DNA of 64,000 nt, from positions 62,001-126,000 of the forward strand of contig CATKHK010000075.1 in assembly GCA_949751835.1 (NCBI GenBank), given 5' to 3'. The position numbers and the translations under genes are program-made. Below, piece after piece: positions 1 to 64,000 of the stretch (the stretch's first letter is position 1; every line of letters begins with the position of its first letter). This DNA is from Blepharisma japonicum (taxonomy: Eukaryota; Ciliophora; Heterotrichea; Heterotrichida; Blepharismidae). The notes beneath the pieces were generated by a model. It made no database searches. It was not told where the DNA came from and saw nothing but the letters and a program-made list of their open reading frames with translations.

Positions 1-1
1 T

Positions 2-343
2 AATTCTGCTCTTAGAAGAGAGGAGGGAATAGAGATTCTTATAGGACTACTCGTAGATACTCTAAAAGGCAACATAAAACACATAAAGGATGCTAAAGCT
101 TCATGCAAAGAAATCATATGCGACACCATTTCTCATATAGAAGAAACTGAAAAAAATACCAACCAAATCTCGAATACTGGAGATGAAATTCTCAGCACAT
201 TATCAAATATAGACGGTGAAGCTTTACAGCGAGAAATGGTTGACAAAGTTGTAAAAATGCTTCAAAGACTCATAAAGCGGCTACTTGAAGGCTTCAAATT
301 TGAGCGAGAAAAACTGTTTCAAGCTTTATCATATGTAAAATAA
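2..343 (+). CDS. C-terminal part of an unknown, probably coiled-coil protein (5' end outside window)
   Basis: An open frame enters from the left edge and ends at TAA 341-343, giving about 113 residues. The composition is charged and helical, with Glu, Lys and Ile/Leu spaced as in coiled coils (for example IKHIKDAK, EETEKNTNQI and a closing LIKRLLEGFKFEREK). No family is recognised. It has no internal TGA, so the code does not affect it. It converges on the minus-strand coiled-coil gene, whose stop is only about 24 bp away, a typical compact ciliate spacing. The start and full length cannot be seen. Confidence 0.6.
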   Translation, partial: NSALRREEGIEILIGLLVDTLKGNIKHIKDAKASCKEIICDTISHIEETEKNTNQISNTGDEILSTLSNIDGEALQREMVDKVVKMLQRLIKRLLEGFKFEREKLFQALSYVK

Positions 344-367
344 TATTAATTACTATAAATTTACACA

Positions 368-1870
368 TTATTGGTGGCTTTGCAGTATATTATTTCCATA
401 ATATGCTAAATATCCTGACCTATTAGGGGTGCTTCGTCCAGATGAAAATGAGTTGTTCATGTTGGGGTTATAAAGTTTGCTGGCTAAATCGCTTTTTCTT
501 CTTACTGGGGTGTGGGATTGGCTTATATTGGTAGGTGTTAAGCTATATCCTGGGACTTTAGCGTAGGTTTGATGAGAGCCTAATTGGTAAGCTTCTAAGT
601 CTCTTCTATTTATTTTCCGTTCATCTTCATTCATCTTGTGAAGTCTCATTTTATCTGACTGCTTTTCTTGTATCTGATAAGAAATCAGCTCGGAGTACTG
701 CTGTTGTTTAAGCCGATTTCTTTGTTTTTCTTGATTTACAAATAAATCTAAGCGGCGCTGTCTTTCTGCTAGAGAAAATGCATACATTTGGTCCTCGTTT
801 AGCATTTTTTTGTTGGTTTCTTGCTTTTCTTTGATTTGTCTTTTAATTGCTTCTTGATTTTCTTTGTAGCTGTTCATTTGATTTATTTTCTCTTCATACT
901 CTTTTCTCCTTTGATAATCTGCTTGTGCTTTTTGGAATTCCAAAGCTTTAATTTCATCTTCTTTAGACTTAATTTCCATAGGAGAAACTGGCTGCATTTT
1001 TCTCTGTATTTCATAAAACTTGTTAGAAAATTCATCATATTCTGAAAGAAACCTTTGCCTTCTCTCTTCATATTCATCTCAATGAGAAAACGCATTATTT
1101 ATATACTGTTTGTCAACGATCTTTTCTTTTTCTTTTTCCATTTCTTTGAGCTTCAGTAAGTATGCATTATAAAGGTTGGTTTCTTGCTGCTTATAAAAAG
1201 CTTCCCTTTTCTCAATTTCAGCCCTTCTCCTGGCTTTTTCTTCTTCAGTTTTGATTCCATTTAAAAATTCATCTCTTTCTTTTACTCTTTGTGCATGCTT
1301 TTCTTCTAAAGTTTTATAATATTCATTTAAACTTTCGTCTTGTAGTTGCTTTTGTATTTGGAAGCGGTTTCTTGACATAAATTGGTCTCTTGAGCTGATA
1401 TTACTACTTAATTCATCACTAAAATCTTTTAATTGCTTTTCTTCATTTTTTTCTCTTAATTCTTGTTGTGATTTAAATTGCTGCTGAGATTTTAAAAAAT
1501 TATCAAGCTCTTCTTTGTATTTTTTCTTTTTTTCAGCTTCTTCAAGCTGTGCTTGGATTTCTGCCATTTCTTGTACATCAGCTTGATGTTTAATGATCCC
1601 AGCCCATTCATCTTCTCCTTCTTTAGGTCTCACCGGAAATTGTTTAAACATTGGTGTGCAATTTCTCTCAATCCTTCTCCTCACTTCTTCTAAAACTCCT
1701 GCAAAATCCAACCCTTCATCAAATAGGTCATCAACATTTTTCAATTCTTGATCAATGTACTCGTATTTCTAATTTTATCTTACTTTTGCACCGAATTCAG
1801 ACAGCAAAATTTTTTTTAGCTTTTCTTTTCTTCTAAAACTTAATACTTGTGAGCGATGGGTATCTGACAT
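368..1870 (-). CDS. Coiled-coil protein with one 15-nt intron
   Basis: The gene reads from ATG at 1870 down to TAA at 368-370 and encodes about 495 residues after removal of the intron at 1769-1783. One TGA (1079-1081) must be read as Trp to join its two halves; the paired frames and uniform composition support this. Most of the protein is Glu/Lys/Gln/Arg-rich helix (EEVRRRIERN near the start, long EKKKKYKEELDNF-type stretches), so a long coiled coil is expected. The last ~60 residues are low-complexity and Ser/Asn/Tyr-rich (SSGRSTPNRSGY). A cytoskeletal or basal-body role would be usual for such proteins, but no family is recognised and this is inference. Confidence 0.8.
1769..1783 (-). other. 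15-nt spliceosomal intron
   Basis: On the minus strand the 15 bases are GTAAGATAAAATTAG. The frame from ATG 1870 (MSDTHRSQVL...) runs into an in-frame TAA and TAG inside these bases. Removing exactly 15 nt joins it to the downstream frame (KYEYIDQEL). Introns of 15-16 nt are the norm in heterotrichs such as Blepharisma and Stentor. Confidence 0.85.
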
Positions 1871-2177
1871 TTAGGTGTAAATAAATTTAGTTGAATTTTC
1901 ATATGGAATTTTCTTTAATATTCGTTAAATTTAACGAAGAGGTTATTTGAAGGGGAAAAAAAGGTGCTGTTGAAAGAATAATTATTAGTTTTATAATTAT
2001 GAGGGATTATATATTAAATTACTTTTGATTCTAATTATTAAAAACTGATTTTAAGGTTATTGATATGGGAAATCTTTATTGATTCTATACATATTAATAA
2101 GCTAATAAGCTAAAATATTAAAGCGATTTGATAAACTTAAAACTAATGATTTTTAGAACTATTTTATTATCTATAAT
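1871..2177. other. Intergenic, AT-rich
   Basis: About 300 bp between the start of the coiled-coil gene and the stop of the Myb gene. It should hold the promoter of the first and the 3' end of the second. No motif, repeat or coding signal is visible. Confidence 0.5.
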
Positions 2178-2849
2178 TTACTCTAAATAAGGCAAGGCAA
2201 CGTCATCAATTGGATCAAGCTCATCTAAGCCATAAATGTTGGTTTGTAGCTCTTCTACTGGTTTTCCAATAAAAGTTTCTTGGCATTTCCCAGCTTCTCT
2301 ATGTGAAAATTTGCTCGAAAACACATTGTTCGCGCCCGTGGCATAAATCAATGGTTTTAAGCTTTCACGCTTCGATCTTCTGACGATGCTTTTCCATCTA
2401 TTTTTAACATTATTTTCTGTCCTCCCAGGCAAAAAATTTGCAATAATGCTCCATTTATTGCCAATTTCTTGTTGCTTTTCGATAATTATTTGGTCTTCTT
2501 CATAGGTTCAATCTCCTTTCTTCAGCTTAGGATTCAAATGGTTATGCCATCTTTCACGGCATTGCTTACCATTACGTACAGGGACTTCGTTATGGATCTG
2601 CTTGTTGATTGCCTTCGCGATAATAGTCCACTTTTTGGAAGACTCCGTATTAAGAAGGCTGATTACAATATCATCCTCTTTTTTGGTCCATGGATGCTTT
2701 AGATTGCCACTTAACACCCTTGGGTAAATGAGAGGAGAATATTTATGCTTTAGGTCGTCAAGCTTGCACGGAACCATTCAGACTTCGTCATCAATTTTGT
2801 AAGGACTAAGCAAGGATTGATGGTTATTATCTTTATTGTTGCTTTCCAT
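2178..2849 (-). CDS. R2R3-type Myb DNA-binding protein
   Basis: The gene reads from ATG 2849 to TAA at 2178 and encodes 223 residues. Two Myb repeats are clear. R2 spans about residues 52-108 with Trp at 54, 74 and 101 (HPWTKKEDD, KKWTII, QCRERWHNHL). R3 spans about 112-155 with Trp at 114, 133 and 152 (GRTENNVKNRWKS). Trp114, the invariant first Trp of R3, is encoded by TGA (2508-2510), one of the best single proofs in the window that TGA is sense; another TGA encodes Trp24. The expected role is a nuclear sequence-specific DNA-binding regulator. The tail after R3 has no recognised domain. Choosing ATG 2849 uses the first Met in the frame. Confidence 0.9.
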
Positions 2850-3843
2850 GTGTACTGTATGGTGCTCTTAATTTAATTATTATTATTCCATAATTTCATA
2901 AATTTTATAAGTTTTTTATAATAGTAAAGTTAAAAAAAAATTATAGGGTATATTTTATGCACAACATTTGGCTTTTTTGTTTGAATTTGTTATCTATTTT
3001 AAACATGATTGCCGCCTGAAATTTAAATCAAATTTTTTAAAAAATACAAATATTCTTTGAATTTGGTTGAAAACAATAAGAAATTATTTAATAGGCTCAT
3101 AATTAAATTTTCGCTAAAAAAACTACATAGATTAAGCATAATTTTTAATTTAAATTAGCAAGAATCAATCATTAATGATATTATGTTGAATTAAATTAGT
3201 TCTAATATTTAATGCTAGAAGGGTAAATAATTTATACTTCATAAATAAAAGTGTCCTTATACTATTATAGAAGAATTATAATGCAAAACTTTTTAAAGTA
3301 GTTTAATTTCTCCAAAATTATATTAATTATATATAATTGAGCATTCATTCACCTATTACTTTGTAGGTTGCTCTAGGCCAACTTGGAGAGTTGGTTCGTC
3401 ATCAATATCGTCAAAAATCAACTTTTCAGATTTGCTAAGGAATGACAGATACAGCTGAGGTCAATGGGTGCTCAGCTATATAATATCATTATTATGTAAG
3501 ACTCTTCATTTATCTCATAATCATTGACTATCAAAATGTCGATTTTTCTCAATACACAAACAAAATTATTATAAGTAAGAAAATTTTATCTTTCTCTATT
3601 TGCCTTAGGATAAGTAAAAGATTTAGAAAGCCATATTTTTAAGGAACAAAATCTGTCTCTTACTCTTTCTAATAATTAAATTTATGATAATACTCTCTAT
3701 TCCTTATTTTTTCATATCAGACTCTTAATAAACTCTTATCATCTCTCTATATAAACTTTTCATTAAAAAGTATTATTATTCATTTTTCCCAAACAAATCT
3801 TTGTAATACTCGAAACTCCACAAAAATAAACCTAAAAGAAATT
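2850..3843. other. Intergenic, AT-rich, possible weak coding relic on the minus strand
   Basis: About 1 kb upstream of both the Myb gene and PAS-A, so it should contain two divergent promoters. Around 3360-3600 the minus strand has coding-like composition in two frames (for example DILIVNDYEINEE in one, KSEKLIFDDIDDEPTLQVG in the other), but no start, no supported splice and no recognisable domain. I treat it as an unproven relic. Confidence 0.35.
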
Positions 3844-6800
3844 ATGGAAAATACTTTTGAAAAAAGTTCAGAAAGAAAAGACTTAGAAAATCTCACCACA
3901 ATAACCCGTAGAGAACAGCTTTACCACAGCCTTGCTAATGATAGAGTTTACCGTTGACAGACGACTCTTTTCGATGTTTTTGTAAGACTAGAGTCTGTTG
4001 ATGGAAAGAGGAAAAGAAATAAATTTCAAATTCTTATTAATTATTTGGCTTTGATTATAAGAAAACTGCAGCTTTTATCATTAATCCTTTTGGATTATAA
4101 TTTAGACGTATCGTTTACTTTAATGTCTTTATTTAACACACTCATGGTTGGAACCAGACTTGACGTTTTATCAATTAAATTAGATTTTGAAATCGAGTAT
4201 CTTATGGCTCTACTTGTTAGCGTATATATATGAGGAGCATGCTTTATGCTATTATACATACAGCTTTATTTTAAAAAAAGAATTTTCCTTAAACCAATAA
4301 TTCTGAGTGCGCAAATCTTAGGATGGCTCTGTGAGTACATTATTTTTATCCCTTATGTATTCACAACATTGATTTATATTAAATATTCCTGAGTCCAAAA
4401 TCATAAGGTAGAAGAGTATGGGAACAAAGTTTCTGATAATCTTAACCCCCTAACAGCTTTGATTTTGATATTTGGTGCAGTAATTCTTCAGTTTATTTTG
4501 TACTTCCGAACCATCTATAACTGCAATCCTGCCTATTCTTTGAAGAACAAAAGACATAGAATGTATTCTTTGATATCTTTAAAGGACTTTTTCCTACAAG
4601 AAGTCGTTACATTTTGTGCTTTTACGAATTCTGAGTACTATTTTGAGGGAGCCTGCATTATCTCATCTTTATATATGGCTTGACAATATATTGCATATCT
4701 GCCTTTTGTAACTCTTTTTGATAACGGTTTTGAAGCTAGCACTTGAATTATGCTCATTTTCGGGGAAATTTCGCATATTATTGCTTATCATGTAGGGGCA
4801 TTGCATGCAAAAGTGCTTTTAATGGTTTTTGTGTTTCCTGCTGCGATGATTTTGTTTTATTCTTTTATGAGATGGCGTTTTGATAGGATTAAGAATTGGG
4901 CAAAAGATGATCCTTTTTCTATTGAGCTTAAAATTCGGAAGGTGTTGCTTGGGATAAAGTTGCAAGATTTTACTGAAGAACTCCTTGAAATAATCAAAAA
5001 AACTTATACAGAAGCCACTAAAAAATTTTTATCATTTAAACTTATGTTTATTTGGGAAAGTATTTTTACTTTAAATTATAGGAATAATAAATCACTTGCA
5101 TTGCTCAAGTTATCAAAAATTAACTTTTCTTGCCCCGAGCATTTGAAGATTTGGTATCATTTTGATAAACAAGTTTCCAGTTTTTATTCTTTTCCTGATT
5201 TAGAAGCAGAATTTTTATTTTACTTTTTATACAAAAAACTTGTTAACGAAGAAAGATCTGAAGATCTCATTCTTCTTCGATATCTAAAAGATATGAATGA
5301 ATTTAAAAATAAGGATTTAGAAGTTTCTTCAGAGCTCTGAAATGTCTATCGAAAAATTTCAAACATCTCTAGGCATCCTGCTCGGGAAATTAATAGGGTA
5401 TGCACAAAACTGATAGAAGTAAAGCATAGTTTTGAAATTTTTGCAGAAAGAATGATAAAAAAATATCAAGCGGACTCAGAACTCCTTTCTATTTATGGGT
5501 CATATATGACTGATTTTTTAGAACAGAGTGAAGGAAATTTGTTTTTAGCAAGAAGTCGGGTGCTAAAAGAATCAAATGATGGAGGGATAGAGAAATTGAC
5601 TGGGTTTAAATATCAAAAAGGGACTTCGATTATGGTTGTTAGTGGGATGTTTGGATCAATTGGAGATATTTTGTATCTAAATAATGATATACTTGATTTG
5701 CTTAAAATAGAATGCATTGATAATGTCATAGGAACAAGCTTTTGTCAATTTATGCCAGCACCATTTGATGTAATGCACCATGATATTTTAAGAAGATACC
5801 TAATTTTTGGTGATAAAGTTGATTTATATAGGCCTCATATGTTTTTAATTACTGCTGAAAATCATTGCGTTGAAGTTTCTATGCATTTTAGGCTTGTATT
5901 TTATAAACAAATTCCCTATTTTATAGCAGATTTCAATTCAAGAGGTCATCGAAAAAATTTAATTTTGCATTCTCCAGATGGGCTTATTTATGCTGTTTCA
6001 AAAGATATCAGGAATTTTATTGGGAGTAGAGAAGGCACAGTTTTTGAAGTGATTTTAAATTTAGCTTATTATTATGAGCAATATGATACCGGACAATGTT
6101 TCGAATACAATGAAGATTTTTACTGTAAAATGATGAGGTTTAAATTAGCAATTGATGGATTTGTATTAGAAGTTTTATATATGGCTGATTCGCTTGAAGC
6201 CATTAGTCCTACTTCAGATACTCCTCCATTATTTATTAAAAAAAGGGCAGGATCTTTTAATGAATTCGCATATAGAACTGATATTTCTATGGAGCCTGAC
6301 GAAGCGTGGAAAAAAACTGATGTGGCAAGTAACCATACCTATGCATCTTCAATTTTATCAAAAATCAGCGTAAAGAGAAAAACAGAAGTCGCTAATTTAA
6401 AAATATTTACGCTATGCAGAGCTTTAAATATGAATATCAGAATTGCTATAGCAGTTTTATTTGTAGTGACATTTATTTCGATAATTTTAGAGACTGTTTT
6501 AATTAGCAATCTCAAAATGTCAGATGCGCTTAATGATTTGGATTATATGAGATATTTGGAGAACTCTATACTTTTAAATATAAGATCGCTTGATTTAATA
6601 AGCCAAGGGTATCAAACTGCTTTTTCTGAATCTTATTATAGGGATTTGCTTAAAAAAACATCGGAAAGCTTAGAAGATAGTGTGATCCTTAATAATGATA
6701 AAATAAACTCTTATAGCTTTTTGCACAATATTTTTTCGGATAGTAGGGCATCAATATCAGAATTAATTGAAGGGAATTCTGTTAGAGTAACTTATGAAAA

Positions 6801-7968
6801 TTTATTTCATTGTGCGCAAACTTATGTTACACACGTAAAAGCAATTATAAATACAGATATTAGCAATTTTCGAACTATTTATAATGACTTCTATTTTATT
6901 TATTATAACATTCCCACAGAAATGATGAGAATTTTAAATGAAAGCGTTTACAAAACTTCCAAGGATTTTGAAGACCATGTTGATGACACTTTTTTATTTT
7001 TAAAATTCTTCAAAGCTGCATTTTTTGTTCCTCCAATAATAATGATTCTATTATCAATCCCAACCCTCATTATATTAGAAAAAATAAATAAAGAAAACTG
7101 GCGTAACTTATCACATCTAGATATGGATCGGCAAACATATTTAAGAGATAAACTTATAGATAGACTCCATGATTTGCATGGAATAAGTGCTGATTTTATA
7201 GAACCGAAAACAAGCACTAATGAAAATTACTCTTCTATTTGAAAGATCCTGATTATAAAAATATTGTTACTACAGATCTTGAGCATTGCGTATTATATTG
7301 CTGCTTTATATGGTTTTCAAATTGAATTGAATGAAATATTAATTTATCAATCGAAATATATTTTTAACCATGGCCTCAGAAGAATGCTATCCGAGAATTC
7401 TTATTTTTGAGCTCGAGAAAAATTCATGAGCGATTTTAATAATTCTGTTATGAATTGGATAGACAAATCGCCATTTCCGTCTTTTTCAGTAAAACTTGAT
7501 TTTGTTATAAACGAGCTTGAATATCTTGAAAAACTATTAAGCGATAAAGATTATTCTGAATTTTATAGCAGCAATATGATTAATTTAGAGGTTGGAAATC
7601 CATGTGATGCAATTGAAGAAACTTTAGCAAGCTGTGATAGTAGCTATGTTGGAGTAGGGATTCATCCAGCAATAAAAAGCTACATGAATGAGTTAAAAGA
7701 CTACTCTGTGTCCAACCATTCAAGCTGAGAAGATATTGTTAGATTAGAAAAATATTCTGATGTATTAGCAAGATCCACTGTTTTTATGACATATAACTAT
7801 CTAAATACGACTGATGATAAAATTGATGAAAATGTCACGGGTTTAATGATTGCAACGCTAATGTATTTTTTTTCTTTGATTGTTGTATCAATTATACTCG
7901 TATTCAGTGCCGTAAATAAAATCAAAAATGAATTGATTGGGAAAATAGATATTTTAAAATATTTTTAG
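3844..7968 (+). CDS. PAS-A: multi-pass membrane PAS protein (TmcB/TmcC-like family)
   Basis: The gene has one uninterrupted frame from ATG 3844 to TAG 7966-7968, 1,374 residues, with about nine in-frame TGA codons read as Trp. The first ~330 residues hold several hydrophobic segments. A helical region of about 200 residues follows, containing the family motif KFLSFKLMFIWES. A PAS-like domain lies at about residues 592-700 (VVSGMFGSIGDILYLN, then FCQFMPAPFDVMHHDILRR). Four more TM segments follow near residues 865-885, 1056-1078, 1136-1156 and 1334-1358, with large helical loops between the first and second and between the third and fourth. This layout matches ciliate proteins annotated as TmcB/TmcC-like (tiny macrocysts family) with a PAS domain. 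A membrane sensor role is inferred; no ligand or output domain is visible. It is the most divergent of the four paralogues and carries no insert. Confidence 0.88.
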
Positions 7969-8781
7969 ACATTCAGTGAGATTGATTAAATCGAGTAAAT
8001 TACTTTGTTTTTATTTTATCTTTAATTAACAGCCGAATAAATTAATTGATTTTATAAATTTTATTTTTTAGAATTACATGTAATTATTTTCATCTAGTAG
8101 ACAACATAATTTTATAGGATGCTAATAGACCTAAAATTTATTTTCAATAGAGAAACTTTATAATCAATGCTATTTGAAAAAGTAAATTAAAGTATTCGCA
8201 AAATTCAAGAAGACTTATATAAGTATAAATACAAACTAATAAAAAATATTAATAAATAATTTGTATTTTATCATGATATATTACGATGATTAAATAAGTC
8301 TTGAAAAATTACAGATTTTTAATAGTAATTTATAAGCACAAAATAATTATCACGCACTTTCAGTTAAATCAAGTTTTAAATAAATATTGCTAAGTTTCAA
8401 AGAAATTATTTTATTATTTTTTAACAAATATGACCTCGAAATAAAGCTCAAAGTTAAAGGATTTTATTCTCCAAAAATCTTGTATATTAATTAAATTTAG
8501 ATTATGAATTATTTTAAATCGGTTAAGATTTTATTACTGCAAGCTAGTCTGCTTTATAGCGGATTGCTGAAGCTAGTTGCATTACTTTAAACCTGAATAA
8601 GCTCCTGCATCGTTATCTATTAAGAACAGAAAGTGGAGGTAATTCTAGTTTTAGCTAAATGCTCGATTCTTTTGGAGAATTTCAATCAAATTAAGATTGT
8701 TATTAAGAAAACCTATTGACAAAAAAGGATTTGATAATTTGATCTTCATTAATCTTAAATATTGTCTATAAAACCTTCAAC
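7969..8781. other. Intergenic, AT-rich
   Basis: About 810 bp between PAS-A and PAS-B with long A/T runs. A short, more GC-balanced piece near 8540-8650 shows no open frame. No repeat or RNA structure is recognised. Confidence 0.5.
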
Positions 8782-11700
8782 ATGGATGAAGAGTCAGTAA
8801 AGAATAAAGAGAGCAGCTCATGTAAACTAGATACTGTCATGTGCCAGCGTAATGACTTATATAAACGACTTGAAGCCGAAAGGGAAAGTCATTATAAAAC
8901 TGTTTTATTTGAAACTTTTATAAAGCTTGAAAATAGTGATAATAAGACCAAGGCTTCAAAAGAATATCTCATTTTCAATTATACTGCACTTTTTATTCGA
9001 AAATTTCAGCTATTATCACTCGTGCTCATGACTTTTGAAACTTCAGCAAATATTACTCTAGAATCTTCTTTGAACGGACTATTAAAATCGGTGAGACTTG
9101 ATATTCTTTGTATTGACTTTAATGCTCAATCCGAATTTTTATTTATCTTATTAATCAGTATTTGAGGACTATTTATTAGCTTTTGCTTGATTTACTTCCA
9201 AATTTATAGTAAAAAGAAAATTGTGTTAAAACCTCTCATTTTTGTTGCTAAATTCTTGGGATGGGCAATTGACAACATCTTTTTTATTCCTTATTTATAT
9301 AGTGTGGGAATATATGTAAAATACACTTTTTTCAGTGAATCTATGGAAGTAAAAGAGTATGATAACACAAGCTCATCTAATTATAACACATATTTGGTAT
9401 TCCCCTTAATTTTGGGAATACCAATTATACTTTTAGCTAGTTTTTTTAGGGCAATTTATTATTGTAATCCTTTCTACACAATAAAGATTAAAAGAAACAG
9501 GATGCACTCATCAGTAACTTTAAAAGATGTTTATTTTCAAGTAATCCTAGTATTTTTATCATTTTATGATACAGATTTATTTTTCAATATTTTATGTGTC
9601 ATGATATCGCTTTTTATGATTTTTCAGTATTTTCTATACATGCCATTTGTAGTAATATTTGATAATTTATTTGATGCAAGTACTTGAACTATGATTCTTT
9701 TTGGAGTAATTTCACATCAACTTTCAATTTATAGCAGTGCTAGATCAGTTCGAGCATTAATAATGATTTTTATCTATCCATGCTCATGGATTATTATATG
9801 CAGATAAATTATGAATAAATTACATCAAAAATTTTATTAGGTAAAATCATTAATAACAATTTTATACATCAATTTAGTATATATTATTTTATGAACTGAT
9901 GCTTTGATCATGCAATAAATGCGTCAAATAAAGATCCTTATGGTATAGAGCTAAAAATAAGAAGTATTCTTCTTAAATCGAATTCTAATTTTTATGATAA
10001 TTCAAAAATTCAAATAAAGGCTATTTTCAAAGAGGCCACAAAAAAATTTTTATCCTTCAAGATGCTATTTGTATGGGAAGGTCTATTTTATTTAAGATAC
10101 GAGAGGAATAAATCTTTAGGTTTATTAAAACTATCAAAAATCAATTTTTCTTGCCAAAACCACTTAAATGTATGGCACAAAATTCATAGGAATATAACAA
10201 AATACTATAGCTACCCTAATATAGAAGCTGAATATTTGTATTACTATTATTATAATAAGCTGATCAATGAAGAATATGAAGAGGATTTAATATTGATAAG
10301 ATACATTAGAGATATTAATCAGCTTAATACAAAAGATCTAGAAGTCGCATGTGATCTTTGAGAGCTGTATATAAAGCTATCTAATGTTTCTGAATATTCT
10401 CCAAGTTCTATTAGCAAATCTTGCTCAATCCTTGCTGAAACTAAAAGAAAATATGAAGAAAAAGCAGAAAAAATGATGAGAAGGCATCACTCGGATCCAA
10501 TAGTTCTTGAAATATATGGGTCTTATAAGGCAGATTTTTTAGAGAATATTCATGGAAAAATGCTTTTGCAGAGAAGCAGAAGTTTAAAAAGCACAAAAAC
10601 CACAGGAGTTGATAGAAGCCCAGGCTTAAAGCATCAAGGAAATGCTGTTATGGTAGTAAGCGGAATGTTTGGATCTATTGGTGACATTTTATATTTAAAT
10701 GATGAAATTTTAAGACTGCTAAGCATTGATAGAATTGACGATTACCTTGGTACAAGCTTCACGCAGTTCATTCCTGCCCCTTTTGATGTAATGCATAATG
10801 ATATTTTAAGAAGAGGTTTGATTTTTGGAGAAAGAGTTGAAGTTCATCGGCCGAATCTGTTTTTAATCACAACTAGATCGCATTGTGTAGAAGTCACAAT
10901 GCATTTCCGTCTCTCTTTTTTTAAGCAAATCCCTTATTTTATAGCAGATTTCAACGAAAAAGGTCATAGCAGCAATTTAATTCTGCATTCTCCAGAAGGC
11001 TATATATATGCTGCATCAAAGAACATTAATCAGTTAATAGGAAACAGAAAGGGCACTATATATGAAGTTCTCAATAATATTGCTTACTATTTTGAAAAAT
11101 ATGGGTCAGGAACCCCTTTTGAGTACCATGAGGATTTTAGCTGCTTTATGCTGAGGACTAAGCTTGAAATTGATGGCTCTCCATTAGAAGCATTATATCT
11201 TGCAAATGATGCTGATTATTTTACGAGCATTACTGCCTACGAAGCTTCATTATCAAAAGAAAATTACGAATTATTTAATAAAGATGATAAAACCGAAATA
11301 ACAGCAATTCCAATTGAATCAAATTTGAAAAGCGGGCTAGTGAGTTCATATACATCAAATATGTTTTCGAAAATACACAAAAATAAAAAGATTGAAGAAG
11401 TTGAAAGTGATAGCGAGAAAATTATAAAGTTTTGCAAATCTATGAACATGAAAGTTAGGATTTCTATTATAATTTTACTGGGGATTATTATTTCTACTTT
11501 ACTTGCTGAAAAATATTTAATTGAAAAGCTAAATTTGTCCACCTTTATCAACAACTTTGCGACAATGAGATTTTTAGGGGTTGGCATTTTATTTGACTCA
11601 AGGTCGCTTGATTTGTTGAGTAAGGGATACAATTTATCAAACACAGAAATAGCCTATCGAAATTCATTACAGTCAAATATAATAAATTTAGAAAGCGCTT

Positions 11701-13139
11701 TAAATTTAGTTAGCTCAGATATATCTTCTTATGAATATTTAACCAATATTTTTATAGAAAATGAAATAGTTGTTACTGAATTAGTTGGAAATGGCACATT
11801 TCATGCAAATAAAGTAAATCTATTTCAAGCCTTGCAAAAAATTATGCAAGCAGGTTCCAAAATTTATAATACTGAGCTATCAAAATTTACTGATTCTTAT
11901 GCTAGTTTTTATTATATTTATTCAAATTTTCCTGGAGAAACTTTTAAATCGTAGCATGCGATTTTCCACGTCAGGGATTTCCACCTGCGCTATTTAGTAA
12001 TAACTTTTTCCTTGTCTCTGCCAAAGACATCATTTTCGGCCAAATGATAGAGAAGAGAAAAATTTTCCGGAAAAAAATTATATCCATTTAAATGTCTGAA
12101 TGAAAGTCTGTATTCAACTATAAAAGAAATGCAAAGCAACACATTGTCGGTATTAGAATTTTTAAAGATATTTAAACTGCTTGTTTTTATTCCGGCTTTA
12201 TTGATTATTATCTTTTCTATTCCAGATATAGTTAATCTTGAAAAATACAACAAAAAAAATTGAAGTAGGCTTTCTTCGCTGAATATAGAGAGACAAATAG
12301 CTTTAAGAGATAAACTTATTGATAGATTATATGAATTCCATGGAATAATGGTAGAAGAAATAGAGCCAAAATTCACTTCAAAAAAGGTTTATTCATTTAT
12401 TTGAAAATCATTTTTCTTTAGAATTCTTCTATTAGAGCTTGCCAGTATCTTATATTATTTCATTTCTATTTATGTGTTGCAAAATCAAATAAGCGATGCC
12501 TTAATTTCTCAAACTAATTATAGATTCCACTCAGGATTGCGAAGATCACTTACTAAAACTACTTATTTTTGAGCTAGAGAACAATTTTTAGATAAAAATA
12601 ATGCTTCATTTATTACTAACATTCTGCATGACGGAAATCCATTTCCTTCAATTCCGCACAAGTTGCAAAATTTGATTAATGATTATAATTACTGCCAAGA
12701 ACTTATCAACTACGGGCCGTTAAAGAAGTATTATAATGATGAAATGATAGACCTTATGGTTGGAAATCCTTGCACTCAATTAAGTAGTATAATATCAAAA
12801 TGTCAAAACAGTTATATAAGTATGGGAATAATTCCATCAATAGAGCTGTATTTAAATGAGATAAAAAGAGTACAAAATTACAATATAAATAACTGAAAAG
12901 ACATTATCAAGCTAGAGCAGTATTCTAAATTGATATGCAGCTCGGTAAGCTCAATGGTAAATATTTTTATGAATACAACAGATAGTCATATAAATGATAA
13001 TTTGGACAATCTTATTGTTACAACTTTTTTTTATTTTTTACTTATGCTAATTATTGCAACCCTGATAGTTTTTACAGCTGTAAATAAAATGAAAAATGAC
13101 TTGGTCGACAAAATCGAAATTCTAAAGTATTTTGAGTAA
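8782..13139 (+). CDS. PAS-B: multi-pass membrane PAS protein, interrupted by two IES-like inserts
   Basis: The frame starts at ATG 8782 (MDEESVKNKESSS, matching the starts of PAS-C and PAS-D) and ends at TAA 13137-13139. Two non-coding inserts, 9800-9882 (83 bp) and 11950-12093 (144 bp), break it. Without them the frame is continuous and encodes about 1,376 residues, collinear with PAS-C (1,386) along the whole length. The segments are 8782-9799, 9883-11949 and 12094-13139. The domain order is as in PAS-A: N-terminal TM bundle, helical region, PAS domain (VVSGMFGSIGDILYLN; FTQFIPAPFDVMHNDILRR), then a TM-loop-TM pair repeated twice. Multiple TGA codons stand for Trp where PAS-D has TGG, for example TGA at 9685 against TGG in PAS-D near 30506. 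As it stands in this DNA the gene is not translatable; if the inserts are eliminated in the somatic nucleus it is normal. Confidence 0.87.
9800..9882. other. IES-like insert 1 in PAS-B (83 bp, TATAT repeats)
   Basis: The segment lies between two copies of TATAT (9795-9799 and 9878-9882). It is AT-rich and has stops in the PAS frame. Deleting 83 bp, not a multiple of three, restores the frame exactly and gives IIIYYFMN where PAS-C has IIMDYFMN and PAS-D VILNYFMS. The paralogues have no insert here, so it entered PAS-B after duplication or was lost elsewhere. It lacks GT...AG ends. Confidence 0.85.
11950..12093. other. IES-like insert 2 in PAS-B (144 bp, TTTAAAT repeats)
   Basis: The segment lies between two copies of TTTAAAT (11943-11949, 12087-12093). 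It contains a TAG right after the left repeat and is more GC-balanced than its surroundings. Deletion of 144 bp gives GETFKCLNESLYSTIKEM, against GETFRCLNASLYSTIKEM in PAS-C. The precision of the join argues strongly for an eliminated or recently inserted element. Confidence 0.88.
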
Positions 13140-13669
13140 AATATCAGTTTTTATTAAATTTGAATTTTTAAATAATATAAAAATAATATTTTACCTCTAT
13201 TCTTCTTTCTTAAAATTTCAAATTTTATTATAATTCATTTAAAAACAAATAGAAAATGATTTTTTGCTCTCTCAGAAATTGAATGATGCCAAAAACAGAA
13301 TGTATATGCAACTTAACTTTCAAGGACATATAAATTATCTGAATAAAATTTAAATAGGCCATTTGAAGCTTCTCAAAGTAAAGAATAATTAAAAGTCTTG
13401 AAATAATCATAAGCTTATATGTTTAAAAATAATTTTAATTTTATCTGGAAAATTGATTATAGAGAAACTGTGCAAAAAAACAATAATCTAAAAGACAGAT
13501 GAAATTTTTCAAATTTAAGATAAACATTCCGACAAAATTTTTATCATTTAATATATATTTATATTAATTTCAATAAAATTTCTGTTGTAATGAGCAAAAT
13601 TCATTTATAAAAAAAACAAATATTAAGCTTCTTATTTCTAATTTATAATATGCCTATAATCTTTTTAAA
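13140..13669. other. Intergenic, AT-rich
   Basis: About 530 bp between PAS-B and PAS-C. It consists of A/T runs with no coding signal that survives inspection; a 60-codon minus-strand frame at 13228-13410 is low-complexity and unsupported. Confidence 0.5.
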
Positions 13670-16600
13670 ATGTATGAAGAGTCAGTAAAGAGTAGAGCAG
13701 CTTGTTCATATAAATTTGGGACAATCATTTGTAAACGTAGCGATTTGTATAAAAGACTAGAAGTAGACAGGGCAAGCCACTATAAAACTGCTTTATTTGA
13801 AACCCTATTGAGGCTTGGAAATAGTGATTTTAAGACAAAAGCTTCTAAAGAATATTTTATTATAAATTGTATTGTGCTTTTCATCAGAAAAATTCAACTT
13901 TTATCGATCGTTCTTTTGACATTTGAAAATTCCAAAAATATAACTTTGGAATCTTCCTTGAATTGGTTATTGAAATTAACAAGGTTTGATATTCTTTGTA
14001 GTGACTTTAGTCTGCAATTTATATTCTTATTTATTTTGATATCAAGCCTCTGAGGATTTTGCATTAGTTTTTGCCTAATTTATTTTCAAATGTATTGTAA
14101 AAGAAATGTGATTTCTTTGCCACTTGTTTTAGTAGCAAAAATTTTAGGATGGACATACGAAAATATATTATTTATTCCGTATTTATACAGTGTTGGTGTA
14201 TATACTAAATATACTTTTTTCGATAATTCCACTGAAATAACAGAATATGATAATAAAAATTCATCTGACTATAATACATATTGAGTGATACCCTTAATTT
14301 TAGGCTTACCTATTATAATTTTAGTTACCTTTTTCAGAATCATTTATTCCTGCAAACCATACTACACAACAAAAACTAAAAGAAATAGAATGTATTCAGT
14401 TATTACTTTGAAAGATTCCTTCTTTCAATTAATCATAGTTTTTTTATCATTCTACAGTTCGGATTTATTTTTTAATATCTTGTGTGCCATATTCTCTATT
14501 TATATGGCTTTTCAGTACATATTGTACTTGCCATTTGTAGCAATATTTGATAACTTATTTGAAGCAAATACTTGAATAATTATGTTATTTGGAGTAATTT
14601 CTCATCAACTTTCTATTCGCACTAATGCTAAGTCTGTCCGTGCATTAATTATATTTTTCATCTATCCGTGCTCTTGAATTATTATGGATTATTTTATGAA
14701 TCGGAGTTTTGATTGCGCTACCAATAAAAAAAAACAAAATCCTTACTGTATTGAGTTTAAAATCAGACGGCTTTTGCTTAAAACTAAATCCAAGAACTTA
14801 AACAATAATTTAAGATCACAAATAAAATCGATTTTTACAGAGGCAACAAAAGATTTTTTATCTTTTAAGTTACTTTTTATATGGGAAAGTTTATTTTATT
14901 TGAGATATGAAAAGGATAAATCGTTAGCCCTATTGAAACTTTCAAAAATAAATTTTTCGTCCCAAAATACTTTAAGTTTTTGAAAGCAAGATAAAAAAGA
15001 TAAAATGAAAATTTTTAGCTATCCTGACATAGAAGCAGAATTTTTATATTACTATTATTATAATAAACTTATAAATGAAGAAATAGAAAAAAATTTAATG
15101 TTGATAAGGTACATTAGAGATATTAATCAGCTGAATACAAACGATTTAGAAGTTGCATGTGATCTTTGAGAGTTATATTCAAAACTATCTAATATATCTG
15201 AGCATTCCCCCAGAACTATTAGTAAATTTTGTTCAATGCTTGCAGATTCTAAAAAAAAATATGAAAAAAAAGCTGAAAAAATGATGAAAAGGCATCATTT
15301 AGATCCATTAATCCTTGAAATTTATGGATCATACAAAGAAGATTTATTAGGTGATACTGAAGGAAAAGCACTCCTCGATCAAAGCAAAAATCTAAAGGGA
15401 ACCCAAGTTTTAGGTGCTGATAAAAGCTCAGATGCTAAATTTCAAGGCATGGCAATTATGGTGGTAAGTGGCATGCCTGATACAATAGGAGATATTTTAT
15501 ATTTAAATGACGAAATTCAAAAATTGCTTATAATTGATAATGTTGATGATTATCTTGGTTCAAGCTTCACACAATTTATTCCACCTCCTTTTGATGTAAT
15601 ACATAAGGATATTTTAAGGAGAGGATTAATTTTTAGCGATAGGAAAGAGATATTTCGTCCTAAACTCTTTTTAGTTACAACAAGAGGGCATTGTGTAGAA
15701 GTGACAATGCATTTCCGAGTATCTTTTTTTAAGCAAACTCCTTATTTCATAGCAGATTTCAATGAAAAAGATTATAATAGTAATATAATCCTACATTCTT
15801 CAGAAGGACATATATATGCAACTTCAAAGAATATCCATCAAATAATTGGTAGCAGAAAAGGCTCTATATTTGAAGTTTTAAATAATATTTCATATTATTT
15901 TGAAAATTATGAACCTGGAACTACCTTTGAGTATGCTGAAGATTTCAGTTGCTCTATGCAAAGAGCTAGGCTTCAAATTGATGATTCACTACTAGAAGTT
16001 TTATATATAATGAACGGTGATTATTTTGCTCAAATTAAAAACCTCGGAAAAGCACCTGCAATTGAAAGCGACGAATGATATTATAAATCTAACTATAACA
16101 GCCATGTCACAATTATCCCAACTGAGTCTAATCCTAAGCTTGAGCTAGCAATATCCCACTCTCATTTCTCAACTATGCATTCAGGGATTGAAAACAACGA
16201 AAACAATGAAAAATTCAAAAACACTGAAAAAGCTGAAAACAATAGTGAAACAGTTATGAAATTTTGCAAATCTATGAATATGAAAGTCAGATTGTCTGTG
16301 GTATGTCTACTTGCAATTATTATTTCAACTTTACTTTTAGAAAAATATTTAATTAAAGATCTCAATTTATCAATTTTTATTAGCAATTTTGCTACAATGA
16401 GATTTTTAGGATTAAGTATCTTATCTGACTCGAGATCTCTTGATTTATTAAGCCAAGGCTATAACTTATCATCTACAGAAACAGCTTATAGGACTTCATT
16501 GCAGACAAGTTTGCTAAACTTAAAAATAGCTTTGGCATCCACTAATTCAGACATATCATCTTATAGTTATTTAACTAACCATTTAGTAGAAAACGAAATA

Positions 16601-17830
16601 ACAACAATTGAAAAACTGAGTAGTGACTTATATCGTGCCAATAGGATTAATTTATTTCAAGCTTTACAAAAAATTATACAAGAAGGCTCTGCAGTTGTTA
16701 ATACTAAATTTTCGAATTTTTCAGATATCCAGACAAGTTTTTTTTATATTTATTGAAATTTTCCAGGAGAAACTTTTAGATGTTTAAATGCAAGTCTTTA
16801 TTCGACTATTAAAGAAATGCAGGAAAACACATTATCTGTATTAGAACTTTTAAAGTATTTGAAAATACTTGCTTTTATCCCTGCTTTACTAATAATTGCT
16901 CTTTCAATTAGGGATATAATAAATCTTGAAAAATACAATAAAAAGAATTGGAAAAGTCTCTCATCACTAAATATTGAAAGAAAATTAGTTCTAAGAGAGA
17001 AGCTTATTGACAGACTTTATAATTTTCATGGCTTGCAAGTAGATGAAATCAAGTTCAAGCATACAAAAAAAAAGGTTTATTCATTTATTTGAAAATCATT
17101 TTTCTTTAAAATCCTTCTCTTAGAGCTTTCAAGTATTTCATATTATTTTATTTCTATTTATGTATTGCAAAATCAAATAAGTGATGCTTTAATTTCTCAA
17201 ACTGATTATAGATTTAGTTCAGGACTTCGAAGATCGCTTACTAAAACTACTTATTTTTGAGCTAGAGAGCAATTTTTAGATAAAAACAATGCTTCATTTA
17301 TTACTAATATTCTGCACGATGGAAATCCATTCCCTTCTATTCCACACAAGTTGCAAATTTTGATTGACGATTATAAGTATTGTCAAAAATTCATCAATTA
17401 TGGGCCGCCAAAGAAATATTATAATGATGAAATGATTAGCCTTATGATTGGAAATCCTTGCACTCAATTAAATAATACAATAGCAAAATGCCAAACCAGC
17501 TACATAAGTATGGGGATAGTGCCATCAATTGAACTTTATCTTGATGAAGTGAAGAGAGTAGCAAATTATAAAAAAACCGATTGAAAAGACATTATAAAGC
17601 TAGAGCAATATTCTAAACTGATATCAAGCTCGGTAAGTTCGATGGTGAATATTTTTATGAATACTACTGATGCTCAGGTTGCTGACACTTTAGATAATTT
17701 AGTTATCACAACCTTATTATATTTCTTGCTGATGCTAATTATTGCAATGCTAATTGTGTTCACAGCTGTAAATAAAATGAAAAAGGACTTGATTGATAAA
17801 ATTGAAGTTTTAAAATATTTTGAATGCTAG
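13670..17830 (+). CDS. PAS-C: multi-pass membrane PAS protein (TmcB/TmcC-like family), uninterrupted
   Basis: One frame runs from ATG 13670 to TAG 17828-17830 and encodes 1,386 residues with about fifteen TGA-Trp codons. The start MYEESVKSRAAC matches those of PAS-B and PAS-D. The PAS domain is recognised from VVSGMPDTIGDILYLN and FTQFIPPPFDVIHKDILRR. Four C-terminal TM segments flank two helical loops, the second containing a conserved motif IGNPCTQLNNTIAKC whose Cys pair may form a disulphide. Its last ~550 bp are much more similar to PAS-B than the middle of the gene, which suggests gene conversion between tandem neighbours. Because it carries no insert, it is the reference for placing the inserts of PAS-B and PAS-D. 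Confidence 0.9.
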
Positions 17831-18932
17831 TTAGTGTATTAAGAGCTTTCAACTCAGCTTTAATTAATTTTACTGCAATGCTTTTAAATTTATTCTTTTT
17901 CCTTTCTTATTTTGCTCTGTTAATTTAATTTTAATACGAAATATAAGATATAATAATTGTTTGACTGCTAAGCGAATAAAAAGGATAGAAACGTTCTATT
18001 TAGATTTTTATTAGCTATCTTTATATTTTAATTGGATTTATGTGTCTATCATTTTTTTCTTGTAATATCTGAGCATGCAAAGATCTTGGGTTTCTTTAAA
18101 AGATCTGATTTGCTCAATAAAAAGAAATTTGCTTCAAGAGTTATTCATGCTTGAATAGATTCAATTTATTTTATTCAGATAGGAATAAATCTATACAGTT
18201 TATTAAATGAGATTAAGTTATTTATATTTGAAATGCTTTCTATTTTTATATTAATATACATAAATGACTGATCAGCCCTCTAAGTGATGGTTGTCCGCTT
18301 ATATGTGGATTATTTTTTTTGAGCCATGGGTTATTTCAGTAATATCAGGAGTACTAAAGAGAGGTTAGGCTAGGGTAAAGCTATTGATTAGCTCTCAGAC
18401 TCGCAACATAAGCCGCGATTTCATTCAATTGATTCGTTCAAATAAACTAAATGAAATGTGTAGAATACTATTTGCATCTATACTATGACATACATAATGT
18501 GAAAGAAAGAGTCAGAGCAGCAGATAGGATTATATTAGTTTTTTTATTCTTTTTTTCTTCTTAAAAATTGTATAAAATATCTCATAGAAATTTCGATAAT
18601 TGTTTTGAAACTGATTTATTATTCATAAGTGCTAAATATAAAGATGAAATATATCATTTACAAATATCTCTTCAATAACAAAATTAAATGCCGAAAAAAC
18701 AAAGAAATAATAAAAAATAATTTTTCCAAAATATATGGAGAAAGTACCAAAATTTCTATCAGCTAAAAAATTTACTAGGCAATGCATCTTGAGAAAATTT
18801 TAGCAAATCATAAAAAATTTGAAATTATAAGGTTATATCTTTCTAGATTTCCAAAAATTATTGATTATCAAGAATTTTATATAAAATTTATTTGTAAAAA
18901 ATCCAAAAATATTGTTTTTTTCTTTTAAATAG

Positions 18933-19080
18933 TGCCTTCAGTCATGAAGGAGGCGCTGTATTTTTGTGTTGGGTAGACCATTCAAATTTTGGTCGACAAA
19001 ATTTTGTCAAATAGGTCCGACCAGAAATAATGTTGGTCAGACCAATGCAAAAATATGTATCCAATTATGTGTTGAAGGCA
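18933..19080. mobile_element. MITE-like element, 148 bp, perfect 8-bp terminal inverted repeats
   Basis: The element starts TGCCTTCA and ends TGAAGGCA, an exact inverted pair; adjacent bases extend the match imperfectly (about 12 of 14). The left end is itself a hairpin (CCTTCAGTCATGAAGG). Inside are four variants of a GGTC/GACC palindrome and a second inverted pair around TATTTTTG/CAAAAATA. It has no coding capacity. Blepharisma germline DNA is known to carry many MITEs. No clear target-site duplication is visible, so the ends are tentative. Confidence 0.55.
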
Positions 19081-19129
19081 ATGTTTAAACTATCTATATT
19101 TTCCTTTATATTTTGATAAAATTATTTAT

Positions 19130-19450
19130 TCTAAAATTATAATGGAGATATTACTTAATTAAGGTAAATGAAGGAAAATATGTAAAATTTAAATTACGAA
19201 ATAATGCTCAGATCTACACCTGCTTAGAAAGTTGGTGCACAAAGACCCAGAAATAATTATTTAGATATCGAATGTGCTAAAGTCTGGAAAGTTTTAGGAC
19301 AGAAAAAAAATTTTTTAATCAATTTTGAAACGCATTTACCATATGGGCCTGATGGACTCAAAGTAGGCGGAACTTACCTTTGTAAAACTATCAAGATCAA
19401 ACCAGTATGCGGCAAACACATTCGAAACTTAAAGAATTTACTATGCAAGA
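19130..19450 (+). pseudogene. Relic of an unknown gene, shared by modules 1 and 2
   Basis: A coding-like frame (QRPRNNYLDIECAKVWKVLG, later PYGPDGLKVGGTYLCKT) is interrupted by a TAG near 19230. A second copy lies at about 24287-24600, where a shifted frame still reads GSDGLKRGGTCLCKTT. Conservation of Gly, Cys and Lys positions between copies suggests it was once coding. No family is recognised. It may instead be the inside of an insert belonging to the decayed PAS gene of the module. Confidence 0.4.
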
Positions 19451-19877
19451 GTTAAAGCAAATTCCACAAATCTACAAGTAGAATCCCAAATCCTCAAGAA
19501 TATTGAAAGTCATATTAGCGTGCTAAAAGACAAAAAATAGGGTTGACTTAGGAAAATCTTCAGTATGCTCTTTATGTTGTAAAAATTAAAGCCTGTTGAA
19601 GTCAGCCAACTAATCCTGAAAAATGAGAAGTAATCAAGCCATAAAAATTCGCTCTAAGATGTTTCATAGAACAAAAAATCATAAATCTATTCATTATTAG
19701 AACTCTCCTTAGTGAGACAATTAAATCTCCCTTCTCAGCAGAAGAAGAAAAAATATGATTGTAAAAAGAGGTTCCCAAAAAACAATTGAGAGTAAAATTA
19801 AGAAAAGACTCCAACATATAAACAGGAAACAAAATTGAATCTGATAAATCTTTAGCATTACCAATACTGTATACTTA

Positions 19878-19972
19878 ATTACTTGTGCTATTGCAATTTT
19901 AATTGCGCTAACAGCTATAAATAAAATAAAAGACTAGGAAAAATTGAATCCTCGAATAATTTGAATGCTAAT
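19878..19972 (+). pseudogene. 3' end relic of a PAS-D-like gene
   Basis: The bases match the last ~30 codons of PAS-D (CAIAMLIMLATINKIKDDLIGK and the following codons) followed by the same 3' flank that joins PAS-D to kinesin-RCC1-3. It has an in-frame TAG and small indels. The PAS gene of module 1 has therefore been deleted except for its tail. Confidence 0.65.
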
Positions 19973-20150
19973 TAATATTTTTAGTCGTTCTTTAATTTAT
20001 TATTAAAATCTAGATTCAGTAACTAATAAAAGAATTAATTGCTCAATTATTCTATACTGTTAAAATTCTGCATTTAATTAATAATGACAATCTTATCTAT
20101 TACCATTATTGATTTATTAATATAAATTAAAATCTATTTATAATATATAA

Positions 20151-23100
20151 ATGAAATCAAAAGACAATATCAAAGTTTGCATCAGAAGCCGTCCTTTATT
20201 TTCTCAAGACTCAATAGACGCTTTTATCTACGACTCTTCCTCAATCCAGTTAAAGCAATCAATCTCCAATGTTCCTTCATCCTATACATTTGACAATGTA
20301 TTTGATTCCCAAACAAGCACTTCTGAAGTCTATGACACCGTCTGCAAAGAAATTATTGAAGGCGCAATAGAAGGATACAATGGTACTATTTTGGCATATG
20401 GCCAAACAACCTCAGGAAAAACGCATACAATTATAGGAAATCCTGATAGTCCAGGAATTTTGTCCTTGACTTTTATCGATATTTTTAATATCATACAGAG
20501 TAAAAGGAGAGAATTTAATATATTAGTCTCTTATTTAGAGGTTTATAACGAAATTATAAATGATTTATTAGATCCTGGGTCAATTAATTTGAGGATCAGA
20601 GAAGACCCGACTGAAGGATATTTTGTGTCAGGATTAAAGCAGCTGGTGGTGAGAAATCCAAAAGAGGCAATAGAAATATTGGAATTTGGAGAAAAACACA
20701 GGAAATATAGAGCCACACACATCCATGAGCATTCGTCAAGGTCACATACAGTATTCAGGATTTTAATAGAAAGCAAAGATATAGATGGGTTGACTGATGA
20801 TGGTAATGAGATCAGGATTAAAGGAAATATGAGATTTTCTGTATTAAATCTAGTAGATCTTGCAGGGTCTGAAAGAATTGGAGATGTAGGGAGCATTAAT
20901 ACTTCAGAAACTTCTCATATCAATAAAAGCTTATTTGTATTGTCAAATGTAATAAACAAGCTTGCTGATAACCCTAACGCCTACATACCATTCAGAGATA
21001 GTAAGTTGACAAGAATATTAAGCAATTCCTTAGGAGGTAATGCTTTAACTGCAATTATTTGTACAATAGCACCAGAAATGAATAACATCCAATTAAGCAC
21101 ATCTACCTTAAGATTTGCGACAAGGGCTAAAACTATCAAAAATAAGCCAATTATTAATGAAGTTCTAGATGATTCTAATCTAATCGCAGGCTATAAGAAT
21201 AAAATTGCTAGACTTGAAGCTCATATTTCTTCAATTATTGAAAGCAAAGATAAAGAAGTAAGCAAGCTTAAAGAAGAAAATGCAAAATTAAGAGAACTAT
21301 CGATGAATATTCCTGAAAAGCAAGATGAAGAGCAGGCTATGAAATTTGCAAATGAAAGCGAACAGGAGTTTTATGAGAAGTATAAAGATCTGAAAAGAAT
21401 TTTTAAAATACAGATTTCTATAAAACATTCACTTATAAAGGAGTTAGGTGAGATAAAAGAATTAGGAATAATTGGATCATATGCAGATTTCTAAATAGAA
21501 ATTATGATAGTTAGCTCAATGCTTAGGATTGCAGTTATTCGATTTTATTTTTAAAAAAATGTGTGTAGGTCTCCTCACCAAATAATTGGGTTTGACATTA
21601 AAAAAAGAAAATTTGATAAAGAAAATACAAAAGAAGTCGCTAAGCTATCAGATTGAGAATCAGAATGTTTAAAGCTAAGGAATAATTACTTGGTCGAATT
21701 AGCGGCACTTGATGAAAATTATTGGGATCATTTAAATGAACTTTTCTCAAGACTCAGAGGAAATAAAACTTCTGAAGACAGAAAACCAACAATTAAAATT
21801 GAACCAATATCTAGGCCAGATACTAATGTGCAGCCTAAACTATTAAGTCCGATTTCTCAAAAAAATATTAGAATTCACAATAAGGTTGGAAATATTTATA
21901 GAAACCAATCCCTAGCTTTTCTTAATCCAGACAAAAAAGCCTCCCCAAAATCAAGTCACAGTCTCATGAGTCCGATTTCTGCTAACTCCCCGAAAACCAG
22001 AAGTTCCAATCCCAGCCCATTTAAGCTTGAATTTGAAGACCTTGCAGATACTCCAAAGCCTAATAAAATTCGAAAATTATCACATGATCTTGTTATATCA
22101 CCAAGAAAAGTTATAACTCTAGAATCCGATTCTTCATCTGACGAAATAGCTTCCAACTCTGAAGATGAAAAAGAAGAAGAGCAACAATACAATCCTCCTC
22201 CCAACCTATCTCCACCTAGCGAATCGCTAAATTCTGTCCCTTCAGATCTAAAGCAAGGCGGAAATATGATTTTATTCGGCATGAATAGAAATGGCAGTTG
22301 TGCAGGAAAAAACAAATACCCTAATTCAAACTATAATTATCTTGAGCATGAATATTCAGAAATAGTCTCAGGGTATTATCATAATGCAGTTATCGATAAT
22401 CAAGGAGTGCTAAGGATGTTCGGAAATGGAAATGTAGGCCAGCTAGGAAACGTAAATTTAAAATCAACATTTATACCTCAGCTTGTAAGCCACCCTTTAA
22501 GAGAAGTCCCTATAAGCATGGTAGCTTGTGGATGGCTACATACAATTTGTGTCACAAAAACAGGACAAGTTTTTACCTGGGGCTTCAATGGAGATGGGCA
22601 GCTTGGCTTAGGCGATTTTTATGATAGATCTTGGCCTGTCATGGTTAATGATATGGACTCAGTAAACTATGTAGCAACTGGATCCTTGCATTCAGCTTGT
22701 ATAAAAAAAGGTGAACTTTATATGTGGGGTGCGAATCCTGATGGGAGATTATTTAAGCAGCCTGTGCAGATCAAACGTAAAGTGTTTAAAAAGGAAGAAA
22801 GTCCGATAAAAATCGTTGAAATTAGTAATATTGTAGAAATTGCTTTAGGAATTTCGCATTCTATAGCGCTGACTTCTAATGGGGATGTGTATACATGCGG
22901 AAGCACTGATCACGGACAACTTGGAATGGGGGCAAATTATGAAATCTATTCAGCACTATTTAAAATTCCAATGTTTGGAAGTATGATAAAAGCAACAAAA
23001 GTTAAATGTGGAGATGGGTATTCAGCAATTTTGGACTCACAAAAGCGTTTATATACTTTTGGAAAAGGAAGTTATGGAAGATTAGGTTTAGGGCACGATA

Positions 23101-23354
23101 TGGACGTTCTCACTCCACAGCTCGTCTCTAAAGCCCTCAAATTCATTGACATATCATGCGGTGGAAGGCACATGATGGGCATCGATATAAATGGAGAAAC
23201 CTATGCATGGGGTCACGGCTATTATTTCCAGCTAGGCACGATGAATCAAGAAAATAGTATGGTCCCCATTTGTATAAACCTTAGTAAAACCTCAGGTAAA
23301 TGGGCAGGTAAAATATCCTGTGGGTATTATCATTCTGCTATTCAAACCTTGTAA
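20151..23354 (+). CDS. Kinesin-RCC1 fusion protein, copy 1 (with one IES-like insert)
   Basis: Removing the insert at 21476-21589 gives one frame of about 1,029 residues from ATG 20151 to TAA 23352-23354. Residues 1-330 are a kinesin motor: P-loop GQTTSGKT (84-91), switch I region HSSRSH, switch II LVDLAGSER, and the conserved PFRDSKLTRIL. The class looks kinesin-7/CENP-E-like, by motif feel only. A short coiled coil follows (about 345-400), then a Ser/Pro-rich linker with an acidic patch, then about 350 residues of RCC1 repeats (for example TWGFNGDGQLGLGDF, TCGSTDHGQLGMG, TFGKGSYGRLGLGH), enough for a seven-bladed propeller. An RCC1 propeller on a motor tail could dock chromatin, Ran or membrane cargo; that is inference. 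Read without removing the insert, the locus gives a kinesin ending in TAA at 21494 and an RCC1 frame lacking a proper start. Confidence 0.85.
21476..21589. other. IES-like insert in kinesin-RCC1-1 (114 bp, AATAATTGG repeats)
   Basis: The insert lies between two copies of AATAATTGG (21467-21475, 21581-21589). It contains stops in the kinesin frame. Deletion of 114 bp joins KELGIIG to FDIKKRKFDKEN in frame. The homologous insert in copy 2 is 122 bp with the same repeats, so it predates that duplication. Confidence 0.82.
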
Positions 23355-23398
23355 TATTCCTAAAATCTATTAATATTAATATTAATTTTAGAGCATAA

Positions 23399-23533
23399 AT
23401 GAAGGGAGTTAATATGAGGACGGTGTCATACCTAGAGATCTATAACAGTGACTGATATTTTATTTTTAATAATAGCAGTGTGATTATAGAAATTAATTGC
23501 GATTTGCCTAAAATTCTCGTACAAAATTACTAA
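23399..23533 (+). pseudogene. Truncated relic of gene X (module 1)
   Basis: A 44-residue frame (MKGVNMRTVSYLEIYNSDWY...) matches the first ~45 codons of gene X at 38712 onward, in the same place 45 bp after the RCC1 stop. Homology then ends abruptly and PAS-gene sequence begins a few bases later, so a deletion has joined the start of X to the end of a PAS gene. The same junction is seen in module 2. Confidence 0.75.
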
Positions 23534-23615
23534 ATGACAGAGATCCTTTTCCCTCAAAATCACACAAGCTGCAAATTTTGTTGATTATAAATATTACCAA
23601 AAATTTATCAATTAT

Positions 23616-23773
23616 AGGGGAGAATTTAAAAATGATATAAAGCCTTAAAATGTAAAAATAAATAATTTTTACAAAAATTCATTCAAAAAAATGCAAAGTT
23701 TATTATATAATTTCACTTGTGGATTTTGTAAAAAAGCAATTTTTTACATTTTTTGCACCATTTTTCCAATTAT
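23616..23773. other. IES-like insert in the PAS relic (158 bp, CAATTAT repeats)
   Basis: Copies of CAATTAT at 23609-23615 and 23767-23773 bracket 151 bp of AT-rich DNA plus one repeat. Deletion restores collinearity with the FINYGPPKKYY region of PAS-C. Its interior has the near-palindrome AAAATGTAAAAA...TTTTTTACATTTTTT. Confidence 0.65.
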
Positions 23774-23871
23774 GGGCCATTAAGAAGTATTATGAAGATA
23801 AAATGATCAGCCTTATGATTGGAATCTTTGACTAAATTAAATAATACAACAGTAAAATGCCAAGCCATCTA

Positions 23872-23948
23872 TTTATTACTCAAGAAAAAATAATTTAATA
23901 TGACTGCATTCCCTTATTTTCTATAGAATAAGGCCTACTATAATCATA
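23872..23948. other. IES-like insert in the PAS relic (77 bp, TA-bounded)
   Basis: This segment is absent from PAS-A to D. Joining at TA (23870-23871 and 23947-23948) gives AIYISMGIVP, against TSYISMGIVP in PAS-C. A single unit of 77 bp fits the short class of ciliate IESs. Confidence 0.65.
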
Positions 23949-24286
23949 CATAAGCATGGGAATAGTGCCTTAAATAGAACCTTATCTTAATGGGTTAAGA
24001 GAGTAGCAAACTATAAGAAAGACAATTGAAAAGACATTATAAAGCTTGAGCAATATTCAAATTGATATCAAGCTCAGAAACTTCTATCATAAATATCGTT
24101 ATGAATACTAATGATGCTTTAGTTTCTGGCACTTTAAACGATTTTGTTATCATAATCTTATTATATTTCTTATTGATGTTGATTCTTGCAATACTAAATT
24201 GTGTTTACAGCTGTAAATAATATGAAAAGTGGTAAATAATAAAAAAATTGAAATTAAAAGCTTTAAGCTTCCTAGATTCCAAAAAT

Positions 24287-24878
24287 TATAATGGAATATC
24301 TTATTATTTAAGATAAGTGATGGAAAATATATAAAATTTAAATCACCAGATAAAGTTCAGATTAGCCACTTTTTGGAAAATTTGTGCATGGAAGATCTGG
24401 AAATATAATTATTTTAGATATCGAATGGCTTAAATTCGAAAAATGTTAGGACAAAAAATATTATATTTTGTAACGCATTTTCTTATATGGGTCTGATGGA
24501 CTCAAAAGAGGCGGAACTTGCCTTTGTAAGACTACCAAGACCAAATCAGTATGCTGCAAACGCATTCGAGACTGTAAGAAGCAACCTACAAAAGAATTAA
24601 AAGCAAATCATATTCTACAAAGTTATGCTGATAACAATAAATAATATAAAAGACGATCTGATAGGAAAAATTGAAATCCTCAACTAATTCGAATGCTAAT
24701 TAATATTTTTTAGTTGTTCTTTAATTTATTGTTAAAATCGAAGTTCAGTATCTAATAAAAATATTAATTACTCAATTATTCTATACTGTTAAAATTCTGC
24801 ATTTAATTAAAAATGGCAATCTTATCTATTACCATTATTGATTTATTAATATCAATAAAATCTGCTTATAATATATAA
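24287..24878. repeat. 5' flank of module 2, duplicate of the flank of kinesin-RCC1-1
   Basis: The first ~310 bp duplicate 19130-19450 and the last ~250 bp duplicate 19900-20150, including the PAS 3' tail and the run up to ATG. About 430 bp present in module 1 between these parts are missing here. The 3' portion also resembles 35160-35392 upstream of kinesin-RCC1-3. The conserved part just before each ATG is a promoter candidate. Confidence 0.6.
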
Positions 24879-27800
24879 ATGAAATCAAAAGACAATATCA
24901 AAGTTTGCATCAGAAGCCGTCCTTTATTTTCTCAAGACTCAATAGACGCTTTTATCTACGACTCTTCATCAATCCAGTTAAAGCAATCAATCTCCAATGT
25001 TCCTTCATCCTATACATTTGACAATGTATTTGATTCCCAAACAAGCACTTCTGAAGTCTATGACACCGTCTGCAAAGAAATTATTGAAGGCGCAATAGAA
25101 GGATACAATGGTACTATTTTGGCATATGGCCAAACAACCTCAGGAAAAACGCATACAATTATAGGAAATCCAGAAAGTCCAGGAATTTTGTCCTTGACTT
25201 TTATCGATATTTTTAATATTATACAGAGCAAACGGAGAAAGTTTACTATATGAGTATCTTATTTAGAGGTTTATAACGAAATTATAAATGATTTATTAGA
25301 TCCTGGGTCAATTAATTTGAGGATCAGAGAAGATCCGACTGAAGGATATTTTGTGTCAGGATTAAAGCAGGTAGAGGTCAGAAATCCAAAAGAGGCAATA
25401 GAAATATTGGAATTCGGAGAAAAACACAGGAAATATAGAGCCACACACATCCATGAGCATTCGTCAAGGTCACATACTGTATTTAGAATTTTAATAGAAA
25501 GCAAAGATATAGATGGGCTGATTGATGATGGGAACGAGATCAGGATTAAAGGGAATATGAGATTTTCTGTACTAAATATAGTAGATCTTGCAGGGTCTGA
25601 AAGAATTGGAGATGTAGGGAGCATTAATACTTCAGAAACTACCCATATAAATAAAAGCTTATTTGTATTGTCAAATGTAATAAACAAGCTTGCTGATAAT
25701 CCTACGGCCTATATACCATTCAGAGATAGCAAGTTGACAAGAATATTAAGCAATTCCTTAGGAGGTAATGCTTTGACTGCAATTATTTGTGCAATAGCAC
25801 CAGAAATGAATAACATTCAATTAAGCACATCTACCTTAAGATTTGCTACAAGGGCTAAAACTATCAAAAATCAGCCAATTATCAATGAAGTTATAGATGA
25901 TTCGAACCTAATCGCAGGCTATAAAAATAAAATTGCTAGACTTGAGGCTCAAATTTCTTCAATTATTACAAGCAAAGATAAAGAAATAAATAAGCTTAAA
26001 GAAGAAAATGCAAAAATAAGAGAACTCTCGATGAACATTCCTGAAAAACAAAATGAAGAGCAGGCTATAAAATTTGCAAATGAAAGTGAGAAGGAGTTTT
26101 ATGAGAAGTATAAAGATCTGAAAAGAATTTTTAAAATACAGATTTCGATAAAACATTCACTTATAAAGGAGTTAAGCGAGATAAAAGAGTTAGGAATAAT
26201 TGGATCATATCAGATTTTTAAATAGAATTTAATTTAAGTATGATAGTTAGCTCAATGCTTAGGATTGCAGCTATTCGATTTTATTTTTAAAAAAATGTGT
26301 GTAGGTCTCCTCACCAAATAATTGGGTTTGACATTAAAAAAAGAAAATTTGATAAAGAAAATTCAATAGAAGTCGTTAAGCTATCGGATTGAGAATCAGA
26401 ATGCTTGAAGCTTAGGAATAATTACTTGATCGAATTAGCGGCACTTGATGAAAATTATTGGGATCATTTAGGTAAACTTTTCGCAAGACTTAGAGGAAAT
26501 AAAGCTTCTGAAGACAGAAAACCTGCTATTAAAATTGAACCAATATCTAGGCCGATTACCAGTGCTCAGCCAAAAATATTAAGCCCGATTTCTCAAGAAA
26601 ATGTCAGAATTCGCCATAAAGTTGTAAATACTTATAGAAATCAACCCCCAGCTTTGCTTAATCCAGCCAAAAAAGAGACCTCAAAATCAAGCCTAACTGT
26701 AATGAGTCCGATTTCTGCTAACTCTCCCGAGAACCGAAGTTCCGACCCCAGTCCTTTTAAGCTTGTATATGAAGATACCGAAGATACTTCAAAAATTACT
26801 AATATTCGAAAATACTCAGATGGTTCTGCTTCATTACCAAGGAAAGTTATAGCTCTAGAATCCGATTCTTCATCTGATGAAATAGCTTCTTGCTCTGAAG
26901 AAGAAGAAGAAGAAGAACAAAAATACAATCCTCCTCCAAATTCATCTCCGCCTACCGAATCACTAAATCCTGTACTTTCAGACCTAAAGCAAGGCGGAAA
27001 TATGATTTTATTTGGCATGAATAGAAATGGGAGCTGCGCAGGTAAAAACAAATATCCTAACTCGAGCTATAATTATCTTGAGCATGAATATTCAGAAATA
27101 GTCTCAGGGTATTATCATAACGCAGTCATCGATAATCAAGGAGTGTTAAGGATGTTTGGAAATGGAAATGTAGGCCAGCTAGGAAACGTAAATTTAAAAT
27201 CAACATATATACCTCAGCTTGTAAGCCACCCTTTAAGAGAAGTCCCTATAAGTATGGTAGCTTGTGGATGGCTACATACAATTTGTGTCACAAAAATAGG
27301 ACAAGTTTTTACTTGGGGCTTCAATGGAGATGGGCAGCTTGGCTTAGGCGATTTTTATGATAGATCTTGGCCTGTCATGGTTAATGATATGGACTCAGTA
27401 AACTATGTAGCAGCTGGACACTTACATTCAGCTTGTATAAAAAACGGTGAACTTTATATGTGGGGTGCGAATCCTGATGGGAGATTATTTAAGCAGCCTG
27501 TGCAGATTAAGCGTAGAGTGTTTAAAAAGGAAGAAAGTCCAATAAAAATTGTTGAAATTAGTAATATTGTGGAAATTGCTTTGGGGATTTCGCATTCTAT
27601 AGCGCTGACTTCTAATGGGGATGTGTATACTTGCGGAAGCACTGATCACGGACAACTTGGAATGGGGGCAAATTATGAAATTTATTCAGCACTATTTAAA
27701 ATTCCAATGTTTGGAAATATGATAAAAGCAACAAAAGTTAAATGTGGAGATGGGTATTCAGCAATTTTGGACTCACAAAAGCGTTTATATACTTTTGGAA

Positions 27801-28090
27801 AAGGAAGTTATGGAAGATTAGGCTTAGGACACAATATGAATGTCCTCACTCCACAGCTTGTCTCAAAAACCATCAAATTCATTGACATATCATGTGGTGG
27901 AAGGCACATGATGGGTATTGATATAAATGGAGAAACCTATGCATGGGGTCATGGCTATTATTTCCAGCTAGGCACGATGAATCAAGAAGATAGTATGGTC
28001 CCCATTTGTATAAATCTTAGTAGAACCGCAGGGAAATGGGCAGGGAAAATTTCCTGTGGGTATTATCATTCTGCTATTCAAACCTTATAA
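24879..28090 (+). CDS. Kinesin-RCC1 fusion protein, copy 2 (with one IES-like insert)
   Basis: Without the insert at 26204-26325 the gene encodes about 1,029 residues, the same length as copy 1 and nearly identical in the motor (same P-loop, LVDLAGSER changed to IVDLAGSER) and in the propeller. One TGA (25251-25253) stands for Trp where copies 1 and 3 have Leu (TTA); this needs TGA as sense and would otherwise split the motor in two. The disordered linker differs most among the three copies, as expected for weakly constrained sequence. The gene ends at TAA 28088-28090. It is followed by a gene X relic and preceded by PAS relics. Confidence 0.85.
26204..26325. other. IES-like insert in kinesin-RCC1-2 (122 bp, AATAATTGG repeats)
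   Basis: Repeat copies lie at 26195-26203 and 26317-26325. The insert is homologous to the 114-bp insert of copy 1 but is 8 bp longer (an indel near its left end). Its deletion joins the kinesin and RCC1 parts in frame at the same codon as in copy 1. Confidence 0.82.
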
Positions 28091-28149
28091 TATTCTAAAA
28101 TCTATTAATATTAAAATCAATAGTAGAGCGTAAAATAAATGGAATTAAT

Positions 28150-28265
28150 ATGAGGATGGTGCCCTATACAGGGATCTATAACAGTGACCGATCCTTTATT
28201 TTGAATAATAGCATACTGATTGAAGAAATTCATGGCGATTTGCCTACAAAATTTACTGCATGACC
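28150..28265 (+). pseudogene. Truncated relic of gene X (module 2), followed by a few PAS-gene bases
   Basis: The frame MRMVPYTGIYNSDRSFILNN... EEIHGDLP follows gene X, then homology breaks at nearly the same point as in module 1. The next ~60 bp (to about 28320) resemble the start of the PAS relic at 23536. The X/PAS deletion therefore predates the duplication of modules 1 and 2. Confidence 0.7.
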
Positions 28266-28329
28266 GAAATTCTTTTATTCAGTTGAAAATTTTGATCACA
28301 TCAATTATAGGGAGATAAAAATGCAAAAA

Positions 28330-29601
28330 AATAGCTTTTTGCAAAAGCTCATTATCGTATTTTTATAATTTAAAAAAAATTTAATAGTTTTAAAATTCTA
28401 TAAAAATTTAAATATTGTGTGTGGTCTATTTACTATACAAGATCAAAAATAAAATCTATATTATTGATTAAAACCTTATTTTTAACGATATTTATTATGC
28501 TGAGGAAAATCATGATTATAAAATTGTTCTAGTGCATGCGAGGGTTCAATTTTAATTTAATAAAGAATGAGATTAGAATTTAATGAATTAAAAAATTCTA
28601 TTTTAATATTGCAATATTATTTTATGCTGTTTATATAGATTATTGTGCAATTATACTTTATTCGGAGAATAAATAAATTCTGGATAAATATTAGAAAACT
28701 GATAAATTTTAATTAATCTATATCTTTAACTTCTCCTTCGAGGTTGCCTCCCAGAACTATTATCATCTTTACACGTGTCAGGCTAATAAACATCTAGGCC
28801 GATCCTCTTTGCTGTGCCAAAAAGCATGCCCAATTATATTCCAACTTTAACGGGGAAAGACCTATAAATCACCTTTAATAAAACTCATCATTGTTCATAT
28901 TATATTTTTCATCTATTTTTATCTTATATTAATCTCTGATCTGGCTTATTCTTCCTATTTAATTGGCATATTTGTAAATATTTTCTATATTTGATTTTTT
29001 ATTACACATTTTATTGAATAATCATTATTTAGAGTAAAATGATTATTTCTCAAATGAATGTTCTAATTAAACCAATATAAAAATTTAATAGATTTTGCAT
29101 AATTTATAATCTTTGATACACTCACAAAATCTAACGTATAGCATTTCAGTCAGAGCGGTCATTACGTCACAGAATAATATTTTTTACTATGGACTTTGAA
29201 ATAGTTAAAAGGAAATTTCTAGAAATGATGAAAATATAACAGAGTGCTTTAAAAAATTTTAAAAGTTTCTCTTTGATATTTTTGGAATGCGGCGGCTAAA
29301 ACTGATAAAAATTCTCAGCTAGTAAATGTATGAAAAATATATTCGAAATTAATCATTACCTTTGAAAATAATGAGCGAAAGATTGTTTTCTGTTATATGA
29401 AATTTTTTTATTTACTATGAAAGGTGGGAAAGAAAGGCTCAATATCTTATATAAAAGTGATTTCATAAATTTGATGAATATTTAAAATCTATAAAAATAA
29501 TTAGCTTCATTCAAAATATTCTGTGAATTAATGATGCTTAACTTTAATAAAAAATCATCACCTATTTTATGATGATTAAAAGTAATTAAAAATCTTTTAA
29601 A
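28330..29601. other. Intergenic, AT-rich, upstream of PAS-D
   Basis: About 1.27 kb. A GC-richer patch at 28735-28870 and another near 29130-29170 have no open frame and may be old insertion debris. The rest is A/T-rich. The last few hundred bases should hold the PAS-D promoter; no motif is recognised. Confidence 0.45.
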
Positions 29602-32600
29602 ATGCATCAAGAAGAGTCAGTAAAAAGCAAAGCAAGCAGCACTTATAGATTTAATACAATTATATGCAAGCGCAATGATTTGTATAAGCGCCTTGAGGTT
29701 GAAAGGGTCAATCATTATCAAATTGTTTTATTTGAAACATTTATGAAATTGAGAAATAGTGATAGTAAGATTAAAATTGGCAAAGAATGTCTTATTCTCA
29801 AGTACGCTGCATTTTTTATTAGGAAAGTCCAGCTCTTATCTATTGTACTTATTAATTTTGAAGCTTCTTCCAGTTTGACCTTAGAAACTTCATTAAATTG
29901 GCTAATGAAGTTAGTGCGATTTGATATCATTTGCAGTGAGTGCCATGCTCAATATTTATTTCTCTATATCTTATTATTAAGTTTGTGAGTGTTTGGCATT
30001 AGCTTTTACTTGATTTACCTTCAAATTTACTACAAGAGAAATTATATCTTTAAGCCTCTCATTTTTATTGTTGAATTCTTAGGATGGGTAAATGAAAATT
30101 TATTTTTTATTCCTTATTTATATAGTGTTGGAATATATTCAAAATATACTTTCCTCGATAATTCTGCTGAAGCAACAGAATACAATAATATAAATTCATC
30201 TGATTATAACACATATTGGGCAATACCCTTAATTTTAGCATTACCTATTATAGTTCTAGCTACCTTGTTCAGAACTATTTATTTTTGTAAACCTTGCTAT
30301 ACAAAAAAAATTAGAAGAAATAGGATGCATTCACTAATTGCTTTGAAAGATACTTTTTTCCAATTAATTTTGGTTTTTTTATCATTTTACAATTCAGAAT
30401 TATTTTTTAACATTTTGTGTACCTTAATATCTATTTATATGATATTTCATTATTTTATATACTTACCATTTGTAGCATTATTTGATAATTTATTTGAACT
30501 GAGCACTTGGACTATGGTTTTATTTGGAATTATTTCTCATCAAATTTCAATTCATACAGATGCGCAATTTGCTCCTACATTAATTATGATTTTTATCTAT
30601 CCTTGCTCTTGGGTCATTTTAAATTATTTTATGAGTCAATATTTTTATCGCCATTTAAATAAGTGCAATACAGATCCATACAGTTCAGAATTTAAAATAA
30701 GACAGCTTGTGCTTAATAAAAAATCAAACAATTTGTATGAAAATTCAAGACTACAAATACAATCTCTTTTCAAAGAATCTACAAAAAAGTTTTTATCATT
30801 TAAATTGCTATTTGTATGAGAAAGTTTATATTACTTAAAATATGAGAAAAATGAATCAATAAGTTTATTGAAATTGTCAAAAATTAACTTCTCTTGCCCA
30901 AAAATTTCAAACAAATGATGTAAAATTATTAGAAGTAAAACAGAATATTTAAGCTTCCCTGATATAGAAGCTGAATATTTATATTACTATTATTATAATA
31001 AGCTATCAAATGAAGATCGAAAAAGGGATATAATATTAATAAAATATATCAAAGATATTAATATGCTAAATACAAAAGATTTAGAAGTTATAAGTGAACT
31101 TTGAGAATTGTATGGAAAATTATCCACTATTTCTGAGCTCAATGCAAATTCTATTAGTAAGTCATGTGCAATACTTGCTAAATCTAAAAGAAAATATGAA
31201 AGAAAAGCAGAAAAAATGATAAAAAGGCACAGCACAGATCCATTAGTCTTTGAAATTTATGGATCTTATAAAGCTAATTTTTTAGATAATGCTCAGGGAA
31301 AATTACTTCTAGAGCGCAGCAGAAATTTAAAAAATGAAAAAGTTAAAAATATTGATGGAATAAAAAATAATGGCCCTGCTATTATTGTTGTAAGTGGTAT
31401 GGTTGGCACTATTGGTGATATTTTATATTTGAATGATGAAATATTAAAACTATTGAACATTGATAATGCTGATGATTATCTTGGCACAAGCTTTATACAG
31501 TTTATTCCAGCTCCTTTTGACGTAATGCACAACGATATTTTAAGCCGAAATTTAATAAATGGCAAAAAATTTGAGATGCATAGGCCAAATCTCTTTTTAA
31601 TCACAACAAGAGGAGATTGTGTAGAAGTAACTATGCATTTTCGTCTATCATTTTTTAAACAAAATCCTTATTTTATTGCGGATTTCAATATGACAGGCTA
31701 TAATAGCAACATGATTCTTCACTCCCCAGAAGGATATATATATGCTTCTTCTCGAAATATTCATCAACTAATAGGTGACAGGAAAGGCAATTTGTTTGAA
31801 ATCCTCAACAATATTTCTTATTATTATGAAACATATGGGCCAGGGAGTCCCTTTGAATACCACGAAGACTTCAACTGCTTTATGCTAAGAGCAAAACTTG
31901 AAATTGATGGTTCAAAATTAGAAGTTTTATATCTTGTAAAGGATGATGATTATTTTAACCAAATTAAAGACCTAGGAAAAGTATCTACAATTGCTAGCGA
32001 CGAACGATTTGATAAAAATGAATTCTTAACCATGCAAACAGATTCACTTCTTCAAAGTGGAGTAATGAATTCACAAGCCTCGCTATTGGAAAGAGATAAT
32101 GATGAAAAAGAGAAAAAAAATAACTATGATAGTGAAAAAGTAAGAATTTTTTGTAATTCTATTAATTTGAAGGTAAGAATTTCTATACTCTGCTTACTTG
32201 GAATCATTGTTTCAGCTTTACTTACTGAGGAATATTTAATTGAAAAAATCGATTTCTCAAATTTTATAAGTAACTTTGCAACAATGAGATTTTTAGGATT
32301 AAGTGTGCTAACTGATTCTAGATCTCTTGATTTATTAAGCCAAGGCTACAACTTATCATCAACAGAGACAGCATATAGGACTTCGCTACAGACAAATTTG
32401 ATAACTTTAAAAACTTATTTGACATCAATAGATTCAGAAATATCTTCTTATAAATATTTGACCAATGTTTTTTTAGAAAGTGAAATAATGGTAACTGAAA
32501 GTCTAAATAACGGCAATTTTTATGTAAATAAAGTAAATTTATATCAAGCTTTACAAAAAATTATTCACTTGTTAAATTAATTCAATAATATTTATATAAA

Positions 32601-35201
32601 ATTAAGCTCTAACGCAGGATATAAAAGATAAAATGCAATGCATCAGTCACAAGGAAGATTCACCAAGTGCAGTACTGTGCTGATTAATCTTTGTATTGGA
32701 AATCATAATTAAAAACAGAAGAAATTATGCAAAGACACTTTTGTTGCGTTTTTTTATCTGAAGAAGGCATTTGATTCTGTTGATAGGAGCATATTGATTG
32801 ATACAATGATTAATAGGGGAGTTGACAGGAAGTTGACTGCGGTGACTATTTCAATGATGGATGGAGAGGAAAGTACGATTATCATGAATGTGAATAATAT
32901 GGGCAGGATCGGCAGAGGCGTAAGACAAGGTGATAATTGCTTCAAATTTGCTTCAATTTAATTCATAATAATCTAGTATTATTGCTGAGGATTCAAAGAT
33001 ACTGAAGAAATTAATTGATACTTTGGAGGTATGGGCAAAAAGGTACTGCATTAAGATAAATCAGGATAAATCAGAAGTAGTTGGGACTTCAAACATATGG
33101 AAGGAAGAGTTATAAAAATGCGAACAGCAATGAGTGCAATCCTTGGGAGGGTTAAAGCTCTGAAAGGCATACAATTGAGGAAGAAAATTTAAATATTAAT
33201 AGCATGCCTAAATACCGTTGGAATTTATGGATTGGAGGCGCCAGAGATAATGGAAGGTATGAGTAATCTCCTGAATCAGCTGGAAGTAAAGCAGGGAAAT
33301 AGGATTAGATCAGTGTTGGTAGCTCCAAAAGGTGTGAAAAAGAATCTCTCTGCATGGAGCCAGGAATCCTAGGTATAAAAATGCAGTTGGCGGTGAGTTG
33401 TGAATGGGACAATGCTAGTAGAAGCCTATAAATTGAATAAATGTATTGATTTGATGTGAGCCAGAACGTGGGCAAAATGAGCAGAGACAATAAAATTAAA
33501 TCAAAACGGAAATAGAGAGTAAAGTAATCAAGGAAAATAATAAAAGATAGAATAAGGAAGATGCATGAGTTCATCATTTAGAAAGTTAGAAAATATTGTT
33601 TAAGAGTTGTAAAAGATTACTAGACTGCTTTTGAGAAACAATTATAGGAGGAATATGGTTGGGAAGAGTCCATACACGTATATGAGTACTCATAGGGAAC
33701 ACGAGATAGCTCACATGCATGATCTCAATACATAAGGCACTTGAGTCAAAATAGATGCTGAAGGAGCTGTGAATAAATTAGAGAAGATGAATTTCAATTG
33801 CTGGATGAAATCTATTTATATGAAGAAGAAGGATTGGAATTCTTGATGAGACTCGAAAATTTTGGAATATGAGAAGGAATTTTAAAGAGAAACTTAAAGT
33901 GCATGAATTTGTGCATTATTAACGGAAAATAACTGCAAGGAGAAGCTTGATGAGGTGGACTTGGAAATTAAAAGATTTATTTAGTTGGTTATGGAATAAA
34001 AAAAGGGAAAAGCTGAGAAAAGAACGTAATAATAATTCAAAATTATTAGGAAGGCTCAAAAATTGCTAACACTGAATTTTCTAATTTTTATGAAGTTCAA
34101 GCAAGTTTTTTTTTCCTTTATTTGAATTTTCCTGGAGAAATTTTTGGATGTCTAAATACAAGTCTGCATTTTAATATTGAAGAAATACAAAGTAATACGA
34201 TATCTGTGTTGAATTTATGAGCATGTTTTAAATTACTTATTTTTATTCCAGCTTTTCTCATTATTATTCTTTCAATTCAAAATATAATAAATCTTGAAAA
34301 ATACAACCAAAAAAATTGAAAAGAAATTTCCACACTAAGTGTCGAACGTAAAATAATTATCAGAGAAAAGCTTATAGATAGACTAAGTCAATATCATGGT
34401 GTCGAAGCTGAAGAAGTAGTTCAAAAGCAAAGTAAAAAGAAAAAAATTTATCTATTTATTTGAAAATCTTTTATCTTTAAAATCCTCCTATTGGAATTTG
34501 CCAGTATTTTATATTATTTTATTTCTATTTATGTATTTCAAAATCAAATTAGAGATATTTTGATTTCTCAAACTGATTATAGATTTAGTTCTGGATTGAG
34601 AAGATCACTGACTGAAAGTACTTATTTTTGAGCAAGAGAACAATTTTTAGACAAAAACAATGGATCGTTTATTACTAATATTCTTCACGAAAGAAGCCCG
34701 TTTCCTTCTATTACAGATAGATTACAAGTCTTGATTGATGAATATAATTATTATCAAAAATTTATCAATTATGGGCCATTGAAGAAATATTACAATAATG
34801 ACATAATAGATCTCATGGTTGGAAATCCATGCACACAATTAAACAGAACAATAGCAAAATGCCAAAGCAGTTATATAAGTATGGGAATAGTGCCATCAAT
34901 TGAGCTTTATATTAATGAGATAAAAAGAGTAGAAAGTTATAGCAAAAATGACTGAAAAAGCATTATAGAGCTGGAGCAGTACTCTAAATTGATAACAAGC
35001 TCAGTAAGCTTGATGGTAAATATTTTTATGAATACCACCAAAACCTATATTGATGGAAATTTGAATTATTTAGTCCTTGCATCTGTATTTTATTTCTTAG
35101 TTACTTGTGCTATTGCAATGCTGATTATGCTGGCAACTATAAATAAAATAAAAGACGATCTGATAGGAAAAATTGAAGTTCTCAAGTACTTCGAATGCTA
35201 A
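29602..35201 (+). CDS. PAS-D: multi-pass membrane PAS protein split by a LINE-bearing insert
   Basis: The frame starts at ATG 29602 (MHQEESVKSKASS) and is open with TGA as Trp to 32565, then resumes at about 34048 and stays open to TAA/TAG at 35199-35201. Both halves match PAS-C end to end: N-terminal TM bundle, helical region, PAS domain (VVSGMVGTIGDILYLN; FIQFIPAPFDVMHNDIL) and the four C-terminal TMs. The ~1.48-kb insert carries a decayed reverse transcriptase. Direct joining at its 9-bp repeats leaves the frame one base short of the paralogue alignment; a TA-TA join (32562/34067) keeps the frame but drops seven conserved codons. It is therefore either a pseudogene broken recently, since no other damage is visible, or a gene repaired by a junction I cannot define. 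It is the upstream member of the only complete module. Confidence 0.75.
32566..34047 (+). mobile_element. Decayed non-LTR (LINE-type) retrotransposon fragment inserted in PAS-D
   Basis: The insert is flanked by AAAATTATT at 32557-32565 and 34039-34047, a probable 9-bp target duplication. Within it, about 32730-32960 reads FFYLKKAFDSVDRSILIDTM and later GRGVRQGDN, the palm motifs of LINE reverse transcriptases. About 32980-33110 reads a degraded YADD block (IAEDSKILKKLIDTLEVWAK) and INQDKSEVVGTSN. About 33120-33330 resembles the thumb region (RTAMSAILGRVKALKG, GIYGLEAPEI). Stops and deletions break it in several places, and no endonuclease part is visible, so it is a 5'-truncated dead copy. 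It is more GC-rich than its host gene. It may have been carried in as part of an IES. Confidence 0.75.
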
Positions 35202-35392
35202 TTGATAATTTAACTTTTCTATAATTTATTACTAAAGTCTAGATTTAGTAACTAAAAATAATTACTTTTCTTAATTATTTCTTAAAAAATATTTCATCTG
35301 CCTAAATTCTTCATTTAATTATTAAAATGGCAATCTCATCTACTGCATTTCTTGATTATTAAAATCATAAAGCCTATTCATAACAATTTAAA

Positions 35393-38300
35393 ATGAAATC
35401 AAAAGACAAGATAAGAGTTTGTATCAGAAGCCGTCCTTTATTTTCTCAAGACTCAAAAGATGCTTTTATATGTAACTCTTCCTCAATCCAGTTAAAACAA
35501 TCAATCTCTAACGTTCCTTCATCCTATACATTTGACAATGTATTTGATTCTCAAACTGCCACTTCTGAAGTCTATGGCACCGTCTGCAAAGAAATTATTG
35601 AAGGTGCAATAGAAGGTTACAATGGCACGATTTTGGCATATGGCCAAACAACCTCAGGAAAAACCCATACAATTATTGGAAATCCTGAAAGTCCAGGAAT
35701 TTTGTCTTTAACTTTTATTGATATTTTTAATATCATACAGAGCAAAAGGAGAGAATTTACTATTTTAGTCTCTTATTTAGAGGTTTATAACGAAATTATC
35801 AATGACTTGCTAGATCCTGGGTCAATTAATTTGAGGATCAGAGAAGACCCGACTGAAGGATATTTTGTGTCAGGATTAAAGCAGCTGGTGGTGAGAAACC
35901 CTAAAGAAGCAGTCGAAATATTAGAATTTGGAGAAAAGCAAAGGAGATATAGAGCCACAAATATCCATGAACATTCTTCAAGGTCACATACTGTATTCAG
36001 GATTTTAATAGAAAGCAAAGATATAGATGGGCTGATTGATGATGGAAATGAGATCAGGATTAAAGGGAATATGAGATTTTCTGTGCTAAATCTAGTAGAT
36101 CTTGCGGGATCTGAAAGGATTGGAGATGTAGGGAACATTGATACTTCAGAAACTTCTCATATAAATAAAAGCTTATTTGTATTATCAAATGTAATAAACA
36201 AGCTCGCTGATAACCCGAACGCCCACATACCATTTAGAGATAGCAAGTTGACAAGAATATTAAGCAATTCCTTAGGAGGGAATGCTTTGACTGCAATTAT
36301 TTGTACTATAGCACCAGAAATAAACAACGCTCAATTAAGTATATCTACCTTAAGATTTGCTACAAGGGCTAAAACCATCAAAAATCAGCCAATTATCAAT
36401 GAAGTTATAGATGATTCTAAGTTAATCACAGGTTATAAAAATAAAATTGCTAGACTTGAAGCTCAAATTTCTTCAATTATTGCAAGCAAAGATAAAGAAA
36501 TAAATAAGCTTAAAGAAGAAAATGCGAAACTAAGAGAACTATCGATGAATACTCCTGAAAAGCAAGACAAAGAGCAGGTTATGAAATTTGTAAATGTAAG
36601 TGAGCAGGAGTTTTATGAGAAGTATAAAGAGCTGCAGAGGAATTTTAATATACAGATTTCGATAAAACATTCACTTATGAAGGAGTTAGGCGACATAAAA
36701 GAGTTAGGAATAATTGGGTTTGACTGAAGTTGATCAAATAATTGTGCATTTGATAGTGCTATTTCATCTGGGTGTATTTGATAGAAGGCTATTAACATGC
36801 ATTATATTGGATCGAAATTTAGCAGTTTTTCTCATTATCAAAAAAATTCGACTAAATTTCCCAAAGAAAACGTCGATCTGTTAAAAGAACAATCATTTTT
36901 ATATGGAACCAGTTTGACATTCAAAAAAGAAAATTTGATAAAGAAAATTCCAAAGAAGTGGTAGAACTATCGAGCTGAGAATCAGAATGCTTAAAACTAA
37001 GGAATAATTACTTAATCGAATTAGCGGCGCTTGATGAAAATTATTGGGATCATTTAAGTGAACTTTTCGCAAGACTCAGGGGAAATAAGACTTCCCAAGA
37101 CAGAAAACCTCCTATTAAAACTGAACCAAAATCTAGGCCATCTACCAATGTGCAGCCTAAAAGATCAAGACCGATTTCTCAAGAAAACGTAAGGATACGC
37201 TATAAGGTTGGAAATACTTATAAAAATCAGTCCCCAACTTCGCTTAATCCAGCCAAAAAAGACACCCCAAGATCAAGTCAAAAAGTTATGAGTCCAATTC
37301 CTTCTAACTCCTCTGGGAATCGAAATGCCTATCCCAGTCCATTTAAGCTTGTATGTGAAGATATTGCAGATACTCCAAAGCTTAATAATGTTCGAAAATC
37401 CACAGATGATCCTGCTTTATTACCAAGAAAAGCTATAACTCTAGAATCCGAATCTTCATCTGACGAAATAGCTTCCAACTCTGAAGAAGAACAAAAATAC
37501 AACCCTCCTCCCAATTTATCTCCACCTACTGAATCACTAAATCCTGTAACTTCAGACTTAAAGCAAGGCGGGAATGTGATTTTATTTGGTATGAATCGAG
37601 ATGGAAGCTGTGCAGGTAAAAACAAATACCCTAACTCGAACTATAACTACCTTGAGCATGAATATTCAGAAATAATCTCTGGATATTATCATAACGCAGT
37701 CATTGATAATCAAGGAGTGTTAAGGATGTTTGGAAATGGAAATTTAGGACAGCTTGGAAATGTCAATTTAAATTCAACATTTATACCTCAGCTTGTAAGC
37801 CACCCTTTAAGAGAAGTCCCTATAAGCATGGTAGCTTGTGGATGGCTACATACAATTTGTGTAACAAAAACTGGACAAGTTTTTACCTGGGGCTTCAATG
37901 GAGATGGACAGCTTGGCTTAGGCGATTTTTATGATAGATCTTGACCTGCTATGGTTAATGACATGGACTCAGTAAACTATGTAGCAGCTGGATACTTACA
38001 TTCAGCTTGTATAAAAAACGGTGAACTTTATATGTGGGGTGCGAATCCTGATGGGAGATTATTTAAGCCACCTATGCAGATCAAGCATAAAGTATTTAGA
38101 AAAGAAAAAAGCCCGATAAAAATTGTTGAAATTAGTAATATTGTGGAAATTGCTTTGGGAGTTACGCATTCAATAGCGCTAACTTCTAATGGTGATGTCT
38201 ATACATGCGGAAGCACTGACCACGGACAGCTTGGAATGGGGGCAAATTATGAAGTTTATTCAGCACTATTTAAAATACCGCTGTTTGGAAATATGATAAA

Positions 38301-38664
38301 AGCATCAAAAGTTAAATGTGGAGATGGGTATTCAGCAATTTTGGACTCGCAAAAGCTTTTATATACTTTTGGGAAAGGAAGTTATGGAAGATTAGGCTTA
38401 GGACACGATATGGACGTCCTCACCCCAGAGCTTGTCTCTAAAACCCTCCAATTCCTTGACATATCATGTGGCGGAAGGCACATGATGGGTATTGATATAA
38501 ATGGGGAAACCTATGCATGGGGCTATGGATTTTATTTCCAGCTCGGTACGATGAATCAAGAAGATAGCATGGTCCCAATTTGTATAAATCTAAGTTCAAT
38601 CTCAGGCAGATGGGCAGGTAAAATTTCCTGTGGGTATTATCATTCTGCTATCCAAACCTTATAA
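35393..38664 (+). CDS. Kinesin-RCC1 fusion protein, copy 3 (with one IES-like insert)
   Basis: Copy 3 belongs to the complete module, 190 bp downstream of PAS-D. Without its insert (36725-36918, or 36713-36903 if drawn between TA pairs) it encodes about 1,025 residues. Motor motifs are intact (GQTTSGKT, HSSRSH, LVDLAGSER, PFRDSKLTRIL), followed by a coiled coil, an acidic Ser/Pro-rich linker and RCC1 repeats ending QLGTMNQEDSMVP...SAIQTL. TGA codons include 37942-37944, where copies 1 and 2 have TGG (DRSWP). It is the most diverged of the three, so it split off first; copies 1 and 2 arose by a later tandem duplication. Confidence 0.85.
36725..36918. other. IES-like insert in kinesin-RCC1-3 (194 bp, GTTTGAC repeats)
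   Basis: GTTTGAC occurs at 36718-36724 and 36912-36918. Deletion of 194 bp gives LGIIGFDIQKRKF, against LGIIGFDIKKRKF in copies 1 and 2. A second solution cuts between TA at 36711-36712, the same codon used in copies 1 and 2, and TA at 36902-36903 (191 bp), giving LGIWNQFDIQKRK, also in frame. Sequence inside is not obviously related to the insert of copies 1 and 2. Confidence 0.78.
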
Positions 38665-38696
38665 AATATTTTTAAAATCTATAAATATTAATATCA

Positions 38697-39692
38697 ATGG
38701 TAGAACGTGAAATGAAGGGAGTTAACATGAGAGCGTTGCCGTACCTAGGGATTTATAATAGTGATCGATACTTTTTTTTGAATAATGACATAGTGATTGA
38801 AGAAATTCATGGCGATTTGCCTAGAATTCTTGCACAAAATTTACTAAAGATTAGTGATCAGATAAAAAATGCTGAAGAAGTGGATTATTATACAATAGTT
38901 CATAATGGGAAAGAGCTGAAGTATTCTTATCCTAGTGAAGTTATTATGAATTTAGTAATGCATCCTTATGTGTTTTATAATTTACAGCCAGGAGCAGACA
39001 GTAGAACAGAGATAAAATGTGGACTTTATCTACCTGACAGCGAAATTGCTAGTAAAGGAATACAAAATGCAGACCGCGATTGGCTTTGTATAAACCCTAA
39101 TATATGAGACTCAAATGTATTTCTCCATTATCACCCAGGCGCTGAAAAATCTATTTGCTTTTCTCCAAATAATGCTCGAATAAAATTTTTGACTACTTTT
39201 CCAGCTCATGTCTTCTTTACATTATCTATGATTCCATTTGGAATTAATAAATATCCTAAAATCTTGATATGTAAGCATGTTTTACTAATTGACGAGTCAG
39301 TGATTGGGCTTAATATTGCTAATTTGGCCTTAAATGGAGCTCCAGAAATAAAAGATGAAGCTATTAAAGGAGTTGTCCAAAGATTTTGCAATTTTTTACC
39401 AGAATATACAGAAGAGTTCAGTGATATCGACAATATAATTGAGTTTGTATATGGGAGAAAGGAGAATTTTGAACAGGTAAAAGAGTTTTGGTATGGAAGG
39501 CTCTTTCATTATATATGGAAATTAGATGGAATGAAAGGAGGTATGAGTTATGGGAGAGATGAATATAGGAAGCTTTTAGATAAGAGCAAGCAGATAGGTA
39601 ATAATGAAGATGGAAATTTTGCAACTGAAGCATTAATTAGATATACTGAAGAGCTTATAAAGCATATCATATATTGGCTGGAAGATATCTAA
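38697..39692 (+). CDS. Gene X: unknown protein of the PAS/kinesin-RCC1 module
   Basis: The gene encodes about 331 residues from ATG 38697 to TAA at 39690-39692, with one TGA-Trp (39105-39107). ATG 38712 or 38727 are alternative starts: the relics in modules 1 and 2 align only from these, so the true start may be 38712. It begins 33 bp after the RCC1 stop. No signal peptide, TM segment or known domain is recognised. The sequence looks globular (IYNSDRYFFLNNDIVIEEIHGDL, GLYLPDSEIASKG, YHPGAEKSICFSP), with an all-helical C-terminal third. Its retention next to kinesin-RCC1 in all three modules, twice as a relic, shows linkage but not function. Confidence 0.82.
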
Positions 39693-39827
39693 TAAGTTAT
39701 TGATTCTCATTATTTTATAATAAATTCTCAATCTCTTTATTTCATATGTAAAATTCAAGCATTTTTTTGTTTCTTGAAGAATTAAAAATTAAAGATTTGA
39801 TAATTCTGAGAAAGTTATATAGAAAAT

Positions 39828-40691
39828 ATGGGCTGCATTGTGCAATGTATCAATAAACCAAAAAAAGAAGTCCAAATTCAGTCAAATTTTGAGCCACTTG
39901 AAGAGAAATTAACAGCAGCTGAATATAAAGATAAAGGAAACGAATATTTTAAGGCAGGAAATTTCCAAGAAGCTATTGTAATGTATACCAAAGCGATTAA
40001 GATATCCCCAGATGTCCCGATTTTGTATACGAATAGAGGGCTGAGTTATATGCAGACAAATGCTTATGAGTTAGCTTACAATGATGGGAGAGCTGCTGTA
40101 AATTTAGATCCCAATAGCTTAAAGGCAGTTCTAATTTGCAGCAGATCTAAAGCAAATATTGGTAAAAAAGGGTCATTGCCTGATTTAGAAAAAGGTTTGG
40201 AGTTAGCTAAGCTTGCTTATAAAATAAGCGAGGCGGAAAACAGCACAGAGAACAAAAAATACTGCCAGGATTTGGTTTCAAATATTCAGACGATGTATGA
40301 AATTACACAGATGAATTTAATACAAAAAGAAGCTGAAGGTTTGAAAGAGTATTATTCTGGAATTTTAAAAGACAAAAAAAGTATTGAACTTTTGGATAAG
40401 TATTTAGTAGCTAAAAAAATCGAAGAAATTCCAAGCTTTTCTTGCACTTTGACTATGGAAGTTTATAATGTCCCATGAATTACAATTGCTGGATTTTCAT
40501 ATGAAAAAGATCTGCTGCTGAAACATATAGATAAAAATGGATGTATAGACCCTTTATCTAGGCAATGGTTCCATATAGATACATTAATGCCAAATTTTGC
40601 TCTAGCAAAAGGGTCTGAATGATATAAAAATACAAGGCCATGGCTCAAGTTTGCAGATAGCCTAGATTTAGCTATAAATAAAATAATTTAG
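39828..40691 (+). CDS. CHIP-like TPR/U-box E3 ubiquitin ligase with N-terminal lipidation signature
   Basis: The gene encodes 287 residues, close to human CHIP (STUB1, 303), from ATG 39828 to TAG 40689-40691, with TGA as Trp at 40476 and 40619. Residues ~30-150 form a three-repeat TPR domain with the carboxylate-clamp pattern seen in Hsp70/Hsp90 co-chaperones (YKDKGNEYFKAGNFQEAI, YTNRGLSYM). A helical hairpin follows. The last ~75 residues read as a U-box: VPWITIAGFSYEKDLLLKHI, IDPLSRQW, LMPNFALAKG, parallel to CHIP's CITPSGITYDRKDIEEHL, FDPVTRSPL and LIPNLAMKEV. Unlike animal CHIP it begins MGCIVQCINK, a consensus for N-myristoylation at Gly2 with palmitoylatable Cys3 and Cys7, so it may act at membranes. 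The gene just downstream encodes a palmitoyltransferase. Confidence 0.85.
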
Positions 40692-40779
40692 AATGTAAAA
40701 GTTTTATTTAATAAGATGCTTAGATTAAAGGTGGTAAAAATTCACCTTTTTTAGCAATAAAAAATTAGTTGTCAGCATA

Positions 40780-41721
40780 ATGCATAAGAACGGTTTCACA
40801 TGCCCTCAGTATTTTTATCGGGGCACTTCAATTGGCCTATGCTTTATTGATACTTTTTTGCCTGTAATTATGTATTTTCCTACTCTCAGCGATTCTTCAA
40901 AAGTAATTGAGATTTAGGTTGAATTTTTACTTATGCATTATATTACACTATCGTTTGCATTATTTGCAGGACTTAAAGCTACATTTATTGACCCAACTGA
41001 TACATATGCAAAAAATTCAAAAGTGAGTCCTGATTTTAACTCAACCACTTCATTTCAATCATTTACTCTATGCAATTCATGCAATTTACACGTTAAGATA
41101 CAAAGCAGGCACTGCCATCAATGCAGCAGGTGTGTTGAAAATTTTGATCATCACTGCAAATGGCTAAATAATGATATCGGCTTTAAAAATTACATTTATT
41201 TTATCATTCTTATATGATTTCTCGAAATTCACATGATAAATTTAGCACTTTTTGGAATTTTTTTAATAGTTTTGATATTAAATGATTTCAATCAATTTGA
41301 AAGGAAAAATCATGAATTTTGGAATATAGAAATTAGTGAGTTCATTACAATTCTTACTGCAATTTATACAATTTTTAGCATAATGGTTTTGATTTGGCTT
41401 GCTTATTTAATTATTTTTCATATATGGATAAAAATAAAAGGGATCACTACTTATGAGTATATTTTAAAGAAAAGACTGAAAAGGATAAGAAGTGACACAA
41501 CATATAAAGCGGAAGAAATTACGCCAGATGGTAAATTAGTGCCAGACCATTTTAATCAATTTATAGAAACAGCGCTAAATAACTTTGGAACTGAGCCTCC
41601 TGATGGAGTTCATCATTGTTCTATTATAGGAGAAATGTCATTTGAAGAGTCAAATGACTTATGTAATGACAATAATAATCCTATGGATGTGACTCCTGAT
41701 GTAACTATGAACCAAGAATAG
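40780..41721 (+). CDS. DHHC-type protein S-palmitoyltransferase with one 15-nt intron
   Basis: Exon 1 is 40780-40902 and exon 2 40918-41721 (TAG), giving 308 residues. The DHHC cysteine-rich domain is clear: CNLHVKIQSRHCHQCSRCVENF, then DHHC at residues 118-121 (41146-41157) and the usual WLNNDIG. Two hydrophobic segments precede it (about residues 15-32 and 45-62), one follows immediately (NYIYFIILIWFL... LALFGIFLIVLIL) and another lies at about ISEFITILTAIYTIFSIMV, matching the four-TM plan of the family. The active-site Cys121 carries the acyl intermediate. The C-terminal tail is cytosolic and acidic. Expected location is an endomembrane or plasma membrane. TGA at 41215-41217 is Trp. Confidence 0.9.
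40903..40917 (+). other. 15-nt spliceosomal intron
   Basis: GTAATTGAGATTTAG carries an in-frame TAG. Removing it joins DSSK to VEFLLMHYITL, continuing the first TM pair of the DHHC protein. It has the same length and GTAA start as the other two introns. Confidence 0.85.
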
Positions 41722-42461
41722 GTCGCTTGGCTATAGCACACATAAAATTAACTGGATAAATCAAACAAATTTTTAGTAAACTCGATCTAATCCTTAATAA
41801 AATGTACTCTCTTAAAAAATACTGAAATTTTATATTTGGGCTTTTGGTAAGTTACTGACGAATGCCCGGAAAATTCTAACTCCTACCGATCTAAAAGGAA
41901 GCAGAATAACTAGAAAAAACAATTTTTTTAAACAACTTGGCAATCTGCTAGAGAATAATTTTTCATGAAAAATAATTTTGCATAATCTCATGTATTTAGC
42001 GTTTAAATGGATATTTAATGTCTGTTTTTAATATAAATTTTGTTAATTTAGTTAGGTGTTAAAGTATGCAATAAAATAAAAATTTAAAAATTGTATATAA
42101 AATGTGACTCCTCTGTAAATATTAACAAAAATTTTCTCTGATAGTTTAGCTTTTTATAGATTCATAACTTTGCTGAATCATTTCTCAATGATTTAGATCT
42201 GTAAGAATTGAAAACAATCACTTCTGATATATTCAACAGAAAAAGATTTAATTAAAGCTTGCAGAATAATTTTGAGATGCATGCCTTATTTAATATTTTA
42301 AAGTAAACCCTAGTTAAATATAGTGTGCCAAAATCTTTATGAGATAATAATCAAAGTGCTTTATAATTAAATAAGCAATTAAGCATGCATTCTAAATAAT
42401 TATGTGCAGCTAATGAAATTTATAAGAAAAATATCAATGGTAAGAATAATAACTATTTATT
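41722..42461. other. Intergenic between convergent genes
   Basis: About 740 bp between the stops of the DHHC gene and the giant minus-strand gene. It is AT-rich with a slightly GC-richer patch at 41830-41920 lacking any open frame. No repeat or terminator structure is recognised. Confidence 0.5.
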
Positions 42462-45400
42462 TTATAGGAACTCATCCAAAGCTATTGCCCTTATATGAGA
42501 CTTCACAACTTTATTTTTACCAACTGGCTCCCTATGTTGAAATTCAGCTTCTCTATCTATATTAATTGTCCGTCCAGTAGTAGGGTCATTCACTTGCTCA
42601 AGATTTTTAGCCCTTTTTTCAATCTTTTTTTTGGCCCCATCTTTAATAATTTCATAGCATGATTTCACAAATATTGCTAGACTACCGCAAATCTGAGCAG
42701 CCATAATCCCAATTGCTACAGTTATCATTGCCATTTCAAGCTTTGCTTGCATGTTGCTTGATAATACAAAAATGTTTCCTGCCATTATAGTCACAAATAG
42801 AAAAATTCCAATTTCTGAAATTAAGTTTGTAATTTGTTGAACTATTTCTAACTTCTTTACTTAATAGCAGACACTTTTATGTTAATTATTAATTAAGTTA
42901 AACTCTCAAATTTTCTAAAACATTGTAATCATACTAATTTCTTTTTTAATTAGTAGGAAAAAATAAAATATACAATATCATAGTAAACTAAAAGCACTTA
43001 TCCCCTATCTATGATCGAAAATTCCCTAATTTTTTAAAATTAACCCCATGCTTGATCAAGCGATTTTATATGTTAAAAAATGTAAATATGGTCTATATTT
43101 GATCAAATACAGTATTGTTGCCAACGATAGTATACTATTGATAGTTACTTGAGTGCTTGGATAATTATTTAAAAGCACAAGATTAAATATATAAATGATT
43201 CTTCTCAAAAAGAATATTGAATAGTATTGAGTGCTCATAAGCCCTTGATCATTTTTAAACTCATAGAAAAATGAGCTTCATAGTCTCTCAAACCCTCTTT
43301 CTTTGCGCTGAATTCTGGCTAAATTCTTATATGTAAAAAAGAAGAACAGCAAAGGGGTTGCAATTTCAAAAGAAATTAGTCCAATACAAATAGCAATATT
43401 AATGCACTGATTGGCGTTGCTCATTGAAAACTACATAAAAATTACATTTAGCAAGACTAAAGCTGTAGCTGCACAGAAATCTAAATACGATTGGATCCAA
43501 AACCTCACGAATAATGAATATTTATAGCTTTTTAAAGTCAATACCAATCTTTTGGCCAGAGAAGGTAAAGAGCACGACGATAAGAGATAAACAGCAGGCA
43601 AAAGTATGAAAAATAAAGCAAGAGTGCATATAGGGCTTCCTACATTAATTAGAATTAAATCAGTAGTATATCCATATTTCACTGCTTGATCATATGGGGT
43701 TGCTCCTTGATTTTCATCAATTACATATTTCAATAAATTTGGAAAATAATACATCCCATTCATACTAGTAACAAAGGCATAAAATGAATCTGACATCGGA
43801 ATTTTTGATAAGCCAAGATATGAAAGATATTGTAACACATTTAGCATACTTCATAGGTTAGAAGGGGTTGGGCTTATAAAGGAGACAGCTAATGCTAATC
43901 CAGTTACAGATTGGACCAAAGGAGTGGTCTGGCTTGTAATAGTATGAATTGTAGGATCTTCTGAGTAAGGGTCATAATAATATAAATAGCCGACCAAAGT
44001 GTCATTTTTTAGCAGCTCATTTGATACTGAAGCAATATGATTGCTGTTTAAGAATTGTAGTGTTATCTGAGAGCCTGAAGGAATTTTTGCTAAAATTTTA
44101 AGAGAAATGTAATGAAATGAGCTGCTTCTTGCTTCTATCGTTCATTTCAAATTTATATCAGATGAATTTGTAATAAATAGAAGTATGTCTATTGGATCAT
44201 TTTCTATTGCCAAATCATTAGAAAATGTGAGATTTAAGGAATTGTCTTTATTTACAGTTAAATTCGCATAAAATCAAATTTCAGTGCAGTTTGTTGTCCC
44301 ATTAAAACCTATGTTGCATTGGCAAAGACTATTACTTAAATAAGAGTTTTCTATGCAAGTGAGGCAGTTAGTGCTGCTTTTGCAGGTCTCACAGAGGCTT
44401 GGACAGGTTTTGCAATATCCGCCTTCAGTATATTCATTTATATTACAAGGATCACAGTAAGTTAAGTTTTTGCTAATACCATAAGAACTCTTACAAGTAC
44501 AATTTGCGATATCTTCTGCATTAGAAGCACAGCGAGTGCAAGAATAAATATCATAATCAGTGCAATCATTGCAAAGTGTGTTATAACACATATTGCAGAC
44601 TATAGAAGAATCTTTGCATCCATATTTGCAGTTGCTTTTACAGTCAGAGCATACATTATATGCAGGTCCAAGCCAATATTTATTAATACTGCAATTAGGG
44701 ATACATTTTTTCGATGTCAAGCATGAAGGACAAGATTCAGTGCAATAAGATTGAGCCAAGGCAAAATTTTCTATTGTTTTAATAGTGTGATATATAACTA
44801 TTTTATATATGAAGCCCTTATAATAGTGGTTGTAATTTGCCCCTTGGATTTCTCCACCAATAGTTCCGGTAGGGTTGATTTTTGAAGCCAAATAATAGGA
44901 AAGGCCTAGATCTACAGCAGAGTCATCAGAAATAGTATTGATAGTGCACTGAATATAAGAATGACCTAAAGAATCTATATTTAATGTAAATAAAACATGG
45001 TTTCATTCAAGCTGAGTGATTGGGATTTTGCATTGGTGTGATATAAACCCAGCAATTTTAAGACTTAACTCTATTGAGGGATAGCCTGCATTTAGCTTAA
45101 TAGCAAATTCTTCGGAATTTGAAGAATCTTGGGTGTACATTATAGTAGATGCGCCTGACCAAGGATTAGTTCATATTGAGTATGTAAAAATAGGTCCAAT
45201 AATTAATAAAGGAGAAGAGTAAATAGAATATTTAGGCAGATGAAGGATTGAAGAGTCTCCATTAAACCACATTCCTCGTAGAGGAGCTGGAATTGGGTCA
45301 TCCCTATCATAATTCATATAAAAATTCGAGGTAGATCCCGTCAGCACTGGGACATGGCTTGCCTTGTCATAAATGACTCCATTAAGGGTCTCCAATTCCA

Positions 45401-48400
45401 AATCAAACATTATTTCATTTGTTTCAGTGCATAAACTTGTCGATGCTTCATAACCACTTGGGCAATATGGTAAACACAATCCATGCACAAAATAATAGCC
45501 AGAAGCACATGTTGAGCATTCATAAAAATTAATTCCTATACATATTTTGCATGAGCTATAGCAAAGTATACAGGATTCAGTAGCAGTATCCCAAGAATAA
45601 CCATCATCACATAAGCATTTCTCAGAATCTAACCCTTCACTTCAAGAAGAGCAAAATTTTTTCTCATATATATATATCGAGTAAGGTTATAACAAAATTT
45701 ATATATTATCTTTATATTGATTTGCTATTGAGGGTATTTTAGATTAAGACAAGTTTTATAATTTATAAAGATATTTACTAATTGGCAAGATGATAGACAT
45801 AATGTAATTTAATCTTTATACTAAATGAGCATTAGGCCGGCACGATATACAATTTCCATTGTAATCATGGCATTCATAACAGATTACATCATCACATAAG
45901 TTACAATTTATGTCAACCCTTGCACAGCCAATAGATGCACATCCTGAGTCGCAATCTACACAGATTGTCCCGTCCCAATATTTGGAGATTGGACAATTAG
46001 CCAAGCATGACCCAGAATTATTTGTAGGGCATTGAGAGCAACTAGAGCAGGATGTTTCGTATAGAGTTAATGGATATTTTACTATGTTGAAGACTTTTAA
46101 GTCTCATAAAAATCCTGAAAAATAATCTCCTAAAGTAGAAGATGTAGTATAATGAGCTCCTATTAGAGTTGTGGATGAAGTTTGGATATCCTCAAATCAT
46201 ATGGTGGTAAAATAGTATCGTCTGAATTAATCTCGGATAGAACTAACAAGATTTGGCTTTGGATATTAGGAGCTATAGAGTTTTTGCTGCCACTTTTGAG
46301 GAGTTAGGCAGAATACGTGCAGCAGAACTTAAGTACAAGCGTGATACGTGCCTGTGAAAGCGGATGACCAGACTATGGTGTCTTTCTCCACTGCCTGAAA
46401 AAAGGGTGAAGTGTGAGAATGTTGGCGAAGTTGCTATTTTTAATTTAAAGGAAGTGCAACGTTGCAATTTATGATCTTTGTGGAGCTAAAATACCTTAAA
46501 CATTCATTAACTAAGTAAGCATGTCCTCAAACCAAGAAGTAGTTAGGTCTAGCGAGATATCAGTGACTGAATTCACATTGAAGCTTATAATCTGTGCAGG
46601 AGTAGATGAAATATCTGAGGAGACTATTATAAGATTTCATTGAGAGGTTAAAACTGTAGAAGAGCTTTTATAAGAGACCACGCTGCCATCATGCAGCTTT
46701 AAGGTAAGAATTGGATTATTGTCACTGAATATCCCAAGTTCTAAATAAATCACCACTGATAAGTCTTGCTTTGACAAAATTGCACTGCTTCCAGAACTTG
46801 GGTTAATTCATGCAGAAATCGTAAACTTTGGGGCAAAAAGCAATGAACTTGTCACAAACCTCATATAAGAAGTCCCTAAAAAGTAATATCCTCTGTATTC
46901 TGCTGCGTATGGATCTGTCGTATCATAATTCGGATAAAAGTTTGAGTTTTGGCCTGTTTGAATTAAAAAACCTGATTGGAGATCGGTTACTGTATCCATT
47001 ATCTGATGTGGCATCAAGTTAAATACAAATCCATTTAACAAATAATCCAAAATGCATTGATTTGAGGTTGCAGTATAACCAGTTGGGCAGTATTGAATGC
47101 ACAAATCTTGATATAGGCATATTTATAATAAATGGAAATTTTCTTATGATTCGCAGTTATTCATAATTAAGTTTGGCATTCTATTAAAAGTATTTAGGGG
47201 GGCATATATCTTTTTCCACTCTTTTTTCAATTAAATAAAGAATTCTTATCCAATTTATAGGGCATAATTTTTATTTTCAAAATAAAATTGTAAGATATAA
47301 TTTATGAAATTTATTGATTCAAAGCAAACTTTGTTTAAATCGTGTTCTATTTGCTTTTCACAATCTAAATTAAACAAATTATAGGTTATTTTGTGATTTT
47401 AGCCACATTAAATTGGATACCAAAGGTTATTGCATTTAATTTATTATTTTAAATTTTGTCTAATTCATTCACCAAAAATGAAAATTTTTGCGGATATTTT
47501 ATATCAATTTAAAGAGAAGGGTCAGCAAATATTTATTCGATTATAGGTTCTGCTTATATAGTGAATCTTGTCCCAACTATATACGTAAACAAAGATCCAG
47601 TTTGATAATCCTGACATCAAGCACATGGAAAGTGGAAGGAGTAGTGGTTTTCTGCCTGACACATTCGGGTAAGGTGGTCATTTAGGCAGAATGCTACCAA
47701 ATCAATTCAGGAAAAGCGAGATGATATTCGCATCTTTCCAGTGATTCTACTAATGTCCTCTTTTAGGCATCCTACCAGGCGAAAATGTGCAAACCCCAGA
47801 GCGATGCTAGATGCAACTGGACCAAGACAATCGCGTAGTAGGATACAAACGTGATAGATAACTATAATTAAAATTCGTAGATATTCTATCTATTAAAAAA
47901 ATGAATTATGCTCAATAAATCAGAAATTTTTCGCTATACATGGGTATAAATAACGAGAGGAAATACAAGATGTGCAGCTAGAAAATGTATAAGCTGAGCA
48001 GGATCCACATAAATTATAACATAAATCACAGGTTTCTGTATGGGTATTTCATAAAGCATTGGTATTGCATTCACAATTAGTGCCAACAAAGCCAGCATTT
48101 GTGATGCAGTCAATACAGGTTCCGGTAAAGGTTTCACAATGGTTGCATTCTTTATTTTTGCAAAGACTGCATGCTAAATCATTGACACATCCTTTATTGC
48201 ATGATATTTTGCAGCTGTTGCAAGATGTAGAATATTCAGAGAAGAGGCAATCACTTAAACAATTTTTATCAGATGGGCAGATAGTACAACCCGACGAACA
48301 TCCTGAGCTAAAATAGTCATCTCCTTGATTGGTACTTGTAATAAAAATTTTTAAGTTCCATATGTAACCTTTAAATCCTAAAGTATAATCCTCTTTGGCG

Positions 48401-51400
48401 CCAATTATAAGATTCCCTAAAGTATTATCTTTAAGATAGCTTCTAGTGGCTGATGTCGAGCTAATGATAAAGGAATTTCCAAGGTAGCATTGAACTTTGC
48501 TGTGTCCATTATTCAAAATTTCTACTGTATATGATAAGAAATTTCATGAATCAAAAATACTTGCAGCCCCACATGAGACTGCCAAATGATTTGTATCATG
48601 CAAAGTAATAGTAAGAATTGGAATTTCTGACTCTACTTAAGAAAAAAAATAGTAAAAATCCTAAAATTCAATTTAATCCTTTAAAAACTCTTTTTTTATA
48701 GAAACAGTTTTATTGATAATGCAATTCAATATAAGTAATGGTTATTGTATTTAACTTATAAGTATTTTTAGCATCATAATAATTAATTATTCTCTTTCAA
48801 ATTATTGTATAAAATTGAATTTTTTTAAAAAAAATTAACTTCTATAAAAAATAAGCAAAATATTTATTTCTGTTTGATCTTAAGTCGAGTGAAGAAAAAG
48901 CAGCATACAGATATGAAGTTCCTGAATAGTATTTAGTTAGCAAATATCCATCATTTATACCCTTTACCCATAAAGATAGAGTAAACCAAGGACTGAACTT
49001 GAAATTTTGCTCCATATAGCTTGTCCCAGTAAAATAATAGCCTCTTGATTTTGAAGGAATAGGATCATTTGCATCTCAGTCAGGGTATACATTTACATTA
49101 GAGCTCCCTACATTAAAGCCACTGACAGTATTTAGACAGACTTTATCGATTAAATTCATATATAGAACCATATCAGTAGTTGAATCAATTAAATCACAGG
49201 AGTTATTAGGATTCCCATTTGCTGCATACCCAGTTGGACAGTCTTGCTCACATAATCCTCCTATATAGTAATAAGATAAGCTACAAGAACTGCATTGATA
49301 ATAATTTACACCAGTACATGAAGAGCATCCTGAATAACATGCATTGCAAGAAAATCCATCATCAGACAAACCATATCCAGTAATGCAGCTGCAAGGAGTT
49401 CCACTCGCATGAGAAATGCATTGAGTGCAAGTCCCTGTTTCGAAATCTCCACATATATCGCATAATACATCATCACAAATATTACAAGTATCAGGTCTTC
49501 TGCATCCTTTATTGCATGTTCCTTTACATAAAGTATAAGCTGTTGAATAAAATTTGTCAATGTCACAGTTTCATAGACAAGAAGCATAATTTCCATTTCC
49601 ACAGATTTCATTTGAATAAAAACTAGTAAAATCTGTTATTGGAGCAACCCATAGTTTGAAATTATAAATAAATCCCTTGAAACTAGATGAGTTACTTTTA
49701 CCGATAAAAAGCGATTTGCCTACATCATCTCTGAAAAGGAGATTTTGGGAGACTACTGGAGTTCCTTGGACGTTGTTAACATAAACAGTTATAGTTGTGG
49801 CAGCAGCTGAGTGTGAGACTGTTAATGATATATAGCTTCATCCTGATATTCCAAAAGGCGCTGTCGATACTTGCTGAGTTGTGGCTGAAGGAGTTTGCAA
49901 TGTAATTTTAGCAACCCCATTTGAATTTATTATACGGTACATGTCCTTTCTACTGCATTAGATATATAATCCATAGTTAAAAAGAGTTAATAAATAGCTG
50001 ATTTGTCGATTAGAAACTAGCACATAAGTTTAAATTGGCATGGCCAAAACTTTCGGTTGAATTGAATTGAGATTAGTTTATTTTAGTCAAAAGGATGCAT
50101 AGGCTATACTACTGTTGAGTCTTTTTGCAAGATGTCACCAGGGCCAAAAATATTGGCCCAAAATCCAAGTGAGAAACTATGATATAAATAGATGGAGGAA
50201 GATCATTGCAAGTAGTTACCCCCTGAGAAATAAAGACCTCTTTTATACGCCGGAACAGGATCTATATTTACTTCTGGAGAATTAAAAAAATAATAAGAAA
50301 GCGCACTAGTCCCTGTTATGAACTGTCCATATTGGCCCCTAAAACTACCTTTAAACACTTCATTAATAACTTGACTAGATGCAGGGCTATTACAGCTTGC
50401 ATCGAACCCATAAGGACAAGCAAGCAAACAAACGTTACTTACTTTTCATATCCCTGTAATGCAGGCTTGGCACTCAAAGTAATAAGTTCCTAAATCTTCA
50501 CCATTAATATCGAGTTAAAATTTTTTTTATGAGTTAGATACTTTAAACATGAACAAAATTTGCAAAATATTTTTTTCAAAATTAATAAAATTATTTAAAT
50601 GATTATGATATTGTTTTATATCTGGAATGATTAAATTATTTAAATCTAATAAATTAATAAAATAGAATTTTTTTATAAAAGTTTAAATTTATATCTAGTC
50701 CAGTCTTTTAGTATTATTAAAACATCTTAAGATATCCTTTTGCTTATAAACTATAAACTCACAAATACGCCATAAATTGCATTTTATAAAAATATTATAT
50801 AATTTCATATAAAACTTAATGACTATTACTATTCTAACTAAAATATTTGATATAATTCTTTGCAATACTTGTTGACTTATAATTCACAAGATAAATTCTA
50901 ATTTTAATATTTATTAAAAAGAAATTAAGCATTTCACACAAAGACTATCACAGAGCTCACAAGATTGAGAGGAATGGATCCAAAAAGCTGCATCTTTGCA
51001 AGCACAAGTATTTCCTGTTATAATCTCTGCATTGACTATACAATGAGTGCAATCCCCAGTGAATGTTGTGCAAGTGTCACATTCTTTTGCTTTACAAAGT
51101 CTGCAGGTATCTCAGCTTCTGCATCCATAAGAGCATGAAAGCGTGCTATCGCAAGTTTGGCAGCCACTATCATAATATTGTCCGAATAAGCATGAACCAG
51201 GACAAAGCTGTTCTGAAGGGCAACCTGAGCTGCAAGATGAAGGACAGCCTGTTGTTATCCATTCAGAAGCTTGGTAGGTATTTTTATTATAGATTTTCAC
51301 ACTTCATAAAAAGCCTTCGAAGCTGTTTGCTATTGAAGAATATCCAAATAATAATGATCCAGAATCAATAAAAGGCTTCGCATGAGTAGAAGTTTGAGTT

Positions 51401-54400
51401 GTCGGTGCTGCATCCCCATCTAAGTAAAGTGAAATTGTGGTGTAGCCAGCCAAAATATTTCCTGTATAAGCTAAATTATGCCAGCTGCCAAATAATGATG
51501 ATGAAATTGTTATAGAAATACTTGAGCCATCTTTTAAAGTGACCACAGCTATTGAGTATCCATTTGTATCAAATTGAATTCCAAACATTTCAGTAGATCC
51601 ATTTAATTTTACCAGCAAATATCCTAGGCTAATAGGCTTCACTCATATAGTAACTGTATAAAAAGGACTCATCATAAATGCGCCAGCATCCATGTATTTT
51701 CCGCTGGTAAAATAATATCCACGACTAATCGAAGGAATTGGATCACTTGAATCCCATGTAGGATATGCATTAGAGTTTGAAGAGCCAACTTGAACTGAGC
51801 TTAAATTATCTAGGTAAATTAAATTATGTAGGGATAACGACAAAGCACTATCATTGTTTCAATTGCAAACATTCGTAGGATCTGCTGTATAGCCTGTTGG
51901 GCAAGTAGTAAAGCACATATTAAAATATAAATAGTATCCAGGACTGCAGGAGATACAATTATAATAAGAAGTAGATGTGCAGTCATCGCACCCTGTTTCG
52001 CAGTCTTTAATGCAGGTATCACCTATAGAAGATGGTTTCCAACCTGCATTGCAAGTACAGCCTACCCCAGGGCCGCTTGCATTAGTGGCACATATTGAAC
52101 ATTTATTTAAAGTAAATCCTGAGCAGGTTTTACATAAAATATCATCACAATAGTTGCAAGATAAAGCTCTCCTGCACCCAAGAGAACAAGAACCTCCACA
52201 ATTTTGGCATGCCAAGCCATCATAGTACTGGTTGAAACTGCAAGACCATAAAGATGAAGTACTTAATGCAAGCTGTGCTGTAAAATCAATGATGGCTGTA
52301 TTTCACATAGTAATTGAATATATATATCCTGCAAAGGTTGAAGAGCTTGTACTTTTTCCAATATAAACAACATCACTAGACACATCTCTAAATATGTTAT
52401 TTGTGCTGGATGAGGCAGCACCATTATTAGTATTATAACGAGTCTGGATAGAAGTTGTGCCTTGTGAATAGGAAACTGTTAAGGATAGATATACCCATCC
52501 AGTAAAGCTTAAAGTTGCAGAAGTCACTGAGACTGTTGGATTTGTGATCAAAGGCTGCTCCAATACAATTGTAGCTGATCCTGAAGAATTTAATATAATT
52601 CTGCTATTTTTCTGGAAAACATCTCCAGCAATAATCACATATATCCATAGCCCTACAGAAAAATTGTGAGCCAGCAATAAATAATAGAATGGCAATATAT
52701 GCGAAATTTCCTTGTCTGGCTTATGTTTTTACCATAAGGATCACATTTAGCAGAGAATCTATATCCGACTACAAAGGGAAGGAGTGATAGCCCCATAGTC
52801 GAACCTTATAGCAGCGGAAGACTTAAGGTCTTACTATTTAGCACTCATCTTAGGCTGAACACTTGCAGGACGTGAATTAAGAGAAAAAACAAACGCTCAT
52901 TAAGACATTTAGTTACTGGTGGCAACATTGCTTTGGAAGGTCTATTCGTTTTTGGTCAGGCCCTTAATGTAATAGTTAGTTCAAATTATAAAAATAAGAG
53001 CATGGAATGTATGACTTTAAACATTTTATCTAATGTGAGCCAAATATATATTTGTTGTAGACACCAAATGGCAAGTGATTTTTTCTCTTTCCTTTTTGAA
53101 AGGTTGGCATTTGCTTCGAAAATTTGATCAATTTTTCAGTAATTTCTCTAAAATGCCTGATTTTGCAGGGTAAATTGAATAATCAAAATTTTTAGGAAAT
53201 TATAGCTGAAGATATGTAAACTTTCAAAAAATACAGAGCTAATAATATTTAGCCGACATCAAATATTTTCCACCTGAAAAATAAAGCCCTCTGTTATAAA
53301 CAGGCACAGGATCCTGTGTGTCTACAGTAGTAGAAAAATAATATGAGGCTGCTGATGAAGATGTCTGGAAAATGCCATAAGACCCTCCCCAATCTTGATA
53401 AAAAGACTGATCGACAATAGAAGATGTAGATATTGTACATGTTGGGGATGAATATGCATAGCCAAAAGGGCATTCATGTAAACATACAGTCCCAACAGCA
53501 ACTGCTGAGCTACTACATTGGCTGCATTCGTGATAATAAGTTTCAGCGCAGTCATCACAGAGACTGTCACATATTTCGCATGTTTGTGTGGGTTGGATCC
53601 AAAAAGCATTTAAGTTGCATTGGCATTGATCATTTCCCGAAGGAATATAAGCGTTTGTTATGCATCCAGAGCAGGCACCGTCAAATGCCGAACAAGCTGA
53701 GCATTCTTTTGCTTTGCATAAGCGGCAAGTTAAGAGGCTTCTACAACCATAGCTGCCTCCACAATTTTGTGAGGAATCGCATTGTTTGCAAGTCATATAG
53801 GAAGAATCATAATAGTACCCAAATTCACAACTGTCTGGGCAGAGCTTTTCTGAAGGGCATCCAGTTGAGCAGCTTGTTGGGCATCCAGAAGTAATCCATT
53901 CATCAAGGTAATGACCATTTTCATTAAAAATTTTAAGGCTCCATAAAAAGCCTGCAAAGCCATCTGCTCCAGAGTATTGCCCTATATACAAAGTGCCAGT
54001 ATCAATTAGCATCTTTGAATTTGTAGAGCTTTGGGTTGAGACGAAGGATCCATCCAAATAGTAAGAAATTTTCGTTTTGCCACTATTTAAATTCCCTTCA
54101 AATGCAATATTATGCCAATTTCCAGTAAAGATAGTGGTTGAATCAGCCAAAGTGACTGTTGAGGAGTCTTCTAAGACAAGGACAATTGAAATTTTCCCTG
54201 CTAGAAATAATATATTAATAAATTGGTTTGTCCCATCCGATTGAGAGAGCAGTTTCCCATCCCCTTTTTCTCTAACCCATAATGCTATTGAGTAAAATGG
54301 ATAAAGCTTAGCATTATTCAAAGTAATAGTCGAAGAGCTAGTAAAATAATAGCCTCTATATATACTAGGAATAGGATCACCTGCTTCAAACGTAGGGTAA

Positions 54401-56605
54401 GAATTGGAGTTACTAGAACCAATTGTTATGCTGGAATCTGTAGAACTGAGCTTAATAATGTTTTTAAGAGCTAAAGAATATATGACTGCAGATGATTGAA
54501 CACAGGAATTAGATGGATTTGGACTTGCTATATAACCTGTTGGGCAATCTAATAAGCAAAGTCCATTTAAATAGTAATAGCCGCTATCACATGACGTGCA
54601 TTGATAATATTGAGATCCTGAGCAATCATAGCATCCAGGAAAGCAATGCCAAACACAAGCAAACCCAGTTGATATATAATTAGTATTGCAATAACAAGCT
54701 GTAGCTCCTCCTCCAGTCGCATGATCAACACAAGTGATGCAATCCCCAGAATTAAAGCTGCTGCATACCTTACAAAGAGGATCGTAACAAATATTGCAAG
54801 AGGAAGCTCGAGTGCATCCTTTACTGCAGCCTGAACAAGCTTTACATTGGGAATCAGTTGTATCATAGTATTCGCCAAATGTACAAATTCCAAAACAACT
54901 GCTTCCACCTGAAGCACAATAATATGTACCTAGATATTCAAGCATAAAAGGTTTAAAGCTTACATTTCAGAGCTTAAAACTGTAGATAAACCCATTAAAG
55001 TAACTATTTCCTTGACCGATATAAAGGGTTGAAGCTGTAGATTCTCTAAAAATATAGCCTGGGGTTGTTGTTGTACCGGCGATAGCTAGATTATTTTGAT
55101 AAGGATTTATAGAGGTGGAATAGGATATGAATTCGACATTATAACAAATCAAAATCCAAACGCCACTTGTTATGCTCAAAGGATTGGAGGTTACTAATAT
55201 AAATATACTTTAAAATGGTAGCACGTATCTATTTCCATCTTTGCGCGAGGGCAAAGCAAACTAATTTCTTATACGAGGCATTGATGGCACATAAAACTAT
55301 TAAAAAGCTCGTCTTTAAAATCTTTATTACTAATATTGTTGTCAATGATGGACTTTGAAGAGTTAAAGTCATAGCTCCAGATCCTTGTATTCTCATTAGA
55401 CAAGATCCTAATGTTCCTTTTCCAACCAAATCATTAGTTGTAGATATGGAATATGTCCATAAGGCAATAGTGAAAGAATGTGAAAACCAAAGAGGCGTGC
55501 TTGAAGCCAAGTAATTCCCAGGACTTATGCCAGAAAAATATAATCCTTGAAAATATGAAGGAATCGGATCAACATTATCCGGACTCGCAAAGAACTGGTA
55601 AGTAGCAGCACTGCTTCCAGTATTAAAAATCCCATAACTACCAGCGAAATTTTGATTAAAGTTTAATCTGATGACTGGCGCACTATAGGTTGAGCATGAT
55701 GCACCTGTAAATCCATAAGGACAGCCTATTAAGCACACTGAGTCAATTAGATAGTATGAAGCCGATGAACAAGTATTGCAAGCAAATACTCCATCACCAT
55801 CGCAAACACTACAAAGTTGGTCACAGAGTTCGCAGGCAGGTGTTTTACTGTTAAAATAAAATTGAGAAGAAGTGCAAGCGCATTTCGAGTTAACTAAACT
55901 TGCACCAGGAACGCAATTAGAACAGACAGCGGAATATTGATTGCAGGTTACGCATAGTTGATCGTCACACATTGAGCAGTAATTAGCTTTTGAGCAGTCA
56001 CCTTTAACCAAAATTGTGTAGTTAATAATTGGATATTCTCCATCTATTACGGTAAAATAGATTGGAACTGCGTTGGCTGTCGCGAGTGTAATTGTTGAGC
56101 CATTAACTACTAGCTGTGTTCCTAAATTAGACAATGTAAAAGGAATATATGTTTCTAAAACTCTGCATCGAAATAGGCCATTAACACTAAGAATAAAAGT
56201 ACCTGCCATTCTAGCAGTAAACCTTGTTGCTCCACTTGATTCAGTACAAATTCCTAAAATTAAAACATAATTTGAATCTCCAGTTGTAATTGATAATGTA
56301 TAAGAAAAGCTGATTCTTGATACAAATGTTTTGGCAGGAGAAAGATTACTATACTTTCAATTATAGATACTTGAGCAATATAAAATACTATCAGCTGTTG
56401 CACTTGGACTATAAATTAAGGTATCTGCACCCATAGTTCATGCTTCTGGGGACATAGAAATTGGTGAACTTGACCCATGGTTGAAAGATAGAACGATATT
56501 GGATGCAACTAATGTTGAACTCGCTGAAGGTAAAAATTCAGCAAGATAAAGAAGTGAAAAACATAATGATGTTTTAAAGAGCAAATGAGACTCGAATATA
56601 GTCAT
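42462..56605 (-). CDS. Giant cysteine-rich, LamG/ConA-like repeat membrane protein (~3,692 residues) with nine IES-like inserts and one intron
   Basis: From ATG 56605 to TAG at 42462 the minus strand forms one frame once nine inserts (3,050 bp together) and a 15-nt intron are removed: 3,693 codons including stop, with all phases agreeing. The N-terminus looks like a signal peptide (KTSLCFSLLYLAEFLPSASS). The body alternates furin/GFR-like cysteine-rich blocks (CxxC every few residues, as in CDDCAETYYHECSQC) with jelly-roll lectin-like blocks (LYFSGGKYLM, FTIALWTY, TLYIG, FAGFLWSLKIF), about six or seven rounds. The end (about 43900-42640) has some eight TM segments, then a charged cytosolic tail. 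This plan fits the large GFR-domain surface proteins common in ciliates. Dozens of TGA codons are Trp. Which sub-domain binds what is unknown. An alternative reading as several truncated genes is less likely, because each join is in frame and completes a repeat. Confidence 0.82.
42856..43032. other. IES-like insert 9 of the giant gene (177 bp, TAAA/TTTA repeats)
   Basis: The plus-strand TTTA copies lie at 43033-43036 and 42856-42859. Deletion joins WSSMGLIL to KKLEIVQQITN in the membrane region. The interior has several stops in the gene's frame. Confidence 0.75.
43431..43445 (-). other. 15-nt spliceosomal intron
   Basis: On the minus strand it reads GTAATTTTTATGTAG and contains the only in-frame TAG in this part of the gene. 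Removal joins TALVLLN to FSMSNANQC within the membrane region. Confidence 0.85.
45667..45816. other. IES-like insert 8 of the giant gene (150 bp, TATA repeats)
   Basis: The deletion joins RPNAHLVY to EKKFCSSWSEG in frame at TATA. The right end lies in an alternating AT run, so the exact cut is uncertain by several bases. Both sides are cysteine-rich blocks. Confidence 0.68.
46189..46523. other. IES-like insert 7 of the giant gene (335 bp, TCCTCAAA repeats)
   Basis: TCCTCAAA lies at 46524-46531 and 46189-46196. Deletion gives SWFEDIQTSSTTLIG, the strand pair found in other lectin-like blocks. This repeat has no TA, but a TA-to-TA cut (46516-46517 to 46187-46188) also keeps the frame with two extra residues. 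The interior (46260-46480) is GC-rich. Confidence 0.78.
47112..47944. other. IES-like insert 6 of the giant gene (833 bp, TATA repeats)
   Basis: Joining at TATA (47945-47948 and 47112-47115) gives CISSRYLYQDLCIQYCPTGY, a perfect cysteine-rich repeat. It is the largest insert in this gene. Its middle (47500-47880) is markedly GC-richer than any neighbouring coding or intergenic DNA and has no recognised open frame, which suggests a transposon remnant. Confidence 0.8.
48634..48880. other. IES-like insert 5 of the giant gene (247 bp, TA-bounded)
   Basis: The join SSLDL to ESEIPILTI is in frame and gives a block length close to its paralogous block. A second TA 30 bp further would also keep frame. 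The interior is AT-rich with stops in all forward phases of the gene. Confidence 0.65.
49931..50106. other. IES-like insert 4 of the giant gene (176 bp, TA-bounded)
   Basis: The deletion joins GDILQKDSTVV to INSNGVAKI, parallel to GDVFQKNSRI and ILNSSGSATI in another block. The repeat is only TA, so the cut may be a few bases away (GTATA occurs at both ends in a different phase). Downstream phases up to 48881 agree with this join. Confidence 0.68.
50491..50925. other. IES-like insert 3 of the giant gene (435 bp, TTA/TA-bounded)
   Basis: Joining at TTA (plus-strand TAA 50926-50928 and 50491-50493) gives CVKCLGTYYFEC. The seven residues between Cys match CDDCAETYYHEC in another repeat of the same protein. 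The interior is very AT-rich. Confidence 0.75.
52680..53240. other. IES-like insert 2 of the giant gene (561 bp, AATAATA repeats)
   Basis: Repeat copies lie at 53241-53247 and 52680-52686. Deletion joins GGKYLMSAKYY to LLLAHNFSVGLW, the standard order seen in the other lectin-like blocks. The inside contains a GC-richer tract (52740-52870) unlike the flanking coding DNA and no open frame, suggesting decayed transposon sequence. Confidence 0.8.
55191..55326. other. IES-like insert 1 of the giant gene (136 bp, ten-base repeats)
   Basis: TTACTAATAT (plus strand) occurs at 55327-55336 and 55191-55200. Removing 136 bp, not a multiple of three, joins SPSLTTILV to TSNPLSITSGVW in frame. The perfect 10-bp repeat containing TA is the strongest in the window. 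Confidence 0.87.
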
Positions 56606-59165
56606 TTATAAATGGAAGCCACAAATGATTCCTTTAAAATGTGGAAGGATAAAAATGGGTATAAGCAAATTAAGTGGTGACATTTTGAAGAAAATAGCTG
56701 TATTTCTATGATGCTAATGAGTGTATTTATGTGAACTAAATCTGATATCACTTGAATGAATCTAAATATTATTTTTATTTATTTTTAAAATTATTTATCT
56801 ATAGTCTAGCGCACTCTTAGAGTAGAGCATATCATCGCTTATGGAGGCAATGCCTCAAATTTATGATTTTTAAGCTCTGTGGTGGAATGAGCAATTTTAC
56901 GTCATAAAGAATTAACAAATTATAAACCATTTTTCTTGAGCTTAAATAGATTACATACTGATAAGCCCTGTATTTTGAATTTTGCTTATGCTGGATCCTT
57001 ATGCCAGCTATAATTTAATTGCTCCTTATGCATCTAGTTTTTCATTTAAATATTGTTGTAAGTAGCTTAAAATTAAGGAAAATGCCCAAATTATTTGAGA
57101 CATTGCAAAAGCTTAGCATTTGTATGCAATACCTTCAAATTATTTTGCAAGATTAAGTGATTATAGCTTTGACCTCAGCATCAAGGTAGCGATATTGTTT
57201 ATTGAGTAAATTTTAAAAGAATTTATGTTAGATGTGTAAGTCTTTGAAATATGAAGTATGGGATTTACATTATTATGCCTCATAGATTATTTTCTAGAGG
57301 CAGTGGTTACCTCAGTGTTATGAACCTCAATGAATTAAACCAAATTTTAATTGAAATTAAAATAGATAGCTAACTCTTAGTGCTTATTATGAGGATCTTG
57401 AAACCCATATTGCAGACCATTAAGATGGGCTATAAGAAGCTGACTTGCTAGCTATTTTTATTTCAACACATGATTAAATTGGCCACAAAGTCAAAAGTGA
57501 TTAAAATATAATGATTAATTAGCCCAGAAAGAATTGTATTTATGGATGTTGAAATAAAGACAGATAAAACCTTTAAAAAATATGTCAAATTATAAAAATT
57601 CTAGATTTTGCATTTAATCTAATTATCTAATTTATGATATAATAAAATAAGGACTTGAGATATAAAATATAGGTTGAATCTTAGAATTTTAAATAATTTA
57701 AGAATAAAAAGAATACTGAAATTATAGTAATAATAAGAGATGCTAAAATTGCATATATATTTCAAAATGACGGTATTTGATAAAAATTATTTTATTAAAT
57801 CAATGATCTAATTAGTTGTGCATTATATATTAAGCTGTTTTTAGCTTTTTAGACTAAAAGAGCTACAAAGCATTGCCATCTTTATGAGTAATGATTAACT
57901 TAACATTCAGTCTCATACAAAATAATAACATAAGATTCTTTTATAAGCATATTGATTTAAATTATAATTTACTAGTAATATTTTATGTTCTGCCTTTAGA
58001 TGCCTAGATCTTCTAATCCAAATTTGAAAAATTAAGAATGGCTTAATAATTAATTTTATAATTTTTCTGTCAATATGAAGGGTAGATGAAGCAAAAGTCT
58101 ATAAGCTTTAGAATTTTGCATATTACCAGAATTCATTAGATGTAAATAGACCTATAATCAGTTATTTCAAGTTGCCCATTTTCATTTAAATTATTCAAAT
58201 ATTCCTGAAGCTCTAATCTTGAAATTTCATTTGCTTCATATATTTCAAAATTATTATCTTTATTAAATGGCACAATTTTTGTTTTCACTATATGAAGATG
58301 CTTTTGAATTTATCAAAATAATAAATAGCATCAAATATCCACTTGATATGCCTATTAGGTACACTGATATAGTAATTTTTATTTGTTACATCTATTTATA
58401 GGATGAATTTTTTGATATAATTTTTAGGGTTTTAATGCTTTTGTGAAAAGAGGATTTTCATTTTTATACAAACTTAATATTATTTCTCCAAAAGTGTGAT
58501 TCTAAAAGGTAAATCTTCATTATCTTACAGCTTTTAAAAGATGGAGAGTTTATAGGTCTTGAGAGATTATGGAGTTGATTCTAGCCCCAAGTAAGGGTAT
58601 CCAAACGTTAGGGAAGTCTGGGTGATTTTTGCTAACTACATGATAGGAGAATGTTGGGTGCAGCTTCTAGAATAACTTTATATAGCTCGCAAAAGGCAGC
58701 ATAGTTCCAGAAAGAGGTGTTAGCAGCTCAAACAGAAGTGATTATGGGGCAGTGAAGGGCTGAAATAATTTCTGTAGGCCCAATATAATTATAACATAAT
58801 CTTAATATAATCATTGTTTTACATCTTATAATAAGTATTTATAAAGTAAAGATAAAAAAGCAAAATGCAAAAATAAAAGCTATCTAAAGTAAAAATTTAT
58901 AGTGATGTGCTATTTTCAAGAAGTTAAAATGGTAAGAAGAAGCCTATTTTTTAAAGACCCAAGATATAGTATTCTGCAGCAGAATTTAATAAATAAATTT
59001 AATATATCATATCATTTGTTTAATATAAGAAAATGCAATGGAATAATTAGTACCAAGAAATGCATTACAAATTTCTTAATCTAGATGAAGTTTATCGACT
59101 CTGTAAATTAATATTTAATTTTTTTAAATTATTTTGAGATTTCTTCATTATTATAATATTTCGTT
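56606..59165. other. Long intergenic region between divergent genes
   Basis: About 2.56 kb. It must hold the promoters of the giant gene and the channel gene. It is mostly AT-rich with no gene. A palindromic bit (GAGGCAATGCCTC) occurs near 56845. At about 58560-58800 the minus strand has a GC-richer, coding-like stretch (GPTEIISALHCPIITSVW, NYAAFCELYKVILEAAPN) that soon meets stops; I take it as a relic of an unknown gene or element. The 60-codon plus-strand frame at 58902-59084 lacks support. Confidence 0.5.
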
Positions 59166-61274
59166 ATGGCAAAAATCACCCCTGAAACAAACAAAGAAAT
59201 GTTCAACTCTTTGCACCATGAAATAAGCTTATGAAAAGTTCGTGCAAAAGAACTTCAAAAAGAAGAGCCTAGATTGCGAAATAGCCCTGAGTTTGCAGAT
59301 GTGAAATTTATTATATTCCCTGATGACTCTTTTATGAATTATTGAAGATTTATTGTATTTCTCTTGCTATTATACACAATTACTATAACTCCTTATCGAG
59401 TGAGTTTTGTTGATGTAGATACCCTTGACTGACAGATTGCAGATATCTTTGTCGATGGGCTGTATTTTATTGATGTTCTTATTAATTGTATTTTAGCTTA
59501 TTATGACGATGACATGAATGTTATAATTTCTCACAAAAAAATTTTCCTCAATTACTTGACTGGCTGATTTTTTTTTGATTTATGCCCTTGTATCCCATTT
59601 GACATAATTATACAAGCAGATAAAAATTATTCAGGATTAGTTCGTTTAAGTAGGCTTCCCAGGCTTTATAAACTCATAAAGCTAACAAAAATGATGCGCC
59701 TTGGCACAGTTGGAAAAACAAAAAATAGAATTGAAATGTACATGAGCAATTTATTGAAAATCGACGCAGGGCTAGAAAGATTTTTATGACTTATAATAAC
59801 ATTTATTATAAATATTCATCTTTTAGCCTGCTGTTGAGCTTTTATAGGGAGATTTATGCTGCTGGAAACTGATAAAAATTGAATTATGCAAGGAAATTAT
59901 CAAGACTTAAGTAATTTTGATTTGTATATTTGTGCGGTTTATTGATCTGTAACAACTTTAACGACTGCAGGATATGGAGATATCCATGCCTGGAATAAGT
60001 ATGAAAGAATTATTTCAATCGGTGTGATGATTTGCGGTATTTTTATTTATTCTTTTTTTGTGAGCTCGCTTACAAATATTGTAATTAGTAAGGATACTAT
60101 TGATTGCAAGCTTGAGAGGAAACGAGACATCATAAATAGCTTAGCAAAGCAGCATAATATAAGTCCGGAATTTTATCATAAACTTATGGATGCTATTGAG
60201 TATAACCAAAAACACGATAGAACAGAATTAGATGCATTGATAGAAGATTTGCCTATTAATCTCAGAACGCAACTTCTTATAGTTATTTACAAAACATTTT
60301 TGGAAAATAATGCATTTTTTGAGGACAAGCAAGCTCATTTTGTAGCTTATATAGCTCCTCTCCTTAAGCCTTATAAAGCTGAAGAAGGCGATCATATCTA
60401 TAAAGCAGGAGACCTTGCTACAGAGATTTATTTCATCATTAAAGGTGAAGTTGCAATGATAGCAGAGCTTGATGAGGATACAAAGATTCCATTCAATTAT
60501 TTAGGTGAAGGCTATTACTTTGGAGAAACCGATCTTTTAATGAATGAGAACCATGAACGCTCATTCAGTGTAAAAGCCTTAAAGAGGACTGAATTATTAG
60601 TCCTCCCGAACGATGATTTTGAAAGTGTTTTACAAAATTTTGAAGAAGAAGCATTAAGTATCTTAATGGCTGCAAAAGATAGGCAAGACAGGTTAAAAGA
60701 AAGAGCTGAAAAAGCTATAGAAGAATACAAATCTAAAAGCAGAATCAAACGATTTCAAAGCTTTCCTGTTATGGCTCCAGTCTCGAAAAAAGAATTAATA
60801 AAAATTTTGAAAAAGGTCCAAAAGGAAGAAGATGATAAAATTAAGATAGATGAAGATTTTGAAAATGCAAATTTAAAAGTAGAAAATGAACTACTAATTC
60901 CGACAGAAAATAAAGAAACTGATGCCTTGGAATCATTGAGAAGCCAAGGCTCACCAAAGGGTGATGATTTCAGCCAGGAATCGCTTAAACAGGGGTCAAT
61001 TAAAAGCCAAGGATCCCAAAAATCGAGATTTAATCTTGAGTCGTTTAAAAGTCAAAGCAGCTCTCAAAGCTCGTTATTCAAAAATAAGTCAATTTTTGAC
61101 TCGATAATTCAGCAAAAATTTGGGGATAGTAATTTTAGTGAAGATAAAATTGAAAAGAAATTGAAAAAAATTGAAGAAAGGATAGAAGGGGTTAAAGAAG
61201 CCATTAAGACTTTATGTAAATTACAAGATTGCCCACTGCCTGATGAATTTTTGGAAGAAAACAGTCCAGAGTAA
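59166..61274 (+). CDS. Voltage/cyclic-nucleotide-gated K+-type channel (EAG/HCN/CNG superfamily)
   Basis: ATG 59166 to TAA 61272-61274 encodes 702 residues; about ten TGA codons in the N-terminal half are Trp. Six TM segments are visible from about residue 58 to 305. S4 (about 157-180) carries regularly spaced Arg/Lys (LVRLSRLPRLYKLIK). The pore has TTLTTAGYGD with the selectivity filter GYGD at 269-272, so K+ selectivity is expected. A C-linker follows, then a cyclic-nucleotide-binding domain at about 395-510 (IYKAGDLATEIYFIIKGEV, the phosphate-binding cassette FGETDLLMNENHERSFSVKAL). The tail is low-complexity with Ser/Gln-rich repeats (SQGSPKGDD, SIKSQGSQKS) and a final coiled coil. Such channels are abundant in ciliates and control membrane potential and ciliary beating. 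Confidence 0.92.
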
Positions 61275-62223
61275 CTCTGGAGATCTTAAAAAGATAGAGA
61301 AGCTTTAGTTTTGAAATTTTGTGCTTTATAAGTAATATTTCTAAAATATACCCTATTAATAAAATGCATAAATAATTTTTATGTATTTGAAAATATTTGT
61401 AATTAAAATCTATTAAATTATAAAATTACAGCTAGAAGGCTTTCTAAGTATGGGAGATAATAAAAGTAGCTCTTGCCTTAATGATATAGCAGAATATCTT
61501 TCAATCACTACTTTTTATTAAGAAACAATTCTTCCTTCATAAAGATGTATATTAAGGCCTTTAAAGATATGCGGCTATTTTATAAAAATTATTAAGCAAA
61601 TAACTTTTTAAAATTTCAAGAGGGGCTATACTTACCCTAAAAAATGGAAATTTATCAATATTGTGTTATTAATAAAGGGTGAGTTCAATCAAATATGCAA
61701 TCTTGAAGAATGAGGAAATAGGAATATTCATCTCATGGCATCTTTAATAAAAGTAAGAAATATGCCACAATAAATATGATATTTATGGAATAGACCTGAA
61801 AATATTTATAAAATTAGCTTAGCTCCCTTGAAGAAATATTATCGGCATTCTGTCGTTAAAAAAAGGTTGTGGCTTAATCACAAAAATTTTATCTAATTTA
61901 AACAAATAGGGATAAAAATATCGCCCACTTGGAGGAGAAACAATTTAACTAATCTCCTGCTACAAATTCTTTCTTATCTCTTGCTTAAATTTCGCATTCA
62001 CCCTTTAATCCCCTCATTCTTTAATTATTTTTCTATAATATTCCTTTTTCTCTATCCTGCTACTCTTTCTTTCCAACACAAACTTTTTCTTTTCCTTTAT
62101 TATTCTATTTTCCTTCCACAAATAAAACTTATTTTCTTCACAATTTCTTTAACTTTCTTCAATATTCATGCGAATTTCAAAAAAACTGTTTTGGTCCCTG
62201 TTTGTAATTTCGTTGTGGAAGAA
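61275..62223. other. Intergenic, upstream of the Patched-like gene
   Basis: About 950 bp. The last ~200 bp are strongly pyrimidine-rich (from 61960) and could be a leader; the reading frame is open there but lacks a Met before 62224 in a sensible context. No other feature is seen. Confidence 0.5.
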
Positions 62224-64000
62224 ATGGAACCAGCATCAAAGCTTTTCTTCAAAGTTGGGCAGAAAACATCGAAGCATCCTAAACTAATTTTAACTATAGA
62301 ACTTCTGATAGCTATTTCAAGCTGTATTGGCTTCTTTTGGATTGACGTAAAATCTTCGCCTCATAGCCTTTGGATTGATACCGACAGCTCTTCACATCAC
62401 GACAAAAACTATGTTGATGATAATTTCGGACCGACCTGAAGGATAAATCGTGCTATTTTTACAGCCAAAGACAGCAGTGTTACTGATGTGTTTCAAAGAG
62501 AATATTTAGAAGAAGTCTGGCAAATCCAATCAGCTATGGAAACCATGGAAATTTTGTATGATAATAGGCTTCTTACGCTAGATTATTTTTGTCACAAGCC
62601 AGGATACAACTCAAACTGTTATACAACCTCGCCCATGGATTTTTGGAAAATGAATGTAGACGTTCTTATGACAGATTTATATGTCAAACAAGTAGCCATG
62701 TGCCTTAATAACGCAAGTAATAACGGTATTTCTTGTTATGACAGAAATGGCTTGCCTATCAGAAGAAACTCTGTTTTTGGAGGAACTTCTTGTGATATTG
62801 ATGGAAATGGGAATTGTTCATTAAAAGCAAAAGCTCTTATATTGACTTTTTATTTAAATGATGATCAGCATACAATGTATTTAGGAGCCAAAGTATGGGA
62901 GCGGCGAGTATTTGAGCACAAGTTAAGGGATTTCAACAACAATGGAAAAAATAAACTAAAAGTGAGCTATGGATCTCAAAGGGCTCTGCATGATAAACTT
63001 CAAAAATATGAAGAAATTAACCCATTGATTATTGGGATCCCATTGCTATTTTTATTTATCGTATTAGGCATCATGTTTTCTTCACTTCCTTCTAAAGTTC
63101 ACTCACGATTCTTATTGAGTGCTGGCGGAGTTTCAATTATTATAGCAAGTGTCGTGATAGCGATAGGATGCTCACCAATATTTGATAAAGACCTTTATGT
63201 TATTACTATCCAAGTTTTGCCATTTATACTTATCATATTAGGAGCTGGCCATTATTTTTTAATAATTTGGGCAAATGATAACGCGAAAATAAATTCTGAT
63301 GGCAAAACCAATGAAGTTATCCTTGGAGAAACCATGAAAAATTCTGGACCGATATTGACAGTTGCGCTTTTGTCAGAGCTGTCTGTTTTTATTATAGGCT
63401 GCACATATCAATATCCAGGAATTAGGGAATTTTGTGAATCATGTGTAGTAGGATTAATTTTCTTATATATATTCCAGGTTACTGGATTTCCAGCAATGCT
63501 TGAACTAGATACAAGGAGGATTCATAAAAAGAGAATTGATGTTTTGTGCTGCTTTGACCTTATAGGGAATGATAAGCTTATAAGAAGAAATTATATAAAA
63601 AGAGCTGTCAATAAATATGGCTTAATACATTATTTATTTAAATAATCTAATAGCTGAATATTAATTTTAAATAAAGGATAAGCTTTTAAAATAAAGTAAT
63701 AATACGCATAGAGCTTATTTATATAGATATGGTATGGTACATTCCTTCTCTTTTCAATATAGTTACTAAAATTTCATGTGGACTTATTGCACTTTCATTG
63801 CTACTTTTAGCATTTGGAGCAATGGATAATATCCATAGAGGATTAAACCCTCAGGTGCTTGCCCCCTCCGGATCAAATCTTCAGAATTATTATGAAGACT
63901 ATGAAAAGTATACAGAGACTGGAGAATTAGGATACCTAGTACTCAAAGATCTCAACTATACCAGTGTAAATAACCAAAATTTAATAAAGAAGCTAAGCGA
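62224..64000 (+). CDS. Patched-like protein with sterol-sensing domain (3' end outside window; one IES-like insert)
   Basis: ATG 62224 begins MEPASKLFFKVGQKTSKHPK followed by a first TM segment (ILTIELLIAISSCIGFFW), an extracellular domain with paired cysteines and WxxDSSSHHD-like Patched features, and a five-TM sterol-sensing region at about residues 260-430 (IIGIPLLFLFIVLGIMFSS ... GAGHYFLIIWAND ... ELSVFIIGCTY). The frame stops at TAA 63643-63645, but the DNA after 63729 encodes the second half of the fold (IPSLFNIVTKISCG, then DLNYTSVNNQN), so the gene is probably one unit interrupted by the segment at 63638-63735. Patched/NPC-type proteins move lipids or sterols using ion gradients. If the insert is not removed, the product would be a half transporter. 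Confidence 0.82.
63638..63735. other. Probable IES-like insert in the Patched-like gene (98 bp, TAT repeats)
   Basis: Joining at TAT (63635-63637 and 63733-63735) gives YGLIHYLWYIPSLFNIV in frame, placing TM8 where Patched proteins have it. A 7-bp repeat TTATTTA (63630-63636, 63715-63721) also exists but gives the wrong frame. Boundaries are tentative, and two adjacent genes cannot be excluded. Confidence 0.55.

Follow-up and report, generated by a model that had tools for sequence, protein, structure and literature searches.

Gene content and genetic code

The window, by which we mean the whole stretch of 64,000 nucleotides that was analysed, has a GC content of 25 to 37% (2-kb steps). It carries four long paralogues, A to D, for which "chemoreceptor-like" is a working label (gene A, the only one of the four scanned, gave no Pfam match), and three kinesin-RCC1 paralogues, K1 to K3. 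Comparison of the window with itself showed that a unit composed of a chemoreceptor-like gene and a kinesin-RCC1 gene is duplicated in tandem; decayed duplicates occupy 17850-20150 and 23400-24880. The other genes comprise a TPR/U-box gene, a DHHC gene, a cyclic-nucleotide-binding ion channel, an NPC1/patched-like gene and a giant minus-strand gene with Cys-rich and laminin-G-like stretches. Relatives were sought in genome contigs and in viral contigs with one query each, and none was found.

3844-7968: gene A, chemoreceptor-like paralogue
8782-13139: gene B, chemoreceptor-like paralogue
13670-17830: gene C, chemoreceptor-like paralogue
29602-35201: gene D, chemoreceptor-like paralogue
start 20151: kinesin-RCC1 paralogue K1
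start 24879: kinesin-RCC1 paralogue K2
start 35393: kinesin-RCC1 paralogue K3
40903-40917, plus strand: exact 15-nt GT-AG intron in the DHHC gene
43431-43445, minus strand: exact 15-nt GT-AG intron in the giant gene

Reading TGA as tryptophan lengthens several open reading frames greatly. Among 11,544 codons of chosen reading frames, TGA occurs 57 times and TGG 72 times; the zero count of TAA and TAG follows from the choice of stop-free frames. The two 15-nt introns are distinct from the class of inserts described below. In Blepharisma stoltei, UGA encodes tryptophan and introns are mostly 15-16 nt long, according to the part of PMC9942806 used here. From its sequence, the window is best read as DNA of a Blepharisma-like heterotrich.

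Inserts in the chemoreceptor-like genes

Sixteen breaks interrupt the 45.6 kb of coding sequence (B1, B2, D1, one each in K1, K2 and K3, X0 to X7, X9 and N1), and two more, E1 and E2, lie in a decayed chemoreceptor-like fragment. This largely bears out the preliminary description of the window, which had counted at least fourteen frame-breaking inserts. An unguided search for repeats that restore the frame yielded many rival junctions per break and was replaced by homology-guided placement; the longest repeat it gave (14 nt, at 45.9/45.6 kb) is apparently a recurring cysteine motif of the coding sequence.

9795-9877, plus strand: B1, 83 bp in gene B, repeat TATAT; split alignment against C and D; 5 nt reached in 3.3% of shuffles
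11943-12086, plus strand: B2, 144 bp in gene B, repeat TTTAAAT; split alignment against C; 0 of 300 shuffles
32568-34048, plus strand: D1, 1481 bp in gene D, repeat of 0-1 nt at the junction; split alignment against C and B
23609-23766, plus strand: E1, 158 bp in the decayed fragment, repeat CAATTAT; split alignment against C and B; 0 of 300 shuffles
23870-23946, plus strand: E2, 77 bp in the same fragment, repeat TA; 21% of shuffles

The split alignment is blind to repeats, and its placements of B1, B2, the K1 insert and E1 coincide exactly with repeats of 5, 7, 9 and 7 nt. The best junction of E2 falls on TA when aligned with C and on no repeat when aligned with B. B1, B2 and D1 are each missing from the other aligned paralogues. 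Once B1 and B2 are removed, gene B encodes 1376 residues with one terminal stop; likewise, gene D without D1 (1481-bp junction) encodes 1372 residues with one terminal stop.

The best placement of D1 lies one base off an imperfect repeat of 9-11 nt, AAAATTATTCA / AAAATTATTA, beside the junction. A cut at AAAATTATT, the 9-nt repeat, would remove 1482 bp and leave gene D one base out of frame, whereas removal of 1481 bp restores the frame. D1 contains a decayed reverse transcriptase (RVT_1, E 1.1e-4), whose 22.4 bits lie under the Pfam cut-off of 29.6; comparison with the PDB reverse-transcriptase chain 8ibw_C, which we take to be an R2 element, gave an E-value of 0.0015, so that the match must be regarded as weak and decayed. 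At that level, D1 has the reverse transcriptase sequence expected of a non-LTR retrotransposon. The flanking repeat looks like a target-site duplication, and D1 probably originated as a non-LTR retrotransposon insertion. It links a retrotransposon remnant to a position within a conserved gene.

Inserts in the kinesin-RCC1 trio

21467-21580, plus strand: K1 insert, 114 bp, repeat AATAATTGG; paralogue alignment; 0 of 300 shuffles
26195-26316, plus strand: K2 insert, 122 bp, shares site and sequence family with the K1 insert; paralogue alignment
36718-36911, plus strand: K3 insert, 194 bp, repeat GTTTGAC (no TA); paralogue alignment; 0.3% of shuffles

The three genes provide reciprocal empty sites: K3 is uninterrupted at the insertion point of K1 and K2, and both of these are uninterrupted at that of K3. 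The repeats AATAATTGG and GTTTGAC abut, and no similarity was detected between the K3 insert and the K1 or K2 insert. A single old insert with shifted ends behind both kinds is unsupported, since shuffles reach the alignment score in 22% and 32% of cases. After removal of the inserts, K1, K2 and K3 encode 1029, 1029 and 1025 residues, each with one terminal stop.

The insert common to K1 and K2 must be older than the duplication that separated them. The two copies differ at 3 of 104 aligned bases, with 10 gap columns. This is slower than at four-fold sites (43 of 330 differing, P 0.002) and in the 3' flank (32 of 164, P 3e-5), but not than in the 5' flank (15 of 190, P 0.13), and we do not claim selection on the insert. 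If the insert were retained, a stop would follow no more than 7 codons from it in the case of K1 and K2 and within about 20 in that of K3, leaving a motor without the RCC1 domain.

Inserts in the giant gene and the NPC1-like gene

The eight breaks X0 to X7 of the giant gene were placed by protein similarity, using the internal repeats of the gene itself.

55201-55336, minus strand: X0, 136 bp, repeat ATATTAGTAA (10 nt); within 4 of the best protein score; chance about 0.0004
52687-53247, minus strand: X1, about 561 bp, repeat TATTATT; 564 bp with TATT scores higher; repeat not above chance
50494-50928, minus strand: X2, about 435 bp, repeat TTA; not above chance
49936-50121, minus strand: stretch containing X3, about 161-170 bp; no repeat within 4 of the best score
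48618-48892, minus strand: stretch containing X4, about 238-262 bp; longest repeat 1 nt within 4 of the best score
47116-47948, minus strand: X5, 833 bp, repeat TATA; not above chance; one GT-AG junction at 348 against the best score of 350
46197-46531, minus strand: X6, 335 bp, repeat TTTGAGGA (8 nt, no TA); within 4 of the best protein score; chance about 0.008
45633-45824, minus strand: X7, about 192 bp (repeat TTAG) or 198 bp (better protein score); repeat not above chance
42835-43060, minus strand: stretch containing X9, about 190-230 bp; frame break between coding segments, weak homology
63643-63737, plus strand: N1, about 95 bp in the NPC1-like gene, repeat TA; joined frame stop-free to the window end

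Repeats unlikely by chance were thus found at 2 of the 8 giant-gene breaks placed in this way, X0 and X6. Those of X1, X2, X5 and X7 amount to 3-4 nt (chance 0.2-0.5), and those of X3 and X4 to 0-1 nt. At N1, rival in-frame junctions have repeats longer than TA, and the match to solved NPC1 structures extends to residue 526 of 554 and stops short of the break; the junction listed is favoured partly by an NPC1 pattern, and both the TA of N1 and the TTAG of X7 were picked with TA in mind. No protein domain above the curated cut-off was found in X1, X5 or X6, the latter giving one Arm match at E 0.03.

Agreement with the lengths given earlier is partial: 77, 83, 122, 136, 194, 335 and 833 bp were reproduced, while 98, 176 and 247 bp were not and are read here as N1 (95 bp), X3 (about 161-170 bp) and X4 (about 238-262 bp), none of them precise. 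Of the nine repeats named in the preliminary description, seven do lie at junctions (TATAT, TTTAAAT, AATAATTGG, TTACTAATAT, AATAATA, TATA and CAATTAT), that of X1, AATAATA, scoring 12 below the best. Its statement that the flanking frames agree in every gene copy holds for K1, K2, K3, B and D, which each end in one terminal stop, but fails for D if the cut is made at the 9-nt repeat AAAATTATT.

Significance of the junctions

At the seven sites fixed by paralogues, the repeats measure 5 (B1), 7 (B2), 1 (D1), 9 (K1), 7 (K3), 7 (E1) and 2 nt (E2). Their sum is 38 nt; under the null, 300 rounds of mononucleotide shuffling, it averaged 5.7 and never exceeded 16. Taken singly over these 300 rounds, the observed repeat was reached in 3.3% of shuffles for B1, 0.3% for K3 and none for B2, K1 and E1, the K1 and K3 tests not being independent because the reference for K1 combines the left flank of K3 with its own right flank and that for K3 is the insert-free K1. 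The repeats of D1 (42%) and E2 (21%) are not above shuffles singly.

We also simulated inserts without any repeat, using gene C flanks, shuffled X1 sequence and junctions within 60 nt of the ends. All 60 had an in-frame, stop-free junction with a repeat of at least 4 nt (17.4 such junctions on average), and 80% had one with at least 6 nt. Restoration of the frame together with a short AT-rich repeat is therefore weak evidence, and junctions placed without homology are unproven.

TA is found inside the repeats of B1, B2, K1/K2, E1, E2 and X0, and is absent from those of K3 (GTTTGAC) and X6 (TTTGAGGA); these numbers are small and TA is common here. The claim that all inserts can be drawn between two TA dinucleotides is thus not sustained. 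Apart from K1-K2, comparison among the inserts for repeat families gave only short AT-rich matches. Inverted repeats were absent from 7 of 10 stretches and weak in the other 3. Sliding along the listed junction reached GT-AG in none of 14 inserts (N1 left out), and in 7 of the 8 giant-gene breaks no GT-AG junction lay within 4 of the best score, X5 being the exception.

Selection on the interrupted genes

Between insert-free copies, dN/dS is 0.21 for K1-K2, 0.17 for K1-K3 and 0.19 for K2-K3; K1 and K2 have both stayed constrained. The values are 0.16 for B-C, 0.21 for B-D and 0.24 for C-D; pairs with A give 0.21-0.29, with dS near 2. By this measure the interrupted paralogues are under purifying selection, and it is very probable that these genes can function only once the inserts have been removed.

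Discussion

TGA read as tryptophan, 15-nt introns, repeats above chance, empty paralogous sites, purifying selection and the lack of GT-AG ends together make it highly likely that the window is germline DNA of a Blepharisma-like heterotrich, or a somatic scaffold into which germline segments were put back, and that the inserts are internal eliminated sequences (IESs). On this evidence the germline reading of the preliminary description is the best supported, without its claim that all ends are TA-bounded and with many junctions drawn from frame and repeat alone at chance level. During development of a new somatic nucleus the inserts would be cut from the DNA, leaving a single copy of the direct repeat at the junction, and the gene would regain its frame. 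Excision might be performed by a domesticated PiggyBac-type enzyme with the help of small RNAs, as proposed for B. stoltei. Most likely the inserts are of a known kind, ordinary for germline DNA of the Blepharisma group.

Published figures for B. stoltei are taken here from a part of PMC9942856. IESs are described there as mostly intragenic and precisely excised, with heterogeneous direct repeats, about three quarters of them containing TA, and with lengths that start at about 65 bp and reach kilobases; retrotransposon sequence occurs both within and outside them. The window is alike in its intragenic inserts, direct repeats, span of lengths and retrotransposon sequence. The 15 inserts with listed ends have a mean length of 331 bp and a median of 158 bp, against a published mean of 331 and median of 255 bp. 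In contrast, several of the homology-fixed repeats of the window are 7-10 nt long, while the commonest in that part of the source are TA, TAT/ATA and TATA. The 16 breaks in 45.6 kb are fewer than the roughly 40 expected (P 1.2e-5) from a density of about 0.88 per kb of gene, a value computed from the published figures that describes a species and not a single insert. The window thus comes either from another species or from an uneven region; within it, the giant gene has 9 breaks in 10.9 kb and the other 34.6 kb have 7 (P 0.006).

Several observations stand against the IES reading: the lower density, the frame fault of gene D at the 9-nt repeat, the two well-supported repeats without TA, the repeat-poor best junctions of X3 and X4, and six other giant-gene or NPC1 junctions whose repeats are not demonstrably above chance. 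In addition, the two published B. stoltei transposon ends that were sought in the window were not found there.

Could the inserts instead be spliceosomal introns of exceptional length that are spliced from the transcript while the DNA keeps them? Their removal does put the genes back in frame, and X5 has its GT-AG junction close to the best score. However, 14 of 14 inserts do not slide to GT-AG and 7 of 8 giant-gene breaks have none near their best score; both clear introns of the window are 15 nt long, as in B. stoltei (PMC9942806, in the part used here), and direct repeats of 5-10 nt are not a feature of introns. Heterotrich introns of 15-16 nt (that part of PMC9942806) resemble the inserts in that both interrupt reading frames here; they differ in being 15 nt long, with GT-AG ends and no notable flanking repeats, compared with 77-1481 bp for the inserts. 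We consider long introns very unlikely. Just as improbable is that the inserts are old mobile elements staying in the DNA of dead gene copies. The reverse transcriptase remnant of D1, beside its duplication-like repeat, and the E fragment, both decayed and insert-bearing, would suit such an origin, yet without their inserts K1, K2, K3, B and D have full-length reading frames, and purifying selection acts on them: dN/dS is 0.17-0.21 among K1, K2 and K3, although each of these is interrupted. The least probable of these alternatives is that many inserts or insert ends are assembly errors or sequencing indels. It could account for the one-base fault of D1 and the imprecise ends of X3 and X4, and indels from uncorrected long reads are a stated limit of the B. 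stoltei germline sequence (PMC9942856, same part), but it would hardly produce the same insert at the same site in K1 and K2 with natural-looking differences, nor repeats exceeding shuffles at the homology-fixed sites.

Under the IES reading, the window is a case study of how far such inserts can be proven from sequence alone. Here paralogues set the junctions, the repeats were judged against shuffles, and selection shows that the genes still work; in AT-rich DNA, as the simulation makes plain, frame and repeat are easily misleading. Paramecium IESs resemble those of the window in having colonised coding exons, in their transposon origin and in being datable by presence or absence in gene families, an approach already established there (part of PMC8354472). 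By eye, the window inserts have no evident common end motif, while Paramecium IES ends share TAYNR (PMC9942856, same part). The earlier proposal to read insertion age from shared and unshared inserts proved workable mainly in one family, with an insert common to K1 and K2 and missing from K3; for each of B1, B2 and D1, the other paralogues in the alignment are without the insert.

Since a retained insert would give a motor without RCC1, elimination could switch between two products, and the kinesin motor-RCC1 linker would then be a recurrent, used insertion site; we regard this as a long shot. The trio combines an insert that predates a gene duplication with an unrelated one at nearly the same spot, which bears on insertion hot spots. 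Two unrelated inserts side by side in one gene family are a locally notable detail.

Distribution and content of the inserts

The inserts that break coding sequence are unevenly distributed (P = 0.006): 9 of the 16 breaks fall in the giant minus-strand gene (42462-56605), which has Cys-rich and laminin-G-like stretches. X1 and X6 are two of the inserts in this gene.

52738-53115, plus strand: coding-like open frame of 126 codons within insert X1, on the strand opposite to the giant gene
46197-46531: insert X6

A Pfam search with the 126-codon frame returned no match. The GC content of X6 (0.39) is higher than the coding mean (0.325), and its 8-nt repeat is devoid of TA. An Arm match in this insert was weak (E = 0.03) and did not reach the cut-off.

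The K1 and K2 region

The insert common to the kinesin-RCC1 paralogues K1 and K2 was compared for divergence.

21476-21580 and 26204-26316: insert common to K1 and K2
17850-20150 and 23400-24880: regions upstream of K1 and K2 in which the 3' part of the chemoreceptor-like gene and adjoining DNA are present as decayed duplicates
19575-19859, minus strand: coding-like open frame, about 95 codons long, within the decayed region upstream of K1

The common insert has diverged less than the four-fold sites and the 3' flank; its lower divergence relative to the 5' flank was not significant. The 100-aa ORF containing the minus-strand frame gave no match in Pfam. Both decayed duplicates share a segment (19133-19462 and 24282-24608) that is 77% identical between them, and in one copy this segment splits the chemoreceptor-like gene remnant.
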